From contig NZ_CP045118.1 of NCBI RefSeq assembly GCF_009189165.1, positions 372,001-436,000 on the forward strand: 64,000 nt of DNA. The letters are read 5' to 3'. The first letter of the stretch is position 1. Each line of letters opens with the position of its first letter. The translations under genes were made by a program, and so were the position numbers. The stretch is from Pseudomonas sp. SCB32. GTDB taxonomy: Bacteria; Pseudomonadota; Gammaproteobacteria; Pseudomonadales; Pseudomonadaceae. Shown in pieces: positions 1 to 64,000 of the stretch. The notes under the pieces were generated by a model that saw only the letters and a program-made list of their open reading frames with translations, had not been told where the DNA came from and searched no databases.

Positions 1-1
1 G

Positions 2-1006
2 CTGCCCGGCTTCACTGCGACCGGCGTGGCGGTGGAAGTCTTCGACCAGGTGCTGGCTGATCCGCCGGAAAGCGTGGTGCTGGCCGCCGCCGAGCAGGCG
101 CGCAGGATGGCTGCGCAACTGGTGATCGGCTTCGGCGGCGGCAGCTCGATGGACGTCGCCAAGCTGGTGGCGCTGCTGGCGCACCCGCTGGCCTCCCAGG
201 GGCTGAAGGACCTCTTCGGCGTTGGCAACGCCCGTGGCCCGCGCCTGCCGCTGCTGCAGGTACCGACCACCGCCGGTACTGGGTCGGAAGTGACACCCAT
301 CGCCATCGTCACCACCGGCGAGACCACCAAGATGGGCGTGGTCAGCCCGTACCTGCTGCCGGACCTGGCTGTGCTCGACGCAGACCTGACCCTCGGCCTG
401 CCGCCGGCGGTCACCGCCGCCACCGGCATCGACGCCATGGTCCACGCCATCGAGGCGTACACCAGCAAGCTGAAGAAGAATCCCCTGTCGGATCTGCTGG
501 CCCGAGAAGCGCTGCGCCTGCTGGCGCTGAACCTCGACGAAGCGGTGCACAACGGCCGCAACCGCGAGGCGCGCCAGGCCATGCTGCTGGGCGCCTGCAT
601 GGCCGGACAGGCCTTCGCCAACGCGCCGGTGGCCGCCGTGCACGCGCTGGCCTATCCGCTGGGCGGGCACTTCCACATTCCCCACGGCCTGAGCAACGCA
701 CTGGTGCTGCCGGAGGTGATCCGCTTCAATGCACCCCGCGCCGGCTTGCTTTATGCCGAACTGGCGCCGCTGCTGCTGGGCGAACGCTTGCGCAATGATG
801 CCGACCGCACCGAGCAGTTCATCGCCGAGCTGACCCAGCTCAGCCCGCGCTGCGGTCTACCGGCGCGCTTGCGCGATGCCGGCGTGCCGGAAGACAGCCT
901 GCCGCGCCTGGCCGCTGATGCCATGTTGCAGCAACGCCTGTTGGTGAATAATCCCCGTGAAGTCAGCGAAGCCGACGCGCTGGCCATCTACCGAGCCGCC
1001 TTCTGA
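2..1006 (+). CDS. Iron-containing alcohol dehydrogenase (5' end outside window)
   Basis: The reading frame is open from the first bases, so the N-terminal part lies upstream of the window; about 334 C-terminal residues are visible. The product is a cytoplasmic group III (iron-dependent) alcohol dehydrogenase, which oxidises or reduces an alcohol/aldehyde with NAD(P). The dinucleotide-binding GGGSSMD motif and the metal-ligand histidines in GIDAMVHAIEAY and in HALAYPLGGHFHIPHG are all present. It ends 7 bp before a thioesterase gene on the same strand, so the two are probably co-transcribed; a similar pair (PA5186-PA5185) exists in PAO1 as I remember it. The substrate cannot be read from the sequence. 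Confidence 0.9.
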   Translation: MPGFTATGVAVEVFDQVLADPPESVVLAAAEQARRMAAQLVIGFGGGSSMDVAKLVALLAHPLASQGLKDLFGVGNARGPRLPLLQVPTTAGTGSEVTPIAIVTTGETTKMGVVSPYLLPDLAVLDADLTLGLPPAVTAATGIDAMVHAIEAYTSKLKKNPLSDLLAREALRLLALNLDEAVHNGRNREARQAMLLGACMAGQAFANAPVAAVHALAYPLGGHFHIPHGLSNALVLPEVIRFNAPRAGLLYAELAPLLLGERLRNDADRTEQFIAELTQLSPRCGLPARLRDAGVPEDSLPRLAADAMLQQRLLVNNPREVSEADALAIYRAAF

Positions 1007-1013
1007 GAGCCCA

Positions 1014-1448
1014 ATGAGCGAACAGCACCCCAGCCGCGCCGACTACGCGCACTTCCAGCCGATCACCACTCGCTGGCACGACAACGATATCTACGGCCAT
1101 GTGAACAACGTGACCTACTACGGCTTCTTCGACACGGCGGTGAACACCTACCTGATCGAGCGCGGCGGCCTGGATATCCATGACGGCGAGGTGGTGGGCT
1201 TCGTGGTCAGCTCCAGCTGCGACTACTTCGCGCCGGTGGCCTTCCCCGAGCGCATCGAGATCGGCCTGCGGGTCGGCAAGCTGGGCAACAGCTCGGTGCA
1301 ATACGAACTGGCGGTCTTCCGTGCAGGCGAGGATCTGGCCTGCGCCGCGGGGAAGTTCGTGCATGTTTTCGTCGACCGCGCGAGCAACAGCCCGGTGCCG
1401 ATTCCGGCGCCGCTGCGCGAGGCGATGAAAGAGCTTGTGCGGGGCTGA
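1014..1448 (+). CDS. Acyl-CoA thioesterase, 4HBT hotdog family
   Basis: A 144-residue single-domain hotdog-fold protein. The sequence W-H-D-N-D-I-Y-G-H-V-N-N near residues 20-31 matches the 4-hydroxybenzoyl-CoA thioesterase/YbgC signature, with the catalytic Asp and the GHVNN loop intact. It would hydrolyse an acyl-CoA thioester in the cytoplasm; the acyl chain is unknown. The start at 1014 is chosen because the family begins shortly before this motif and because it puts the gene just after the dehydrogenase stop; an upstream in-frame GTG would overlap that gene by about 50 bp. It probably forms an operon with the preceding dehydrogenase and is followed by REP elements. Confidence 0.88.
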   Translation: MSEQHPSRADYAHFQPITTRWHDNDIYGHVNNVTYYGFFDTAVNTYLIERGGLDIHDGEVVGFVVSSSCDYFAPVAFPERIEIGLRVGKLGNSSVQYELAVFRAGEDLACAAGKFVHVFVDRASNSPVPIPAPLREAMKELVRG

Positions 1449-1456
1449 TTCGCTCC

Positions 1457-1607
1457 CTGTAGGAGCGGGCCATGCCCGCGATCGCGCCCATGGGGCGCTC
1501 CTACAGGTATGCGCCGACGTTCCGCTTCCGTAGGAGCGGACCTTGTCCGCGAAATCCTTCGCGGATGGCGCTTCTCCCGAAGGAGCGCGCGCCTGCATAG
1601 GAGCGCC
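1457..1607. repeat. REP elements (two adjacent Pseudomonas-type units)
   Basis: The first unit (1457-1506) is an imperfect palindrome running from CTGTAGGAGC to GCTCCTACAG. A second, more degenerate unit containing TAGGAGCGGACCTTGTCCGC starts near 1529. The first unit is repeated with a single base change at 56027-56076. These are typical repetitive extragenic palindromes of Pseudomonas, lying between convergent genes. Confidence 0.85.
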
Positions 1608-1632
1608 CTCCGTCCGCGGTTGGCGCTGCGCA

Positions 1633-1992
1633 TCACCACCCCATCGGATAATGCTCGATCCGGCACGGCCGGCTGTTGCCGTCGCCCTTGCAGATACCGT
1701 CCAGGTACTGATAGCGCATCCGTACCCGCTCGCCCGGCCTGGGCCAGTGCTTGCGCGCAATCATGCTCTGGTAGTCGGCGCTCTCCGGGGCAAAGGCGAT
1801 CACCTCGCCGCGAATCGGGCACTCGGCTGTCGACGTCTGTGCCTGCACCGACTCGACCCGGCCCTTGAGCCCCGGATAGGGTTGGGTCACCTGCTCGGTG
1901 ATTTCCACCTCCATCCGGCAGATCTGCCAATTCCCCGCGTGAGCGCAGGACACCACGAACAGGGACGGGAGCAGCCAGGCAGCAATCTTCAC
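1633..1992 (-). CDS. Small secreted protein of unknown function
   Basis: A 119-residue product. I chose a GTG start at 1992 because an AAGGAG ribosome-binding site lies 8 bp upstream and the resulting N-terminus (M/V-K-I-A-A-W-L-L-P-S-L-F-V-V-S-C-A-H-A) is a good Sec signal peptide cleaved near residue 19. The mature part has three cysteines (NWQICRMEVE, TAECPIRGE, NSRPCRIEHY), which suggests a disulphide-containing periplasmic protein. The longer ORF upstream has no ribosome-binding site. I do not recognise the family. The gene converges on the thioesterase, with REP elements between them. Confidence 0.65.
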   Translation of the reverse strand: MKIAAWLLPSLFVVSCAHAGNWQICRMEVEITEQVTQPYPGLKGRVESVQAQTSTAECPIRGEVIAFAPESADYQSMIARKHWPRPGERVRMRYQYLDGICKGDGNSRPCRIEHYPMGW

Positions 1993-2276
1993 GTCGAGAA
2001 CTCCTTGTAGGCGGTGATCATCCATTGCCTGCAAGCCTATATCAGGCGCGCTGAATGGGACTCCGGTGGGCTTGCCCTGCCCGGAGCGGCGGCCTATGCT
2101 GGCCACCGGTCGGCAGTTCACCCAGGCGTCGCCGCCTCCGTATGGAGAGCGCTAAACCTGCCGCGCGGTTCCCCGCACCTTTGACGATCCGACACACTTT
2201 CCCAGTGCCGCATCGGAATACGGCGACCCCCGATAACCTCCTGCGCGAGGTCTTGGCACGCAACGAGGATTGCACT

Positions 2277-2816
2277 GTGTCCAGGCAACGCTTGCCCTTC
2301 AACGCCCCTGATATTTCCGCCCTGGCGAAATCGCTGACCCGTCAGCTCGACGAATCGCCCGAACGCCCCGGTCATGTCGAAATGCTCAACCTGCTGGCCC
2401 GCGCGGTGGGCTTTCGCAACTACCAGGCGCTGCGCGCCAGCCATGAAGCCGAGGCGCGACTGGCCCGCGAGGCCGAGCCCGAGGCGGTGGTGGATTTTCG
2501 CCGCGTCGAGCAATGGCGGCGCTATTTCGACGAATACGGCTGCCTGCAACGCTGGCCGAAGAAGCACAGTCACCGCGAGGCCTGCCTCTGGGTGCTGTGG
2601 TCGCGGTTGCCGGCGCGCCAGCGCTGGAACGAGCGGGAGATCAACGAGCGGCTTCGCGCCCAGGAACGCCTCGGCGATCACCTGCTGCTGCGCCGGGCCC
2701 TGATCGACGGTGGCTGGCTGGTGCGCACCGACGACGGCGGCGAGTACCGGCGTATCGAGCGGCGTCCGCCAGCGGAACTGGGCGCGCTGCTCTCGGTGCT
2801 GCCGTCCGGCGCCTGA
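2277..2816 (+). CDS. DUF2087 domain-containing protein
   Basis: A 179-residue soluble protein. The C-terminal half carries the DUF2087 pattern (RYFDEYGCLQRWPKKHSHRE, then LWVLWSRLPARQRWNEREIN and LRRALIDGGWLVRTDDGGEYRR), a winged-helix-like domain often seen in putative regulators. The N-terminal part (LAKSLTRQL...GHVEMLNLLARAVGFRNYQALRAS) resembles the N-terminal helices found in relatives. A GTG start at 2277 is preferred: a GAGG lies just upstream and the residues before it look non-coding. Upstream in-frame ATGs (for example 2142) remain possible. Function unknown; a DNA-binding role is an inference. Confidence 0.7.
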   Translation: MSRQRLPFNAPDISALAKSLTRQLDESPERPGHVEMLNLLARAVGFRNYQALRASHEAEARLAREAEPEAVVDFRRVEQWRRYFDEYGCLQRWPKKHSHREACLWVLWSRLPARQRWNEREINERLRAQERLGDHLLLRRALIDGGWLVRTDDGGEYRRIERRPPAELGALLSVLPSGA

Positions 2817-2832
2817 CGCCGGGCCGGAAATG

Positions 2833-2860
2833 AAAGAGCCCGCCGGAAGGCGGGCTCTTT
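2833..2860 (+). terminator. Rho-independent terminator
   Basis: Perfect 12-bp stem AAAGAGCCCGCC / GGCGGGCTCTTT with a GGAA loop, placed 16 bp after the DUF2087 stop. The A and T runs at either side let it work in both directions, so it probably also ends the leftward glycine-zipper gene. Confidence 0.85.
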
Positions 2861-2873
2861 GCTCAGCGTTGCA

Positions 2874-3329
2874 TCACTGGTCGTCGTTGTCGTCGTGATG
2901 CTTGTGCTTGTGTTTGTGGTGGCCTTTGCCCTTGTGATAACCGCTGTCGTGGTAGTGGTCATCGTCGTCGCTGTTGTTCTTGTCGGCCATGTGGTTGCCC
3001 AGCGCGCCGCCTGCGGCACCGCCCAGGCCCGCACCGATGGTGCCGCCAGTGGAGCCGCCGACCTTGTTGCCGATCACCGAGCCGCCAGCGGCGCCCAGAC
3101 CGCCACCGATGGCTGCTTCGGTCTTGTTGCCGTTCTTCGCGCCCATCGCGCCGCCGGCTGCACCGCCGACGCCAGCGCCGATGGCTGCTCCGGTGGAGCC
3201 GCCCAGGGCGCCACCGACCACGTTGCCCAGGGCACCGCCCACGCCGCTGCCAATGGCGGCTTTGGTGTCATCGGCCATGGCGTGGCTGGCCAGGAGGGCC
3301 AGTGCCAGAACAGAAAGAGTCTTACGCAT
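2874..3329 (-). CDS. Glycine-zipper protein with His/Asp-rich tail (copy 1)
   Basis: A 151-residue exported protein. Residues 1-20 form a Sec signal peptide (MRKTLSVLALALLASHAMA). The middle ~90 residues are repeated GGxxGxxxG zipper segments (for example GGALGGSTGAAIGAGVGGAA), a pattern that packs helices in outer-membrane or pore-like proteins. The last ~35 residues are almost all Asp, His and Lys, suggesting metal or polyanion binding. The start at 3329 is set by the signal peptide; an upstream ATG at 3392 would put 21 unrelated residues before it. It is a clear paralogue of the gene at 3452-3946. Precise role unknown. Confidence 0.8.
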   Translation of the reverse strand: MRKTLSVLALALLASHAMADDTKAAIGSGVGGALGNVVGGALGGSTGAAIGAGVGGAAGGAMGAKNGNKTEAAIGGGLGAAGGSVIGNKVGGSTGGTIGAGLGGAAGGALGNHMADKNNSDDDDHYHDSGYHKGKGHHKHKHKHHDDNDDQ

Positions 3330-3380
3330 CTTACGAACCTGAATGTAGGAAAGGGGTGAGGGAATTGTCCCGCACAGAAA

Positions 3381-3407
3381 ACAGCCGGGCAACGCAGGCC
3401 CGGCTGT
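3381..3407 (-). terminator. Terminator of the upstream glycine-zipper gene
   Basis: On the minus strand, a 10-bp stem ACAGCCGGGC / GCCCGGCTGT is followed by TTTTC. It sits between the two tandem paralogues, so they are probably separate transcripts. Confidence 0.75.
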
Positions 3408-3451
3408 CAGTCATCGTTTCCGTGGACTGATCGCGGTTTGTCTGCCGCGGA

Positions 3452-3946
3452 TCAATCGTCGTCCCAGTGGCGATGATGGTGCTTGTACCAGCCACGGTGA
3501 CGGCCATTGTCGTGCCAGTCGCCGCGATCGTAGTAGCGAGCGCGACGGTAGCCGTCGTGGTGGTGGTAGTCATTGTCGTCGTCGCGGTTGTTGTCGGCGT
3601 AGTGGTTGCCCAGTGCGCCGCCCGCGCCGCCGCCCAGGGCCGCGCCGATCAGGCCGCCGGTGGTACCGCCCATCTTGTTGCCGATCACCTGGCCGCCGGC
3701 TGCGCCCAGGCCGCCGCCGATGGCGGCTTCTGTCTTGTTACCGTGGCGGGCACCGACCGCACCACCGGCCGCACCGCCGAGACCACTACCAATGGCGGCG
3801 CCGGTGCTGCCACCGACCGATTGGCCGATGACCGAACCCAATACCCCGCCCAGGGCGCCACCGACGCCGGCACGGGTGTCGCCGTCCGCAAAGGCGGTGC
3901 CACCGACCAGCGCAAGAGACAACAGGAGCATCGAGGAGTACTTCAT
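3452..3946 (-). CDS. Glycine-zipper protein with His/Arg/Asp-rich tail (copy 2)
   Basis: A 164-residue paralogue of the product at 2874-3329. It has a signal peptide (MKYSSMLLLSLALVGGTAFA), then glycine-zipper repeats. The stretch GNKTEAAIGGGLGAAGG is shared exactly between the two copies. The C-terminal ~45 residues are rich in His, Tyr, Arg and Asp and end in HRHWDDD. The start at 3946 has an AGAGAG about 8 bp upstream; an ATG three codons earlier has no such spacing. The protein is expected in the envelope, with function unknown. The upstream region is unusually AT-rich for this genome. Confidence 0.8.
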   Translation of the reverse strand: MKYSSMLLLSLALVGGTAFADGDTRAGVGGALGGVLGSVIGQSVGGSTGAAIGSGLGGAAGGAVGARHGNKTEAAIGGGLGAAGGQVIGNKMGGTTGGLIGAALGGGAGGALGNHYADNNRDDDNDYHHHDGYRRARYYDRGDWHDNGRHRGWYKHHHRHWDDD

Positions 3947-4036
3947 AGAGAGCATCTCTCTGTGTGGATGTTGGAAGTGATCCTCGGTTCGTGCGAAGGC
4001 TCTGACAAGATACTTCCGACGAATAACACGACTTTC

Positions 4037-4059
4037 ATCAAATAATGCAAGTATTTGAT
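4037..4059. promoter_or_regulatory. Possible operator palindrome
   Basis: ATCAAATA and TATTTGAT form a perfect 8-bp inverted repeat separated by 7 bp, about 90 bp upstream of the glycine-zipper start at 3946, in an AT-rich stretch. Position and symmetry fit a repressor or activator site; the regulator is unknown. Confidence 0.35.
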
Positions 4060-4284
4060 TTAAGGTCAGAACTTTTTCGATTTTGGGTGGTCTGAGTGTT
4101 ATTCCAGGGTTCCATTTTGCGTGTGCTTTTGCCGCAGAGTGCCATTGCAATGATGGCTTTTCACGCGATTCCCAGGTGCCCTTTGGAGTTTACCTTTCAT
4201 CCCCTTCCTACGTGACGAGATTCCAGCGGATTTTTCGCAGGACGTAGTTTCGTGTGCGCGTGGAAATGCTGCGCGAAGCGCTTT

Positions 4285-4363
4285 CGTAGGCGCGGATCTT
4301 ATCCGCGAAATGTGCCAGAGCGCGGCGGGGTGACGGTGCCCGTGCCCGCTCCCGCTCCTACAG
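4285..4363. repeat. REP-type element (degenerate)
   Basis: Runs from CGTAGGCGCGGATCTTATCC to CCCGCTCCTACAG, the ends typical of the other REP units in this window, with a diverged centre. Confidence 0.65.
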
Positions 4364-4447
4364 GTAATCCGGTCCGTGGGATGGCGCATGAGCTGCGCGG
4401 AGGGCGCAAAAGCATACGGCGCCCTGGACGGGGCGCCGCAAGGGGCC

Positions 4448-6769
4448 TCACACGATCCGCACGCTCGGGCGCGCCTTCTCGAAGCGGATGGCGACGAACT
4501 TGGAGGTCGGGGTGTAGCTGCCCACGCCGTGGCTTTCCAGCGCTACCAGTGGGTTGGTCTCCGGGTAGTAGGCCGCCGCCTGGCCGCTGGGAATGTCATA
4601 GGCCAGCAGGGTGAAGCCGCTGACCCGGCGCTCCACGCCGTCCGCCCAGAGCGACACCATGTCCACCTTCTCGCCTGGCTCGAAGCCCAGGCGGCGGATG
4701 TCCGCTTCGTTGGCGAACACCACCTCGCGCTGGCCGCGTACGCCGCGGTAGCGGTCGTCCAGGCCGTAGATGGTGGTGTTGTACTGGTCGTGGGAGCGCA
4801 GCGTCTGCAGGATCAGGTGCGGCTCCTGGCCGGTCTTGCGCACCTTCTCGTGGACCAGGTCCGCCGGCAGCGGCTGGTCGTGGAAGTTGGCCTTGCCGCT
4901 GACGGTGTTCCAGCGCCGCTCGGCGGCGGCGTTGCCCAGGTGGAAGCCGCCCGGGTGCGCCACGCGGCGGTTGAAGTCGGTGAAGCCGGGGATGGTGTCG
5001 GCGATCAGGTCGCGGATGCGGTCGTAGTGGCCGATCATCGCGTCCCAGTCCACCGGGTGGTTGCCCAGGGTGGCCTTGGCGATGCCGGCAATGATCGCCG
5101 GCTCCGAGCGCATCTGCTTCGAGGAGGGCTCAAGCTGGCCGAAGGACGCGTGGATCATGCTGAAGGAGTCTTCCACGGTCACCGCCTGCGGGCCTTCGGC
5201 CTGGCGATCGATATCGGTGCGGCCCAGGCACGGCAGGATCAGCGCATCGCCGCCCACGGTGAGGTGGCTGCGGTTGAGCTTGGTGCTGATCTGCACAGTC
5301 AGCGCGCAGCGTTGCAGGGCGCTGTGGGTGCGCGCGCTGTCCGGCGTGGCCTGGGCGAAGTTGCCGCCCAGGCCGATGAAGACCTTCGCCTCGCCCTTGA
5401 GCATGGCGTTGATCGCCTCGACCGTATTGTGGCCATTCCTGCGCGGAACCTTGAAGGCGAAGCGGCGTTCGAGGGCGTCGAGCAGCGCCACCGGCGGGCG
5501 GTCGTTGATGCCCATGGTGCGGTCGCCCTGCACGTTGCTGTGGCCGCGCACCGGGCACAGGCCGGCGCCGGGACGGCCGACGTTGCCGCGCAGCAGTTGC
5601 AGGCTGACCAGTTCCTGGATGGTCGGCACCGAGTGGTGGTGCTGGGTGATGCCCATGGCCCAGCAGACGATCACGCGCTCGGCGCGGCGGTACATGATCG
5701 CCGCCTGCTCGATCTCGTCGAGGCTCAGGCCCGACTGCTGGACGATGTGGTCCCAGCTGGTGTCGTCGACCACGGCCAGGTAGGCATCGACACCCTGGGT
5801 GTGTTCAGCGATGAAGGCATGGTCGAACACTGCCGGCTCGCCCTTGGCCTGGGCCTCACGCTCCCACTGCAGGAGGAACTTGGCGATGCCGCGCACGGCG
5901 GCCATGTCGCCACCCAGCGCGGGGCGGAAGAACGCGGTGTTCAGTGGTTCGGAGCCGTTGGTGAGCATCTCCAGCGCGTTCTGCGGGTGCTGGAAGCGCT
6001 CCAGGCCGCGCTCCTTGAGCGGGTTGAAGGCGACTACCTGGGCGCCGCGCTGCACCGCTTCGCGCAGCGGCTCGAGCATGCGCGGGTGGTTGGTGCCGGG
6101 GTTCTGGCCGAAGACGAAGATCGCATCCGCGTGCTCGAAATCATCGAAGGTCACGGTGCCCTTGCCGACGCCGACGCTCGCCCCCAGGGCGACGCCGCTG
6201 GCTTCGTGGCACATGTTCGAGCAGTCGGGGAAGTTGTTGGTGCCGAAGGCGCGGACGAACAACTGGTAGAGGAAGGCCGCCTCGTTGCTGGCCCGGCCGG
6301 AGGTGTAGAACTCCGCCTGGTCGGGGCTTTCCAGGGCGCGCAGGTGCTGGGCGATCAGGGCGAAGGCGTCATCCCAGGTAATCGGCAGGTAGCGGTCGGT
6401 GAGCGGGTTGTAGCGCATCGGCTCGGTGAGGCGGCCCTGGTATTCGAGCCAGTAGTCGCTCTGTTCACGCAGCGAGCTGACGCTGTGGCGGGCGAAGAAA
6501 GCGGCGTCCACGCGACGCTTGGTGGCTTCCCAGTTCACCGCCTTGGCGCCGTTCTCGCAGAACTTCACCCGGCCGTCTTCGGGCGAGTCGCCCCAGGCGC
6601 AGCCGGGGCAGTCGAAGCCACCGTTCTGGTTGGTCTTGAGCAGGGCGCGCAGGTTCTTGAAGGGCTGCTTGCTGTCCAGCCAGAAGCGCGTGACGCTGAT
6701 CAGCGCGCCCCATCCGGCGGCGGCGCCCTTGTAGGGTTTGTAGCGGGGATTCTCTTGTTGCAGGCTCAT
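4448..6769 (-). CDS. FdhF/YdeP family molybdopterin oxidoreductase
   Basis: A 773-residue cytoplasmic protein, the usual length for the YdeP family of formate dehydrogenase-H-like enzymes. The N-terminal NGGFDCPGCAWGD motif (near residue 50) and a further Cys (KFCENGA) mark the family. Molybdopterin-binding landmarks follow: FGQNPGTNHPRMLEP, GMGITQHHHSVPTI-like residues and GNVGRPGAGLCPVRGHSNVQ. The start at 6769 gives the conserved N-terminus; the longer frame overlaps fdhD. There is no in-frame TGA, so no selenocysteine. It lies 14 bp after fdhD, which supplies the sulfur the Mo cofactor needs. E. coli YdeP is linked to acid resistance; the substrate here is unknown. Confidence 0.88.
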   Translation of the reverse strand: MSLQQENPRYKPYKGAAAGWGALISVTRFWLDSKQPFKNLRALLKTNQNGGFDCPGCAWGDSPEDGRVKFCENGAKAVNWEATKRRVDAAFFARHSVSSLREQSDYWLEYQGRLTEPMRYNPLTDRYLPITWDDAFALIAQHLRALESPDQAEFYTSGRASNEAAFLYQLFVRAFGTNNFPDCSNMCHEASGVALGASVGVGKGTVTFDDFEHADAIFVFGQNPGTNHPRMLEPLREAVQRGAQVVAFNPLKERGLERFQHPQNALEMLTNGSEPLNTAFFRPALGGDMAAVRGIAKFLLQWEREAQAKGEPAVFDHAFIAEHTQGVDAYLAVVDDTSWDHIVQQSGLSLDEIEQAAIMYRRAERVIVCWAMGITQHHHSVPTIQELVSLQLLRGNVGRPGAGLCPVRGHSNVQGDRTMGINDRPPVALLDALERRFAFKVPRRNGHNTVEAINAMLKGEAKVFIGLGGNFAQATPDSARTHSALQRCALTVQISTKLNRSHLTVGGDALILPCLGRTDIDRQAEGPQAVTVEDSFSMIHASFGQLEPSSKQMRSEPAIIAGIAKATLGNHPVDWDAMIGHYDRIRDLIADTIPGFTDFNRRVAHPGGFHLGNAAAERRWNTVSGKANFHDQPLPADLVHEKVRKTGQEPHLILQTLRSHDQYNTTIYGLDDRYRGVRGQREVVFANEADIRRLGFEPGEKVDMVSLWADGVERRVSGFTLLAYDIPSGQAAAYYPETNPLVALESHGVGSYTPTSKFVAIRFEKARPSVRIV

Positions 6770-6783
6770 GAAGACTCTTTCTT

Positions 6784-7620
6784 TCAGACGGCTTTCGGCG
6801 CCGGGCTGTAGACCCGGGGGGCGTTGCGATGGGGCAGGTGGATCAGGTTCAGGTTCTGCCGGCGGGCCCACTGCACGGTGAGGGCAGTGGGCGCGGAGAG
6901 GCTGACCAGGGTCGAGAGCCCGGCGCGCACGGCTTTGTGGATCAACTCCAGGCTGCAGCGGCTGGTGACCACGGCGAAACCGTCACGGACGTCCAGGCGC
7001 TGGCGCTTGAGGGCACCGATCAGCTTGTCGAGGGCGTTGTGCCGGCCGATGTCCTCGCGGCACAGGCGGATCTCGCCGCTGCCGTCAACGAACAGTGCGG
7101 CGTGAACGGCACCGCTGCGGCGGGCGATTTCCTGGGCGACATTCACCCGCTCGCGCAGGCCGGCCAGATGGGTGGCGGGCGGCAGCGGGGCCGACGGCAG
7201 CACCGGCAGGTCCGGCAGCGCCTGGTCCAGCGCCTCGACACCACACAGGCCGCAGCCGGTATTACCGGCCAGCTGGCGGCGCTGTTCCTTGAGCGCCCAG
7301 AAGGCACGGCTGCTGACCTGCACTTCAGCGGCAATGGCATCGCCGTGGGGCGTCAGGCGAATGTCATAGATATCGTCGATGGATTCGATGAAACCCGCGC
7401 CCAGGCTGAAGCCGTGGACGAAGTCTTCCAGGTCGTTCGGCGAGACCATCATCACTGCCTGGCTAAGGCCGTTGTAGGCGATCGCCAGGGCAATTTCGTC
7501 GGCCAGCAGGGCGCTGCCGGTGTCGCTTTCCGGGGTGAGTTCGACGTAGGCGTAGCCTTCGGCGGGCACGTCGGGAGCCCGGTCCTCGGCGGCGGCCGGG
7601 CGGGCGATCAGGCAAGGCAT
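6784..7620 (-). CDS. fdhD: Formate dehydrogenase accessory sulfurtransferase FdhD
   Basis: A 278-residue protein with the FdhD hallmark CGLCG (Cys123 and Cys126, close to E. coli Cys121/124), which carries the persulfide passed from IscS to the molybdenum cofactor. Other conserved parts are DFVHGFSLGAGFI, REDIGRHNALDKLIG and VTSRCSLELIHKAVRAG. It is cytoplasmic and works with the adjacent molybdopterin oxidoreductase, whose gene begins 14 bp downstream; the two form an operon. Its own promoter should lie in the 95 bp between it and the LysR gene, where a LysR-type motif ends at the LysR stop codon. Confidence 0.95.
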   Translation of the reverse strand: MPCLIARPAAAEDRAPDVPAEGYAYVELTPESDTGSALLADEIALAIAYNGLSQAVMMVSPNDLEDFVHGFSLGAGFIESIDDIYDIRLTPHGDAIAAEVQVSSRAFWALKEQRRQLAGNTGCGLCGVEALDQALPDLPVLPSAPLPPATHLAGLRERVNVAQEIARRSGAVHAALFVDGSGEIRLCREDIGRHNALDKLIGALKRQRLDVRDGFAVVTSRCSLELIHKAVRAGLSTLVSLSAPTALTVQWARRQNLNLIHLPHRNAPRVYSPAPKAV

Positions 7621-7699
7621 GGGCGGAGCCCTGATTTCTAGTAATAGCGCCAGACTAGGCCGATATGGTGGGGGCGTCTAATGGGTAGTTTCGATGCCG

Positions 7700-7718
7700 T
7701 GATCGACGCCATCTATCA
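7700..7718. promoter_or_regulatory. LysR-type binding motif (TGAT-N11-ATCA)
   Basis: TGAT at 7700-7703 and ATCA at 7715-7718 are separated by 11 bp, the T-N11-A architecture of LysR-family sites. It lies between the LysR gene and fdhD, overlapping the LysR stop codon, about 80 bp upstream of the fdhD start. Assignment to this regulator is an inference. Confidence 0.35.
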
Positions 7719-8612
7719 CTCGTTCGGGGCATCGTCCAGAAGCCTGGCTGCTTCGCGGAAGCAGGCTTCGGCCAGGGCCGAGCGTGGTTCGCTGCGACGA
7801 ATGATCAGCCCCAGCGGCGAGAGGGTGCGGGCGTCCTCTATCGGGGTGAGGGCGAAGTGCTCGCGGTGGGTGTCCAGCCCGCTGCCCAACGGCATGATCG
7901 CGCAGCACAGGCCGCGTTCCACGGCTTGCAGCAACTGGTGCACGGCGTCCGTTTCCAGACGCGGCTGGGGTGTCAGGCCACGGCTTCGGAAGCCGTGGTC
8001 AATGGACTGACGAAAGTGCATGCCGGTCGAGAGCAGGCCCAGGGGCAGGTCCACAAGCGCGTCCCAGCTCAGGGTCGGGCTGTCGATCTGGAAGTGCCGG
8101 CGGTCGTGCAGCAGCCCCATGCGCGTGGCGGCCAGTTCCAGCCCCTCGAAGTGCGCGCGGTCGATGCGGTCGAGGTAGGACAGGCCGAGGTCCAGCTGGT
8201 TGCGACCAAGGCCTTCGAGGATGTTCTCCGAGCTCAGCGCGTGGAGCTGGAAGCGCAGTTCAGGATGGCGCTGGGCGAACAGTTCGATCAATCGCATGGG
8301 GTCGAACCCCGCCAGAGGCACCAGTCCCAGGCGCAGGGTGCCGACCAGTTGGCCACGGCAGGCTGCAGCTTCGGCGTACAGGCCGTCGTGGGCGGCCAGC
8401 AGGCTGCGCGCCCAGGCCAGCACGCGCTCGCCGGCCTCAGTGAACCCTTCGAAGCGCTGCCCGCGCCGTACCAGTTCCAGACCCAGCTCTTCCTCCAGGC
8501 TGCGCAGGCGCATCGACAGGGTCGGCTGGGTGACGTGGCAACGCGCCGCCGCCTGGCCGAAATGCCGCGTCTCGTCGAGGGCGCAGAGGAACTTGAGCTG
8601 TTTGATGTCCAT
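7716..8612 (-). CDS. LysR-family transcriptional regulator
   Basis: A 298-residue regulator of normal LTTR length. The N-terminal winged helix-turn-helix is clear (DETRHFGQAAARCHVTQPTL then SMRLRSLEEELGLELVRR), followed by a linker and a substrate-binding-like domain from about residue 90. The start MDIKQLKFLCAL at 8612 matches the family; upstream in-frame codons lead into non-conserved sequence. It is immediately upstream of fdhD on the same strand, so it probably controls the fdhD-ydeP operon in response to an unknown ligand. It is divergent from the Kbp-like gene. Confidence 0.9.
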   Translation of the reverse strand: MDIKQLKFLCALDETRHFGQAAARCHVTQPTLSMRLRSLEEELGLELVRRGQRFEGFTEAGERVLAWARSLLAAHDGLYAEAAACRGQLVGTLRLGLVPLAGFDPMRLIELFAQRHPELRFQLHALSSENILEGLGRNQLDLGLSYLDRIDRAHFEGLELAATRMGLLHDRRHFQIDSPTLSWDALVDLPLGLLSTGMHFRQSIDHGFRSRGLTPQPRLETDAVHQLLQAVERGLCCAIMPLGSGLDTHREHFALTPIEDARTLSPLGLIIRRSEPRSALAEACFREAARLLDDAPNE

Positions 8613-8763
8613 CGGCGGATGGCTCCGGGAAGCGGCGTTCTGTCGGATGAAGAGCGGTTGGGAATAATCCGGCGAGCGTTGCCGATCTTGCCGACTGGAC
8701 TCCAACCCCTTGCGGTCCGCCCAATGCCGGCCGCCTGTCACTGTAACCGTAGGGAGGTTGGAA

Positions 8764-9210
8764 ATGGGCATTTTTGCGTTCGTGAAGGAAGCCGGCGAGA
8801 AACTCTGGGAAAGCATCGTGGGCCAGGAGGCGCAGGCCGCCGAATCGCTCAAGGATCACATCGCCAAGGTCGGTCTCGGCAACCCGAACATCCAGGTCAG
8901 CGTCGAGGGCGACAAGGTGATTGCCAGCGGCGAGGTGGCCAGCCAGGAAGAGAAGGAGAAGATCCTGCTTACCCTGGGCAACGTTGCGGGCGTCTCCGGC
9001 GTCGAGGACCACATCAGCGTCGCGGCTGCCGCAGTTCCTCTGCCGGAAGCGCCCTTCGTCACGGTGAAGAAGGGCGACACCCTGAGCGCCATCGCAAAGG
9101 CCGAGTACGGCAATGCCAACGCCTACATGAAGATCTTCGAGGCGAACAAGCCGATGCTCAGCCATCCGGACAAGATCTATCCCGGCCAGGTGCTGCGGAT
9201 TCCGGCGTAA
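8764..9210 (+). CDS. kbp: BON and LysM domain protein, Kbp (YgaU)-like
   Basis: A 148-residue protein, matching E. coli Kbp/YgaU (149 residues). Residues ~20-85 are a BON domain and residues ~95-147 a LysM domain (FVTVKKGDTLSAIAKAEYGN ... YPGQVLRIPA). E. coli Kbp is a cytoplasmic potassium-binding protein; despite the LysM domain there is no signal peptide here either. A GGGAGG ribosome-binding site precedes the ATG at 8764. It is a single gene followed by a strong terminator. Family identification is firm; the potassium-binding role is taken from E. coli. Confidence 0.88.
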   Translation: MGIFAFVKEAGEKLWESIVGQEAQAAESLKDHIAKVGLGNPNIQVSVEGDKVIASGEVASQEEKEKILLTLGNVAGVSGVEDHISVAAAAVPLPEAPFVTVKKGDTLSAIAKAEYGNANAYMKIFEANKPMLSHPDKIYPGQVLRIPA

Positions 9211-9217
9211 TGTCCCG

Positions 9218-9250
9218 GAGCCCGGCCAAGTGCCGGGCTCTGTCGTTTTT
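9218..9250 (+). terminator. Rho-independent terminator of the kbp-like gene
   Basis: A 9-bp perfect stem GAGCCCGGC / GCCGGGCTC with loop CAAGT, followed by TGTCGTTTTT. Confidence 0.85.
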
Positions 9251-9262
9251 GATGCCCTGGAA

Positions 9263-9925
9263 TCAGAGCCCTTCGATCAGCGTCCGGTAGCTGTCCTGGG
9301 CGGCGAATTCCTCGGTGTCCTTGGGCGCGCCGCGGCTGTCGGGCTGGCGCACCGCCAGCAGATGGCCGACACCGAACTGCCGCGCCGCGCGCAGGATCGG
9401 CAGGCTGTCGTCGATGAACAGGCTGCGCGCCGGGTCGAAGCCGATATCGGCGTGCAGCGCCTGCCAGAACTGCGGATTCTCCTTGGGGTAGCCGTAGTCG
9501 TGGGAGCTGATGAGGCGGTCGAACCAGGGCGCGAGTTCGACTCGCTCCAGCTTCAGCGACAACGAATCGCGGTGGGCGTTGGTGATCAGCACCGCGCGCT
9601 TGCCGTGCAGGCGCAGCGCAGCGAGGAACAGGTCGGCGTCCGGGCGCAGGGCGATCAGGTGGGCGACTTCGCGCTTGAGGTCGCGAATCGACAGTTTCAG
9701 CTCGCGGCTCCAGAAGTCCAGGCAGTACCAGTTGAGTTGTCCGGCATGGTCGCGGAACAACGGCAGCAGCTCGGCGTCGGCCTGCTCACGGCTGATGCCG
9801 TGGTGCTCGGCGTAGCGCCGGGGCAGGTGTTCGAGCCAGAAGTGATTATCGAAATGCAGGTCGAGCAGGGTCCCGTCCATGTCGAGCAGGACGGTATCGA
9901 TGGCTGACCAGGGCAGGCTTGGCAT
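9263..9925 (-). CDS. yrfG: HAD-family GMP/IMP nucleotidase (YrfG-like)
   Basis: A 220-residue cytoplasmic HAD hydrolase. Motif I is DTVLLDMDGTLLDL (nucleophile and acid Asp residues present), motif II LITNAHRD, and motif III/IV include HDYGYPKENPQFW and SLFIDDSLPIL. Length and motifs match E. coli YrfG, which dephosphorylates GMP and IMP. The start at 9925 gives the family N-terminus. The gene is divergent from nudE (126 bp apart), an arrangement shared with other gammaproteobacteria, where yrfG, nudE and cysQ are neighbours. Confidence 0.9.
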   Translation of the reverse strand: MPSLPWSAIDTVLLDMDGTLLDLHFDNHFWLEHLPRRYAEHHGISREQADAELLPLFRDHAGQLNWYCLDFWSRELKLSIRDLKREVAHLIALRPDADLFLAALRLHGKRAVLITNAHRDSLSLKLERVELAPWFDRLISSHDYGYPKENPQFWQALHADIGFDPARSLFIDDSLPILRAARQFGVGHLLAVRQPDSRGAPKDTEEFAAQDSYRTLIEGL

Positions 9926-10051
9926 GGTGGGCTTTCGTAAAAGGGTGTCGCAATTGCGCAGCGGATCGGAAGTCCTTGCGCAACATCCAACACGGATAAT
10001 CGGAGAAGGCGGGTTATCATAGCCGACCCGGCCACCCCCAGGAGTTGCCCC

Positions 10052-10618
10052 ATGCGTCAGAAACCCACGGTGCTCGCCCGCGAGATCGTCGCCAAAAGCC
10101 GACTGTTTGCCGTCGAGGAGCTGCAATTGCGCTTCGCCAATGGCGTGGAGCGCACCTACGAGCGTCTGGTGGGCAAGGGGCAGGGCTACGGCGCGGTGAT
10201 GGTGGTCGCGATGCTGGACGCCGAGCATGTGGTCCTTATCGAGGAGTACTGCGCCGGGGTCGACGAGTACCAGCTGTCGCTGCCCAAGGGGCTGGTGGAG
10301 CCGGGCGAGGACATCCTCGCCGCCGCCGACCGCGAGCTCAAGGAAGAAGCTGGCTACGGCGCCCATGAGCTTGAGTACATCACCGAGCTGTCGCTGTCGC
10401 CCGGCTACATGAGCCAGCGCATCCAGGTGGTGCTGGCGCGTAACCTCTATCCGGAAAGCCTTCCCGGCGATGAGCCGGAGCCGATGCGGGTGGACAAGAT
10501 CAGTCTGCGAGAGCTTTCCAGCCTCGCCCAGCATGCCCAGTTCAGCGAAGGACGCGCACTGGCCGCGCTCTACCTGGTGCGCGACCTGTTGACCCAACGA
10601 GGAGAATACAAACCGTGA
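10052..10618 (+). CDS. nudE: ADP compounds hydrolase NudE
   Basis: A 188-residue Nudix hydrolase. The Nudix box is intact: GLVEPGEDILAAADRELKEE followed by AGY fits GX5EX7REUXEEXGU. NudE hydrolyses ADP-ribose, Ap3A, NADH and related ADP-linked compounds. Its stop codon overlaps the start of cysQ (TGATG), so the two are translationally coupled; both act on nucleotide 'housecleaning' substrates. Confidence 0.93.
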   Translation: MRQKPTVLAREIVAKSRLFAVEELQLRFANGVERTYERLVGKGQGYGAVMVVAMLDAEHVVLIEEYCAGVDEYQLSLPKGLVEPGEDILAAADRELKEEAGYGAHELEYITELSLSPGYMSQRIQVVLARNLYPESLPGDEPEPMRVDKISLRELSSLAQHAQFSEGRALAALYLVRDLLTQRGEYKP

Positions 10619-11436
10619 TGCATGCCTTTCTTCCCGCAGTAATCGACCTGGTGCACAAGGCCGGCGACGTGATCCTGCCGTTCTGGCGCGGTGATCTGAA
10701 CGTCGAGCAGAAGGCCGACGAGTCGCCGGTGACCGCCGCCGACCTGGCCGCCCACCGCCTGCTGGCTGACGGCCTGCGCGCACTGGCGCCGGAGATTCCG
10801 GTGCTGTCGGAAGAGGACTGCGACATCCCGCTTGCGCAGCGGGCGCAGTGGACCCGCTGGTGGCTGGTGGACCCGCTGGACGGCACCAAGGAGTTCATCG
10901 CCGGCAGCGAGGAGTTCACCGTCAACGTGGCGCTGGTCGAGCGCGGCCGCGTGGTGTTCGGCGTGGTCGGTATCCCCGCCAGCGGTCGCTGCTACTACGG
11001 TGGCAGCGGGCTTGGCGCATGGCGCGAGGAGCGCGGTGGTGAGCCGCAGGAGATCAGCGTACGGGTCAGCCCGCCCGAAGCCTTCACCGTGGTAGCCAGC
11101 AAGCGCCATTCGAGTCCCGCCCAGGAGCGCCTGTTGGCCGGTCTGGCGGAGCGTTTCGGTGACCTGACGCTGGCCAATATCGGCAGCTCCCTGAAGTTCT
11201 GCCTGCTGGCCGAGGGTTCGGCGGACTGCTATCCGCGTCTGGCGCCGACTTCGCAGTGGGATACGGCGGCGGCCCAGGGTGTGCTGGAAGGCGCCGGCGG
11301 CGAAATGCTCGACCTGCATGGCCAGCCCTTTACCTATGAGGCTCGGGAATCGCTGCTCAATGAGTCGTTCCTTGCCCTGCCGCAGGCCGCGGAGTGGCGC
11401 GGGGAGCTGATCCAGCTGGCGCGCGCGCTGGACTGA
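10618..11436 (+). CDS. cysQ: 3'(2'),5'-bisphosphate nucleotidase CysQ
   Basis: A 272-residue member of the lithium-sensitive inositol monophosphatase superfamily. Metal-binding motifs are present: LSEEDCD, WLVDPLDGTKEFI (DPLDGT) and TSQWDTAAAQGVLEGAGG. CysQ converts PAP or PAPS to AMP/APS and protects sulfate assimilation. The ATG at 10618 overlaps the nudE TGA; a GTG one codon earlier (10615) is also possible and is slightly better spaced from the AGGAG near 10600. It is the last gene of the nudE-cysQ unit and is followed by a REP element. Confidence 0.94.
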   Translation: MHAFLPAVIDLVHKAGDVILPFWRGDLNVEQKADESPVTAADLAAHRLLADGLRALAPEIPVLSEEDCDIPLAQRAQWTRWWLVDPLDGTKEFIAGSEEFTVNVALVERGRVVFGVVGIPASGRCYYGGSGLGAWREERGGEPQEISVRVSPPEAFTVVASKRHSSPAQERLLAGLAERFGDLTLANIGSSLKFCLLAEGSADCYPRLAPTSQWDTAAAQGVLEGAGGEMLDLHGQPFTYEARESLLNESFLALPQAAEWRGELIQLARALD

Positions 11437-11467
11437 GTCGTCCTGTCGTCCACGCCCATCGCATTTC

Positions 11468-11533
11468 GTAGTAGCGGACTCTGTCCGCGATGTTCCTGCG
11501 CCGGGGCCATCGCGGACGGAGTCCGCTCCTACA
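11468..11533. repeat. REP element
   Basis: Inverted repeat GTAGTAGCGGACTCTGTCCG ... CGGACGGAGTCCGCTCCTAC around a GC-rich loop, in the cysQ-mutM gap. More degenerate REP-like sequence continues to about 11630. Confidence 0.8.
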
Positions 11534-11655
11534 AGAGTACCCACGCCCACCTTGGGAGCACGCAATGCCGGAGCGGCTTTCGCGCGAGGTATTTGCGTGT
11601 AGGCACATTCGCGAGCAAGCTCGCTATTACAGAAACTCTTCCGCCGTAGCGATCC

Positions 11656-12468
11656 ATGCCTGAACTACCCGAAGTCGAAACCACCCGCCGGGGCATCGCG
11701 CCCTACCTCGAAGGCCAGCGCGTCAGCCGCGTGATCGTCCGCGAGCGCCGCCTGCGCTGGCCGATCCCCGAAGACCTCGACGTGCGTCTTTCCGGGCAGC
11801 GCATCCTGCAGGTGGAGCGGCGCGCCAAGTACCTGCTGCTCAATGCCGAGGCTGGCACGTTGATCAGCCATCTGGGAATGTCGGGCAGCCTGCGCCTGGT
11901 CGAATGCGGGCTGCCGGCTGCGCGGCACGAGCATGTGGACATCGAGCTGGAGTCCGGCATGGCGCTGCGCTACACCGATCCCCGGCGTTTCGGCGCGTTG
12001 TTGTGGAGCCAGGCGCCACTGGAGCACGAATTGCTGCGCCACCTGGGGCCGGAACCGCTGACCGACGACTTCGAGGGCGAGCGCCTGTACCAGATGTCCC
12101 GTGGCCGCAGCATGGCGGTGAAGCCCTTCATCATGGACAACGCGGTGGTGGTGGGTGTGGGCAACATCTACGCCACCGAGGCGCTGTTCGCCGCCGGCAT
12201 CGACCCGCGTCGCGAGGCCGGCTCCGTTTCCCGTGCCCGCTACCTGAAGCTGGCGCAGGAGATCAAGCGCATCCTGGCGATCGCCATCGAACGCGGTGGC
12301 ACCACGCTGCGCGACTTTGTCGGCGGCGACGGGCAGCCGGGTTACTTCCAGCAGGAACTGTTCGTCTACGGACGTGGTGGCGAGTTCTGCAAGGTCTGCG
12401 GCTCGACCCTGCGCGAGGTCCGTCTCGGCCAGCGTGCCAGCGTTTACTGTCCGCGCTGCCAACGTTGA
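11656..12468 (+). CDS. mutM: Formamidopyrimidine-DNA glycosylase (MutM/Fpg)
   Basis: A 270-residue DNA repair enzyme that excises 8-oxoguanine and cleaves the abasic site. It starts [12 protein letters not shown], so Pro2 (catalytic nucleophile after Met removal) and Glu3 are intact. The helix-two-turn-helix segment includes [12 protein letters not shown], and the C-terminal zinc finger has four cysteines (FCKVCGS ... YCPRCQ). It is probably co-transcribed with the acyltransferase 79 bp downstream. Confidence 0.97.
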
Positions 12469-12547
12469 CGCTGCCCGCCAGCGTTAACCTGTCGTCCTCC
12501 AACCCATAACAACAATGGCCCCTACACAGGGGGCCACCAGGTGATTC

Positions 12548-13126
12548 ATGTCCGGCAATTATCTGCCCCGCAATCCGCTGGCCGAGGCGCTCGGCCGCGC
12601 CATGCTGCGCTGCGCGGGCTGGCGCATCGAGGGTTCGCTGCCCGCCCTCGACAAGTTCGTGGTGATCGGCGCTCACCACACGTCCAACTGGGACTTCATG
12701 CTGTTCCTGGCCGCCAAGTTCGTGCTGCGCCTGAATGCCCGCTGGTTCGGCAAGCACACGCTGTTCCGTGGCCCCTGGGGCGGGTTGATGCGTCGCTGGG
12801 GCGGTATTCCGATCCAGCGGCACCTCAAGCTCAACACTGTCGACCAGGCGGTAAAGGCCTTCAACGAGAGCCGCGAGATGATGCTGATCCTCTCCCCGGA
12901 GGGCACGCGCAAGAAGGTCGAGCGCTGGAAAATGGGCTTCTACCACATCGCCCGGGGCGCGGGTGTGCCCATCGTACTGGCGGCGCTGGACTATCCGGGG
13001 CGGCGCATTGTCATCGGCGAGCCCTACTGGCCGACGGGCGATGAGGCGGGTGATTTGCGGCGGATGCTGGATTTCTACCAGCCGTTTGTACCGAAAAAGC
13101 CTGAATACGCATTCTTCGGCGATTGA
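12548..13126 (+). CDS. 1-acyl-sn-glycerol-3-phosphate acyltransferase-like protein
   Basis: A 192-residue PlsC-domain protein. The catalytic H-x4-D motif is GAHHTSNWDF (about residues 40-49), and the glycerophosphate-binding motif is SPEGTRKK (about residue 117). There is no long N-terminal membrane anchor, as in the short stand-alone family found next to mutM in Pseudomonas. It would transfer an acyl group at the inner membrane; acceptor and donor are not known. Confidence 0.85.
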   Translation: MSGNYLPRNPLAEALGRAMLRCAGWRIEGSLPALDKFVVIGAHHTSNWDFMLFLAAKFVLRLNARWFGKHTLFRGPWGGLMRRWGGIPIQRHLKLNTVDQAVKAFNESREMMLILSPEGTRKKVERWKMGFYHIARGAGVPIVLAALDYPGRRIVIGEPYWPTGDEAGDLRRMLDFYQPFVPKKPEYAFFGD

Positions 13127-13209
13127 AGGCTGTCACGCGACAAGTCACGGAGCGCTGTTATAGTTAATGGCAGTCTGCCTGCCCAACTACATAAAAAGGA
13201 CTTCTCTCC

Positions 13210-13551
13210 ATGAACCTGTTTCGCACCACCGCCGTTGTCCTGGCTCTGACCTGCGGACTGTCGTCGATGCCGGCCGTCGCCGAAGAAGTGGTGGCCTCCA
13301 GCGCCAGCGGCGACCCGATCTACACCGTCGAGGCACCGCCAGGCTACGCCATGATGGGCGACCTGCTCTTCGCCCGTCCGCTGCTGATCGCCGCCACCGT
13401 GGTAGGTGCTGCCGCGTTCGTGGTGACCCTGCCGTTCAGCGCGCTGGGTGGCAACGTCAAGGAAGCCGGCGAGGCGCTGGTGGTCGAGCCGGGCAAGTCG
13501 GCCTTCGTCCGCTGCCTGGGCTGCACCAAGAGCGGCTACAAGCAGGACTGA
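13210..13551 (+). CDS. Small membrane protein of unknown function
   Basis: A 113-residue protein with a signal peptide ([24 protein letters not shown]) and one transmembrane segment (about residues 55-80, [20 protein letters not shown]), followed by a short tail with two cysteines (CLGCTK). Homologues occur at the same locus in other Pseudomonas and are sometimes labelled as multidrug transporter components, which I cannot support. An AAAAGGA ribosome-binding site precedes the ATG. Confidence 0.75.
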
Positions 13552-13638
13552 GTTCTGCCCGTATGGGGCGGTCGCCATCGGGCCGCCCTGTGATAGCGGA
13601 CGCATCCTGGCCGATGCGTTGACTCCAGCAGGTAACGT

Positions 13639-15486
13639 ATGGACACGCCCCGGCTGAAGAAGCACCTGCGTCCAGTGCTTCTGCTGCTGGTTGCCGTAGG
13701 CCTAGGTTATAGCTTCTGGTCCAGTGCCGGCCTGCTGCAGTTGGGCGCCGGGCTGGCGCTGTTCCTGTTCGGCATGCAGTGCCTGGAAGAGGGGCTGCGC
13801 GACCTGGCCGGCAGCCAGCTGGAGCGCTGGCTGGAAAAAAGCACCGCCACTCGCGGCAAGAGCCTGCTGTTCGGCCTGTTCGGCACCTTCCTGCTGCAAT
13901 CCTCCACCCTGGTCTCCCTGCTCACCATCGCGTTCATCAGCACCGGGCTGATCCAGCTTGCCGGTGGCATCGCCATTCTCTTCGGCGCCAACCTCGGCGC
14001 TACCAGCGGTATCTGGCTGCTCGCCCTGGCCGGGCAGAACCTCAGCCTGAGCCCGCTGGCCCTGCCGCTGCTGGTATTCGGCGTGCTGATGGGTTTCAAC
14101 GGCGCCAAGAGCAAGGCTGCCGGGCGCATCCTGCTGGGTATCGCCTTCATCTTCCTGGGCATCGACCAGATCAAGGAGGGTTTCGGAAGCTTTGGCGATG
14201 CCCTGGACACCCGCGAGTTGCAGGCCGAGGGCATGCTCGGTGCGCTGCTGTTCGTCACCTTTGGCATGCTGATTACCGTGGTGCTGCAGTCCAGCCACGC
14301 CACCCTGATGCTCACCCTCGCGGCACTGGCCGGCGGACAGCTGGAGCTGGGCCAGAGCCTGGCGATCGCCATTGGTTCCAACATTGGCAGCAGCGTCACC
14401 ACGGCCTTCGTCGGCTCCCTGGGCGGTAACCGCAGCGGGCAACGGCTGGCGCTGGCACACGTGCTGTTCAACGTGGTGACCGGGGTGCTGGCGTTCTTCC
14501 TGCTCTCGCCGCTGACCTGGCTGGTACACGCGCTGGTGACGCCGCTGGGGTTGGCGGACAACCCGATGATCCAGCTGGCGCTGTTCCACACGCTGTTCAA
14601 TGGCATGGGCGTATTGTTGTTCTGGCCGCTGCAGGGAGCCTTGGCCACGGCGCTGGTGCGCTGGTTGCCGGAGGTGGAGGAGCCGCCGGTACTGATCACC
14701 GATTTGGCGCCCGCCCTGCCGACCATCGAACGCACCCATGCGCGCTACCTCAACGAGCGCGCACTGGATTCCGCCGACGCAGCGGCCAGCGCGGTCCTGC
14801 AGGAGCTGCGCCACCTCGGCCGGCTGAGCATCGAAGTGATCTGCCACGCGCTCTACCTGCCGGTGGAGATGCTGACCCAGCCCCGTGTCGACGAGAGTCC
14901 GTTGCGGGCCGCCCCCGATAGTCACGCGTTGGGCGCGGAGGTCCTCTACCAGCGCCATATCAAGGGCGTCTACGGCGACTTGCTGAGCTTCATGGGGCGC
15001 CTGGAGGTGCCACTGGACGAGGAGCACCAGCGCTTCTGGCTGTCCTGCCAGGTGGTGGCGCTGCAACTGGTGGACGCGGTGAAGGACGCCAAGCACCTGC
15101 AGAAGAACCTCGGTCAGGCCTTGCAGGGCGAGCCCTCAACCACCCGCGAGTCGTACGTGGAGCTGCGCCGCCACCTGCTCGGCATGCTGCGGGAAGTTCG
15201 GGCGCTGGGGGCGCTGATCGGTGGCGAGCTACCGGGAACCGCGCTCCTGGCGCGCCTGCAATTGCTCGACGAGAGTGCGGCGGCCTTCGACGCGGCCTTC
15301 CGCCAGCGCCTGTTCGCCGCCGTGCGCCAGCAGGAGCTGGACGGCCTGCAGACCAGTTCGCTGATGAACGACCTGGGCTACGTCAGCCGCATCATCCAGA
15401 GCCTGCGCAACGTGCTGCAGCTGGGCACCGAGCACGGCCTGTTCGAGCCGCAGGACGACGACGTGCCGGCCCTGCTCCAGCCCTGA
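13639..15486 (+). CDS. Na/Pi cotransporter family protein
   Basis: A 615-residue inner-membrane protein. The N-terminal ~350 residues hold 8-10 membrane segments and the two inverted repeats with the QSS signature (LLQSSTLVSLLTIAF near residue 94 and VLQSSHATLMLTLAAL near 217) of the NptA/YjbB sodium-phosphate family. The C-terminal ~250 residues are helical and PhoU-like, as in YjbB. It should move phosphate with sodium, possibly outward as YjbB does. No phosphate-specific promoter site was identified. Confidence 0.88.
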   Translation: MDTPRLKKHLRPVLLLLVAVGLGYSFWSSAGLLQLGAGLALFLFGMQCLEEGLRDLAGSQLERWLEKSTATRGKSLLFGLFGTFLLQSSTLVSLLTIAFISTGLIQLAGGIAILFGANLGATSGIWLLALAGQNLSLSPLALPLLVFGVLMGFNGAKSKAAGRILLGIAFIFLGIDQIKEGFGSFGDALDTRELQAEGMLGALLFVTFGMLITVVLQSSHATLMLTLAALAGGQLELGQSLAIAIGSNIGSSVTTAFVGSLGGNRSGQRLALAHVLFNVVTGVLAFFLLSPLTWLVHALVTPLGLADNPMIQLALFHTLFNGMGVLLFWPLQGALATALVRWLPEVEEPPVLITDLAPALPTIERTHARYLNERALDSADAAASAVLQELRHLGRLSIEVICHALYLPVEMLTQPRVDESPLRAAPDSHALGAEVLYQRHIKGVYGDLLSFMGRLEVPLDEEHQRFWLSCQVVALQLVDAVKDAKHLQKNLGQALQGEPSTTRESYVELRRHLLGMLREVRALGALIGGELPGTALLARLQLLDESAAAFDAAFRQRLFAAVRQQELDGLQTSSLMNDLGYVSRIIQSLRNVLQLGTEHGLFEPQDDDVPALLQP

Positions 15487-15500
15487 ACAGCCCGCCCTGA

Positions 15501-17204
15501 TCAGCGCAGCGGTGCCGCGAGCTCCGTGGCCAGGCCGATACCGCGCGGATCGCTCGCCGACTGCACCTCACCGGACTTCTTGTTCCACAACAGCACCTGC
15601 TGGTTGCCGTAGGCGCGGCCGACGTCCTTGAGCGTATAGCCGCGGCGGTTCAGCTCGGCCATTTCGCTGCCGCTGAAGGCGCGCGGCTCGTGCTCGATCA
15701 CGTCGGGCAGGTACTGGTGGTGATAGCGCGGAGACGACACCCATTGCTGGATCGGCTTGCCGTCCAGGTAGTCCAGCATCGACAGCAGCACCATGCTGGG
15801 AATGCGGCTGCCGCCGGGGGTGCCGAAGGCCGCCAGCTCCGTCGGGCTCTCGATGAAGCTCGGGCTCATGCTCGACAGCGGGCGCTTGCCGGAGGCCACG
15901 GCGTTGGCCTGGCTGCCGGCCAACTGATAGGCGTTGGCGCCGCTGACGTCGGTGGCGAAGTCGTCCATCTCGTCATTGAGCAGCACACCGGTGCCGGGCA
16001 CGGTGAAGGCGGCGCCGAACGGCAGGTTGACCGAGAGGGTGGCGGCCACCGCGTTGCCGTCCGCATCCATGACCACGAAGTGAGTGGTGTGGTCGCCCTC
16101 GCGCCAGGCGGCTGCCGCCGGCAGGGAGGAGCTGGGGGTGGCGCGCTGCGGGTCGATGCCGCTGGCCAGTTTCTTGAGGTAGTCCGGGGCGAGCAGCTGC
16201 GGCACCGGGTTGGCTACGCGGTCCGGGTCGCCCAGCAGGCCGCGATCACGGTAGGCGCGGCGCAGCGCTTCCACCACGTAATGCACACGCTGCACCGGGT
16301 CGGCCTTCTGCCACGGCAGTTGCTGCAGCATCCCCAGGCTCTGGGCCAGGGCCACGCCGCCGGCGGAAGGCGGCGGGGCGCTGATCAGCTCGCGTCCGTC
16401 GTTCAGCGGGAAGCGCAGTGCCTGGCGCTCGACGGTGCGGTAGCTGGCCAGGTCCTCCGAGCTCCAGAGGCCGCCGGCGGCGCGGACGCCCTGCACCAAC
16501 TTGTCGGCGGTCTCGCCTTCGTAGAAGCCGATGCGCCCGTAGCGCGCCAGCCGTTCCAGGGTGCGCGCCAGTTCCGGTTGGCGCAGCAGGTCCCATTCCT
16601 CGGGCAGGTTGCCCTGGGCCAGGAAGATGCGCGCGGTTTCGCGGTCCTTGCGCATGGCATCCAGACGCCAGGACGCACGGTCGATGTAGATGCGATCGAT
16701 GGAAACGCCGTCGGTGGCCAGGCGAATCGCCGGCACCAGGTTATTGGCCAGGGTCTTCCTGCCGTAGCGGCTGGTGATGTCGGCCAGTGCGGCGGGAAGG
16801 CCGGGGATGCCGGCGGCCAATGCACCGTTGAGCGACAGCTGCGGGTCGACCCTGCCATTGCGCTCGTACATCTGCGCGTGGGCGGCCAGCGGAGCGCGCT
16901 CGCGGGCGTCGATGAAGCGGTAGGTCGGCGGGTTGCCGGCCTGGCGCAGCAGGAAGAAACCGCCGCCGCCCAGGCCCGAGCCGTAGGGCTCGACCACTGC
17001 CAGCGCGGCGCTGATGGCCACGGCGGCATCGAAGGCGTTGCCGCCGTCGGCGAGGGTTTCCAGTCCAGCCACGGTGGCGGCCGGATGGGCGGTGGCGACG
17101 CTGGCCTGCGCCGGGTGTTCCGCGGCGTGCAGGGCGGCACTGAGCAGCAGGAGGCTGCAGAAGCCGAGCAGGGACGCGCGGGAGCGGATATTCAACAGGG
17201 ACAT
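15501..17204 (-). CDS. ggt: Gamma-glutamyltransferase (GGT), periplasmic
   Basis: A 567-residue Ntn-hydrolase proenzyme with a Sec signal peptide (about residues 1-27). The autocatalytic cleavage site and nucleophile are in GDHTTHFVVMDADGNAVAAT, with Thr373 as the predicted catalytic residue, and the substrate loops PLSSMSPSF and FGTPGGSRIP are present. It breaks down glutathione and transfers the gamma-glutamyl group in the periplasm. Length fits the family (about 570-580). It converges on the Na/Pi cotransporter gene with only 14 bp between them. Confidence 0.95.
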   Translation of the reverse strand: MSLLNIRSRASLLGFCSLLLLSAALHAAEHPAQASVATAHPAATVAGLETLADGGNAFDAAVAISAALAVVEPYGSGLGGGGFFLLRQAGNPPTYRFIDARERAPLAAHAQMYERNGRVDPQLSLNGALAAGIPGLPAALADITSRYGRKTLANNLVPAIRLATDGVSIDRIYIDRASWRLDAMRKDRETARIFLAQGNLPEEWDLLRQPELARTLERLARYGRIGFYEGETADKLVQGVRAAGGLWSSEDLASYRTVERQALRFPLNDGRELISAPPPSAGGVALAQSLGMLQQLPWQKADPVQRVHYVVEALRRAYRDRGLLGDPDRVANPVPQLLAPDYLKKLASGIDPQRATPSSSLPAAAAWREGDHTTHFVVMDADGNAVAATLSVNLPFGAAFTVPGTGVLLNDEMDDFATDVSGANAYQLAGSQANAVASGKRPLSSMSPSFIESPTELAAFGTPGGSRIPSMVLLSMLDYLDGKPIQQWVSSPRYHHQYLPDVIEHEPRAFSGSEMAELNRRGYTLKDVGRAYGNQQVLLWNKKSGEVQSASDPRGIGLATELAAPLR

Positions 17205-17328
17205 GGCATCTCACGAACCGCCGGCAGCGCCGGCTGGAAAACCTAATGGGGCGAACTAGGGAGGATAGACAATCCCGCGGCCCAACGGTTTGTGAGAGCT
17301 CAATGAAAAAATGTCGAAATGCGCCGGA

Positions 17329-17751
<423 letters not shown>

Positions 17752-17828
17752 CTAGTCTGGCGCTGAACCGAACCCGACCGCCGGGTTCTTCGGACTCAAG
17801 CCACAGTCGTCAGAAAGGAAAGCGCGCC

Positions 17829-19340
17829 ATGAATGCTCTTGAACACTTTGCTCGGCTCAGCGGTTGCCAATGGATCGACGGCCAACTGCGCCCATCCTCC
17901 GGCGCTGCCAGCCAGGATGTCCTCGACCCGGCCACCGAGCAGCGCATCGGCCAGATCAGCGACGCCAGCCGCGAGGAGGTCGAGCGCGCGGTCGCCGTGG
18001 CCAATCGCGCGCAGCAGCTGTGGAACCGCAGCAACGGCCTGCACCGCGCCGAGGCCCTGCATGCGGTCGCCGCGGAAATCCGCCGGCAGCAGCCGCTGGT
18101 GGCGGAAATGCTGACCCGCGAGATCGGCAAGACCTACAAGGAGTCGTTCGACGAGGTCTCCTGGTCGGCCACGGCGGTGGACTACTACGCGGAACTGGGC
18201 CGCCATGAGATCGGCCGGGTCACCGGTCCGGTGGTGGACGGGCAGTTCAACTTCTCGCTGAAGGAACCGCTGGGCGTGGTGGTGCTGATCCTGCCCTTCA
18301 ACTATCCGCTCTGCCTGCTCTGCTGGCAGGCCGCCGCGGCGCTGGCGGCGGGCAACTCGGTGATCATCAAGCCCTCCGAGCTGACGTCGCTGACCACCCT
18401 GCAGTTTGTCCAGGCCTTCGCTGCGCTGGGCGAGGGGGTGGTGCAGGTGCTGACCGGCGGCGCCGAGGTCGCCCAGCAACTGGTACGGCACCCCAACACG
18501 CACATGGTGGCGTTCACCGGCGGGATCGAGACCGGGCGCATCGTCGCCCGCGAGTGCGCCGGGCTGTACAAGCGCACCCTGATCGAAACCTCGGGCAACG
18601 ACCCCTTCATCGTGATGCCCTCGGCACCGCTGGACATCGCCGCGCGTGGCGCCGCCTTCGGCGCCTACCTCAACTGCGGGCAGGTATGCGCCTCGTCGGA
18701 ACGCTTCTACGTGCACGACGCGGTGTACGACGCCTTCGTCGAGCGCCTCGCGTACCATGCCGGGCGCATCCGCGTCGGTAACGGCCTGGACAAGGTGGAC
18801 ATGGGGCCGCTCGCCTCGCGGGTGCAGCGCGAGCGCTACGAGCGCATTCTCCACCGCGCCATCGAGCAGGGCGCCCGCGTTGCGGCCGGTGGTGGTCGCC
18901 CGCGCGGCCTGGAGCAGGGCTGGTTCGCCGAGGCGACCGTGCTGCGCGACGTGCGCCCGGAGATGGACATCATGCATGACGAGAGCTTCGGCCCGGTGGC
19001 GCCAATCTGCCGGGTCGAAAGCCTGGACGAGGCGCTGAAGCTGTCCAACGACTCGCGCTACGGTCTTGGCTCGACCATCTACACCACCGACCTCGAGGAA
19101 AGCATGCGCGCCGTGCACGCACTGGAGGCCGGCATGGTGTGGGTCAATGCGCCGCTGCTGGACAACGACGCGGGCCCGTTCGGCGGCCGCAAGCAATCGG
19201 GGATGGGGCGCCAACTGGGGGCCGAAGGCCTGGATACCTTCCGCCACAGCAAGTTCGTGATGATGGACCCGGCGGCCTCGGCGCAGGACTTCTGGTGGTT
19301 CCCGTTCCGCGACGAGGAAGCCTTCCCGGGAGCGCGCTGA
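17829..19340 (+). CDS. NAD(P)-dependent aldehyde dehydrogenase of the NCS1 cassette
   Basis: A 503-residue aldehyde dehydrogenase. The coenzyme fold (PFNYPL ... KPSELT ... VAFTGGIETG), the catalytic Glu (LIETSGNDPFIV) and the catalytic Cys (NCGQVCASSERF) are all there. The usual ELGGK after the Glu is replaced by ETSGN, so it belongs to a less common subfamily and the substrate cannot be inferred. The ATG at 17829 follows a GAAAGGAAA site; in-frame codons further upstream overlap the divergent ferredoxin promoter region. It is the first gene of a three-gene run with the small membrane gene and the NCS1 permease. Confidence 0.88.
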   Translation: MNALEHFARLSGCQWIDGQLRPSSGAASQDVLDPATEQRIGQISDASREEVERAVAVANRAQQLWNRSNGLHRAEALHAVAAEIRRQQPLVAEMLTREIGKTYKESFDEVSWSATAVDYYAELGRHEIGRVTGPVVDGQFNFSLKEPLGVVVLILPFNYPLCLLCWQAAAALAAGNSVIIKPSELTSLTTLQFVQAFAALGEGVVQVLTGGAEVAQQLVRHPNTHMVAFTGGIETGRIVARECAGLYKRTLIETSGNDPFIVMPSAPLDIAARGAAFGAYLNCGQVCASSERFYVHDAVYDAFVERLAYHAGRIRVGNGLDKVDMGPLASRVQRERYERILHRAIEQGARVAAGGGRPRGLEQGWFAEATVLRDVRPEMDIMHDESFGPVAPICRVESLDEALKLSNDSRYGLGSTIYTTDLEESMRAVHALEAGMVWVNAPLLDNDAGPFGGRKQSGMGRQLGAEGLDTFRHSKFVMMDPAASAQDFWWFPFRDEEAFPGAR

Positions 19341-19411
19341 GTCAGCAACCGATGCAAACACTTCGCCGTGCCGGTAGGCGCGGCGGACCTTTCTGGATGA
19401 GGGCCGAAAAA

Positions 19412-19567
19412 ATGCAAGAACAAACGGGCGAACTGGAAAGACGTCTGCGGTTGCTGGAAGACCCGGATGAGCAGGGCGACGACTTCGATGCGATGAGCTG
19501 GTTCTGGCTGCTCCTGCTCGGGCTGGTCCTGCCGGTGGTGGCGCTGGTAGCGGGGTGGTACGCATGA
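19412..19567 (+). CDS. 51-residue single-TM protein overlapping the permease gene
   Basis: A very small product: about 29 acidic, polar residues (MQEQTGELERRLRLLEDP...) followed by one transmembrane helix (WFWLLLLGLVLPVVALVAGW). The ATG at 19412 has GAGGG about 8 bp upstream; an ATG at 19397 has none. Its TGA overlaps the permease ATG by four bases (ATGA), so translation of the two is coupled, which supports it as a real gene. By analogy with the small partner subunits of some solute:sodium symporters (DUF485, YhdT), it may be an accessory subunit of the permease; that is inference. Confidence 0.7.
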   Translation: MQEQTGELERRLRLLEDPDEQGDDFDAMSWFWLLLLGLVLPVVALVAGWYA

Positions 19568-20997
19568 ACGGACAAGTATCCACGGCCTCGACGGCTGCAC
19601 GGTCCGCCGCCAGCGCCGCCGTCGAGGCGGACAAGAGCGCCCTGCCGCTGCTGCGCGGGGAGCGCACCTGGGGCAGCTGGAAACTGGGCATCTCGCTGGC
19701 CACCGCGGCGGCGGCGACCTGGTGCTATCTCATCGGCGGCTACGTTGGCGCCTACCTGCCGTTCCTGCGCGGCTCGATCTCCCTCAGCGCCGGCTGCATG
19801 ATTGGCATGCTGCTGGTGGCACTGGCCGTGGTGCCGGTGTGCATGCGTTTCGGCGTCGACTCGATCGCCTCGGTCAAGCCGCAGTTCGGCAACCGCGGCT
19901 GGGTGCTGGTCAGCGCCATGCAGTTCATCTCGATCGTCGGCTGGAACTCCCTGCTGCTGATCTTCTTCGCCAAGTCGACCACCCAGTTGCTGCTGGCGCT
20001 GGGCGTGATCAAGGACGGCAGCGGCGCGTTGCTGGTGCCGATGACCATACTGCTGGCCTGCTCGCTGGTGTTCTGCTTCCTGCTCAAGGGCTCGAGCGGA
20101 GTCGATCGGGTTGCCAAGATCCTGGTGGTGCACGTCCTGGTGGGCTTCTGGATGCTCTACATCATCGTCAGCCAGCGCTGGGACGAGCTGGCCAGCGCGG
20201 TGCCGGCGTCCGCCTCGCCGGACCGCCTGTGGAACTACACCACCGGTGTCGAGATCGGCATCGCCTCGCTGCTGTCCTGGTGGCCGTACATGGGCGCCAT
20301 GGTGCGGATGGCGCCTAAAGGCCGCACGGCAGCCTTGCCGATCATGCTCGGCATGTCGGCGCCAGTACCGGCACTGAGCCTGATCGGTATCGCTGGAGTC
20401 CTGGTGCTGCAGGTGTCCGACCCGTCGGAGTGGCTGCGCAGCATCGGCGGGCCGACCTATGGCATCGTCGCGCTGCTGTTCGTCGCCGCCGCCAACCTCG
20501 GCACCGCCGTGGCGGGGGTCTACGCCTCGGCCATCGGCCTGCAGCACTTCAAGGCGCTGGAGCGCCTGTCCTGGCCGGCGATCCTGCTGATCACCATTCT
20601 GCCGGTGGCACTGGTCGGGCTGATTATCCCGGAGCTGTTCTTCGCCAACTTCGGCACCTTCCTCGCCTTCATCGGGGTCGGCTTCGCGCCGCTGTGCGGC
20701 ATCCAGATCGCCGACTACTACCTGATGCGCCGGCGCCGGATCGTGGTGCGCGCACTGTTCGACAACGGTCCGGCCAGCCCCTACCGCTTCTGGCTCGGGG
20801 TCAACCCGGCGGCGGTGCTGGCGATGGCGGCGGGGTGCGCGACCTATGTCGTCCTGCTCGATCCGCTGACCTACGAAAGCCATGGCCCCTACGCCTTCAC
20901 CACCGCGTCGCTGCCGTCGGTGCTGGTCGCGGCGGTGGTGTATTGCCTGCTGACCCGGCTCTGGATCATGCCGGCGGGCAAGGGCGGCTATCGCTGA
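19564..20997 (+). CDS. NCS1-family permease (cytosine/purine/hydantoin type)
   Basis: A 477-residue inner-membrane transporter with about 12 predicted helices. The N-terminus (LRGERTWGSWKLGISLATAA) and the helix GYVGAYLPFLRG match CodB-like nucleobase:cation symporter-1 proteins, as do VGWNSLLLIFFAK and SWWPYMGAMVRMAP. The start at 19564 overlaps the stop of the 51-residue gene. With an aldehyde dehydrogenase upstream, the cassette suggests uptake of a nitrogenous compound whose breakdown yields an aldehyde; the compound is unknown. A GC-rich hairpin follows the stop. Confidence 0.87.
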   Translation: MNGQVSTASTAARSAASAAVEADKSALPLLRGERTWGSWKLGISLATAAAATWCYLIGGYVGAYLPFLRGSISLSAGCMIGMLLVALAVVPVCMRFGVDSIASVKPQFGNRGWVLVSAMQFISIVGWNSLLLIFFAKSTTQLLLALGVIKDGSGALLVPMTILLACSLVFCFLLKGSSGVDRVAKILVVHVLVGFWMLYIIVSQRWDELASAVPASASPDRLWNYTTGVEIGIASLLSWWPYMGAMVRMAPKGRTAALPIMLGMSAPVPALSLIGIAGVLVLQVSDPSEWLRSIGGPTYGIVALLFVAAANLGTAVAGVYASAIGLQHFKALERLSWPAILLITILPVALVGLIIPELFFANFGTFLAFIGVGFAPLCGIQIADYYLMRRRRIVVRALFDNGPASPYRFWLGVNPAAVLAMAAGCATYVVLLDPLTYESHGPYAFTTASLPSVLVAAVVYCLLTRLWIMPAGKGGYR

Positions 20998-21006
20998 GCC
21001 TGCGCA

Positions 21007-21029
21007 CGGAGCCCGCTCGCCGGGCTCCG
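21007..21029. terminator. Hairpin between convergent permease and AraC genes
   Basis: A 9-bp stem CGGAGCCCG / CGGGCTCCG with loop CTCGC between the two stop codons. There is no T-run, so termination strength is uncertain. Confidence 0.45.
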
Positions 21030-21033
21030 GCTG

Positions 21034-21933
21034 TCAGTCGCCGGTGCGCTGGCGGAAGCGTCCGGGCGTTTCCTGGCAGGTGCGGTGGAAGCACGCGGTG
21101 AAGTGGCTCTGGCTGGAGAACCCTGTGGCCAGGGCCACGTCGCTGATGCGCGCGTCGGTTTCCCGCAGCAGCACCTTGGCGCGCTCGATGCGCCGTTGCA
21201 GCAGATAGTGGTAGGGCGACACGCCCATGGCCTTGCGGAAGGTGTGGGCGAAGTGACAGGGGCTGCTGTGCGCCGCCGTGGCGATGTCTTCCACCGAGAT
21301 GTTCTGCGCCAGGCTCGCTTCGACGAAGTCCAGCGCCGCCTTGAGCTTGTGCGGCGAGAGCGCCAGGCGCTCGTCCTGCTCCTCGGCCAGGAGATTGCAG
21401 TGGCCGCGCAGCAGTTCCAGGCAGAAGGTCTGGGTCAGTGCCTGCACGTAGGCCCGTGAGCCGGGCTTGTTGCCATGCAGCTCGTCGAGCAGGCCCAGGC
21501 CGATGTTGTAGATCGCCGGGTTCTCCAGGCCGATCCCGTCGGTCAGTTCGAATGCCGGGAAATCCGATTCGCGCGCGGTGCGGCGCAGTACCTGCGGGTC
21601 CAGGCAGACATGCAGGGAGTCGATCGCCGACGACCATTCCCAGGCGTTCTCCTGGTTCGCCGACATGATCGAGATCTGCCCTGGACGACTGTGTCCGCGC
21701 AGCCACTGGCCATTGAGGCGGACGCCGAGATCGCCGGGGGTGTCGAGGTGGATGACGATGAAGTGCGCGGCCAACGGTGGCGGCTCGATGTGCCCGCGGG
21801 TGGGGTGCAGATGGCGGCGGGCGGTGATCGACGACCAGCCGTGGCTGTCGCTGGAGGTTTGCGCGGGGGTGGGCATGAAGCTCGCCCACTCCTGCGGTGA
21901 AAGCGCATCGGGGTGCTGGCTCTTGCGGAGCAT
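21034..21933 (-). CDS. AraC-family transcriptional regulator
   Basis: A 299-residue regulator. The C-terminal ~100 residues contain the two helix-turn-helix motifs of AraC (ISVEDIATAAHSSPCHFAHT, FRKAMGVSPYHYLLQRRIER, then ISDVALATGFSSQSHFTACF). The N-terminal part is a ligand-sensing domain without a recognised signature. It is convergent with the permease operon and likely controls it; the gap to coaD on its other side carries coaD's terminator, so it is a separate unit. The ATG at 21933 begins MLRKSQHPDAL. Confidence 0.87.
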   Translation of the reverse strand: MLRKSQHPDALSPQEWASFMPTPAQTSSDSHGWSSITARRHLHPTRGHIEPPPLAAHFIVIHLDTPGDLGVRLNGQWLRGHSRPGQISIMSANQENAWEWSSAIDSLHVCLDPQVLRRTARESDFPAFELTDGIGLENPAIYNIGLGLLDELHGNKPGSRAYVQALTQTFCLELLRGHCNLLAEEQDERLALSPHKLKAALDFVEASLAQNISVEDIATAAHSSPCHFAHTFRKAMGVSPYHYLLQRRIERAKVLLRETDARISDVALATGFSSQSHFTACFHRTCQETPGRFRQRTGD

Positions 21934-22041
21934 GGCCTCGCCTCTTGTTGTTCTTCTTGAGGAGACGTGTCCGTGTCGTTCGGCGGATGGTGCCCCTTCG
22001 GGCCGCAAGGTGCGGCGGGGCTCTGCAGTTCTAGCAGAAAA

Positions 22042-22064
22042 GCCGGGCCTGGGGGAGGCCCGGC
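22042..22064 (-). terminator. Rho-independent terminator of coaD
   Basis: On the minus strand, a 9-bp stem GCCGGGCCT / AGGCCCGGC followed by TTTTCT, located 25 bp after the coaD stop. Confidence 0.8.
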
Positions 22065-22089
22065 ATGCGCTCGGGGATCGCTGGCGCGG

Positions 22090-22677
<588 letters not shown>

Positions 22678-22768
22678 CTACCTGAGTTTATAGGCGGCGG
22701 ACCGGGCAGTCACGCGCAGGCCCCGTTCCAGAGCCTGTGCGTGGGTTTTTGCCGGTTGCCGTGGAGAT

Positions 22769-24364
22769 TTACGCCTTGCCCAGGCGCTCGGCCAGTGCGG
22801 CGGAGAGTTGCGCGGTGAGGCCGTAGACCGACAGCTGCGGGTTGGCGCCGATGCTGGTAGGGAACAGCGAGCCGTCGTGGATCGACAGGTTCTGCAGCTG
22901 GTGATGGCGACCGAGGCTGTCGCACACCGCCTGCTTCGGGTCTTCGCCCATGGCGCAGCCACCCATCACATGGGCGCTGCCCAGGCGAGTGCGGTACAGC
23001 TCCAGGCTCAGGCTGTCGATCAAGGCGTGGGCTTCCTTGGCGGTCTTCACATAGTCGGCGTCGGCATGCATCGGCAGCACGGCCTTGGCGCCAGCGGCGA
23101 ACTGGATGTCGGCCATGGTGTGATAGGCGCGGCGGATGCCGTCCCAGGTGTAGTCGGTCATCTGGTAGTCGAGCACCGGGGTGTCGTCGCCGCGCAGGCT
23201 GACGGTGCCCACCGCGCTGTCCGGGTGGAAGCCGTCGCGCATCAGCGCGAGGATCACGTTGGTGTGCGGCAGCTGCTCCATGCGCAGGGCGTTGTCCTCG
23301 CCGAAGCGTCCGAGCAGGGTGGCGCTCAGCGAGGGTTGCAGTGGCGGCACTTCGAGCTTGTAGGACATGCGCCCGGTGGCGCCGTCGTCCCACTGGAAGT
23401 GGTCGGAGTAGATCGACTGCGGTGCGCCATAGAACGGGTTGATCACCTCGTCGAACAGCGCGGCGCTGAAGTTCACCACGTGCAGGAAGGTGCGCTTGCC
23501 GACGCGTCCGTTCGGGTCCGGCGCCTTGGAGCGCATGAGGATCGCCGGGGTGTTGATGCCACCGCCGGACAGCACGTAGTGACGTGCCTTGACGGTGATC
23601 TTGCGGCCGGTGGGGGCGACGCAGCGCTCGTCCATGGCCAGGCACTCCAGGCCGCTGACCTTGTCGCCGTCGATCAGCAGGCGGTTGGCGCGGACGAGAT
23701 AGAGCAGCTCGCCGCCCTTGTCGAGGGTGGCCGGAATGGTGGTCACCAGCATCGACTGCTTGGCGTTGGTCGGGCAGCCCATCCCGCAGTAGCCCAGGTT
23801 CCAGCAGCCGCGCACGTTGCGTGGGATGACCTTCCAGTGCAGGCCGAGCTTGTCGCAACCCTTGCGGATCACGTCGTTGTTCGCGTTCGGCGGCAGTGCC
23901 CAGGGCGCGACGCCCAGGCGCTGTTCCATCTTCTCGAACCAGGGCGCCATCTCGGCCACGCTGTGGCCCTTGACGCCGTGCTCCTTGGCCCAATGATCCA
24001 GGGTCAGGTCCGGCGTGCGGAAGCTGGACGTCCAGTTCACCAGGGTGGTGCCGCCCACGGCGCGGCCCTGGAGGATGGTGATGGCGCCGTCCTTGCTCAT
24101 CCGGCCGATACCTTCCTGGTACAGGGTCGGATAGGCGTCGGCTTCCTGCATCTTGAAGTCGGAGCTGGTGCGCAGCGGGCCTTCTTCCACCAGCAGCACC
24201 TTGAAGCCGGCGGCGCTGAGGGTTTCGGCGGTGGTGCCGCCACCGGCGCCGGTGCCGACGATCACCACGTCGGCTTCGAGGGTCAGGTCGTTTTCCAGGC
24301 GGGAGCCGTCATGGACTTTCCAGCCACCGGCGAGGCCAGCGGCGAACAGATCGGGTACAGGCAT
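22769..24364 (-). CDS. GMC-family FAD oxidoreductase
   Basis: A 531-residue flavoprotein. The FAD-binding GTGAGGG motif lies at residues 37-43, the GMC signature RAVGGTTLVNW near 101-111, and the C-terminal active-site region has GSAHVMGGCAMG and SIGANPQLSVYGL, giving the His/Asn pair. Three cysteines (187, 193, 197; RGCWNLGYCGMGCPTN) form a compact cluster seen in long-chain alcohol oxidase-type GMC proteins and reminiscent of the Fe-S-bearing FAD-glucose dehydrogenases. It has no signal peptide, but the gene before it encodes a Tat-signal protein. It should oxidise an alcohol; the aldehyde dehydrogenase in the operon could take the product further. Confidence 0.88.
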   Translation of the reverse strand: MPVPDLFAAGLAGGWKVHDGSRLENDLTLEADVVIVGTGAGGGTTAETLSAAGFKVLLVEEGPLRTSSDFKMQEADAYPTLYQEGIGRMSKDGAITILQGRAVGGTTLVNWTSSFRTPDLTLDHWAKEHGVKGHSVAEMAPWFEKMEQRLGVAPWALPPNANNDVIRKGCDKLGLHWKVIPRNVRGCWNLGYCGMGCPTNAKQSMLVTTIPATLDKGGELLYLVRANRLLIDGDKVSGLECLAMDERCVAPTGRKITVKARHYVLSGGGINTPAILMRSKAPDPNGRVGKRTFLHVVNFSAALFDEVINPFYGAPQSIYSDHFQWDDGATGRMSYKLEVPPLQPSLSATLLGRFGEDNALRMEQLPHTNVILALMRDGFHPDSAVGTVSLRGDDTPVLDYQMTDYTWDGIRRAYHTMADIQFAAGAKAVLPMHADADYVKTAKEAHALIDSLSLELYRTRLGSAHVMGGCAMGEDPKQAVCDSLGRHHQLQNLSIHDGSLFPTSIGANPQLSVYGLTAQLSAALAERLGKA

Positions 24365-24403
24365 CGGGATTCTCTCAGGCTAATTCTGGTTGTTCTGACG
24401 GGC

Positions 24404-24949
24404 TCAGACCTTCGGCGGTCCGGGGTAGCCGCAATGGCCCCAGGACTCCGGTCGGCCGTACCAGGCCATCAGGACCAGTTGCAGCAGCGAGCTGTGGCCC
24501 ATCTTCAGCAGCGAGATCGAGCTGTTCTGCCAGCGTTCGAGGAAGTGCTTCACGTCGGCGGCGCTGGCGTTGTCCCAGCTGCCCCAGATACCGGTCAGCG
24601 GACCGCGAGTGATCGGCAGGGCGAGCACGTCGAACAGCTGGACAGTGAGCTTGAGCATCTCCGGGGAGAGACGGTTGAGGCTGAAGTCGAGGCTTTCCAG
24701 GGTGCCCTTGACCGCGTCTGCCATGCGCTCGGCGGGCACGGCGCCGGCCAGCATCACCGGGATCAGGGCGCGCAGGAAGGGCATGTCGGAATCGCGCAGG
24801 ACCTTGTAGCCATTGGCCGGGGCGCTGGCCGAACAGCCGCTGAGAGTGGCGGTGACGCCGGCGGTGGCAAGGAAGGCGCCACCGAGCAGGCCGACTTTGA
24901 GAACGCCACGCCGGGACAGGCCCGGTGCGCTCAGGGAGGTGTCTGTCAT
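24404..24949 (-). CDS. Tat-signal small subunit / partner of the GMC oxidoreductase
   Basis: A 181-residue protein with a twin-arginine signal (LSRRGVLKVGLLGGAFLATA, residues ~11-30) ending in a lipobox-like LSGC, then a helical domain. Small Tat-signal subunits of this size accompany GMC dehydrogenases (the gamma subunit of FAD-glucose or sorbitol dehydrogenases), where they carry the folded catalytic subunit across the membrane. The gene lies 39 bp upstream of the GMC gene and 54 bp downstream of the aldehyde dehydrogenase gene. I infer the partner role from context and the signal; I see no third, cytochrome subunit. Confidence 0.8.
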   Translation of the reverse strand: MTDTSLSAPGLSRRGVLKVGLLGGAFLATAGVTATLSGCSASAPANGYKVLRDSDMPFLRALIPVMLAGAVPAERMADAVKGTLESLDFSLNRLSPEMLKLTVQLFDVLALPITRGPLTGIWGSWDNASAADVKHFLERWQNSSISLLKMGHSSLLQLVLMAWYGRPESWGHCGYPGPPKV

Positions 24950-25003
24950 TCTTGTTCTTTCACCTGTGTGGAACGCCGCCGGGGTTGCCGGCGGTCGGGG
25001 AGA

Positions 25004-26434
25004 TCAGCGGATGAACAGCTTGTACACCAGCTTCTGCAGCGACTTGCCGTAGGGCGGGTAGATCACCCGCGCGGCGTTGAAGCGCGGCTTGCTGAACACG
25101 CCCTTGGCCTTGCTGAAGGTCAGGAAGCCTTCATGGCCGTGGTAGTGCCCCATGCCCGACGGACCGACGCCGCCGAACGGCATGTCGTCCTGGGCCACGT
25201 GCAGCAGGGTGTCGTTCAGGCACACGCCACCGGAGTGGGTACGCGCCAGCACGTAGTCCTGCTCGCGCTTTTCGTAGCCGAAGTAGTACAGCGCCAGCGG
25301 ACGGTCGCGCTCGTTGATGTAGCCCAGGGCTTCGTCGAGGTTCTGGTAGGGGATCACCGGCAGCAGCGGGCCGAAGATCTCTTCCTGCATCACCTTCATC
25401 TCGTCGGTCACGTTCAGCAGCAGCGCCTGCGGCAGGCGGCGGCCCTGGGCCTGCGGGAACAGCGGGATGACCGTGGCGCCGCGTGCCTTGGCGTCGGCCA
25501 GGTAGCCGTTCAGGCGCGACAGCTGGCGCTCGTTGATGATCGCGGTGTAGTCCGGGTTGTTCTCCAGTTTCGGGAAGAAGCCCTGCACCACCTGGCGGTA
25601 GCTCTCGACGAACTCGTCGACGCGGTTGTGCGGCACCAGTACGTAGTCCGGCGCCACGCAGGTCTGCCCGGCGTTGAGCGACTTGCCGAAGGCGATGCGC
25701 TCGGCGGCGTCTTTCATCGGCACGCTGGTGGAGACGATGGCCGGCGACTTGCCGCCCAGTTCCAGGGTCACCGGGGTGAGGTTCTCGGCGGCGGCGCGCA
25801 TCACGTGCTTGCCGATGCTGGTGGCGCCGGTGAACAGCAGGTGGTCGAAGGGCAGCTTGGAGAAGGCCACGCCAACCTCTACCTCGCCTTCGACGACCGC
25901 CACCATGTCCTCGGGGAAGATCTTGGCCAGCAGCGCCTTGAGCATGCGCGCGGTGGCCGGGGTGGATTCGCTCATCTTGATCATGACGCGGTTGCCGGCG
26001 GCCAGGGCGCCGGTCAGCGGGCCGATGGCGAGGAACAGCGGGTAGTTCCACGGCACGATCACGCCCACCACGCCCAGCGGCTGGTAGATGACCTTGGCCG
26101 AGGCCGGCTGGAACTGCATGCCCACGCTGCGCCGGGACGGCTTCATCCATTTCTTCACGCGCCTGGCGGCGTAGTGCACGCCGTGCAGGGCGGGCATCAC
26201 CTCGGCCAGCAGCGTCTCGTCGGCCGAGCGGTTGCTGAAGTCGCTGTTGATCGCTTCGATGATCGCCTGCTGCTCGGTGACCAGCAGGTTGGCGAGGCTC
26301 TTCAGCCAGGCGATGCGCTGGCCGGCGTCGGGCATCGGGTTGGCGCGATAGGCCTGACGCTGGCGTTCGAGGAGGGATTCCAGCTGGCTGATCTGCTGCT
26401 GGCTCTGCTGCAGGTAGGCGATGTCGGCGACCAT
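25004..26434 (-). CDS. Coniferyl-aldehyde-dehydrogenase-type ALDH
   Basis: A 476-residue aldehyde dehydrogenase. Motifs: PWNYPLFLAIGPL, FTGATSIGKHVM, LELGGKSPAIV (catalytic Glu) and NAGQTCVAPDYVLVP (catalytic Cys). The C-terminal SGMGHYHGHEGFLTFSKAKG and hydrophobic KLVYKLFIR tail place it in the fatty/coniferyl aldehyde dehydrogenase branch (like CalB, ALDH3). It is the first gene of a leftward operon with the Tat protein and the GMC oxidoreductase, so the pathway is probably alcohol to aldehyde to acid. It is divergent from a TetR regulator. Confidence 0.9.
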   Translation of the reverse strand: MVADIAYLQQSQQQISQLESLLERQRQAYRANPMPDAGQRIAWLKSLANLLVTEQQAIIEAINSDFSNRSADETLLAEVMPALHGVHYAARRVKKWMKPSRRSVGMQFQPASAKVIYQPLGVVGVIVPWNYPLFLAIGPLTGALAAGNRVMIKMSESTPATARMLKALLAKIFPEDMVAVVEGEVEVGVAFSKLPFDHLLFTGATSIGKHVMRAAAENLTPVTLELGGKSPAIVSTSVPMKDAAERIAFGKSLNAGQTCVAPDYVLVPHNRVDEFVESYRQVVQGFFPKLENNPDYTAIINERQLSRLNGYLADAKARGATVIPLFPQAQGRRLPQALLLNVTDEMKVMQEEIFGPLLPVIPYQNLDEALGYINERDRPLALYYFGYEKREQDYVLARTHSGGVCLNDTLLHVAQDDMPFGGVGPSGMGHYHGHEGFLTFSKAKGVFSKPRFNAARVIYPPYGKSLQKLVYKLFIR

Positions 26435-26510
26435 GACGGGCTCCTTGGCGGAAGCGACTGGGAGAAGCGTCCGGTGGGTAGGCGCTTCAGGTTATTGTGC
26501 TGTCGCTGGA

Positions 26511-26539
26511 TTTTTAGAGCAATTACTCTAGACTGTCAA
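26511..26539 (-). promoter_or_regulatory. Sigma70-type promoter with operator palindrome in the spacer
   Basis: On the minus strand TTGACA (26539-26534) and TAAAAA (26516-26511) are separated by exactly 17 bp, a good promoter for the ALDH-Tat-GMC operon. The spacer is filled by a 16-bp palindrome at 26515-26530, TAGAGCAATTACTCTA, symmetric in 7 of 8 pairs. This is the classic layout for repression by a dimeric TetR-type protein, whose gene lies on the other side of the site. Confidence 0.65.
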
Positions 26540-26662
26540 TCAGCATGCCGCGTCCGCGTCGTCACGCCCAGCCAACGAAAAGTTGGGCTGTGCCTGCCCA
26601 GGTGTTACGCGGTAGCAATAGGTGTACCTTTGCCCCGCAATCCGTCTTCACGAGTTCCGCGA

Positions 26663-27316
26663 ATGGCCCCACGCATCAAGACCCGCGAGCGCATCGTCCA
26701 GGCCAGCCTGGAGCTGTTCAACGCCCAGGGTGAACGCAGCGTCACCACCAACCACATCGCCGCGCACCTAGGGATTTCGCCGGGCAACCTGTACTACCAC
26801 TACCGCAACAAGCAGGCGATCATCGCCGAGCTGTTCGCCGAGTACGAAGGCTACGTGGACCAGTTCCTGCGCGTACCGGAAGACCGCGCGCTGACGGTGG
26901 AAGACAAGATCTACTACCTCGAGTCGCTGCTGGAGGCGATGTGGCGCTACCGCTTCCTGCACCGCGATCTTGAGCACCTGCTCGACGCCGACCCGGAGCT
27001 GGCCGCCAACTACCGTCGCTTCGCCCGGCGCGCGCTGGTCAACGCCAAGGCCGTCTATCGCGGCTTCGTCGACGCCGGCATCCTGCTGATGGACGACACC
27101 CAGCTCGAGTCCCTGACCCTGAACGCCTGGATCATCCTCACCTCCTGGGTGCGCTACCTGTGCACCACCCGCGAAGCGGCCGGCGACCTCAGCGAAGCCC
27201 AGCTGCGTCGGGGGCTCTACCAGGTGCTGGCGCTGGAAAGCGGGCATATCGCCCCGGATGCGCGCGAGGCGGTGGCGGCGGTGTTCGACCGCTTGTACGT
27301 GCCGCTGGAAGACTGA
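26663..27316 (+). CDS. TetR-family transcriptional regulator
   Basis: A 217-residue regulator. The N-terminal helix-turn-helix is typical (TRERIVQASLELFNAQGERS, VTTNHIAAHLGISPGNLYYH, YRNKQAIIAELF). The C-terminal ligand/dimerisation domain is variable, as expected. The ATG at 26663 was chosen from homology; the very long open frame before it is only the antisense of the genes at 22.8-26.4 kb. It is divergent from the ALDH/GMC operon and presumably represses it through the palindrome at 26515-26530. Confidence 0.92.
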   Translation: MAPRIKTRERIVQASLELFNAQGERSVTTNHIAAHLGISPGNLYYHYRNKQAIIAELFAEYEGYVDQFLRVPEDRALTVEDKIYYLESLLEAMWRYRFLHRDLEHLLDADPELAANYRRFARRALVNAKAVYRGFVDAGILLMDDTQLESLTLNAWIILTSWVRYLCTTREAAGDLSEAQLRRGLYQVLALESGHIAPDAREAVAAVFDRLYVPLED

Positions 27317-27398
27317 GCCAGCGGGGGAGTCCGTCGGCGGCCCCGCGTAGGGCGCATAACGCGCCGGCGTTATCCGCCGCCTTGCCCGAGCCTGACCT

Positions 27399-27815
27399 TC
27401 ACCCATCCGCCTTGCGCGGCCCCGGCACCCGGGGCCGGCGCAGTGCAATGCCGTGGCGCACGAAGAAGGCTTCCACGCCCTCGGTGGCATCGGTGTAGAG
27501 CGTGCGTTGCGGATGGTCGGCGAGGAAGCGCGCCATCAGCAGGCGCCCCACGCCGCGCGACTGGAAGCCCGGCAGCACGGCGATCTCCGCCAGCCAGGTG
27601 GTCTGCGCCGTCTCGCTCTCGGCCCGCAGCAGGCCGATGACCTGCTCGCCGTCCTGGGCCAGCAGGGTGTAGCTGGAGAACTCGTAGAGCTCGCGCAGTT
27701 CGAGCGTCGTACCGGGCGAGCCCCAGCCCACCGCACGGTAGAGCGCGGCGATCCCGACGCACTGCGCATCGCTCAATGCCGGGTTATGCAGAATCGTCAG
27801 CGCCGTGTCGGTCAT
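27399..27815 (-). CDS. GNAT-family N-acetyltransferase
   Basis: A 138-residue single-domain acetyltransferase. The acetyl-CoA-binding motif A is clear (IAVLPGFQSRGVGRLLMARF; Q/R-x-x-G-x-G/A). The start at 27815 has AGGAG seven bases upstream; longer frames lack one. Substrate unknown. It converges on the TetR gene. Confidence 0.87.
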   Translation of the reverse strand: MTDTALTILHNPALSDAQCVGIAALYRAVGWGSPGTTLELRELYEFSSYTLLAQDGEQVIGLLRAESETAQTTWLAEIAVLPGFQSRGVGRLLMARFLADHPQRTLYTDATEGVEAFFVRHGIALRRPRVPGPRKADG

Positions 27816-27898
27816 GGCATCACTCCTGTCCGGCCTTCCCTTCCTGGGTGCACCTCCAGTCTGCCCCATTGCCGTCCCGGCCGGCTGATCCAGGACAG

Positions 27899-28888
27899 TC
27901 AGGCGCCGTGCCGGTGCTGCAGCCACTGGGGGATGCGGCGTTCCAGATAGTAATCCGGCCGGCCCGGCAAGCCGCCGATGAAACCGACATGCCCGCCGTG
28001 GGCCAGCAGTTCCAGTTCGGTGGAGGCTGACAGTTCGTCGGCCTGCGGAATGCTCCGGGCGTGGATGAAGGGGTCGTCACTGGATTGGATGACCAGGGTC
28101 GGCACGTGGATGCCACTCAGGTAATAGCGGCTGGACGCCCGCCGATAGTAGTCGTGGACATCGGCGAAGCCGTGCAGCGGTGCGGTCACCCGGTCGTCGA
28201 AATCCCAGAAGGTGCGCATGCCGTCCAGCGGGCCGAGGCGCTCCAGCGCGGCGAGGTTCTCCGCATGGCCGCCGGCGGCGAAGGCCTTGCGCTTGGTCTG
28301 CACATAGGCCACCAGCTCGCGCATGAAATGCGCCTGGTAGACCTTGGAGAAACCGATGCCGATGCGGTCGGCGCACTGGTCCAGGCGGAATGGCACCGAT
28401 ACCGCCACGGCGCCGCGCAGCGGGCAACTGGCGGAGGACTCGCCCAGGTACTTGAGAAGTACGTTGCCGCCCAGCGAGTAGCCCACGGCGTAGAGTGGCG
28501 CCATCGGCCGCTTCGCCCGCAAATGGGTGACCACGGCGGCGAGGTCTTCGCTGACGCCGGAGTGATAGCCGCGCGGCAACAGGTTCGACTCGCCCGAGCA
28601 GCCGCGCCAGTTCAGCGCCACGCTGGCCCAACCCTGGGCCGCCAGTTGTTGCTGCAAGCCGAGGATGTAGTGCGACGACGAGGAGCCGGTCAGCCCATGC
28701 AACGCCAGCACCAGCGGCGTATCGGCCTCGTGCGGGCCGTGCCAGTCGAGGTCGATGAAGTCACCGTCCTCCAGCCACAGCCGCTCGCGGCTGCGATCGA
28801 GTGTCGGTGCCTTGCGCAGCAGCGAGCCGTACAGGGTCTGCAGGTGCGGACCGGGGAGCCACCAGGCGGGTTTGAAGGGGGCGTTCAT
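27899..28888 (-). CDS. yheT: Alpha/beta hydrolase of the YheT family
   Basis: A 329-residue hydrolase. The N-terminus PFKPAWWLPGPHLQTLYGSL and the motif GYSLGGN (nucleophilic Ser) are diagnostic of YheT/ABHD1-3-type proteins; the oxyanion region is LALHGLTGSSSSHYI, and the C-terminal HGGHVGFIGG carries the catalytic His. It probably acts on a lipid ester at the membrane; the substrate is unknown. It lies 66 bp downstream of rsmD on the same strand. Confidence 0.9.
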   Translation of the reverse strand: MNAPFKPAWWLPGPHLQTLYGSLLRKAPTLDRSRERLWLEDGDFIDLDWHGPHEADTPLVLALHGLTGSSSSHYILGLQQQLAAQGWASVALNWRGCSGESNLLPRGYHSGVSEDLAAVVTHLRAKRPMAPLYAVGYSLGGNVLLKYLGESSASCPLRGAVAVSVPFRLDQCADRIGIGFSKVYQAHFMRELVAYVQTKRKAFAAGGHAENLAALERLGPLDGMRTFWDFDDRVTAPLHGFADVHDYYRRASSRYYLSGIHVPTLVIQSSDDPFIHARSIPQADELSASTELELLAHGGHVGFIGGLPGRPDYYLERRIPQWLQHRHGA

Positions 28889-28954
28889 GAATGGGGTATG
28901 CGGCAAGTGGAAGGCCAGTTTAGCGCCATCCACTTGCCGGCGGAGCGCCGGGTT

Positions 28955-29563
28955 TCAGGCTTCCCGCTGCCATAGTGCGTAATGCACTGCCCCGGCTTTC
29001 TTCTCCCGGTGCAGGCGCCAGTTAGGCGGCAGCCCGAGGCTGGACGGCACGGCTTCGCTTTCGGTGTAGATCCACGCGTCCTTGGCCAGCCAGCCGCGTT
29101 CTTCCAGCAGACGGCAGGTGTTCTGCAGCAGATCCTGGTGGAAGGGCGGGTCGAGGAACACCAGGTCGAACGGGGCGGCCGGTTGGCTCTCCAGATAGCG
29201 CAGGGCGTCGGTCAGCAGGACCTGGCCGCTAGTGCACTGGAGGGTGGCGAGGTGGCTGCGCAGGGCGGTCGCCGCCTCGGCGTTGGTGTCCAGCGCCAGG
29301 CCCGCGCTGGCGCCGCGCGAAAGGGCTTCGAGGAACAGCGCGCCGCTGCCGGCGAAGGGGTCCAGTACGCGGGCGCCGGGCACATAGGCCGCCAGCCAGT
29401 TGAACAGGGTCTCGCGCACCCGGTCCGGCGTCGGGCGCAGGCCCGGACCGTCGGGGAAGGCGAAGCGCCGGCTGCGCCATTCGCCGCCGATGATGCGCAG
29501 CTGGCCCTGGCCGCCATGGGGACGTTGTGCGGCGCGCGGGGCGCCGCCAGGACGTTTGCTCAT
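28955..29563 (-). CDS. rsmD: 16S rRNA (guanine(966)-N(2))-methyltransferase RsmD
   Basis: A 202-residue SAM-dependent methyltransferase. SAM motif I is RVLDPFAGSGALFLEALSRG, and the catalytic motif DLVFLDPPF is the N2-guanine DPPF variant. RsmD methylates G966 of 16S rRNA during 30S assembly. Its ATG overlaps the stop of the preceding M16 gene (TGATG), so it is the third gene of a coupled M16-M16-rsmD run divergent from ftsY. Confidence 0.96.
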   Translation of the reverse strand: MSKRPGGAPRAAQRPHGGQGQLRIIGGEWRSRRFAFPDGPGLRPTPDRVRETLFNWLAAYVPGARVLDPFAGSGALFLEALSRGASAGLALDTNAEAATALRSHLATLQCTSGQVLLTDALRYLESQPAAPFDLVFLDPPFHQDLLQNTCRLLEERGWLAKDAWIYTESEAVPSSLGLPPNWRLHREKKAGAVHYALWQREA

Positions 29564-31056
29564 CAGTGCTCCGGTACGCCGGCGGGCTGCTCGGCGGGCT
29601 TGTCGGTGGGCGGCGGCAGCGGCTTCTGCGGCACGGTGGGGCCAGCGGTGACGATGACGAAACCGTCGGCGGTGACGTGGCGGCGCATGGCCTGCTGCAC
29701 CTGCTCGACGCTCAGCGCCTGCACCTGGCTGAGGAAGGTTTCCAGGTAGTCCAGCGGCAGGTCGTAGAAGCCGATGGCGCCCAGCTGGCCGACGATGTCG
29801 GCGTTGCTCGCGGTGGACAGCGGGAAGCTGCCGGCCAGCTCGCGCTTGGCGTCGTCCATCTCCTTCTGGGTCGGGCCCTTGTCGAGGTAGTCGCGGACGA
29901 TGTCCTGGACCAGCTTGAGGGTGCCTTCGCTCATCTCGGCACGGGTCTGCAGGCCGATGGTGAACGGTCCGCGCGCCTGCATGCCGGTGAAGCCGGAATA
30001 GACGCCGTAGGTCAGGCCACGCTTCTCGCGCACCTGGTCCATCAGCCGGGTGCCGAAGCCGCCGCCGCCGAGGATCTGGTTGCCCAGGTAGAGCGCGGCG
30101 TAGTCCGGATCGTTGCGGGTGATGCCCAGCTGCGCCAGCATCAGCTGGGTCTGCTTGGACGGGAACTCGATGTGGGTGACACCGGCCTTGGGCGTCTGCG
30201 GCTCGGCAGGGGCCGGCAGGGCAGGGCCCTTGGGCAGCGACTGGGACACACGGTTGGCGATGCTTTCGGCCTGCTCGCGGGTCAGGTCGCCGACCATCGC
30301 GATGACCACGTTGCCGGCGGCGTAGCCCTTCTGGTGGAAGGCGCGTAGCTGAGCGGTGGTGATCTTCGGGATCGACTGCTCATTACCATCGCTGGAGTGG
30401 GCGTAGGGGTGGTCGCCATACAGCCGCTTGAACAGCTCCAGACCCGCCAGTTTGCCGGGGTTCTGCTTCTGGTATTCGAGGCCGGCCAGCACCTGGTTCT
30501 TGATGCGCACCAGGGCATCCTCGGGGAAGGTCGGCTGGCCGATCACCTGGTCGAACAGCGCCAGCGCGGCGTCGCGCCTGGTCGGCTCGCTCAGGCTGCG
30601 CAGGCTGGCCACCGCCATGTCGCGATAGGAACCGTTGCCGAAGTTGGCGCCCAGGTCTTCGAAACCGGCGGCGATGGCGCTGGTGTCCTTGCCGGGCACG
30701 CCTTCGTTGAGCATGGCGTTGGTCAGCATGGCCAAGCCGTAGGCGTCGCCGTCCTGGCTGCTGCCGGCGGCGAAGGTCAGGCGCAGGTCGAACATCGGCA
30801 GCTCATGGGCTTCGACGAAGAGTACGCGGGCGCCTTCGGATGTCTTCCACTGCTGGATGTTCAGTTTGCGGTGGCTGGGGGCCTTGCCGGCGGCTTCGGC
30901 GAGGGATTGCAGGCCGGTGGGCGCGCTCGGCTCGACGGCCGGCTTGGCTACGCCGGTATCGGCGGCGGGGCGGGAAACGAACAGCACCAGTCCGGCGATC
31001 AGCGCGATGACGATCAGCCCGACCAGGCCGTAGCGCAGGCCATTGCGTTCACTCAT
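29563..31056 (-). CDS. M16 peptidase family protein lacking the zinc motif
   Basis: A 497-residue M16 homologue with an N-terminal membrane anchor (about residues 8-27, YGLVGLIVIALIAGLVLFV) and then two M16 lobes. Where active members have HxxEH, this one reads LAMLTNAMLNEGV, so it cannot bind zinc in the usual way. It does carry the R/Y pair typical of the C-terminal half (REKRGLTYGVYSGF). It probably pairs with the active M16 protein encoded just upstream (8-bp overlap), as known for two-chain M16 enzymes in the periplasm. Confidence 0.9.
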   Translation of the reverse strand: MSERNGLRYGLVGLIVIALIAGLVLFVSRPAADTGVAKPAVEPSAPTGLQSLAEAAGKAPSHRKLNIQQWKTSEGARVLFVEAHELPMFDLRLTFAAGSSQDGDAYGLAMLTNAMLNEGVPGKDTSAIAAGFEDLGANFGNGSYRDMAVASLRSLSEPTRRDAALALFDQVIGQPTFPEDALVRIKNQVLAGLEYQKQNPGKLAGLELFKRLYGDHPYAHSSDGNEQSIPKITTAQLRAFHQKGYAAGNVVIAMVGDLTREQAESIANRVSQSLPKGPALPAPAEPQTPKAGVTHIEFPSKQTQLMLAQLGITRNDPDYAALYLGNQILGGGGFGTRLMDQVREKRGLTYGVYSGFTGMQARGPFTIGLQTRAEMSEGTLKLVQDIVRDYLDKGPTQKEMDDAKRELAGSFPLSTASNADIVGQLGAIGFYDLPLDYLETFLSQVQALSVEQVQQAMRRHVTADGFVIVTAGPTVPQKPLPPPTDKPAEQPAGVPEH

Positions 31057-32419
31057 GGCTCGGCTCCTTGTCGGTGGCGACTTCCGGCAGGACCTGGGCG
31101 AGGGTCAGGCGGGAGCGGGTGAAATAGGTGCGGGCGGCTTTCTGGATGTCCTCGGCGGTGACCGCCTGCAGGGACTCCAGGTCCTGATCGGCCACTTTCC
31201 AGGACAGGCCGACGCTTTCCAGTTCGCCGATGTTGCTGGCTTGGCTTGCGATGGAGTCGCGCTCGTAGACCAGCCCGGCGATGACCTGGGCGCGCACGCG
31301 CTCCAGCTCTTCCTGGCTCGGCGGGTTCTTCTTCAGGTCTTCCAGTTGCTGCCAGAGCGCGGCCTCGACCTGGTCGAGGGTCTTGCCGGTCTGCACGTTG
31401 GGCGTTGCGGAGAGGAAGAACAGGCTGTCGCCACGGGCGAAGGCATCGTAGGAGGCGGAGGCACCGGTGACGATTTCCGAGCCACGCTCCAGGCGCGAGG
31501 ACAGGCGGGCACTGTAGCCGCCGTCGAGGATCGCCGAGAGCAGGCGCAGGGCGTTGACCTCGCGCGGGTTGTCGGTGCTGCCCAGGCTAGGCACGTTGAA
31601 GCCCATGATCAGGCTCGGCAACTGGGTGCGCACGTGCATGGTCAGGCGGCGCTCGCCGGGTTCGGCCAGCTCCAGCGGCTTGCGAGCGGCGGGCAGGTCG
31701 CGCTTGGGAATCTCGCCGAAGTACTTCTGCGCGAGGGCTTTCACCTCGTCGCCGTTGACATCGCCGACCACCACCAGGGTGGCGTTGTTCGGCGCGTACC
31801 AGGCCTGGTACCAGCGGCGCAGGTCCTCGATGGTCATGCGCTGCAGGTCGGCCATCCAGCCGATGGTCGGGGTGTGGTAACCGCTGGCGGGGTAGGCGGC
31901 GGCCTTGAAGCGTTCGAAGGCCAGCGCGTTGGGCTTGTCGTCGGTGCGCAGGCGGCGTTCCTCCTTGATCACCTCGATCTCGCTCTTGAACTGGTCGGCG
32001 GGCAGGGCGAGGTGGGCCATGCGGTCGGCTTCCAGCTCCAGCGCCACCGACAGGCGGTCGCGGGCCAGCACCTGGTAATAGGCGGTGTAGTCGTCGGTGG
32101 TGAAGGCATTCTCTTCCGCGCCGAGTTCGCGCAGCACGAGCGACGCCTCGCCCGGGCCGAGCTTGCGGCTGCCCTTGAACATCATGTGCTCCAGGGCGTG
32201 GGACAGGCCGGTCAGGCCGGGCGTCTCGTAGCTGGAGCCGACCTTGTACCAGAGCTGGGAAACCACCACGGGGGCGCGGTGGTCTTCGCGGACCACGACC
32301 TTCAGGCCGTTGTCCAGGGTGTATTCGTGGGTGGGCTGTGGTTCTGCGGCAACCGCCATCAGCGGCAGCAACAGAGAGCCGAGCAGCAGGCCGGCGTGGC
32401 GGCGTGCAAGGGTTTTCAT
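31049..32419 (-). CDS. M16 zinc peptidase (active chain), periplasmic
   Basis: A 456-residue insulinase-family protease. It has a signal peptide (about residues 1-24), then the inverted zinc motif HALEH (TGLSHALEHMMFKGS) with the downstream Glu in the EVIKEERRLR region. Its gene overlaps the inactive partner by 8 bp. Together they resemble the heterodimeric PqqF-like/M16B pairs next to ftsY in many proteobacteria. The physiological substrate is unknown. Confidence 0.93.
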   Translation of the reverse strand: MKTLARRHAGLLLGSLLLPLMAVAAEPQPTHEYTLDNGLKVVVREDHRAPVVVSQLWYKVGSSYETPGLTGLSHALEHMMFKGSRKLGPGEASLVLRELGAEENAFTTDDYTAYYQVLARDRLSVALELEADRMAHLALPADQFKSEIEVIKEERRLRTDDKPNALAFERFKAAAYPASGYHTPTIGWMADLQRMTIEDLRRWYQAWYAPNNATLVVVGDVNGDEVKALAQKYFGEIPKRDLPAARKPLELAEPGERRLTMHVRTQLPSLIMGFNVPSLGSTDNPREVNALRLLSAILDGGYSARLSSRLERGSEIVTGASASYDAFARGDSLFFLSATPNVQTGKTLDQVEAALWQQLEDLKKNPPSQEELERVRAQVIAGLVYERDSIASQASNIGELESVGLSWKVADQDLESLQAVTAEDIQKAARTYFTRSRLTLAQVLPEVATDKEPSHE

Positions 32420-32610
32420 CGTCGAATGAACCTTTCGGGCTATCCGCAGGGTCTATGCAGGCTGGCGGCCAGCCTCTTAACCCCGGCGGGCGAGGAGATG
32501 CTAGGATACCCATCCGTTTTCCGGGCGGCCACGTTCAGGGCTTCTCAAAGCTGTTTCGAGGCTTTTTTGCTGCCTGTCTCCGTGGCGTCCCCTAGAGATT
32601 CGATCCCTAC

Positions 32611-34074
32611 ATGTTTGGTTCCAACGACGACAAGAAGGCCCCGCCCGCCGGGGAAAAGAAAGGTCTGTTCGGCTGGTTGCGCAAGAAGCCGCAGGCCGTC
32701 GAACAGCCCGTTGCCGAGGCCGAGCAGCAGGTCCAGGCGCCTGCCTCGCATGAACCGGCCGCGCCTGAATCGGTCGGTGCGCCCGTCGCTTCGCCGGTTG
32801 CCCAGGCCGAGCCCGTCGCGCCGCGCGTCGAGCCGATCCCCGAGCCGGTGGCCGACGTGGTGTCCGCCAGTGTTCCCGTCGAGCCGGCAAAGCAGCCCGA
32901 GCCGCAGCCGACGGCCGTCGCCGAAGCGCCGCAGCCGGTCGTCGAACCCGTACAAGTCGTACAGCCCGTCGAGCTGCCGCCGGTTCCGGTCGCAGCTCCG
33001 GTGCAACTCACCCCGGTGCAGCCGGCGCCTGTAGCGCCCGTCGTGACGGTCCAGCCAGAGCCGCAAGCCGAACCCCAGGCGCAGCCCGAACCGCAAGCAC
33101 AGCCGGAGCCGCAAGCCAAGCCCGCTGCCGCAGAACCGGCCAAGATCGGCTTCTTCGCCCGCCTCAAGCAGGGCCTGTCGAAGACCAGCGCCAGCATCGG
33201 CGAGGGCATGGCCAGCCTGTTCCTGGGCAAGAAGGCCATCGACGACGACCTGCTCGACGAACTGGAAACCCGCCTGCTGACCGCCGACGTCGGCGTCGAG
33301 GCCACCACCACCATCGTGCAGAACCTGACCAAGCGCGTGGCGCGCAAGGAACTGGCCGACAGCGAGGCGCTGTACAAAGCCCTGCAGGAAGAGCTGACCG
33401 GCCTGCTGCGCCCCGTGGAGCAGCCGCTGGCCATCGAGGGCGGCAAGCAGCCCTACGTGATCCTCGTCGTCGGCGTGAACGGCGTCGGCAAGACCACCAC
33501 CATCGGCAAACTGGCGAAGAAGCTCCAGCTGGACGGCAAGAAAGTCATGCTGGCCGCTGGCGACACCTTCCGCGCCGCTGCCGTCGAGCAGCTGCAGGTG
33601 TGGGGCGAGCGCAACAACATCGCGGTAATCGCCCAGCACACCGGCGCCGACTCCGCCTCGGTGATCTTCGACGCCGTGCAGGCCGCCAAGGCCCGTGGGG
33701 TGGACGTGCTGATCGCCGACACCGCCGGTCGCCTGCACACCAAGGACAACCTGATGGAAGAGCTGAAGAAGGTGCGCCGCGTGATCGGCAAGCTGGACCA
33801 GACGGCTCCCCACGAAGTCCTGCTGGTGCTGGACGCCGGCACCGGGCAGAACGCCATCAACCAGGCCAAGCAGTTCAACAACGCCGTTGAGCTCACCGGC
33901 CTTGCCCTGACCAAACTGGACGGCACCGCCAAGGGCGGGGTGATCTTTGCCCTGGCCAAGCAGTTCGGCCTGCCGATTCGCTACATCGGCGTCGGCGAAG
34001 GCATCGATGATCTTCGAACCTTCGAAGCCGACGCTTTCGTCCGCGCACTCTTCGAGACCCGGGAGATCGCATGA
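32611..34074 (+). CDS. ftsY: Signal recognition particle receptor FtsY
   Basis: A 487-residue GTPase that docks SRP-ribosome complexes at the inner membrane. The first ~180 residues are an acidic/Pro/Gln/Ala-rich, low-complexity A domain, including tandem PEPQAQ repeats (about residues 150-172). The NG domain follows: GVNGVGKTTTIGKLAKKL (G1), DTFRAAAVEQL, DTAGRLHTKDNLMEEL and TKLDGTAKGG. FtsY precedes ftsE with a 4-bp overlap (ATGA), the conserved ftsYEX order. The A-domain length is variable in Pseudomonas. Confidence 0.97.
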   Translation: MFGSNDDKKAPPAGEKKGLFGWLRKKPQAVEQPVAEAEQQVQAPASHEPAAPESVGAPVASPVAQAEPVAPRVEPIPEPVADVVSASVPVEPAKQPEPQPTAVAEAPQPVVEPVQVVQPVELPPVPVAAPVQLTPVQPAPVAPVVTVQPEPQAEPQAQPEPQAQPEPQAKPAAAEPAKIGFFARLKQGLSKTSASIGEGMASLFLGKKAIDDDLLDELETRLLTADVGVEATTTIVQNLTKRVARKELADSEALYKALQEELTGLLRPVEQPLAIEGGKQPYVILVVGVNGVGKTTTIGKLAKKLQLDGKKVMLAAGDTFRAAAVEQLQVWGERNNIAVIAQHTGADSASVIFDAVQAAKARGVDVLIADTAGRLHTKDNLMEELKKVRRVIGKLDQTAPHEVLLVLDAGTGQNAINQAKQFNNAVELTGLALTKLDGTAKGGVIFALAKQFGLPIRYIGVGEGIDDLRTFEADAFVRALFETREIA

Positions 34075-34742
34075 TCCGTTTCGAGCAGGTCGGAAAACGC
34101 TATTCCAACGGCCATGTCGGCCTGCACGAGATTTCGTTCCGCGTACCCCGCGGCGAGATCATGTTCGTTACCGGCCACTCCGGCGCGGGCAAGAGCACCC
34201 TGCTGCGCCTGATCCTGGCGATGGAGCGGCCCACCTCCGGCAAGCTCCTGCTGGGCGGGCAGGATGTGTCGCGTATCTCCACCGCGCAGATTCCCTTCCT
34301 GCGCCGGCAGATCGGCGTGGTGTTCCAGAACCACCAGCTGCTCAGCGACCGCAGCGTGTTCGACAACGTCGCCCTGCCGATGCAGATCCTCGGCCTGCCC
34401 AAGCCCGAGATCGCGCGCCGCGTGGAAGAGGCGCTGGAGCGGGTGAACCTCAAGGAGAAGGCCCAGGACCTGCCGTCCGACCTCTCCACCGGCCAGCAGC
34501 AGCGCGTCGGCATCGCCCGCGCGGTGGTGCACCGTCCGGCCCTGCTGCTCGCCGACGAACCCACCGGTAACCTCGACCCGCGCCTGGCCTCGGAAATCAT
34601 GTCCGTGTTCGAAGATATCAACCGCCTGGGCACCACCGTGCTGATCGCCAGTCACGACCTGGCGCTGATCGCGCGGATGCACCACCGGATGATCACCCTG
34701 CAGCGCGGCCGCATCATCGCCGACCGTGAGGAGACCGCCTGA
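34071..34742 (+). CDS. ftsE: Cell division ATP-binding protein FtsE
   Basis: A 223-residue ABC ATPase. Walker A is GHSGAGKST, the signature is LSTGQQQR, Walker B is [12 protein letters not shown], and the switch His is in ASHD. FtsE drives FtsX, which activates septal peptidoglycan hydrolases during division. It overlaps ftsY by 4 bp and ftsX by 1 bp. Confidence 0.97.
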
Positions 34743-35752
34743 TGAGCGCCAACGACCTGCCCCACGGCCCGGAAGAGGGCACGCCGCAGCGCAACACCCG
34801 CGAGCGCCCGGACGAGCACGAGAACCAGGACCAGAGCGCTTCGCTGGCCGCCTATGCAGAAAACCACCGCGCCAGCCTGGCCGACAGCCTGCATCGCCTG
34901 TTCAGCCATCCCCTCGGCAGCTTCTTCACCTGCCTGGTGATGGGCATCACCCTCAGCCTGCCCATGGGCCTGTCGCTGCTGCTGCACAACGTCGAGCGCC
35001 TCGGCGGCTCGTGGCAGCGCGCCGCGCAGATTTCGCTGTTCCTTGATCTGAAGACCAGCGAATCGAAGGGCCAGGACCTGCGTGAGCAGATCGAGAAAAT
35101 GCCCGACGTGATCGAGGCGCAGCTGATCAGCCGCGACGATGCGCTGAAAGAACTGCAGGAACAGTCCGGTCTTGGCGAGGCTTTGAAGGAACTGCCTGAC
35201 AACCCGCTGCCGGCGGTGATCTCGGTGACGCCCAAGCAGATCGACAAGGCGCAGCTGGATGCCTTGCGTCAACGGTTGTCCGAATTGCCGGGTGTACAAC
35301 AGGCGCAGTTGGACCTGGTCTGGGTCGAGCGGTTGTCGGCAATCCTCAAGCTGGGCGACCGCTTCGTCTTCGGCCTGACCATCCTGCTGGTGCTGACCCT
35401 GCTGCTGGTCATCGGCAACACCATCCGCCTGCACATTGAAAATCGCCGTAACGAAATCGAGGTGATCAAGCTGGTCGGCGGGACGGACGGTTATGTGCGC
35501 CGCCCCTTCCTCTATATGGGGGCCTTGTACGGCCTGGGCGCGGGCGTCCTGTCCTGGGCCTTGCTGGCGTTCGGCCTGAACTGGCTGAACGACGCAGTGG
35601 TCAATCTGGCCGGGCTCTACGGCAGCGACTTCGGCCTCGCTGGCGTGCCGGTGGACGACGGCCTTTCGCTCACCGTCGGCGCCGTGCTGCTGGGCTGGAT
35701 CGGCGCCTGGCTGGCCGTGGCGCGCCACCTGCGGGAGCTGGCGCCGCGCTGA
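34742..35752 (+). CDS. ftsX: Cell division protein FtsX
   Basis: A 336-residue membrane protein with four predicted helices: one near residues 60-80 (FFTCLVMGITLSLPMGLSLL), then a ~130-residue periplasmic domain, then three helices in the last third (FGLTILLVLTLLLVIGNTI and others). The N-terminal ~50 cytoplasmic residues are charged and low-complexity. It is the permease-like partner of FtsE. The reading frame starts inside the ftsE stop codon (TGATG). Confidence 0.96.
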   Translation: MSANDLPHGPEEGTPQRNTRERPDEHENQDQSASLAAYAENHRASLADSLHRLFSHPLGSFFTCLVMGITLSLPMGLSLLLHNVERLGGSWQRAAQISLFLDLKTSESKGQDLREQIEKMPDVIEAQLISRDDALKELQEQSGLGEALKELPDNPLPAVISVTPKQIDKAQLDALRQRLSELPGVQQAQLDLVWVERLSAILKLGDRFVFGLTILLVLTLLLVIGNTIRLHIENRRNEIEVIKLVGGTDGYVRRPFLYMGALYGLGAGVLSWALLAFGLNWLNDAVVNLAGLYGSDFGLAGVPVDDGLSLTVGAVLLGWIGAWLAVARHLRELAPR

Positions 35753-35774
35753 AACCCCCGGAATTTACGGGGGT

Positions 35775-35808
35775 CAAGTGGGTGTAAAGGAACTTTTACA
35801 CCCGCTTG
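35775..35808. promoter_or_regulatory. 34-bp inverted repeat overlapping the rpoH promoters
   Basis: Arms at 35775-35788 and 35795-35808 are complementary in 13 of 14 positions (the odd pair would be G-U in RNA) around the 6-base loop GGAACT. It contains both the AlgU-type -35 box and the first four bases of the sigma70-type -35 box of rpoH. It lacks a T-run, so it is not a classical terminator of ftsX; it could be an operator, an RNA hairpin, or both. Confidence 0.5.
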
Positions 35809-35816
35809 CAGTCAGA
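35790..35816 (+). promoter_or_regulatory. Predicted AlgU (sigma-22/sigma-E) promoter of rpoH
   Basis: GAACTT (35790-35795), preceded by G, is followed after 16 bp by TCAGA (35812-35816). This fits the AlgU/sigma-E consensus GAACTT-N16/17-TCnGA. As I recall, an AlgU-dependent promoter is known upstream of rpoH in P. aeruginosa, which supports this reading. Confidence 0.65.
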
Positions 35817-35833
35817 TTTCGCAGTGCTACACT
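35806..35833 (+). promoter_or_regulatory. Predicted sigma70 promoter of rpoH
   Basis: TTGCAG (35806-35811), a 16-bp spacer, and TACACT (35828-35833) preceded by an extended -10 TGC. Transcripts from it would have a leader of roughly 20-25 bases before the rpoH ATG at 35863. Confidence 0.6.
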
Positions 35834-35862
35834 GCGCGAGTTTCGTGAATCGGAGGATTCGC

Positions 35863-36717
<855 letters not shown>

Positions 36718-36747
36718 CTGGCTTCGACGCACCCCGGCGAGTCCGAG

Positions 36748-36773
36748 AACCGCACCCCTGGTGCGGTTTTTTT
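36748..36773 (+). terminator. Rho-independent terminator of rpoH
   Basis: Stem AACCGCACC / GGTGCGGTT with loop CCT, followed by a run of seven T. Confidence 0.9.
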
Positions 36774-36797
36774 CTGCCCGCGCAACCGGAGAGCTCC

Positions 36798-37412
36798 ATG
36801 CCGCGCATTCGCCCCGTCTACGGGATGTTCTTCCTCGTCATTGCCGTGCTGGCGTTCGCCCTGGGCTCCTGGGTCGCCCGCACCTCGGCGCCGCCCATGC
36901 CGCCGCTTTGGTTCGGGGAGTGGGAGGATCAGCTGTTCGAGCCGCTGGCCGATGACCGCCTGACGTTGCGCGAAGTCCATGCCCGGCTGCCGGGCGAGCT
37001 CTGGCTGACCGCCAACCAGGACGGGCCGCAATTGTTCTATCGCGGCCAGTTGCACACCGACGAAGGACTTTGGCATGTCGAGGCGGAGTTGGAGCTGAGC
37101 AAGGCGGAACATGCCAGCCTGGCCAAGGCCACTGGAGTGCAGCCTGGCAGCAAGGACCAGCCATTGAGCGCCGAGCTCATGCGTCAGCTGGAAAACAAAC
37201 CGGTAGCCGAGTTGGCACTGGCGCCGCAGGAGGAACTGGCCGTTGGCCGTCTGGCGGTCAGCCTGGGTGATCCCAGGGTGCGACTGCAGACCGATGCCGG
37301 CGAGGCCTGGGTCTACCCCGAGCGGGGTCTGACGCTGATGCACAAGGATGGCCTGCTGCAATGGGTGCGCGTGGCGCCGCGCAGCACGTTCGAGAAGACC
37401 CGGCCGCATTGA
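36798..37412 (+). CDS. Membrane-anchored protein of unknown function
   Basis: A 204-residue protein with an N-terminal membrane helix (MFFLVIAVLAFALGSWVA, residues ~10-27) and a soluble periplasmic domain of about 170 residues rich in Leu and Glu. No catalytic motif is visible. The same position next to rpoH and mtgA is occupied by a homologue in P. aeruginosa, as I recall. It converges on mtgA. Confidence 0.8.
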   Translation: MPRIRPVYGMFFLVIAVLAFALGSWVARTSAPPMPPLWFGEWEDQLFEPLADDRLTLREVHARLPGELWLTANQDGPQLFYRGQLHTDEGLWHVEAELELSKAEHASLAKATGVQPGSKDQPLSAELMRQLENKPVAELALAPQEELAVGRLAVSLGDPRVRLQTDAGEAWVYPERGLTLMHKDGLLQWVRVAPRSTFEKTRPH

Positions 37413-37446
37413 GTCGCTGGCCGAGGCTGGCCCGCACCCGGCGGGG

Positions 37447-38136
37447 TCACAGCCGATCGAGGTAGTCGCCGCCGCCCAGTTGCCACATCTGCTGGCGAAT
37501 CCAGGCGGCGCGCTGGCGCACGTAGGCGCCGGGGCGGCTGGCGCTCCATTTGCGCGGGTTGGGCAGCACGGCGGCGAGCAGGCTGGCCTGCTGTTGCGAC
37601 AGGCGCTTGGCGTCGACGCCGAAGTGATGTTGCGCGGCGGCCTGGGCGCCGAACACCCCGGAATCCCACTCAGCGCTATTCAGGTAAACCTCGAGAATCC
37701 GCTGCTTGGACCAGAAGGTCTCGATCAGCAGGGTGAACCAGGCCTCGAAGCCCTTGCGAATCCAGCTGCGGCCGGACCAGAGGAAGACGTTCTTGGCTAC
37801 CTGCTGGCTGATGGTGCTGGCGCCGCGCACGCTGCCGCCGCGCTCGTTATGCGCCAGGGCATTCTGGATGGCCGGCAGGTCGAAGCCATGGTGTTCGGCG
37901 AACTTCTGGTCTTCGCTGGCGATCACCGCGACTTTCAGGCTCTCCGGCAGGTCGTCCCAGGCGCACCAGCTGCGCTGCAGGTCGATCGGTTCGCCGTCGA
38001 ACCAGGACTCGATCTTGCGCTCGACCATCAGCATGCTGCCCGGTGGCGGCACCCAGCGCAGGACGATGACCAGCGCCACGCTGCCGGCGACGAACCAGAG
38101 GGCGAACTTGAACAGGCGGCGGAACAGGTTGCGCAT
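37447..38136 (-). CDS. mtgA: Monofunctional peptidoglycan glycosyltransferase MtgA
   Basis: A 229-residue GT51 enzyme that polymerises lipid II. It has one N-terminal membrane anchor (residues ~8-28) and then the family motifs: ASEDQKFAEHHGFD (catalytic Glu), RGASTISQQVAKNVFLW and RILEVYLNSAEW. There is no transpeptidase domain and the length is normal for MtgA. The start at 38136 is favoured by the anchor position, although the ribosome-binding site is weak; a GTG two codons earlier is possible. Confidence 0.95.
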   Translation of the reverse strand: MRNLFRRLFKFALWFVAGSVALVIVLRWVPPPGSMLMVERKIESWFDGEPIDLQRSWCAWDDLPESLKVAVIASEDQKFAEHHGFDLPAIQNALAHNERGGSVRGASTISQQVAKNVFLWSGRSWIRKGFEAWFTLLIETFWSKQRILEVYLNSAEWDSGVFGAQAAAQHHFGVDAKRLSQQQASLLAAVLPNPRKWSASRPGAYVRQRAAWIRQQMWQLGGGDYLDRL

Positions 38137-38200
38137 GCGGACTTTGCCGGGACGGGTGAGCGGGCCATTATAGCGGCAGTCATCTGTCTGGAGCTTTCGC

Positions 38201-38569
38201 ATGCTGCGTATCTTCCTCATGCTCGCCGCCTTTTTCGGCTTTACCGGCGTAGCCCTCGGCGCGTTTGCCGCCCACGGCCTGAAAAACCGCCTTACGCCGG
38301 AGTACCTGGCAGTGTTCCAGACCGGCGTGCACTACCAGATGCTGCATGCCCTGGCGCTGCTGGGCGTGGCGCTGCTCTCGGTGCAGGTCGGCGGTGCGCT
38401 GGTGAAATGGGCTGGCTGGGCCTTCGCCATCGGTATCCTGCTGTTCTCCGGTAGCCTCTACCTGCTGACCCTCGCCGGCCTGGGCGTGGGCATCGTCACC
38501 CCGATCGGCGGCCTGTTCTTCCTCATCGGCTGGGCCCTGCTGTTTGCCACGGCCGCGCGCCTGGGCTGA
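38201..38569 (+). CDS. DUF423 (YgdD-like) inner-membrane protein
   Basis: A 122-residue protein made of four membrane helices, with the DUF423 pattern GALGAFAAHGLK-like (VALGAFAAHGLKNRLTPEYL) followed by FQTGVHYQMLHALALL and GSLYLLTL. The role is unknown. It is divergent from mtgA and upstream of thiS; the 100-bp gap makes an operon with thiS possible. Confidence 0.88.
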   Translation: MLRIFLMLAAFFGFTGVALGAFAAHGLKNRLTPEYLAVFQTGVHYQMLHALALLGVALLSVQVGGALVKWAGWAFAIGILLFSGSLYLLTLAGLGVGIVTPIGGLFFLIGWALLFATAARLG

Positions 38570-38668
38570 CCCGGACGTCAGAAAAGCGGGGCTGCGGCGC
38601 CCGATACCTTGGTCATCGGGCGCGATCGGGCTAGAATGCCGACCCCTCCAGCAACGACCGTCCCGCCC

Positions 38669-38869
38669 ATGCGTATTCAGTTGAATGGCGAATCTTTCGA
38701 GCTGCCCGACGGCCAGACCGTCGCCAACCTGCTCGAGCGTCTCGACCTCACCGGCAAGCGTGTCGCGGTCGAGCTCAATCTGGACATCGTGCCGCGCAGC
38801 CAGCACGCCGCCATCGCCCTGAGCGAAGGCGACCAGGTGGAAGTGGTGCATGCCATCGGCGGCGGCTAG
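38669..38869 (+). CDS. thiS: Sulfur carrier protein ThiS
   Basis: A 66-residue ubiquitin-like protein ending in Gly-Gly-Gly, the thiocarboxylate-forming tail that hands sulfur to ThiG for the thiazole ring of thiamin. The N-terminus MRIQLNGESFELPDGQTVAN matches the family, and the ATG at 38669 gives the normal length (66). Upstream in-frame codons are not supported. thiG follows after 60 bp. No TPP riboswitch is visible upstream. Confidence 0.95.
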   Translation: MRIQLNGESFELPDGQTVANLLERLDLTGKRVAVELNLDIVPRSQHAAIALSEGDQVEVVHAIGGG

Positions 38870-38929
38870 AGTCCGTCGCCACATCTTTCAGGCCCCGCAA
38901 AGCTTTCCCAATTCCTGAGGAGTGATCCG

Positions 38930-39736
38930 ATGAGCCAAGCTTCCTCCACCCTGCCAGTCGACAAGCCCTTCACCCTGGCTGGCCGCACCTACAATTCGCG
39001 CCTGCTGGTCGGTACCGGCAAGTACAAGGACCTCGAAGAGACCCGCGTGGCCATCGAGGCCTCCGGCGCCGAGATCGTCACCGTGGCCGTGCGCCGCACC
39101 AATATCGGCCAGAATCCGGGCGAACCGAACCTGCTGGACGTGATCCCGCCGGATCGCTACACCATCCTGCCGAACACCGCTGGCTGCTACGACGCGGTCG
39201 AGGCCGTGCGCACCTGCCGCCTGGCCCGTGAGCTGCTGGATGGCCACAACCTGGTCAAGCTGGAAGTCCTGGCCGACCAGAAGACCCTCTTCCCCAATGT
39301 CGTCGAAACCCTCAAGGCCGCCGAAGTGCTGGTCAAGGACGGCTTCGACGTCATGGTGTACACCAGCGACGACCCGATCATCGCCCGCCAACTGGCCGAA
39401 ATCGGCTGCATCGCGGTGATGCCCCTGGCCGGCCTGATCGGCTCGGGCCTGGGCATCTGCAACCCTTACAACCTGCGCATCATCCTCGAAGAAGCCACCG
39501 TTCCGGTGCTGGTGGATGCGGGTGTGGGCACCGCCTCCGACGCCACCATCGCCATGGAGCTGGGCTGCGAGGCCGTGCTGATGAACACCGCCATCGCCCA
39601 CGCGCAGAACCCGGTGATGATGGCCGAGGCCATGAAGCACGCCATCGTCGCCGGTCGCCTGGCCTACCTGGCCGGCCGCATGCCGCGCAAGCTCTATGCC
39701 AGCGCGTCGTCGCCGATGACCGGCCTGATCAACTGA
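38930..39736 (+). CDS. thiG: Thiazole synthase ThiG
   Basis: A 268-residue TIM-barrel enzyme that builds the thiazole phosphate from DXP, dehydroglycine and ThiS-thiocarboxylate. Conserved features: the N-terminal [31 protein letters not shown], the Schiff-base Lys in [11 protein letters not shown], and the phosphate loops [11 protein letters not shown] and [24 protein letters not shown] precedes the start. A dispersed repeat begins at the base right after its stop codon. Confidence 0.97.
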
Positions 39737-39863
39737 CGATCTGCTGCGCGTCGGCGGAACGTTGTTGAAAAATGGTGCGGGTCGCTCATTTACTGCGTGT
39801 AAACTCCGCTCCCGCCCCATTTTTCGCCTAGTTCCGCTCTAGCTCGCGAGATCGTTGGCAGGC
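39737..39863. repeat. Dispersed palindromic repeat, copy A (left end truncated)
   Basis: Begins CGATCTGCTGCGCGTCGGC and ends GCTCGCGAGATCGTTGGCAG, with the central GCTCATTTACTGCGTGTAAA segment. It shares this architecture with copies at 54079-54218 and 61337-61476. It starts at the first base after the thiG stop and lacks the left outer inverted repeat seen in the other two. I do not recognise a named family. Confidence 0.85.
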
Positions 39864-39881
39864 ATTCAATAGACACCCGCG

Positions 39882-39915
39882 CGCGGGCCGGTTTGCCTCT
39901 GGTAACCGGCCCGCG
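39882..39915 (+). other. Strong GC-rich hairpin upstream of trmB
   Basis: A perfect 12-bp stem CGCGGGCCGGTT / AACCGGCCCGCG with a 10-base loop, 27 bp before the trmB start and 18 bp after repeat copy A. There is no T-run. It may be the original thiG 3' hairpin displaced by the repeat, or a leader structure of trmB. Confidence 0.5.
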
Positions 39916-39942
39916 TGTGCATTTACCCGCAAGGTCCGAGTC

Positions 39943-40659
39943 ATGAGTGATATTCCCGAGAACCAGCCCGACGCCGAAAACCGGCCGATGCGCACCATCA
40001 AGAGCTTTGTGATGCGCGCCGGGCGCATGACCGAGGGCCAGCAGCGCGGCCTTGACCAGGGCTGGCCGAAGTACGGTCTGGAACTGGCCGACGGTCTGCG
40101 GGACTTCGACCAGGTCTTCGGGCGCAAGGCGCCGCGTACCTTCGAGATCGGTTTCGGCATGGGCCACGCCACCCTGGAGATGGCTGCCGCTGCGCCGGAC
40201 CAGGATTTCATCGGCGTGGAAGTGCACCGTCCGGGTGTCGGTGCGCTGCTCAACGGCATGCTGACCGATAACCTCAGCAACATCCGCGTCTACAGCTGCG
40301 ACGCCCTGGAAGTGCTGCGCGACTGCGTGGCCGACGCCAGCCTCGACCGCCTGCTGCTGTTCTTCCCCGACCCGTGGCACAAGTCGCGTCACCACAAGCG
40401 TCGCATCGTGCAGCCGGCCTGGGCGGAGCTGGTGCGACAGAAGCTCAAGGTCGGCGGTGTGCTGCACATGGCCACAGACTGGGAACAATATGCCGAGCAC
40501 ATGCTGGAAGTGATGAATGCCGCACCCGGCTATCGCAACCTTTCGGCGGATAATACTTATGTGCCGCGCCCGGAAGAGCGTCCGGTGACCAAGTTCGAAC
40601 GGCGCGGCGAGCGCCTCGGTCACGGGGTCTGGGACCTCAAGTTCGAGCGCGTCGACTGA
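39943..40659 (+). CDS. trmB: tRNA (guanine-N7-)-methyltransferase TrmB
   Basis: A 238-residue methyltransferase that forms m7G46 in tRNA. SAM motif I is [15 protein letters not shown], and the signature [17 protein letters not shown] is complete. The length is typical. It has its own terminator; upstream lie repeat copy A and a hairpin, so the promoter position is unclear. Confidence 0.96.
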
Positions 40660-40667
40660 GCCACCCG

Positions 40668-40691
40668 AAGGCCTGCCAAGCAGGCCTTTTT
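40668..40691 (+). terminator. Rho-independent terminator of trmB
   Basis: An 8-bp stem AAGGCCTG / CAGGCCTT with loop CCAAG, followed by a T-run. Confidence 0.85.
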
Positions 40692-40823
40692 CATGGATGA
40701 GCATCGATTAGACCGGGACCACCCGGCGGCCAGGAAGGCCACCCTCACCTCCTGACATAAGCGGCGCCCGCCGCGGACGAAAATAAGAGTGGCGGACAGG
40801 AGTCCGTCGCAAAGGAGTCTGCT

Positions 40824-42170
40824 GTGTTGAAGAAACTTGCTGTACTGCTGGTGGCGGGGGTGTGGGCCCTGCCGACACAGGCGAAAGTCGATGCCGCGCA
40901 AGCGGCAAGGCTGGGCCACGACCTGACGCCAATGGGGGCGGAGAAAGCCGGCAACGCCAATGGCACCATCCCGGCCTGGAGCGGTGGCGTCACCACGCCG
41001 CCGGCCGGTTACCAGCCTGGCACCCACCATGCCGACCCTTATGCTGGCGACGCCGTACAGTACAAGGTCGACAGCAAGAATCTGGCGCAGTACCAGGCCC
41101 AGCTCACCCCGGGCACCCAGGCGCTGCTGCAGGAGAATCCGGATTACTACCTGCGCGTCTTCCCCAGTCGCCGCAGCGCATCCTTGCCCCAGCGCATTTA
41201 CGAAGCCACCCGTTTCAATGCCGAGAACGCCGAACTGATCGCCGACGGCAACGGCGTGCAGGGCGCCGCTGCCGGCGTGCCGTTCCCGATTCCGAAGAAC
41301 GGCCTGGAGGCGATCTGGAACCACATCATGCGCTACCGTGGCGAGCAGATTCACATGGTCACCAACCAGGCCGCCGTGCTCGCCAACGGCAGCTACAACC
41401 TGCTCAAGCTCGACCGCTACGTGTACTTCAACTACGGCCGCGAGGGCATGACCCCGCAGGACCTGAACAACACCCTGTTCTACTACAAGTACAACGTTGT
41501 GGCCCCGGCCAAGCTGGCCGGCTCGGCGCTGGTGGTGCAGGAGACCCTCGACCAGGTGCTGTCGATCCGCAAGGCCTGGCGCTTCAACCGTGGCGAGCGC
41601 CGCGTGCGGCGTCTGCCGAGCCTGGCCTACGACAGCCTGCAGCCGGACACCAATGGCCTGGCCACCGCCGACACCGTGGACGTCTACAACGGCGCGCCGG
41701 ACCACTACGAGTGGCAGCTGCTGGGCAAGCGCGAGATGCTGGTGCCGTACAACAGCTATGCGGTGCACCAGAAGGGCATTCCCTATGCCGATATCCTGCG
41801 CACCAAGACCCTCAACCCCGAGCTGCTGCGCTACGAGCTGCACCGGGTCTGGGTGGTCGAGGCGACCCTGCGCAAGGGCATGAGCCATCCGTTCGCCAAG
41901 CGTCGCTTCTACCTGGATGAAGACAGCTGGCAGATCCTCGCCAGCGATATCTACAACCAGGACGGCAAGCTGATCCGTGCCCAGGAAGTGCACCCGATCA
42001 ACTACTACGACGTGCCTGCGGTGCTCAGCACCCTGGAGGCGCTGTACGACCTGGAGGGCGCGCGTTACTTCGTCGACGGCCTGGACAACAACGAGCCGAT
42101 GTACGACTTCAAGGCTCCGCTGGGACCGCGTGACTTCACCCCGCAGGCGCTGCGCCGCGAGGGTAACTGA
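40824..42170 (+). CDS. DUF1329 outer-membrane-associated protein
   Basis: A 448-residue exported protein with a signal peptide (about residues 1-20, LKKLAVLLVAGVWALPTQA). The DUF1329 pattern runs through the whole length (ARLGHDLTPMGAEKAGNANG, TIPAWSGGVTTPP, RRVRRLPSLAYDSLQPDTNG and SHPFAKRRFYLDEDSWQILA). The GTG start at 40824 follows AAAGGAG with a 6-bp gap. The fold is related to lipoprotein-sorting (LolA/LolB-like) domains. Many DUF1329 genes sit beside a DUF1302 gene, but none is here. The function is not known. A strong terminator follows. Confidence 0.88.
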   Translation: MLKKLAVLLVAGVWALPTQAKVDAAQAARLGHDLTPMGAEKAGNANGTIPAWSGGVTTPPAGYQPGTHHADPYAGDAVQYKVDSKNLAQYQAQLTPGTQALLQENPDYYLRVFPSRRSASLPQRIYEATRFNAENAELIADGNGVQGAAAGVPFPIPKNGLEAIWNHIMRYRGEQIHMVTNQAAVLANGSYNLLKLDRYVYFNYGREGMTPQDLNNTLFYYKYNVVAPAKLAGSALVVQETLDQVLSIRKAWRFNRGERRVRRLPSLAYDSLQPDTNGLATADTVDVYNGAPDHYEWQLLGKREMLVPYNSYAVHQKGIPYADILRTKTLNPELLRYELHRVWVVEATLRKGMSHPFAKRRFYLDEDSWQILASDIYNQDGKLIRAQEVHPINYYDVPAVLSTLEALYDLEGARYFVDGLDNNEPMYDFKAPLGPRDFTPQALRREGN

Positions 42171-42174
42171 GTCA

Positions 42175-42209
42175 GACAAAGGCCGCCGCGAGGCGGCCTT
42201 TGTCTTTGT
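42175..42209 (+). terminator. Rho-independent terminator of the DUF1329 gene
   Basis: A 13-bp perfect stem GACAAAGGCCGCC / GGCGGCCTTTGTC with loop GCGA, followed by TTTGT. Confidence 0.85.
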
Positions 42210-42241
42210 GCGGTGTGGAATGTCGTTGCTGACGCAACGCA

Positions 42242-42302
42242 TCGCGGGCATGGCCCGCTCCTACGCCAAGGTGCCGCCCGTAGGAGCGGGCCATGCCCGC
42301 GA
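42242..42302. repeat. REP pair forming a perfect 24-bp inverted repeat
   Basis: Arms at 42242-42265 and 42279-42302 (TCGCGGGCATGGCCCGCTCC... and its complement) are perfectly complementary across 24 bp with a 13-base loop. The core is the same TAGGAGCGGGCCATGCCCGC unit found at 1457 and 56027. Confidence 0.9.
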
Positions 42303-42331
42303 GGACCGTCCGTAGGACGGTGAGTCAGAAT

Positions 42332-42586
42332 CTACTCGATCAACTCCGCTCCCAGCACCGTGGTCTCCGGCATGCGCATCGGAGCCGGGCTGATCTGCAG
42401 GTATTTGATGCTGGTGCGGGGAATGATCAGCAGGTCGCCGTCCACCTCGATGGCGATGGCTGGCGACTCCATCTGCTTGCGGATGCCACGGGCCACTTCG
42501 GCGGGGTCGTCGCTCTGTTGCGGGAAGCGCAGCGCCAGGCGCTGGCCGTCGGTGAAATGCAGGTAGAGGTGCTTGATCGGCTTCAT
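42332..42586 (-). CDS. Small conserved protein of unknown function
   Basis: An 84-residue soluble protein (MKPIKHLYLHFTDGQRLALR ...), apparently all-beta, with no signal peptide. It lies 45 bp downstream of the DUF3392 gene on the same strand and is probably co-transcribed. A homologue at this place is present in P. aeruginosa as I recall. No function can be assigned. Confidence 0.7.
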   Translation of the reverse strand: MKPIKHLYLHFTDGQRLALRFPQQSDDPAEVARGIRKQMESPAIAIEVDGDLLIIPRTSIKYLQISPAPMRMPETTVLGAELIE

Positions 42587-42631
42587 GGGTCCTCCGGCGG
42601 TGGTGGTGGATGACCGCCGGAGGCAGCGCGA

Positions 42632-42955
42632 TCAGCTGCGGTCGGCGATCATGCCAATCACGAAGAACACTAGCAGCAGGATTGGCGCCAGGGTGTAGTT
42701 GTTGAAGTAGCCCAGGCCCTTGGCCAGCCACGGGGTGACGAAGACCATCGCCAGGCCGTAGCCCACGGCACAGATCAGCACGAACAGCAGGGTGCGGAAG
42801 ACGAAGTTCAGGCTGCCGATGCGCTGCTGTACCCAGGCGTTGATCGCCGGGCCGAACAGCACCAGCACGGTGGCCATGATTGCCAGGGCGATGTCGGACA
42901 GGTGGCCGCGGCACCAGCGGGAAACGTTGGCAATCAGTTCGAGCGCGAAGTCCAT
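42632..42955 (-). CDS. DUF3392 membrane protein
   Basis: A 107-residue protein with three predicted membrane helices (IALAIMATVLVLFGPAINAW, FVFRTLLFVLICAVGYGLAM, TLAPILLLVFFVIGMIADRS), the DUF3392 pattern. The start at 42955 gives MDFALELIANVSRW. It lies 73 bp after hemW. Function unknown. Confidence 0.82.
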   Translation of the reverse strand: MDFALELIANVSRWCRGHLSDIALAIMATVLVLFGPAINAWVQQRIGSLNFVFRTLLFVLICAVGYGLAMVFVTPWLAKGLGYFNNYTLAPILLLVFFVIGMIADRS

Positions 42956-43028
42956 TGGGGCTCCTAGGGATCGAGGGTCGCCGGGGAGTGTACACGGGCG
43001 GCGCCAGCGGCGTCGCCCGGTGGGGCGG

Positions 43029-44216
43029 TCAGGGCAGGAAGCGCTGCAGCAGGTCGTTGAGGAACAACTGGCCACGCTCGGTGGGCGCCAGGCGCTGCGG
43101 GTCGTCGACCAGCAGGCCGTCGGCGCGGGCCTGGCGGCAGGCGTCGTCGATGGCGGCCAGCGGCAGGCCTGTACGCTCGGCGAACAGGGCCGCCGGAACG
43201 CCATCGGTCAGGCGCAGGGCGTTCATCATGAACTCGAAGGGCAGGTCGTCCGCCGGAAGCTCGCGCTCGCCGGCCTGGAAGGGCTTCTCCGGGTTCAGAT
43301 AGTCCTTCGGCAGGCGGGTCTTCCAGGTGCGCAGGATGCGGCCTTCCGGGGTGCTCAGCTTGGCGTGGGCGCCGGCGCCGATGCCGAGGAAGTCGCCGAA
43401 GGTCCAGTAGTTCAGGTTGTGCCGCGCGCGCTTGCCGTCATGGGCATAGGCCGAAGTCTCATACTGGAGGTAGCCGGCCTGGGCGAGCAGCGCCTGGCCA
43501 GCCTCCTGGATTTCCCACAGCTGGTCGTCCTCGGGCAGCTCCGGCGGCTGGCTCCAGAACACCGTGTTCGGCTCCATCGTCAGCTGGTACCAGGACAGGT
43601 GCGTCGGCGCCAGCGCGATGGCTTGCTCGAGGTCGGACAGGGCATCGGCGACGCTCTGCTCCGGCAGGCCGTGCATGAGGTCCAGGTTGAAGTTGTCGAA
43701 GCCGGCGCGGCGGGCCATCTCGGCGGCGCGTATGGCTTCGTCGCCGTCGTGGATGCGGCCCAGTGCCTTGAGCTTCTCGGCCTGGAAGCTCTGGATGCCG
43801 ATGGACAGGCGGTTGATGCCCAGTGCCCGGTAGTCGGCGAACTTGGCCTGCTCGAAAGTGCCGGGGTTGGCTTCCAGGGTGATCTCGATGTCGCTCTCGA
43901 AGCCGACCTGGCGTTCCAGGCCGTCGAGGATGCGCCCGAGCGCCTGGGCCGAGAACAGACTCGGCGTGCCGCCGCCGAAGAAGATCGAGGTCAGCTTGCG
44001 GCCATGGACATGCGTGCCGTCAGCGGCCAGGTCAGCCAGCAACGCCTCGACATAGGCGTCTTCCGGCAGCTCGGGCCCGGCAGCGTGGGAGTTGAAGTCG
44101 CAATAGGGGCATTTGCGCACGCACCAGGGAATGTGAACGTACGCGGACAGCGGCGGCAGGCGGAAGCCGGAAACCACCGGCCCTGCGTCGAGCCCGTGGC
44201 TTCCTGCCTGGCTCAT
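43029..44216 (-). CDS. hemW: Radical SAM heme chaperone HemW
   Basis: A 395-residue radical SAM protein. The cluster motif is [15 protein letters not shown] (CxxxCxxC followed by the HemW-specific DFNSH), and [11 protein letters not shown] and the C-terminal HemN-like domain ([20 protein letters not shown]) follow. It lacks the N-terminal extra region of true HemN, so it is HemW (heme-inserting chaperone), not coproporphyrinogen dehydrogenase. Its ATG overlaps the rdgB stop (ATGA), giving a coupled rdgB-hemW pair. Confidence 0.95.
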
Positions 44217-44806
44217 AGTCCCAGCCGCTGCTTCAGCAGGGCCATCGCGCGGGCGCGGTGGCTGAGCTGGTTCTTCTGCTGCGGCGGCAGTTCGGCGCTG
44301 GAGCACTCGGCTTCCGGCACCCAGAACAGCGGGTCGTAGCCGAAGCCATGCTCGCCGCGCGCTTCGTGCAGGATACTGCCGTGCCAGAGGCCTTCGCAGA
44401 GGATCGGCAGCGGGTCGTCGGCGTGGCGGACCAGGGCCAGCACGCTGACGAACTGGGCGCCGCGCTCATCGTCCGGTACGTCCTTGAGGGCGTCCAGCAG
44501 CTTGGCGTTGTTCGCCGCGTCACCCTTGCCATCGGCATAGCGCGCGGAGTAGATGCCCGGCGCGCCGCCGAGGTAGTCCACCGCCAGGCCCGAGTCGTCG
44601 GCCAGCGCCGGCAGGCCGGAGATGCGCGCGGCGTTGCGGGCCTTGAGGATGGCGTTCTCGACGAAGGACAGGCCGGTCTCTTCCGGTTCCACATCGCTGA
44701 ACTCGCCGATCGAGCGCACCTTCACGTGGGCGCCGAGCATGGCCTGGAGTTCCTTGAGTTTGCCGGCGTTGTGACTGGCCAGCACCAGTTGTTCGAGCTT
44801 GATCAT
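44213..44806 (-). CDS. rdgB: Non-canonical purine NTP pyrophosphatase RdgB
   Basis: A 197-residue enzyme that removes dITP, XTP and related nucleotides. Motifs: [18 protein letters not shown] (substrate/phosphate loop), [34 protein letters not shown] and GFGYDPLFW. It overlaps the DUF4426 gene before it and hemW after it by four bases each, so three genes are translationally coupled. Confidence 0.96.
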
Positions 44807-45225
44807 TCGTCGGGGAAGATTTCCTGCATGAAGTCGAAGCTTTGCGGGGCTCCGCCTCCGGACTGTACCTGGATGGTGAAGGTCAGGGTTTCGCGGCCTT
44901 CGATGGGGAACTGCGCCAGGTTGTAGACGGCGCCTTCCTCGACCACGCGCTTGAAGGTCAGGGGAATTTCCTGGCCCATCAGGTTCTTCGCGGAACCTGC
45001 GACGGTGGCGTTGGCCGGCTTGCCGTTAGCGTCCAGCGGCACGATGTTGACCACGCCCTGGGCCTTGCTGCGCACCACGCCCACGGCCTGGGCGACCTTG
45101 GGCTGGAGGAAACTGGAGTTGAACACGCTGTAGTGGACCTGGAGGTCGCCCAGGCGTTTGACCTGCTCGGCGAAGGCGGGCAGGGCGAGGGCCAGGCAGG
45201 CGATGAAGGTAAGCAGGCGGCGCAT
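44803..45225 (-). CDS. DUF4426 secreted protein
   Basis: A 140-residue protein with a clear Sec signal ([19 protein letters not shown]), then a beta-rich DUF4426 domain ([20 protein letters not shown] ...). It is present between metW and rdgB in many gammaproteobacteria. The four-base ATGA overlap with rdgB is exact. Function unknown. Confidence 0.88.
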
Positions 45226-45245
45226 GATAGTTCTCCTGGGGTCGA

Positions 45246-45866
45246 TCAGATGGCAATGCGATGGTCCTGCACGCCAGGGCCGCTGACCCGATAAATGCCG
45301 ATCTCACCCAACAGATTAGGCCAGATTCGCGAAGCCCAGCCATGCTGGTGCTCGCGGTCCACCGCCAGGTGGTCGAGAACCTTCACCTGCAACTGTCGGC
45401 ACAGGGCCTCGAAGTCGCGGAAGGTACAGAAGTGAATGTTCGGCGTGTTGTACCAAGTGTACGGAAGGAAGTCCGACACCGGCATGCGACCGTTGCGCGC
45501 GAGGTACCAGCGGCAACGCCAGTGACCGAAGTTGGGGAAGGTGATGATGCAGGTCTTGCCCACCCGCAGCATTTCCGCCAGCACCTTGTCCGGGTAGCGC
45601 AGGGCTTGCAGGGACTGCGTCATCACCACCACATCGAAGCTATTGCTGGCGAAGTTGCCCAGGCCCTTGTCCAAGTCCTGTTCGATGACGTTGACGCCAC
45701 GTTCGATGCACTTGGCGATTTTTTCGGCGTCGATCTCCAGGCCGTAGCCGCTGACCTGCTTGTGGTCGCGCAGCCAGGCGAGCAGTTCGCCGTCGCCGCA
45801 GCCCAGGTCGAGTACCCGACTGCCGGCGGGGATCCAGTCTTGGATGATGTCCAGGTCGGCGCGCAT
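45246..45866 (-). CDS. metW: Methionine biosynthesis protein MetW
   Basis: A 206-residue class I methyltransferase-fold protein (RVLDLGCGDGELLAWL, SFDVVVMTQSLQALRYPDKV). In Pseudomonas MetW works with MetX in homoserine acylation. It follows metX after 11 bp, and the two are expected to act as one unit. The start at 45866 (MRADLDIIQDWIPAGSRVLD) matches the family. Confidence 0.95.
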   Translation of the reverse strand: MRADLDIIQDWIPAGSRVLDLGCGDGELLAWLRDHKQVSGYGLEIDAEKIAKCIERGVNVIEQDLDKGLGNFASNSFDVVVMTQSLQALRYPDKVLAEMLRVGKTCIITFPNFGHWRCRWYLARNGRMPVSDFLPYTWYNTPNIHFCTFRDFEALCRQLQVKVLDHLAVDREHQHGWASRIWPNLLGEIGIYRVSGPGVQDHRIAI

Positions 45867-45877
45867 GGCGTTCCTTC

Positions 45878-47017
45878 TTATACGCTGATGCGGTTCATGT
45901 AACCGCCAAAGGCTTGCAGGTAGCGTGGAATCGGTATCAGGAAGGCGTCGTGACCTTGCGGTGCGTCGATTTCCAGATAGCTGACGTTCTTCTTCGCCGC
46001 CAGCAGGGCGTCGACGATTTCCCGCGAGCGCGCCGGGGAGAAGCGCCAATCGGTGGTGAAGGACATCAGGCAGAAGTCCGCCTTCACCCCGGCCAGGGTC
46101 CGCGCCAGGTCGCCGCCGTGGGCCGCGGCCGGATCGAAGTAGTCCAGCGCCTTGGTCATCAGCAGGTAGGTGTTGGCGTCGAAGCGGGTGGAGAACTCTT
46201 CGCCCTGGTAACGCAGGTAGCTTTCCACCTGGAACTCCACGCTGTGGAGGTCGTAGTTGAGCTTCTCCGATTTCATGTCGCGGCCGAACTTGGCGCCCAT
46301 GGCGTCATCGGAGAGATAGGTGATGTGCCCGACCATCCGCGCCAGGCTCAGGCCGCGGCGGGGAATCACGTCGTGTTCCTGGAAGTGGCCGCCGAAGAAC
46401 TCCGGGTCCGTGAGAATTGCCTGGCGCGCCACTTCGTTGAAGGCGATGTTCTGCGCCGACAGCTTGGGGGCGCTGGCGATGCACAGGCAGTGGCGTACGC
46501 GCTCGGGGTAGCTGATGGTCCACTGCAGGGCCTGCATGCCGCCCAGGCTGCCGCCGATGACCGCCGCCCACTGGGTGATGCCCAGGCGGTCGGCCAGGCG
46601 CACCTGGCTGTGGACCCAGTCTTCCACGGTGACCACCGGGAAGTCCGCGCCGTAGGTCTTGCCGGTGGTCGGGTTGAGGCTGGTCGGGCCGGTGGAGCCG
46701 TTGCAGCCGCCCAGGTTGTTCAGCGAGACGACGAAGAACTTGCGGGTGTCGATGGGCTTGCCCGGGCCGATGCAGCTGTCCCACCAGCCCGGCTTGCGGT
46801 CATCGATGCTGTGGTAGCCGGCGGCGTGGTGATGGCCGGAGAGGGCATGGCAGATCAGCACGGCGTTGCTGGCCGTGGCGTTCAGCTCGCCATAGGTCTC
46901 GATCACCAGCTGATATTCGGGCAGCGTCTTGCCGCAGGCCAGGGGCAGCGGTTCGCTGAACTGCAGTGTCTGGGGGGAGACCAGACCGACGGAATCTTCG
47001 GGGAAGACTGTAGGCAT
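45878..47017 (-). CDS. metX: Homoserine O-acyltransferase MetX
   Basis: A 379-residue alpha/beta hydrolase-fold enzyme (acetyl- or succinyl-transferase). The nucleophile elbow is [10 protein letters not shown], with [12 protein letters not shown] and the catalytic His in [11 protein letters not shown]. In Pseudomonas the enzyme uses succinyl-CoA when paired with MetW, as I recall; the acyl specificity cannot be told here. It is 75 bp downstream of the dynamin-like gene. No SAM riboswitch is visible. Confidence 0.96.
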
Positions 47018-47092
47018 CGACCCAGCTCAAGAATAAAAAAGGAGGGTCAGTCTAAAGAGCGCCGCCCCTAGCGGCAAGCGCTGGGGCGGGGT

Positions 47093-49060
47093 TCAGGCGC
47101 GCTGCGAGCCGGGCAGCGTAACGACCTTGGCCTGGCGTTGCAGGGGCGAGGGACGGCGCAGCTGGCGGAGGACCTCGGAGGCGTCGGCGAGCTGCTTTTC
47201 CAGTTCTTCGGTGTAGCGCCCCAGCAGCAGCGAGCGCTGGCGCGCCTGCTGGGTTTCCTGGGCCAGGGCCTTGAGCCGCAGCATGTGGGTTTCCAGCAGC
47301 TGCTTGTGCTCCAGGCTGTACTGCATCAGCGGCATCAGCGCGTCGGTGGCCCACTGCTCGGCCTCCTCGCGCAGGCGCAGGTGCAGGCCGATGACTTCCT
47401 GGGCCACGGTGGCGAAGAAGCGCCGGGTGAGTACGCGTTGCTCGGTGAGCAGGGTCTTCAGGTGCAGGCGGAAACGGTCGGCCTTCTCCTGCAGGGTGGT
47501 CAGTTCGCGCAGGTAGCGCTCGACGCGGAATTGTGGCGCATCCAGTGCGTTGAGCGGGTTTTCCTGGTTGTGCCGCTGGTAGATGGCCGCGACCATGCGA
47601 TTGGCCGTCTCCGCCTCGTGGTGCAGGTTGATGAGGTCGCCCTGCACGGTGTCGAAGAAGTGCAGGATGGCCTGGTTGATGCCTACCGTGGTCCAGCTGC
47701 CGCGCAGCTTGTGGTGGACCCGCTTCAGGTGCAGTTCCAGTCGCTCGGGGTGCAGCGCTTCGCGCAGCTGCTCGCCCTGGTGGCGCAGCAGGCGCTGGTT
47801 GGTCTTCAGGTTGAGCAGGCGTTTGTGATGCTGGCTGTGGTCTTCCTTGGTCCTGGCGGTCAGTTCGAACAGCAGTTGGCCGCTGTCGTGCTGTTGGCTG
47901 TCGAGCAACGCGTGTTGCTCCTTCACCTTCTCCAGGCGCACGCGCAGGGTGTGCTGGGTGTTGTTCACCAGCGCCAGCACCTGGCCGACCACGGCGCTTT
48001 CGAGCAGGCGTTCCTTTTGCGTGACGATGCGCTCGCAGAGCAGGTCTTCGAGGCTTTCCATCTGGCTGCGGGCGAGCAGTTCGCGGTCGCCGCGCACCTT
48101 GGCCAGCAGCGCCTGCTTGGCCGAGAGTGGCAGCACGTCGTCACGGGCGATGCCCAGCTGGCGCGCGGTGGCGTCCTGGATCCGGCGGATGGCGTTCTGC
48201 ACGAAGCTCTCGCCGGCCAGGTCGTCCCACAGCACGTCGATCTTGTTCAGCACCGCGTAGAGCGTGGTGTGGCTGTCCTCGCCCAACTGGTGGATGTGGT
48301 TCTGCCAGATTGCCATGTCGGAGGCGGTAACGCCGGTGTCCGCCGCCAGCAGGAAGAGGATCGACTGGGCCGCAGGCAGCATCGACAGCGTCAGCTCGGG
48401 CTCGCTGCCCAGCGCGTTCAGGCCGGGGGTGTCGAGGATGCGCAGGCCCTGGCGCAGCAGCGGATGGTCGAAGTTGACCAATGCGTGACGCCAGGCCGGC
48501 ACCAGCACCATGCCGGGCTTGTCGGTGGCATCCAGCATGTCCGGGTGGAAACCCAGCTGGATCGCCTGCTCCACCGGCAGTGGCTTGGTCTTGGCGACCT
48601 GGGCGAAGGCCAGGGCCATGTTGGCCGGGTCGGAGGTGTCCAGCGGGATGTTCACCCAGTGCCGGGGGATGCGCTTGAACTGCGCGACGCTGGCGTCGGC
48701 CATGCGGGTCTCGATCGGCAGCAGGCGGATATAAGGACGCTCCGAGCGCGGGTCGAAGAACAGCTCGGTGGGGCACATGGTGGTGCGCCCGGCGTGGGAC
48801 GGCAGCATGCGCCGGCCGTAGTCCGCGAAGAACAGGCTATTGATCAGCTCGGTCTTGCCGCGCGAATACTCACCGACGAAGGCCAGCGTGATGTGGTCGA
48901 CGCGCAGCAGGCGCAGGGTGCGTTCGAGTCGGCTCTCGATGTCCGGCGTATTGAGCCGGCAGCGCTCCAGCAGGCTGCGATAACGGGTGATCTCCCGGAC
49001 CAGCTCGCGCTTCCAGGTAACGTAGGCATCGATCTGCTGACTGAGACGTTCCATGCTCAT
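47093..49060 (-). CDS. Dynamin-family GTPase
   Basis: A 655-residue large GTPase. G1 is FVGEYSRGKTELINSLFF (about residues 61-78), G2 the Thr in GRTTMCPTEL, G3 LDTPGLNALG and G4 NKID. The C-terminal half is predicted helical and coiled-coil rich (EKVKEQHALLDSQQ, LKALAQETQQARQR). There is no obvious transmembrane segment. The start at 49060 has AAGGAA seven bases upstream. Bacterial dynamin-like proteins remodel or protect membranes; the role of this one, placed between yggU and metX, is unknown. It is a stand-alone type, not a tandem pair. Confidence 0.88.
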   Translation of the reverse strand: MSMERLSQQIDAYVTWKRELVREITRYRSLLERCRLNTPDIESRLERTLRLLRVDHITLAFVGEYSRGKTELINSLFFADYGRRMLPSHAGRTTMCPTELFFDPRSERPYIRLLPIETRMADASVAQFKRIPRHWVNIPLDTSDPANMALAFAQVAKTKPLPVEQAIQLGFHPDMLDATDKPGMVLVPAWRHALVNFDHPLLRQGLRILDTPGLNALGSEPELTLSMLPAAQSILFLLAADTGVTASDMAIWQNHIHQLGEDSHTTLYAVLNKIDVLWDDLAGESFVQNAIRRIQDATARQLGIARDDVLPLSAKQALLAKVRGDRELLARSQMESLEDLLCERIVTQKERLLESAVVGQVLALVNNTQHTLRVRLEKVKEQHALLDSQQHDSGQLLFELTARTKEDHSQHHKRLLNLKTNQRLLRHQGEQLREALHPERLELHLKRVHHKLRGSWTTVGINQAILHFFDTVQGDLINLHHEAETANRMVAAIYQRHNQENPLNALDAPQFRVERYLRELTTLQEKADRFRLHLKTLLTEQRVLTRRFFATVAQEVIGLHLRLREEAEQWATDALMPLMQYSLEHKQLLETHMLRLKALAQETQQARQRSLLLGRYTEELEKQLADASEVLRQLRRPSPLQRQAKVVTLPGSQRA

Positions 49061-49177
49061 TCAAGCGTTCCTTAGGCTGGCGCATCCTGCGCGGGGATGG
49101 ATACCTTGAATTATGCGATGGCGCGCAATAGCGTCAATTGGCCTTCATCACAATACCGAACGTAAGGTCGGCCAAGG

Positions 49178-49468
49178 TTACCGAGCGGTAATCCCCAACT
49201 CCGCCGGGAATTTCGTCGGCCGTGGGATGCGCACGCGCTTCTGGCGGTTCAGCTCACCGCTTTCCAGCTTCACCTGGCTTTTCGGGACGCCGAAGGCCTT
49301 GCCGAGGAACGCCAGCAGGTGGGCGTTGGCCTTGCCCTCCACCGGCGGCGCGGTGAGGCGGATTTTCAGACGCTCACCGTGCAACCCGGCGAACTCGTCG
49401 CGGCTCGCCTTGGGTTGCAGGTGGCAGTCGAGGATCAGGTCCTCGCCGTCCCAGTGGTAGAACGGCAT
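49178..49468 (-). CDS. yggU: DUF167 (YggU-like) protein
   Basis: A 96-residue alpha/beta protein with the DUF167 core (LQPKASRDEFAGLHGERLKI, APPVEGKANAHLLAFLGKAF, KLESGELNRQKRVRI). It follows yggT after 6 bp, the conserved yggS-proC-yggT-yggU order. Biochemical function unknown. Confidence 0.92.
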   Translation of the reverse strand: MPFYHWDGEDLILDCHLQPKASRDEFAGLHGERLKIRLTAPPVEGKANAHLLAFLGKAFGVPKSQVKLESGELNRQKRVRIPRPTKFPAELGITAR

Positions 49469-49474
49469 GTCTGA

Positions 49475-50068
49475 TTACATGAAAGGAGAGAGGATCTGCG
49501 GCATGCCGGTCATGGCTGCCAGGTTGCCGATCACCAGCATGTCGATCAGCTTCAGCGCGATGAAGGCGAAGATCGGCGAGATATCCAGGCCACCGAGGTT
49601 CGGCAGCAGCTTGCGGAACGGTGCCAGGAACGGCTCGCAGATCTGGTTCACCAGCTGGGCGCCGGGGTTGTAGCTGCCCGGAGCGACCCAGGAGAGGATC
49701 ACGCTGATGATCAGGGCGAAGAAGAACACCTTGAGGAACAGCGAGGTCACCGCGATCACCGACCACACCAGCAACTGCAGGATGTAGCCGCCGACGCCGT
49801 AGCCCATCAAGGTCAGGGTGACGATCATCAGCACCAGCTGGACCAGGATCGCCAGCACCAGCGAGGCGAAGTCGACGCCGCCAAAGCCTGGGATGACGCG
49901 GCGCAGCGGATTCAGCAGCGGCTTGGTGGCGCGCACGATGAACTGGCTGAGCGGGTTGTAGAAGTCGGCGCGCACCAGCTGCAGGATGAAGCGCAGCAGC
50001 ACGATCAGCAGGTACAGGCTGCCAAGTGTCTGGATCACATAGATGGCGGCTGTGGAAAGTCCGGTCAT
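49475..50068 (-). CDS. yggT: YggT-family membrane protein
   Basis: A 197-residue protein with two tandem YggT units, each a pair of helices; the repeats are visible as LLRFILQLVRADFYNPLSQF / IVRATKPLLNPLRRVIPGFG and VILSWVAPGSYNPGAQLVNQ / ICEPFLAPFRKLLPNLGGLD. It is a conserved inner-membrane protein linked to division or osmotic stress in some bacteria; the role is not settled. Confidence 0.93.
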   Translation of the reverse strand: MTGLSTAAIYVIQTLGSLYLLIVLLRFILQLVRADFYNPLSQFIVRATKPLLNPLRRVIPGFGGVDFASLVLAILVQLVLMIVTLTLMGYGVGGYILQLLVWSVIAVTSLFLKVFFFALIISVILSWVAPGSYNPGAQLVNQICEPFLAPFRKLLPNLGGLDISPIFAFIALKLIDMLVIGNLAAMTGMPQILSPFM

Positions 50069-50210
50069 TGGGCGGTCCTTGGTAAACGTTGGGCGCCGGC
50101 GCGCAGGGCCGGGCGAATCGGGCGGTCAGTCAACGACGGCGCTGTAACGCCATACTGTAGGGAATTCATCGTCGCCGGTCGCGTGTAAGTGTGTTTCGTC
50201 ACGTGCAAAT

Positions 50211-51425
50211 TCAACCCCGCTTGGCCATCAGGTCGGGGCCGTTGCATGCCGGGTCAGCAGTCCGGCTCAGGCCCAGCAGGGTGAAACCGTTGGATTCCTG
50301 GCGGATGCTGACGTAGCGCTGGTTGCCTTCGGCCAGTGGCTGCGGGCTGTCCAGCTCGATATCCACCTGGAAGCGCGCGGGGTCGGCCTTGCAGCCGCGT
50401 ACCGCGGTATAGGCCAGAGTGACGCCGCTGCGTTTGTTCAGGCCAGTGAGTTCTTCGCGAGCTGCCAGGGCCTTGTCGGCCCCGGACGGATCGGCCCAGG
50501 CGCGGGCCAGATCGGCGTCCACCCGCAGCCATTCATCGACGAAGCCGCGGCCATTGGACGCGGCGGGCTGGATGCGCTGGAAGGTTTCGCCGTCCTGGCG
50601 ATAGCGGAAGATGCCGGGACGGGTCAGCAGGTCGCCGTCCAGGCTGCCGACCTCGGCGCGCCACTCGAAGCCGTCGGGGCGGGCCTTGAGCTGTACCTCC
50701 TGTTCATCGCGGACGTAATCGTGCTCGGTATGCAGCAGGGTGCGCTGGGCCTGATCAGCCGTGGCCGGGCGGATCACCTCCACTGCCAAGTGGCTCCAGC
50801 GCGAGGTACACCAGGGCGTGCCGTGCATCAGCGCGATGTCGCCGTTGGACAGGCGCTCGTACAGGTACAGGTCGCCGTAGGCGCCGGAGATGTCTTTATA
50901 AGGGCCGCTCTGCCAGTCCAGCGCACGCACCCAGGCATCGCCGTCGCGGCGATAACCGCGCAGGACGTTGTCGCTGCCGCAGGGAATGGCGAAGCCGCCG
51001 CTGACCAGCAGCAGCGGGGTAGGGCTGTCGCTCAGGCTGACGGCGATCTCGTTCTGGTCGGGCAGCGCGACTTCGTCGTCGCTGACCGGCTTCGGCGCGG
51101 GCAGCAGGCGCTGGCGCAGGTCGGCCTGTAGGGCATTGAGGTCCGGTGTGGCCTGGGCGCAGGCGAGGTGGGCGTCGAAGGCGTCGGCCAGTGTCTGTTT
51201 ATAGTGCTCGATGGCCTGGCTGAGCGCTGGCGCGACGGTGTTGTCAGCGTCGTCGGCGAAACCGCTGGCCATGGCCTGCTGCATGGCCTGATAGGCAGTC
51301 CGTGCGGCCTCGTCTATGGGCGCGGCAACTGGACATTGCGCCGCCTGGGCGGCGGCGCTGGCCAGCAGGAAACAGACAGCGAGGGGTAGTGCGACCTTCC
51401 CTGGTCGCCGGGCGGCGTGCGTCAT
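50211..51425 (-). CDS. Large secreted protein of unknown function inserted between proC and yggT
   Basis: A 404-residue exported protein. Residues ~1-29 are a signal peptide (ALPLAVCFLLASAAAQA). The rest has no motif I recognise; it contains two short Cys pairs (CAQATPD and CGSDNV; CTSRW; CKADPA and CNGPD) suggesting disulphides, and a run ending LMAKRG. It starts 5 bp after the proC stop and has no good ribosome-binding site of its own, so it is probably translated from the yggS-proC transcript. In PAO1, as I recall, proC and yggT are adjacent, so this gene may be an insertion in this lineage. Existence is moderately certain; the start is less so. Confidence 0.65.
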   Translation of the reverse strand: MTHAARRPGKVALPLAVCFLLASAAAQAAQCPVAAPIDEAARTAYQAMQQAMASGFADDADNTVAPALSQAIEHYKQTLADAFDAHLACAQATPDLNALQADLRQRLLPAPKPVSDDEVALPDQNEIAVSLSDSPTPLLLVSGGFAIPCGSDNVLRGYRRDGDAWVRALDWQSGPYKDISGAYGDLYLYERLSNGDIALMHGTPWCTSRWSHLAVEVIRPATADQAQRTLLHTEHDYVRDEQEVQLKARPDGFEWRAEVGSLDGDLLTRPGIFRYRQDGETFQRIQPAASNGRGFVDEWLRVDADLARAWADPSGADKALAAREELTGLNKRSGVTLAYTAVRGCKADPARFQVDIELDSPQPLAEGNQRYVSIRQESNGFTLLGLSRTADPACNGPDLMAKRG

Positions 51426-51430
51426 CGCAA

Positions 51431-52264
51431 TCAGCGACCCAGTTGTTCGGCCAGCTCGGCGGAGCGGTGGTCGGCGGCGCCTACCGCCTTCTCTACCAGC
51501 GCTTCGAAACCGTTGGCCTGGAAAGTCTTGATTGCAGCTTCGGTCGTGCCATTGGGCGAGGTCACGCGGCGGCGCAGTTCGGCCGGGTCGACATCGCTGG
51601 TGGTGGCCATCTGCGCGGCGCCCAGGGCGGTCTGGCGGGCCAGCTGGCCGGCGACCTCGCGGGACAGGCCGAGCTTCTCGCCGGCAGCGGTCATGGCTTC
51701 CATCAGCAGGAAGAAGTAGGCCGGGCCACTGCCGGAGACGGCGGTGACCGCGTCGATCTGCTTCTCCGCGTCCAGCCACAGGGCGATGCCAACTGCGCTC
51801 AGCAGTTTTTCCGCCTGTTCGCGCTGGGCGGCGCTGACGCTGGCGTTGGCATACAGGCCGCTGGCACCCAATCCGACCAGTGCCGGCGTGTTGGGCATGC
51901 AGCGGACGATGGCGCGCGGCCGGCCGTCGACGGCGCCCAGCCAGCGTTCGAGGCTGGCGCAGGGAATGCCGGCGGCGATGGAGACGATCAGGGCGTTGCC
52001 GGACAATGCCGGGGCCAGGGCCTGGCAGACGTCCTTCATGACCTGCGGCTTGACCGCCAGGACCACCACGTCGGCGCCGCTGGCTGCGCTGGCGTTACTT
52101 TCGACGACTTCGATGCCGTGCTCGGCGGCGATCTTCGCGCGCTGCTCGGCGCCCGGGTCGCTGGCACGGATGTCGGCGGCGGCGACGCCCTTGGCGCGCA
52201 GGCCTCCGATGAGACTGGCGGCCATGTTGCCGGCGCCGATGAAGGCAATGCGGGTGCTGCTCAT
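51431..52264 (-). CDS. proC: Pyrroline-5-carboxylate reductase ProC
   Basis: A 277-residue enzyme for the last step of proline synthesis (P5C + NAD(P)H to proline). The N-terminal Rossmann motif is AFIGAGNMAASLIGGL, and the C-terminal signature AVSGSGPAYFFLLMEAMT plus TSPNGTTEAAI is intact. It follows yggS after 17 bp. Confidence 0.97.
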   Translation of the reverse strand: MSSTRIAFIGAGNMAASLIGGLRAKGVAAADIRASDPGAEQRAKIAAEHGIEVVESNASAASGADVVVLAVKPQVMKDVCQALAPALSGNALIVSIAAGIPCASLERWLGAVDGRPRAIVRCMPNTPALVGLGASGLYANASVSAAQREQAEKLLSAVGIALWLDAEKQIDAVTAVSGSGPAYFFLLMEAMTAAGEKLGLSREVAGQLARQTALGAAQMATTSDVDPAELRRRVTSPNGTTEAAIKTFQANGFEALVEKAVGAADHRSAELAEQLGR

Positions 52265-52281
52265 GGAGTCTCTTCCTTTAT

Positions 52282-52971
52282 TCAGTGCGAGGCGCCGTAG
52301 TCGCGGGCGCCGAACAGGGCGGTACCGATCCGCACCCAGGTGGCGCCTTCGTCGATGGCGGCTTCGAGGTCGTGGCTCATGCCCATGGACAGGCTGTCCA
52401 GGCCGAGGTTCAGGGCGTGCATCGCCTCGCGCAGGCGGGCGAATGCGGCGTGCTGTGCGGCAACATCTTCAGTCGGTTCGGGAATCGCCATCAGGCCGCG
52501 CAGCTTCAGGTTGGGCAGTTGCGCCACCGCCTGGGCGAGGGCGGGCAGTTCTTCGATGGAGCAGCCGGACTTGCTGTCCTCGCCGCTGACGTTCACCTGC
52601 AGCAGGATGTTCAGCGGCGGCAGGTGCCCGGGGCGTTGCTCGGACAGGCGCTGGGCGATCTTCAGGCGGTCCACCGAGTGCACCCATTGGAAGTGTTCGG
52701 CAATCGGCCGGGTCTTGTTGGACTGGATCGGACCGATGAAATGCCAGGTCAGCGCAAGGTCCGCCAATTCCGTCTGCTTGGCCAGGGCTTCCTGCAGGTA
52801 GTTCTCGCCGAAATCGGCCAATCCGCAGGCGAAGGCTTCGCGGATATCGGCCGCCGGCTTGGTCTTGCTCACCGCCAACAGGCGCACCGAGTCCGGGGCG
52901 CGTCCGCAAGCTTGCGCCGCCTCACGGATGCGTGCGCGAACCTTTGCAATATTCTCTGCTATCGTGGACAT
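52282..52971 (-). CDS. yggS: PLP homeostasis protein YggS (COG0325 family)
   Basis: A 229-residue fold-type III PLP protein, probably without catalytic turnover. The PLP lysine is in LLAVSKTKPAADI, and the phosphate-binding SMGMSHDLEAAI and GTALFG motifs are present. It helps balance pyridoxal phosphate and amino-acid pools. It is divergent from pilT with a 72-bp gap, so both promoters must overlap there. Confidence 0.96.
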   Translation of the reverse strand: MSTIAENIAKVRARIREAAQACGRAPDSVRLLAVSKTKPAADIREAFACGLADFGENYLQEALAKQTELADLALTWHFIGPIQSNKTRPIAEHFQWVHSVDRLKIAQRLSEQRPGHLPPLNILLQVNVSGEDSKSGCSIEELPALAQAVAQLPNLKLRGLMAIPEPTEDVAAQHAAFARLREAMHALNLGLDSLSMGMSHDLEAAIDEGATWVRIGTALFGARDYGASH

Positions 52972-53043
52972 TACCGTCGCTTTCCGCCCGGCTGCTGCGA
53001 GTTCTGCGGCATTCTACCTGCTTGCTCTTGATTGGGGAGTCCC

Positions 53044-54078
53044 ATGGATATTACCGAGTTGCTCGCCTTCAGCGCCAAGCAAGGTGCTTCGGACCTGCAC
53101 CTCTCGGCCGGTCTGCCGCCGATGATCCGCGTCGACGGGGACGTTCGCCGGATCAACCTGCCGCCACTCGAGCACAAGCAGGTCCATGCGCTGATCTACG
53201 ACATCATGAACGACAAGCAGCGCAAGGACTTTGAAGAGTTCCTCGAGACCGACTTCTCCTTCGAAGTCCCCGGGGTCGCCCGTTTCCGGGTCAATGCCTT
53301 CAACCAGAACCGTGGCGCCGGCGCCGTGTTCCGTACCATTCCCTCCAAGGTACTCACGATGGAGGACCTGGGCATGGGAGAAGTGTTCAAGCGTATTACG
53401 GACGTGCCGCGCGGCCTCGTGCTGGTGACCGGCCCGACCGGCTCGGGCAAGTCCACCTCGCTGGCGGCGATGCTCGATTACCTGAACAACACCAAGTACA
53501 GCCACATCCTCACCGTCGAAGACCCGATCGAATTCGTCCACGAGTCGAAGAAGTGCCTGGTCAACCAGCGCGAGGTGCACCGCGATACCCTCGGCTTCAA
53601 CGAGGCGCTGCGCTCGGCCCTGCGTGAAGACCCGGACATCATCCTGGTGGGCGAGATGCGCGACCTGGAGACCATTCGCCTGGCGCTGACCGCCGCGGAA
53701 ACCGGTCACCTGGTCTTCGGTACCCTGCACACCACCTCCGCGGCCAAGACCATCGACCGTATCGTCGACGTGTTCCCCGCCGAGGAAAAGTCCATGGTTC
53801 GCTCCATGCTTTCCGAATCCTTGCAGTCGGTGATCTCCCAGACCCTGCTGAAGAAGATCGGCGGCGGTCGGGTGGCGGCCCACGAGATCATGATCGGCAC
53901 CCCGGCGATCCGTAACCTGATCCGTGAAGACAAGGTCGCGCAGATGTACTCGTCGATCCAGACCGGCGGTGCGATCGGCATGCAGACCCTGGACATGTGC
54001 CTGAAGGGTCTGGTCGCCAAGGGTCTGGTGACCCGCGAGGCGGCCAAGGAAAAGGCCAAGATTCCGGAAAACTTCTAA
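53044..54078 (+). CDS. pilT: Type IV pilus retraction ATPase PilT
   Basis: A 344-residue hexameric secretion ATPase, the length of PAO1 PilT. Walker A is GPTGSGKST, the Asp box is LREDPDIILVGEMRD, the His box follows, and the C-terminal AIRNLIRE motif essential for retraction is present (PAIRNLIREDKVAQMYS). The ATG at 53044 starts MDITELLAFSAKQGASDLHL; a GTG upstream (53032) is not needed. It powers twitching motility. Repeat copy B begins at the base after its stop. Confidence 0.98.
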   Translation: MDITELLAFSAKQGASDLHLSAGLPPMIRVDGDVRRINLPPLEHKQVHALIYDIMNDKQRKDFEEFLETDFSFEVPGVARFRVNAFNQNRGAGAVFRTIPSKVLTMEDLGMGEVFKRITDVPRGLVLVTGPTGSGKSTSLAAMLDYLNNTKYSHILTVEDPIEFVHESKKCLVNQREVHRDTLGFNEALRSALREDPDIILVGEMRDLETIRLALTAAETGHLVFGTLHTTSAAKTIDRIVDVFPAEEKSMVRSMLSESLQSVISQTLLKKIGGGRVAAHEIMIGTPAIRNLIREDKVAQMYSSIQTGGAIGMQTLDMCLKGLVAKGLVTREAAKEKAKIPENF

Positions 54079-54218
54079 GAGCCTGCTTTCGATCTGCTGC
54101 GCGTCGGCAGAGCGGCGTTGAAATCGGTCTCGGGATGCTCATTTACTGAACGTAAACTCTGCTCCCTTCACCGATTTCCCCTTGTTCTGCTCTGGCTCGC
54201 GAGATCGTAAACAGGCTC
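54079..54218. repeat. Dispersed palindromic repeat, copy B
   Basis: A 140-bp element between pilT and pilU. The outer inverted repeats GAGCCTGCTTTCGATCT (54079-54095) and AGATCGTAAACAGGCTC (54202-54218) pair in 15 of 17 positions, and the interior shares GCTGCGCGTCGGC, GCTCATTTACTG and GCTCGCGAGATCG with copies A and C. It starts exactly after the pilT TAA. Confidence 0.88.
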
Positions 54219-54225
54219 AAAACCA

Positions 54226-54246
54226 CCGGGCCGATCACCGGCCCGG
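54226..54246 (+). other. GC-rich hairpin between pilT and pilU
   Basis: An 8-bp perfect stem CCGGGCCG / CGGCCCGG with loop ATCAC, 8 bp after repeat copy B. It has no T-run and may be a leftover pilT 3' hairpin or a pilU leader structure. A similar hairpin follows copy A. Confidence 0.45.
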
Positions 54247-54325
54247 CGCACGGAGCGCGCCACACGCACTCGCTCCGTGATCCGACAGCATTGTCGTAGT
54301 CAGCGTGAACCCGGCGGGAACGATC

Positions 54326-55471
54326 ATGGAATTCGAGAAGCTGTTGCGCCTCATGGTGGAAAAGGGTGCCTCCGACCTCTTCATCACGGCGGGCGTGCCG
54401 CCTTCGATGAAGGTCAACGGCAAGGTGCTGCCGGTGACCAAGACCGCGCTGTCGCCGGAGCAGACCCGTGAAACCGTGCTCTCGGTGATGAACGAGCAGC
54501 AGCGCCGCGAGTTCGCCGAGAACCACGAGTGCAACTTCGCCATCAGCGCCCGTGGCGTCGGCCGTTTCCGTGTCAGTGCCTTCTACCAGCGCAACCTGGT
54601 GGGCATGGTGCTGCGCCGCATCGAGACCAACATCCCGACCATCGAAGACCTCAAGCTGCCGGAAGTCCTCAAGAAGCTGGCGATGACCAAGCGTGGCCTG
54701 GTGATCTTCGTCGGTGCCACCGGTACCGGTAAGTCCACCTCGCTGGCGGCGATGATCGGCTACCGCAACAAGAACTCCACCGGCCACATCATCTCCATCG
54801 AAGACCCGATCGAATACATCCACCAGCACCAGGGTTGCATCGTCACCCAGCGCGAGGTGGGCTTGGATACCGATTCTTTCGAAGTGGCCCTGAAGAACAC
54901 CCTGCGCCAGGCGCCTGACGTGATCATGATCGGCGAGGTGCGCTCGCGCGAGACCATGGACCACGCGGTGGCCTTCGCCGAAACCGGCCACCTGTGCCTG
55001 GCGACCCTGCACGCCAACAACGCCAACCAGGCGCTGGAGCGGATCATCCACTTCTTCCCGGCCGACCGGCATGGCCAGGTGTGGATGGACCTGTCGCTCA
55101 ACCTCAAGGCCATCGTCGCCCAGCAGCTGGTGTCGACCCCGGACGGCAAGGGCCGCCGCGCGGTGATCGAGGTGCTGCTGAACACCCCGCTGGCCGCCGA
55201 CCTGATCCGCAAGGGCGAGGTGCACGAGCTCAAGCCGCTGATGAAACGCTCCACCGAGCAGGGGATGCAGACCTTCGACCAGGCGCTGTACCAGCTCTAC
55301 AGCCAGGGCGAGATCACCTACGAAGACGCACTGGCGTACGCCGACTCGGCCAACGACCTGCGCCTGATGATCAAGCTGGGTTCGGAAACCGATGCCGACC
55401 ACCTCTCCACCATGACCCAGGGGTTGACCCTGGAGATGAGCGACGACGACCCCAATCGCCGATTCCGCTGA
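54326..55471 (+). CDS. pilU: Type IV pilus accessory retraction ATPase PilU
   Basis: A 381-residue PilT paralogue. Walker A is GATGTGKST, and the Asp and His boxes (RQAPDVIMIGEVRSRETMDH) are conserved, but the AIRNLIRE motif of PilT is replaced (AADLIRKGEVHEL), as in PilU of P. aeruginosa. The ATG at 54326 gives MEFEKLLRLMVEKGASDLFI, the known N-terminus; a GTG at 54305 is less likely. It works with PilT in pilus retraction. Confidence 0.96.
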   Translation: MEFEKLLRLMVEKGASDLFITAGVPPSMKVNGKVLPVTKTALSPEQTRETVLSVMNEQQRREFAENHECNFAISARGVGRFRVSAFYQRNLVGMVLRRIETNIPTIEDLKLPEVLKKLAMTKRGLVIFVGATGTGKSTSLAAMIGYRNKNSTGHIISIEDPIEYIHQHQGCIVTQREVGLDTDSFEVALKNTLRQAPDVIMIGEVRSRETMDHAVAFAETGHLCLATLHANNANQALERIIHFFPADRHGQVWMDLSLNLKAIVAQQLVSTPDGKGRRAVIEVLLNTPLAADLIRKGEVHELKPLMKRSTEQGMQTFDQALYQLYSQGEITYEDALAYADSANDLRLMIKLGSETDADHLSTMTQGLTLEMSDDDPNRRFR

Positions 55472-55486
55472 TCGACGATGCCCGAG

Positions 55487-55509
55487 AAGCCCGCCTAGCG
55501 CGGGCTTTT
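55487..55509 (+). terminator. Rho-independent terminator of pilU
   Basis: An 8-bp stem AAGCCCGC / GCGGGCTT with loop CTAGC, ending in TTTT. Confidence 0.8.
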
Positions 55510-55549
55510 CGTTTATTCTGGGTGTACCGCAACAACACGGGAGAAAGGC

Positions 55550-55954
55550 ATGTCCGCCAACCCTGACACCCACAGCAAGGTCATTGGCTACCTGCTGTGG
55601 ATCTTTGGCTTCACCGGCTCACACCGCTTCTACTATGGTCGCCCCATCACCGGGACCATCTGGTTCTTCACCCTCGGCCTGTTCTTCATCGGCTGGATCA
55701 TCGACCTGTTCCTCATCCCCTCCATGGACGATGCGGCGGACCGCCGTTACCGCGCCGGCGGAGTGGACTACAACGTCGCCTGGATCCTGCTGACCTTCCT
55801 CGGCGTGTTCGGCGTGCACCGCATGTACATGGGCAAGTGGCTCACCGGCATCCTCTATCTGTGCACCGGCGGGCTGTTCTTCATCGGTGTGCTCTACGAC
55901 TTCTGGACCCTGAACAGCCAGATTTCCGAGCGCAACGGTCCGCAGCGCATCTGA
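55550..55954 (+). CDS. TM2 domain-containing protein (two TM2 units)
   Basis: A 134-residue membrane protein with two TM2 units, each a pair of helices with a central G-x-H-R-F/M-Y motif: GFTGSHRFYYGRPITGTIWF and GVFGVHRMYMGKWLTGILYL. The conserved DRF-like turn of TM2 appears as HRFY/HRMY. Function is unknown; TM2 proteins are found in many bacteria. It is separated from pilU by a terminator. Confidence 0.85.
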   Translation: MSANPDTHSKVIGYLLWIFGFTGSHRFYYGRPITGTIWFFTLGLFFIGWIIDLFLIPSMDDAADRRYRAGGVDYNVAWILLTFLGVFGVHRMYMGKWLTGILYLCTGGLFFIGVLYDFWTLNSQISERNGPQRI

Positions 55955-56272
55955 TTCCAGCGCGCTCTTGCGGCTTTGCCGCCGCGGGCCTGGCGCGACT
56001 CTGCGGCGGGTCCGACTCCGTATCCCCTGTAGGAGCGTGCCATGCCCGCGATCGCGCCCATGGGGCGCTCCTACAGGTAAAGGCCGTGCATACCTGTTGC
56101 GCTTGCAGGAGCGGACTCAATCCGCGACGGCCCGCCCCACGCCGGAGTCCGTGCCGGCACCGCCGTCTTTCGTCGCACCGCCTGGCGATCCCTTCGCCGC
56201 CCGCCTAAGGTCAGGAGGACAGTAGCAGGCGCCGCCGGGCGATCCCTGGGGCGCCAAGAAGGAGTGGCTGCC
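55955..56272. other. 318-bp intergenic region before the cystathionine genes
   Basis: No gene is visible. It contains a REP unit at 56027-56076, a partial REP (CAGGAGCGGACTCAATCCGC) near 56105, and the presumed promoter of the cystathionine beta-synthase gene. Confidence 0.6.
56027..56076. repeat. REP element, near-identical twin of 1457-1506
   Basis: Fifty bases from CTGTAGGAGC to GCTCCTACAG. It differs from the unit at 1457-1506 at a single position (GAGCGTGCC instead of GAGCGGGCC), although they are over 54 kb apart. Confidence 0.9.
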
Positions 56273-57646
56273 ATGAGCAACGAATCCCGTCCCGCGGTAC
56301 TCGACCTGATCGGCAATACCCCCATGGTCCGCGTCACGCGCTTCGATACCGGACCCTGCACCCTGTTCCTCAAGCTCGAATCGCAGAACCCCGGCGGCTC
56401 CATCAAGGACCGCATCGGCGTCGCCATGATCGAAACCGCCGAGCGACAAGGCCGGCTCAAGCCCGGCGGCGTGATAGTCGAAGCCACCGCCGGCAATACC
56501 GGGCTAGGGCTGGCGCTGGTCGGCCGCGCCAAGGGCTACCGGGTCGTGCTGGTGGTGCCGGACAAGATGTCCACCGAGAAGGTGCTGCACCTGCGGGCCA
56601 TGGGCGCCGAGGTGCACATCACCCGCTCCGATGTCGGCAAGGGGCACCCGGAGTACTACCAGGACGTCGCCGCGCGGCTGGCGAAGGAGCTGCCCGACGC
56701 CTTCTTCGCCGACCAGTTCAACAACCCGGCCAACCCCCTGGCCCACGAGACCGGCACCGGTCCGGAGATCTGGGCGCAGACCGGCCATGACCTCGACGCC
56801 GTGGTGGTCGGGGTCGGCTCCGCCGGTACCCTGACCGGACTGACCCGCTTCTTCCAGAAAGTCCAGCCGAAGCTGGAAATGGTCCTGGCCGATCCGGTGG
56901 GATCGATCATGGCCGAGTACTCTCGCTCCGGCACCATCGGTACGCCCGGCTCCTGGGCGGTGGAGGGCATCGGCGAAGACTTCGTGCCGTCGATCGCCGA
57001 CCTTTCCAGCGTGCGCCACGCCTACTCGATCAGCGACGAAGAAAGCTTCGCCACCGCCCGGGAGCTGTTGCGCAACGAAGGCATTGCCGCCGGTTCATCC
57101 ACCGGCACCCTGCTGGCCGCCGCGCTGCGCTTCTGCCGCGAGCAGACCGAACCCAAGCGCGTGGTCAGCCTGGTCTGTGACACCGGCACCCGCTACCTCT
57201 CGAAGATCTACAACGACCAGTGGATGACCGACCAGGGCCTGCTGCAGCGCAAGCGTTACGGCGACCTGCGCGACATCGTCGCGCGGCGCTTCGAGGAGGG
57301 CCGGGTGGTCAGCGTCGGCCCCGGCGACACCTTGCTCACCGCCTTCCAGCGCATGCGCCTGGCGGACGTCTCGCAGCTGCCGGTACTGGACGGCGGGCGG
57401 CTGGTGGGTGTCATCGACGAGTCGGACATTCTGATGGGCGTCCACGACGATCCCAGCCACTACCGCTGCGATGTTGCCAGCGCCATGAGTAATGCGCCCG
57501 AAACCCTTGCGCCCGGCGCCAGCCTGGCGGAGCTCGAGGCGGTGCTCGATCGCGGGCTGGTGGCGATCATCGCCGATGCCTCGGGCTTCCATGGCCTGAT
57601 TACCCGTTTCGATCTGCTCAACCATTTGCGGAGGACCCTCGCATGA
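56273..57646 (+). CDS. cbs: Cystathionine beta-synthase (PLP enzyme with C-terminal CBS domains)
   Basis: A 457-residue protein. The catalytic domain (residues ~1-320) has the PLP lysine in NPGGSIKDRIG (Lys45), the substrate loop EATAGNTGLGLAL and the phosphate cup VGVGSAGTLTGLTR; the C-terminal ~120 residues form a Bateman pair of CBS domains. There is no heme-binding N-terminal extension. It condenses homocysteine and serine. The ATG at 56273 follows AAGGAG. It is coupled to the downstream gamma-lyase (ATGA overlap), giving reverse transsulfuration from homocysteine to cysteine. Confidence 0.94.
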   Translation: MSNESRPAVLDLIGNTPMVRVTRFDTGPCTLFLKLESQNPGGSIKDRIGVAMIETAERQGRLKPGGVIVEATAGNTGLGLALVGRAKGYRVVLVVPDKMSTEKVLHLRAMGAEVHITRSDVGKGHPEYYQDVAARLAKELPDAFFADQFNNPANPLAHETGTGPEIWAQTGHDLDAVVVGVGSAGTLTGLTRFFQKVQPKLEMVLADPVGSIMAEYSRSGTIGTPGSWAVEGIGEDFVPSIADLSSVRHAYSISDEESFATARELLRNEGIAAGSSTGTLLAAALRFCREQTEPKRVVSLVCDTGTRYLSKIYNDQWMTDQGLLQRKRYGDLRDIVARRFEEGRVVSVGPGDTLLTAFQRMRLADVSQLPVLDGGRLVGVIDESDILMGVHDDPSHYRCDVASAMSNAPETLAPGASLAELEAVLDRGLVAIIADASGFHGLITRFDLLNHLRRTLA

Positions 57647-58812
57647 GCCAGCACCACGACCGCCTCGGTTTCGCCACCCGTGTGATCCATGCGGGCCAGG
57701 AGCCGGACCCGTCCACCGGGGCGATCATGCCGCCGATCTACGCCAACTCCACCTACCGCCAGGACAGCCCTGGCGTGCACAAGGGGCTGGACTACGGCCG
57801 CTCGCACAACCCCACGCGCTGGGCGCTGGAGCGCTGCGTGGCGGACCTGGAAGGCGGCACCAAGGCATTCGCCTTCGCCTCCGGTCTGGCGGCGATTTCG
57901 GCGGTGCTGGAGCTGCTCGACGCCGGCTCCCACGTCGTTTCCGGCAATGATCTCTACGGCGGCACCTTCCGCCTGTTCGAGCGGGTACGCCGCCGCAGCG
58001 CCGGGCATGACTTCCACTTCGCCGACCTGGCCCAGCCCGGCGCGCTGGAAGCGGCGCTCACCGACAAGACTCGCATGGTCTGGGTGGAAACCCCGAGCAA
58101 CCCGCTGCTGCGCCTGACCGATCTGGCCGCCATCGCCCGTACCTGCCGCGAGCGCGGCATCCTCTGCGTGGCCGACAACACTTTCGCCAGTCCCTATGTA
58201 CAGCGCCCGCTGGACCTGGGCTTCGACATCGTCGTGCACTCCACCACCAAGTATCTCAATGGCCATTCGGACGTGATCGGCGGCATCGCCATCGTCGGTG
58301 ACAACCCTGACCTCGCCGAACGCCTGGGCTTCCTGCAGAACTCGGTGGGCGCCATCGCCGGCCCGTTCGACGCCTTCCTCACCCTGCGCGGGGTGAAGAC
58401 CCTGGCTCTGCGCATGGAACGGCACTGCGCCAACGCCCTGGAGCTGGCCAAGTGGCTGGAGCAGCAGCCGCAGGTGAAGCGGGTCTATTACCCCGGTCTT
58501 GCCTCGCACCCGCAGCATGAACTGGCGCGCAAGCAGATGAAGGGCTTCGGCGGGATGATCTCGCTGGATCTGAATACCGACCTCGCCGGCTCGAAACGTT
58601 TCCTGGAGAACGTCCAACTGTTCGCCCTGGCGGAAAGCCTGGGTGGCGTGGAAAGTCTGATCGAGCACCCGGCGATCATGACCCACGCCAGCATCCCGGC
58701 GGAGAACCGCGCGGAGCTGGGCATCGGTGACTCGCTGATTCGGCTGTCGGTGGGGGTGGAGGACGTGGAGGACCTGCGCGCCGACCTGGCCAGGGCCCTG
58801 GCGACGATCTGA
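57643..58812 (+). CDS. Cystathionine gamma-lyase / gamma-synthase-family PLP enzyme
   Basis: A 389-residue Cys/Met-metabolism PLP enzyme. The PLP lysine lies in HSTTKYLNGHSDVIGG; the N-terminal TRVIHAGQEPDPSTGAIMPP and YSRSHNPTRWALE-like motifs (YGRSHNPTRWALERCVADLE) are typical. Paired with cystathionine beta-synthase it most likely acts as the gamma-lyase, splitting cystathionine to cysteine. A gamma-synthase activity is not excluded by sequence. The start overlaps the previous stop by four bases. Confidence 0.92.
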   Translation: MSQHHDRLGFATRVIHAGQEPDPSTGAIMPPIYANSTYRQDSPGVHKGLDYGRSHNPTRWALERCVADLEGGTKAFAFASGLAAISAVLELLDAGSHVVSGNDLYGGTFRLFERVRRRSAGHDFHFADLAQPGALEAALTDKTRMVWVETPSNPLLRLTDLAAIARTCRERGILCVADNTFASPYVQRPLDLGFDIVVHSTTKYLNGHSDVIGGIAIVGDNPDLAERLGFLQNSVGAIAGPFDAFLTLRGVKTLALRMERHCANALELAKWLEQQPQVKRVYYPGLASHPQHELARKQMKGFGGMISLDLNTDLAGSKRFLENVQLFALAESLGGVESLIEHPAIMTHASIPAENRAELGIGDSLIRLSVGVEDVEDLRADLARALATI

Positions 58813-58861
58813 CGCCCTGCGCCGACCCGCTTTCCGTAGAAGCCGCGCACGCCTGCGCCTT

Positions 58862-58943
58862 CGTAGGATGGTGTGGAGCGAAGCGATACCCATCATTTGC
58901 GGCACTGACAGCATGGGTATCGCTGCGCTCCACCCATCCTACG
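58862..58943. repeat. Extragenic palindrome (CGTAGGATGGGT type)
   Basis: An imperfect inverted repeat whose arms run CGTAGGATGGTGTGGAGCGA ... and ... GCGCTCCACCCATCCTACG, with ATACCCAT/ATGGGTAT in the inner part and a ~20-base loop. It is unrelated to the REP and 140-bp families above. Confidence 0.85.
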
Positions 58944-58970
58944 TCCGAGCTCCCTGCACGGGCGCTAAAG

Positions 58971-58998
58971 AAAAAGCCCGCCAATCGGCGGGCTTTTT
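58971..58998. terminator. Bidirectional rho-independent terminator
   Basis: A 12-bp perfect stem AAAAAGCCCGCC / GGCGGGCTTTTT with loop AATC between the convergent gamma-lyase and pyrC' genes; A- and T-runs serve both directions. Confidence 0.9.
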
Positions 58999-59015
58999 TA
59001 TGGAACAGTGCAGCG

Positions 59016-60287
59016 TTACACCGCGTGGACGATATGCCCGTCCACCAGGGTGCAGCGCACCACGCCCGGCAGGCAGTGGCCAAGGAACGGGCAGTTCTGG
59101 CCACGGGAGTGCCAGGTCTCGCCCGCCAGGGTCTGGCCGTCGGCTTCGAACAGCACCACGTCTGCCGCAGCACCCACCGCCAGCTTGCCGGCTGGCAGGC
59201 GCAAGGCGGCGGCCGGGCCGCTGGACAGACGCGCCAGCAGGGTCGGCAGGTCGAGCAGGCCGTCCTGCACCAGGGTCATGGCCAGCGGCAGCAGCAGTTC
59301 GACACTGCTGATGCCCGGGTCGGTGGCGGCGAACGGGGCGTTCTTCGCGTCCGGCTCGTGGGGCTGGTGGTGGCTGGCGATGGCCTGGATCACGCCACTC
59401 TTCACCGCTTCGCGCAGGGCGTCGCGGTCCTTGCGCGAGCGCAGCGGCGGCTGCACGTGGTACAGGCTGGAGAAGTCCGCCAGCGCCTCGTCGGTGAGGA
59501 TCAGCTGGTACAGCGCCACGTCGGCGGTGACCGGCAGGCCGCGGGCCTGGGCCTGGGCGATCAGCTCGACGCCACGGGCGCTGGTCAGCTGGCTGAAGTG
59601 CGCGCGCACGCCGGACTGTTCCACCAGCAGCAGGTTGCGCGCCAGGGCCACGGACTCGGCGGTTTCCGGGATGCCGGCCAGGCCGCGGAAGCTGGCAGTC
59701 GGGCCTTCGTGGGCGATACCGCCTTCGGCCAGGTCGTGGTCCTGGGAGGTGAAGATCACGGTCAGGTCGAAGGTTGCTGCGTATTCCAGCGAGCGCAGCA
59801 GCACGCGGTTGCTCGCCATCGGCGCCAGGCCGTTGGTGAAGGCCACGCAGCCGGCGTCGCGCAGGGCGACCAGCTCGGACAGCTGCTCGCCGCCCAGGCC
59901 CTTGGTCAGGGCGCCGATGGGGAAGACCTTGGCGTTGCCGGCCTCGCGGGCGCGGTCGAGGATCAGCTCGGCCACCGCCGAGGTGTCCAGCACCGGTTTG
60001 GTCTGCGGCGGGAAGCACAGGCTGGTGACGCCACCTGCAGCGGCGGCGCGGGTTTCGCTTTCGATGCTGCCCTTGCGGCTGTAGCCCGGCTCGCGCAGGG
60101 CAACGCTCAGGTCTACCAGGCCAGGCGCGGCGATCAGGCCGGCGGCGTCGATTTCCTGGGCGGCGTGGAAGTCGGCGGGGGCATCGCCGATGGCGATGAT
60201 GCGGCCGGCCTCGATGTGCAGGTCGCAGACCTTGTCCAGGCCGCTGGCCGGGTCGATCAGGTGGGCGCCACGAATACTGACGGTCAT
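59016..60287 (-). CDS. pyrC': Dihydroorotase-like protein, catalytically inactive (PyrC')
   Basis: A 423-residue amidohydrolase homologue, the length of PAO1 PyrC'. The zinc-binding DxHxHxR region of active dihydroorotases reads [15 protein letters not shown], so both histidines are missing and no zinc centre can form. As established for Pseudomonas, such proteins are structural partners of aspartate transcarbamoylase (PyrB) and do not catalyse the reaction. The gene overlaps pyrB by four bases (ATGA), which fits a fixed stoichiometry. Confidence 0.95.
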
Positions 60288-61288
60288 TGCGCGTCCTCCT
60301 GTTCCAGCTGTCGTTGCGCGTTCTGGCCGCTCATGGCCATGGACAGCACGGCCATGCGGATGGCGATGCCGTAGGTGACCTGGTTGAGGATCACCGACTG
60401 TTCGCCGTCGGCCACGGCGGAGTCGATCTCCACGCCGCGGTTGATCGGGCCGGGGTGCATGACGATGGCATCGGGCTTGGCCAGCTTCAGGCGCTTCTGG
60501 GTCAGGCCGTAGAGCTTGAAGAACTCGCCTTCGCTGGGCAGCAGGCCGCCGGCCATGCGCTCGCGCTGCAGGCGCAGCATGATCACCACGTCGACGTCCT
60601 TCAGGCCCTCGTTGGCGTCGGTGAACACCTTTACCCCGTATTGCTCTTCCAGGCCCACCGGCAGCAGGGTGCGCGGGGCGATGACGCGGATGTCCGGGCA
60701 GCCCAGGGTTTTCAGCGCGAGCATGTCGGAGCGTGCCACCCGCGAGTGCAGGATGTCGCCGACGATGGCCACCGAGAGGTTCTCGAAGCTGCCCTTGTGG
60801 CGGCGGATGGTGAGCATGTCGAGCATGCCCTGGGTCGGGTGGCCGTGGCGGCCGTCGCCACCGTTGATTACGGCGACATTGGGGCTGACGTGTTCGGCGA
60901 TGAAGTGCGCGGCGCCCGAGTCGCTGTGGCGCACGACGAACATGTCGGCGGCCATGGCTTCCAGGTTGCGCAGGGTGTCGGTGAGCGTCTCGCCCTTGCT
61001 GGTCGAGGAAGTCGACACGTTCAGCGAGATGACGTCGGCGGACAGGCGCTGGGCGGCCAGTTCGAAGGTGGTGCGGGTGCGTGTGGAGTTCTCGAAGAAC
61101 ACGTTGCACACGGTCTTGCCGCGCAGCAGCGGGACTTTCTTCACCGCGCGGGCGCCGACTTCGAGGAAGGAGTCGGCGGTATCGAGGATTTCAGTCAGCA
61201 GTTCGCGGGACAACCCGTCGAGCGAGAGGAAGTGGCGCAGCTGGCCCAGGTCGTTGAGCTGCAGCGGGCGCTTGGCGTCGGTCGGCAT
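60284..61288 (-). CDS. pyrB: Aspartate carbamoyltransferase catalytic subunit PyrB
   Basis: A 334-residue enzyme for the committed step of pyrimidine synthesis. The carbamoyl-phosphate motif is [14 protein letters not shown], followed by [19 protein letters not shown] and [14 protein letters not shown]. In Pseudomonas it forms a dodecamer with the inactive PyrC'. It is 188 bp downstream of pyrR; that gap is largely filled by repeat copy C. Confidence 0.97.
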
Positions 61289-61336
61289 GTGGCAGGCCCT
61301 GAAAGTAGGAGGTGGAGGTCCAGGCGCGCGGGGCTG

Positions 61337-61476
61337 GAACCTGTTTACGATCTGCTGCGCGTCGGCATAACGGCGTTGAAATCGCTCTCGGGATGCTCAT
61401 TTACTGCGTGTAAATTCCGCTCCCTCAACCGATTTCGCCTTGTTCTGCTCTAGCTCGCGAGATCGTAAGCAGGTTC
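61337..61476. repeat. Dispersed palindromic repeat, copy C
   Basis: A 140-bp element between pyrB and pyrR. The outer inverted repeats GAACCTGTTTACGATCT (61337-61353) and AGATCGTAAGCAGGTTC (61460-61476) pair in 16 of 17 positions. Its right end touches the pyrR stop codon (TAA on the minus strand, 61477-61479). The orientation of the interior is the same as in copies A and B, although the neighbouring gene points the other way. Confidence 0.88.
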
Positions 61477-61989
61477 TTACAGCGCGGAGCTGAGAAGCGT
61501 GCGCTCGAGGACGAGTGGTGCGGGACCGCGCAATTTTACCCGCTCGTTGGGGGCGAGCGACAGGGTTTCGCCGACCACATCCGGACGAATCGGCAGCTCA
61601 CGCTTGTTCAGGTCCACCAGGCAGACCAGCGTCACGCTGGCCGGGCGGCCGTAGTCGAACAGCTCGTTGAGCGCTGCGCGGATGGTCCGGCCGCTCATCA
61701 GCACGTCATCCACCAGCACCAGGTGCTGGCCGTCGATCTCGAAGGGCAGCTCCGACGGACGGACCTGCGGGTGCAAGCCGCTGCGGGTGAAATCGTCGCG
61801 ATAGAAGGAAACGTCGAGGATGCCGAGGATCTCATCGCTGCCCAGTTCCTTGAGCAGTGCCTGGGCGACCCAGATGCCGCCGGTGTGGATGCCGACGAAG
61901 CGCGGCGAGTCGATCCCGCGCTGCGCCAGGTAGTTGCGCAGGTCGGTGGCCATGCGGGGGAGGAGTTCGGCGGGGCTGGGCAGGGTCAT
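61477..61989 (-). CDS. pyrR: Bifunctional pyr operon regulator / uracil phosphoribosyltransferase PyrR
   Basis: A 170-residue phosphoribosyltransferase. The PRPP-binding loop is [20 protein letters not shown], and the N-terminal [14 protein letters not shown] is typical. In Pseudomonas PyrR is linked to control of pyrimidine genes; RNA attenuation as in Bacillus is not evident here. The start at 61989 gives [20 protein letters not shown]. Confidence 0.94.
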
Positions 61990-62107
61990 GACGTCTCCAG
62001 GTCGGATGGCGGGGCCGCCCGTCTTGAGCGGCCTTCGGTGCGGACCGTTCCGGGGCGGAGTGGTCCGGCAAGCATAGTGGCTTTCGCTCGCTTGGCGCTG
62101 CCTCAGG

Positions 62108-62542
62108 TCAAGCGGGGGCGTGCTCGGCCAGCCAGCCCTCCAGCAGCAGGGCGGCGGCCAGGGCGTCCACCGGACGCTCGCGGTAGCCGTCGCGCTGGCC
62201 CTGGGCCAGGCGTTCGCCCTTGGCGGCATAGGTGGTCAGGCGTTCGTCGTGGGTGTGCACCGGCAGGTTGTAGCGGCCGTGCAGGCGGCGGGCGAATTTC
62301 TCGGCGCGCTCGCTCATGTCGCTGGGGGTGCCGTCCATGTTCAGCGGCAGGCCGACGACGATGGCGTCGGGCTGCCATTCCTTGATCAGGGCTTCCACGC
62401 GGTTCCAGTCCGGCACACCGTTCTGCGCCTTGAGCACGCAGAGTTCGCGGGCCTGGCCGGTGATGGCCTGGCCGACGGCGACGCCGATCTGCTTGGTGCC
62501 GTAGTCGAAGCCCAGGAGCAGGCGCAGGGGTTTGCTCGACAT
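62108..62542 (-). CDS. ruvX: Holliday junction resolvase-like / pre-16S rRNA nuclease RuvX (YqgF)
   Basis: A 144-residue RNase H-fold protein. The first motif is [16 protein letters not shown], then [20 protein letters not shown] and the C-terminal [14 protein letters not shown]. coli YqgF matures the 5' end of 16S rRNA. Its start overlaps the yqgE stop by one base (TGATG), the conserved yqgE-ruvX pair. Confidence 0.95.
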
Positions 62543-63111
62543 CAGGCGTGCCCGGCCTGGGCGGTGAGCAGGCTGAGGTTGATCCCCAGGCGCTCGGCGG
62601 CGGCGGACAGGCGCTGTTCGGCCGGAACCTCGAAGAGCACTGCCGGGTCGGCGGGGCAGGTCAGCCAGGCGTTGTCGGTGAGCTCCGCTTCCAGCTGGCC
62701 GGCATCCCAACCGGCGTAGCCGAGAGTGATCAGGTGCTGGGCGGGGCCGCTGCCGTCGGCGATGGCGAACAGCACGTCCTGGGAGGTGGACAGCGACAGC
62801 TCGCCCAGCTCCAGGGTGGCCTGGTAGCTGCGCCCGGCGGGGTGCAGGACGAAGCCGCGGTCGGTCTGCACCGGGCCGCCGTTATAGATGAGCGTGCCCT
62901 GGCAGCGCACGGGCGGCAGTTCGTCCGGGCGCAGCTGTTCGAGTACGTCGGCAAGGCTCAGGCCGCTGGGGCGGTTGATGATCAGTCCCATGGCACCCTG
63001 CTCGTTGTGCTCGACGATATAGGTGACGGTCTGGGCAAAGTTGGGGTCCGCCATGTGCGGCATGGCGATCAGGAAGTGGTGCTTGAGAGAGCTTGCGGCT
63101 GTGCTTTTCAT
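62542..63111 (-). CDS. algH: YqgE/AlgH family protein (DUF179)
   Basis: A 189-residue single-domain protein (KHHFLIAMPHMADPNFAQTV then HNEQGAMGLIINRPSGL), the length of P. aeruginosa AlgH. It was named as an alginate regulator; the biochemical role is not clear. It is coupled to ruvX. The start at 63111 matches the family. Confidence 0.94.
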   Translation of the reverse strand: MKSTAASSLKHHFLIAMPHMADPNFAQTVTYIVEHNEQGAMGLIINRPSGLSLADVLEQLRPDELPPVRCQGTLIYNGGPVQTDRGFVLHPAGRSYQATLELGELSLSTSQDVLFAIADGSGPAQHLITLGYAGWDAGQLEAELTDNAWLTCPADPAVLFEVPAEQRLSAAAERLGINLSLLTAQAGHA

Positions 63112-63187
63112 GCCTGCTAGTTTCAGGCCTGTGGTCTCGTGGGACAAGCCTTGAATACGCCACTGCGCGCCCTCAGGCACGACAGGT

Positions 63188-64000
63188 TCACTGGCTGGAC
63201 AGGCGGTCGCCGCGCTCGAAGCGCCAGGTGCGGATGATTTCCAGGCGGTCGATGTCCGACAGGTCGCCGGAGAATGGCGCGAAGGGTGCGGCCAGGCGGA
63301 CGATGCGCTGGGCGGCCTGGTCGAGGGTGGGCTGGCCGGAGGACTCCAGCACCTGCACTTCATAGAGGGAGCCGTCGCGGTTGATCGACACCAGCAGGCG
63401 CAGGCTGCCGTAGATGCGCTGGCGGCGGGCTTCGTCGGGGTAGTTCAGGTTGCCGATACGCTCGATCTTCTTGCGCCACTCTTCCTTATACCAGGCGCCC
63501 TTGTCGCGCATGGTCGAGGCGGCGCTCAGGCGGTGGATGCGCGGGCGTTTTGCGTAGGCCTGCTGCTCGCGGGCAAGGTCGGCCTCAAGGCTGGAGATCT
63601 GTGCAGAAAGCTGGCTGGAGTCGAACTCTGGCGCGGGTTTGGCGACGGTCTCGGCCTTGGGCGTCTCCGGCTTGGCCTGGACCTTGTCCGGACGTGGGCT
63701 ACGGGTGCTGACGGCGGTCTTGGGCGCTTCCGGGCTCTTGGCCTGCTTCGGAGTGGCCGGCGGCGCGACTTTCTTGACTTCGGTGTCCTGGAATGGCGCC
63801 TGCTCGGTGGTCTTGGGGATCGCCTTGTGTTCCAGGGTGCCGCTGCCCTGCTGGTGCATCTGGGCGAGGTAGTCGGCCTTCTCGGGCGCTTTCTCGCTCT
63901 TGAAGCTGGCCAGGGTGATTTCCAGGGTTTTGCTCAGCATGCTGGGCATCGGCATGGTGAAGCCGACGCCGAGCAGAATGGCCACGTGCACGATGGCCGC
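63188..64000 (-). CDS. tonB3: TonB-like energy transducer (TonB3), 5' end outside window
   Basis: The frame stays open to the window edge, so the N-terminus is missing; 270 residues are visible. What remains is the end of the N-terminal membrane helix (HVAILLGVGFTMP), a Lys/Pro/Glu-rich periplasmic stretch (~residues 50-125), a coiled region, and a C-terminal TonB domain (YPDEARRQRIYGSLRLLVSI, NRDGSLYEVQVLESSGQPTL). At this locus P. aeruginosa has TonB3 (PA0406), reported to be needed for twitching motility; pilT/pilU are 9 kb away here. The assignment is by position and domain. Confidence 0.88.
   Translation of the reverse strand, partial: AAIVHVAILLGVGFTMPMPSMLSKTLEITLASFKSEKAPEKADYLAQMHQQGSGTLEHKAIPKTTEQAPFQDTEVKKVAPPATPKQAKSPEAPKTAVSTRSPRPDKVQAKPETPKAETVAKPAPEFDSSQLSAQISSLEADLAREQQAYAKRPRIHRLSAASTMRDKGAWYKEEWRKKIERIGNLNYPDEARRQRIYGSLRLLVSINRDGSLYEVQVLESSGQPTLDQAAQRIVRLAAPFAPFSGDLSDIDRLEIIRTWRFERGDRLSSQ

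Follow-up and report, generated by a model that had tools for sequence, protein, structure and literature searches.

Three copies of a palindromic repeat, lying at the ends of thiG, pilT and pyrR in a 64,000-nt stretch of the Pseudomonas sp. SCB32 genome (the window), belong to an element which, judged by its ends and target duplications, is a non-autonomous, gene-free MITE of the IS1031 type (IS5 family). We favour the view, at a probability of roughly 0.7, that this MITE inserted at TNA sites, that the stop codons it struck were regenerated, and that copies in the sense orientation were retained through selection on their sense RNA as a 3'-UTR module.

All three repeats are real: copies B and C lie exactly where the preliminary description of this DNA had placed them, and copy A is matched by a covariance model of the family (Table 1). 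The stop codons of thiG, pilT and pyrR are also as given there, the gene ends having been called by a gene caller as well, and it holds that the end turned towards the gene in C is the opposite of that in A and B. B and C are 88% identical over 140 bp, and over 127 bp (39737-39863) copy A shows 77% identity with B and 81% with C. The left arm of A is shorter by about 11 bp, with the gene's stop directly against CGATC; this shortened arm was also seen in two relatives, and other relatives have empty thiG sites. The covariance model lengthens A to 39726-39865, so that the thiG stop falls within its outer arm and not past its end. Empty orthologous sites, a check that the preliminary description had proposed, were found at pilT, pyrR and thiG, and show that all three insertions struck the gene's own TAA. 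That description had overlooked the 3-bp target duplication, which now reads TAA/AAA in B and CTG/TTA in C through decay.

Table 1. Copies of the element in the window and the trinucleotides at their borders. Bit scores are from the family covariance model, whose 59 training rows included the three copies, or identical DNA listed under different locus ids.
Feature	Position	Strand	Basis or remark
Copy A, behind thiG	39726..39865	+	covariance model match, 129.8 bits
thiG stop TGA, the TNA target of copy A	39734..39736	+	empty sites of near relatives: TAA
pilT stop TAA, left half of copy B's 3-bp target duplication	54076..54078	+	empty site of relatives TTCTAA|CYCCACCGGG
Copy B, complete, 140 bp, ends GAGCCTGCTTTCGATC / GATCGTAAACAGGCTC, sense relative to pilT	54079..54218	+	148.2 bits
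AAA, probably the right half of copy B's TAA duplication after decay	54219..54221	+	sequence compared with empty sites
CTG (CAG in pyrR sense), probably the outer half of copy C's TAA/TTA duplication after decay	61334..61336	+	sequence compared with empty sites GCTGTAA|CTCCGCGCGCC
Copy C, complete, 140 bp, ends GAACCTGTTTACGATC / GATCGTAAGCAGGTTC, opposite to pyrR	61337..61476	+	160.1 bits
pyrR stop TAA (TTA on +), retained half of copy C's target duplication	61477..61479	-	sequence and empty sites

The element was found in Pseudomonas and Chromobacterium. A search of its own genome (6.3 Mb) with the covariance model located 57 places at E<=0.01 (61 rows, four of which were the opposite strand of a place already listed), and the end pattern gave 23+20 matches there, compared with 2+3 for a reversed control; the repeat is far more abundant than expected by chance. 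In the pattern scan of named genomes, copies were taken from among the matches listed. Copy length ranged from 36 to 245 bp, mostly 139-142, without a gene. With copy C as a query, phage and plasmid records yielded no match at E<=1e-5; Rfam covariance models matched none of the copies in a scan of the whole window at gathering scores, nor copy B at E<=1.

The inverted terminal ends, GARCCTGTTTACGATC(T), are 16-17 bp long and resemble those of ISLrh. The target is TNA, best CTNAG, and its three bases are duplicated on insertion: among 177 independent insertions (viral contigs and copies <350 bp from a stretch's end left out), TNA flanked both sides identically in 107, and 172 had it on one side or both. 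The features of the subgroup were found, namely a TNA target with a 3-bp duplication, like terminal repeats, short length and lack of coding capacity. The repeat had initially been termed, correctly, MITE-like and non-coding; the family, which could not be named then, can be named now as IS5, IS1031 type.

A candidate partner was identified in Chromobacterium, where an IS5-family element carries an identical 17-bp end and the C-terminus of an IS5-family transposase. This transposase scored above cut-off with Pfam DDE_Tnp_1 and DDE_Tnp_1_2; with NCBIfam transpos_IS5_3 the 60-aa Chromobacterium piece reached 62.4 bits, below the whole-protein cut-off of 110, and a 139-aa piece of a related IS reached 114.2 bits. 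The terminal 40-44 bases of the Chromobacterium IS match the MITE ends at 84-88%, and IS-sized relatives have similar ends; in four of these relatives the two flanking TNA trinucleotides are identical. In these data, in which contigs break, no complete IS was seen to carry the identical 17-bp sequence at its two ends. The own genome displayed neither an IS5_3 match at E<=1e-10 nor an IS-sized pair of ends; the partner may have been lost from it, and a MITE is not defined by having its partner in the same genome. When the end pattern was searched in 25 genomes of the genus with the usual MITE core excluded, two places appeared among the matches listed, both of them MITE copies. IS5_3 transposases were present in 12 of 56 genomes, from which 30 loci were fetched. 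Only three of these loci (L500, L509 and L516) have ends of this element's type; they come from a single genome within the same family, and two of them are the same place, so that no partner was found inside the genus.

ISLrh (IS1031 subgroup, 857 bp; PMC12016507) is alike in its 17-bp ends (GAACCTGTCTAGTATCT vs GAACCTGTTTACGATCT), its TNA target and its 3-bp repeat, and as an IS it encodes a two-ORF transposase; the element here, in contrast, measures ~140 bp, has no gene and forms a covarying hairpin absent from the passage on ISLrh. MITEPsy1 of Pseudomonas syringae (PMC3189936) is likewise a Pseudomonas MITE without a gene, is tied to the IS5-like ISPsy2 and moves in vivo; it is described, however, as 100 nt long, with ends GGAAGGTCTGAAAAAGCC, a 4-nt target (CTAG or YTAA) and occurrence in few genomes. 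Membership in MITEPsy1 was rejected, as the element here has a 3-bp TNA target and other ends. R178 of P. fluorescens (Silby et al., PMC2718517) may be compared with our element, being intergenic, 101 bp long and furnished with an 11-bp inverted repeat in its interior; the passages on it give no target, IS partner or stop-codon rule; P. fluorescens intergenic repeats in general are reported there to be biased to tail-to-tail gaps. Streptococcus BOX, RUP and SPRITE (PMC10969869) are also MITE-like bacterial repeats with terminator-like or riboswitch-like RNA structure, but differ in sequence and host, and the term "stop codon" is absent from the available text of that review. Titles and abstract beginnings of the papers listed revealed no account of IS or MITE insertion at stop codons or of an IS1031/TNA rule of such kind, and the element's core sequences were not found as text in the papers searched.

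Adjacency to stop codons was assessed for 165 of the 177 insertions, 12 being dropped because they lay inside a called CDS, in a gap reaching the stretch end, or lacked TNA. As many as 109 were at stop codons, compared with 66.7 expected under random choice of TNA in the same intergenic gaps and 88.7 when the choice was CTNAG-weighted. The adjacency is therefore non-random, as had been claimed, and since the two nulls predict 66.7 and 88.7 of the 109, most of it requires no stop-codon recognition. The TNA form is shared by two of the three stop codons; as TAA and TGA (TTA and TCA on the other strand) are themselves TNA sites, the element lies flush against stops and the stops are regenerated. 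Of the "precise insertion next to stop codons" suggested earlier, the non-random adjacency stands, while the target proved to be TNA, supplied and duplicated by the stop itself. Nor do the other copies in the own genome lie at random distances, the nearest facing stop being <=3 nt from the element end in 29 of 57 copies and <=20 nt in 39. The stop excess beyond the motif is significant (residual stop term 1.28, p 3e-7, all sites), mainly in Pseudomonas; Chromobacteriaceae had 35/60 at stops vs 30.1, with no significant excess among copies with perfect duplications (24 vs 21.0, p 0.13). Divergent gaps were under-used (12/145 insertion gaps vs 100/362 background gaps).

At stops, copies oriented the same way as the gene outnumbered opposite ones by 82:19, which contradicts the earlier statement that placement does not depend on element orientation; copy C represents the minority case. 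Five of the 177 elements could not be oriented. As the named-genome pattern requires an intact left TNA and could favour sense copies, orientation was also counted in BLAST-found copies (36:6 at stops) and in model-found copies (46:11; this set took in 46/57 own-genome places and, in three other genomes, 41/42 in G002, 47/55 in G020 and 0/18 in G003). The bias was weak in Chromobacteriaceae (24:10 overall, and 5:2 where the ends were intact). The Pseudomonas copies that look youngest, judged by intact ends (24:3) or by a near-identical sister copy (28:4), showed it as strongly as old ones did, and a slow sieve thus does not explain it. In tandem gaps, sites other than stops have the reverse leaning (14:28). 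Two candidate causes were ruled out: the middle base of TNA, non-stop sites being split 17:18, and an AT asymmetry of the flanks, none of which was found. Two bases downstream A is slightly favoured (29 A vs 12 T at the mirror position), by estimate too little to account for 82:19. The surplus of insertions whose sense strand begins the hit gene's 3' UTR is established.

The interior of the element, analyzed in 140 of the 177 copies (length 132-146), covaries strongly as a long hairpin, with 281 compensatory cells vs 74 in shuffled data, almost all of them Watson-Crick to Watson-Crick changes with few wobble cells. This covarying inner hairpin had also escaped the preliminary description. Divergence was followed in 17 orthologous pairs sharing both flanks (one-flank clusters and elements <85% identical were excluded as inflating): stems diverge as quickly as loops (63/992 vs 70/969), with 3 compensatory vs 28 breaking changes, and both-sided changes numbered 8 vs 3.2 under independence, 3 of the 8 keeping the pair. 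G-U over A-C in transcript orientation was 93:73 (p 0.14), no clear excess. The base of the stem is rich in A/T, and 123/140 copies had a higher tail score in sense than in antisense. No terminator (with loops of 3-8 allowed) and no promoter was found when copies A, B and C were scanned.

In the mechanism that we propose, a DDE transposase from an IS with the same ends would insert the element at TNA, preferably CTNAG, duplicating three bases. Target, duplication and matching ends are established at the sequence level; from these we infer movement of the element and supply of the transposase in trans. A stop codon is a target that insertion restores, as TAA, TGA, and TTA/TCA from the other strand fit TNA, and at TTAG the element's own first G re-creates TAG. 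Landing in the stop signal can duplicate the stop and leave the protein intact; with in-gene insertions purged and intergenic gaps short, a large share of the survivors consequently sit in a stop codon, as the null model shows. Sense copies would be retained since the long hairpin of the sense RNA may be a tolerated or useful mRNA 3' end, perhaps through 3' end protection or help with termination. Against the mechanism as a whole count the failure to find an autonomous partner in the own genome or a full-length IS with both identical ends. Against the selection step stand the weak bias in Chromobacteriaceae, its undiminished strength in the youngest-looking Pseudomonas copies, the divergence of the fold in the 17 pairs, the G-U count that does not clearly surpass A-C, and the scans that found no standard terminator at A, B and C.

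One alternative, which we hold to be unlikely though worth weighing, is that insertion is coupled to gene 3' ends, with transcription or translation termination drawing and orienting the transposition complex at stops, so that both the excess and the sense bias arise at insertion. It would suit the strong bias of the youngest-looking Pseudomonas copies (24:3 and 28:4), the exclusion of the TNA middle base and flank asymmetry, and how little the fold seems constrained after insertion. However, tandem-gap non-stop sites lean the opposite way, excess and bias are weak in Chromobacteriaceae, and no IS5-family mechanism is known to couple insertion to gene 3' ends. The CTNAG target alone, with stops being merely the TNA sites that survive and no preference for stop or orientation, is improbable: although the weighted choice predicts 88.7 of the 109 stop insertions, and Chromobacteriaceae copies with perfect duplications agree with it, the residual stop term over all sites does not, and 82:19 needs something further.

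The hairpin has a rival reading of its own, for which we would give about one chance in four: palindrome repair, in which template switching rewrites one arm from the other and yields compensatory changes without function. The near-exclusive Watson-Crick to Watson-Crick changes and the surplus of both-sided changes in orthologous pairs argue for it; the pair was kept in only 3 of those 8 changes, however, and unpaired core segments and conserved mismatches stay unrepaired rather than becoming perfect palindromes. That the repeat is of the REP/BIME type or an integron attC-like site, as its palindromic, structured and intergenic nature might suggest, is very hard to reconcile with the identical, duplicated TNA, with terminal repeats of 16-17 bp and with an IS5 partner that shares their sequence.

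Beyond the retention of sense copies that we favour, a wider formulation, which we put forward tentatively and at somewhat under even odds, is that of a mobile structured-RNA module: an IS5-type MITE whose target coincides with stop codons, inserted or retained in sense as a ready-made 3' UTR and spreading without breaking genes, its orientation due either to sense-RNA selection or to insertion coupled to gene ends. A target that is itself a stop-codon trinucleotide, together with its duplication, would be a simple rule by which a mobile element may settle in a dense genome and leave the genes unbroken. The many copies of this MITE, each an insertion in a 3' UTR where it lies at a stop, can be compared with empty sister sites to study how a structured 3' end affects the fate of an mRNA.

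The three copies of the repeat are present where the preliminary description put them, and a covariance model trained on 59 copies of the element gave the placements tabulated below; B and C were 88% identical over 140 bp, and A was 77% and 81% identical to B and C, respectively, over 127 bp.

Placement of the three window copies by the covariance model
Copy	Gene	Position	Strand	Basis
A	thiG	39726-39865	+	covariance model placement
B	pilT	54079-54218	+	covariance model placement
C	pyrR	61337-61476	+	covariance model placement

In the SCB32 genome (6.31 Mb, one contig) the model found 57 places at E ≤ 0.01 (61 rows, 4 of which repeated a place already counted, on its other strand). At E ≤ 1e-10 and with stricter filters, 37 of 56 genomes (SCB32 and relatives) had element matches among the matches listed, with a maximum of 58 in one genome. 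A pattern scan of named genomes placed the element, among the matches listed, in many Pseudomonas and also in two betaproteobacterial genera, Chromobacterium and Pseudogulbenkiania. A 36-bp element in SCB32 (L143 1576-1611; G000:C1:4952775-4952810) consists of two inverted ends only, beside TAA and TCA.

Complete copies have inverted ends GARCCTGTTTACGATC and GATCGTAAACAGGYTC, flanked by a direct repeat, TNA. After copies with similar flanks were collapsed, 177 independent insertions were left (116 from Pseudomonas and relatives, 61 from Chromobacteriaceae); identical TNA was found on both sides in 107 and TNA on at least one side in 172, CTNAG being the preferred target. By way of solitary ends, an insertion sequence (IS) was found in Chromobacterium whose 17-bp end, GAACCTGTTTACGATCT, is identical; behind this end lies, in reverse, the C-terminus of a transposase. 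The IS recurs at the ends of many C. haemolyticum contigs. The 60-aa piece of this transposase scored above the cut-offs of two Pfam models, DDE_Tnp_1 and DDE_Tnp_1_2, and its 62.4 bits against NCBIfam transpos_IS5_3 are below the whole-protein cut-off. Over its terminal 40-44 bases, the IS shows an 84-88% match to the ends of MITE-sized elements; an origin of the MITE by deletion would produce such a resemblance. Similar ends occur on IS-sized relatives of 840-876 bp, and in four of these the two flanking TNA are identical (L389, TAA; L390, L393 and L520, TTA); the others seen have no matching flanks (L360 and L519, TAA/TTA; L509, TTA/TTG). According to the passage cited (PMC12016507), ISLrh, of the IS1031 subgroup, targets TNA, is flanked by a 3-bp repeat and has 17-bp ends reading GAACCTGTCTAGTATCT; the element resembles it in inverted ends, target and repeat length. 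Judged by the sequence features tested, the element is an IS1031-type MITE. At E ≤ 1e-10 the SCB32 genome yielded no IS5_3 transposase; the enzyme would be supplied in trans. Four Chromobacterium loci (L371, L372, L378 and L228) keep the MITE core and have the ends GAACCTGTTCAAAGTCT, which match a different IS (L520, L360 left end), so that the core seems to have switched partner by exchange of ends. In C. aquaticum (L247 7388-8000) one TAA is common to two elements with the usual end type of the family, head to head with the IS end.

Empty sites were compared with filled ones among 30 listed loci for each gene. The pilT insertion is present in two (SCB32 and its relative G002), and is the same event, by a common variant end; the nearest relatives read TTCTAA followed by CYCCACCGGG, and the filled site TTCTAA, element, AAAACCACCGGG. 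For pyrR (one locus), the empty site is GCTGTAA followed by CTCCGCGCGCC, and the filled one GCTGTAA, element, CAGCCCCGCGCGCC. For thiG (five loci; empty site ATCAACTAAGTATT), an insertion with a shortened left arm is common to SCB32, G002 and G017 (one event), and two further relatives, G014 and G034, have apparently separate insertions at the same stop codon, in G034 with a perfect TGA duplication. This codon has apparently received three or more independent insertions, always in sense (L109, L120, L123, L127, L128). These comparisons indicate that each window insertion struck the stop codon itself; the duplicate acting as stop is retained, and the other probably decays. Copies A-C all lie at TAA genes (thiG ancestrally), despite only 8 TAA vs 56 TGA (and 4 TAG) among the stops called in the window; a first set of 46 stop insertions had 13 TAA and 32 TGA.

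The preliminary description had read the adjacency to stop codons as a non-random target choice. Gene calls came from a hexamer model, for which either the window or the Chromobacteriaceae loci served as training set, and as a null model the element was excised computationally and all TNA in the same gap were listed. Stop codons were hit in 109 of 165 usable insertions, including the TTAG kind, in which the element's first G rebuilds TAG (3 of 107 perfect-duplication insertions); 66.7 were expected under random TNA choice and 88.7 under the fitted CTNAG preference. Most of the pattern is therefore a transposase target coinciding with stop codons, and what stands of the claim is a true excess (residual stop term 1.28, p = 3e-7), chiefly in Pseudomonas: 74 of 105 vs 58.8 expected in Pseudomonas and relatives, and 35 of 60 vs 30.1 in Chromobacteriaceae (p = 0.03; perfect duplications only, 24 of 42 vs 21.0, p = 0.13). 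Divergent gaps were under-used (12 of 145 insertion gaps vs 100 of the 362 remaining gaps of these loci).

Placement had also been held to be independent of orientation, which the counts contradict: of 101 stop insertions that could be oriented, 82 had the left (CTGCTGCGCG) end towards the gene (p = 1.7e-10; Pseudomonas 58:9, Chromobacteriaceae 24:10), copy C being of the minority orientation. As the named-genome pattern might bias such counts, the BLAST-found set was recounted alone and gave 36:6 in sense (perfect duplications, 26:3). The ratio was 35:5 in convergent and 47:14 in tandem gaps; non-stop sites in tandem gaps leaned the opposite way (14:28). In SCB32, 33 copies were sense and 6 opposite to the nearest facing stop within 20 nt. 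Among model-found copies of three genomes, those with decayed ends were at stops (-15 to +3 nt) in 57 of 80 independent sites, 46:11 in sense, and those with intact ends in 14 of 26, 11:3. The favoured explanation is selection on the sense RNA, which would act as a 3' UTR. That the bias arises at insertion is a serious rival, since intact-ended Pseudomonas copies already show it strongly (24:3). The middle base of TNA had no orienting effect at non-stop sites (17:18), and the flanks had no AT asymmetry.

The interior forms a long hairpin across 59 copies, with 32 pairs, 27 of them with compensatory changes; paired cells made up 91.8% vs 76.6% in shuffles, doubly changed cells numbered 281 vs 74, and sliding the partner reduced pairing to 32-43%. 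Conserved segments include GCTGCGCGTCGGC, GCGTTG, GCTCA, CTCCGC and TAGCTCGC. Variants of 197-198 and 245 bp (L008, L022, L043-L046, L053, L127) have one or two GC-rich inserts within the hairpin; several copies have a like insert at a common position, which gives the impression of nested repeats. The antisense strand was predicted to fold more stably (mean -65.1 vs -58.1 kcal/mol in 140 copies) because some conserved mismatches turn into G-U there, a hint that the open sense form may be the one retained. In transcript orientation G-U had no clear excess over A-C (93:73, a count containing a conserved U-G pair; p = 0.14, 87 tandem-gap copies). Between the members of 17 orthologous pairs matched on both flanks, divergence was 6.4% in stems and 7.2% in loops, with 3 compensatory and 28 breaking changes. 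The ratio and the stem divergence speak against an RNA reading of the fold, and the latter comparison ties the covariation more clearly to mobile lineages than to resident copies. Rfam gave no family match at copies A-C; elsewhere in the window it matched P34, a Pseudomonas sRNA (3846-4221, 111 bits), and COG3860 RNA (2107-2163, 64.7 bits).

In the titles, abstracts and passages searched, there was no description of the stop-codon duplication rule or the sense bias. MITEPsy1, as described in the passages cited, is likewise an IS5-linked Pseudomonas MITE, but has other ends and a 4-nt target (PMC3189936). R178 (101 bp), listed by Silby et al., whose cited passages describe repeats in general as biased to tail-to-tail gaps, is possibly of the same family (PMC2718517). 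The TNA-GARCCTGYTYACGATC end was also seen in 17 viral-contig stretches (L341-L357), some with the MITE core (L348, L350), which suggests possible carriage of the element by phages or prophages.
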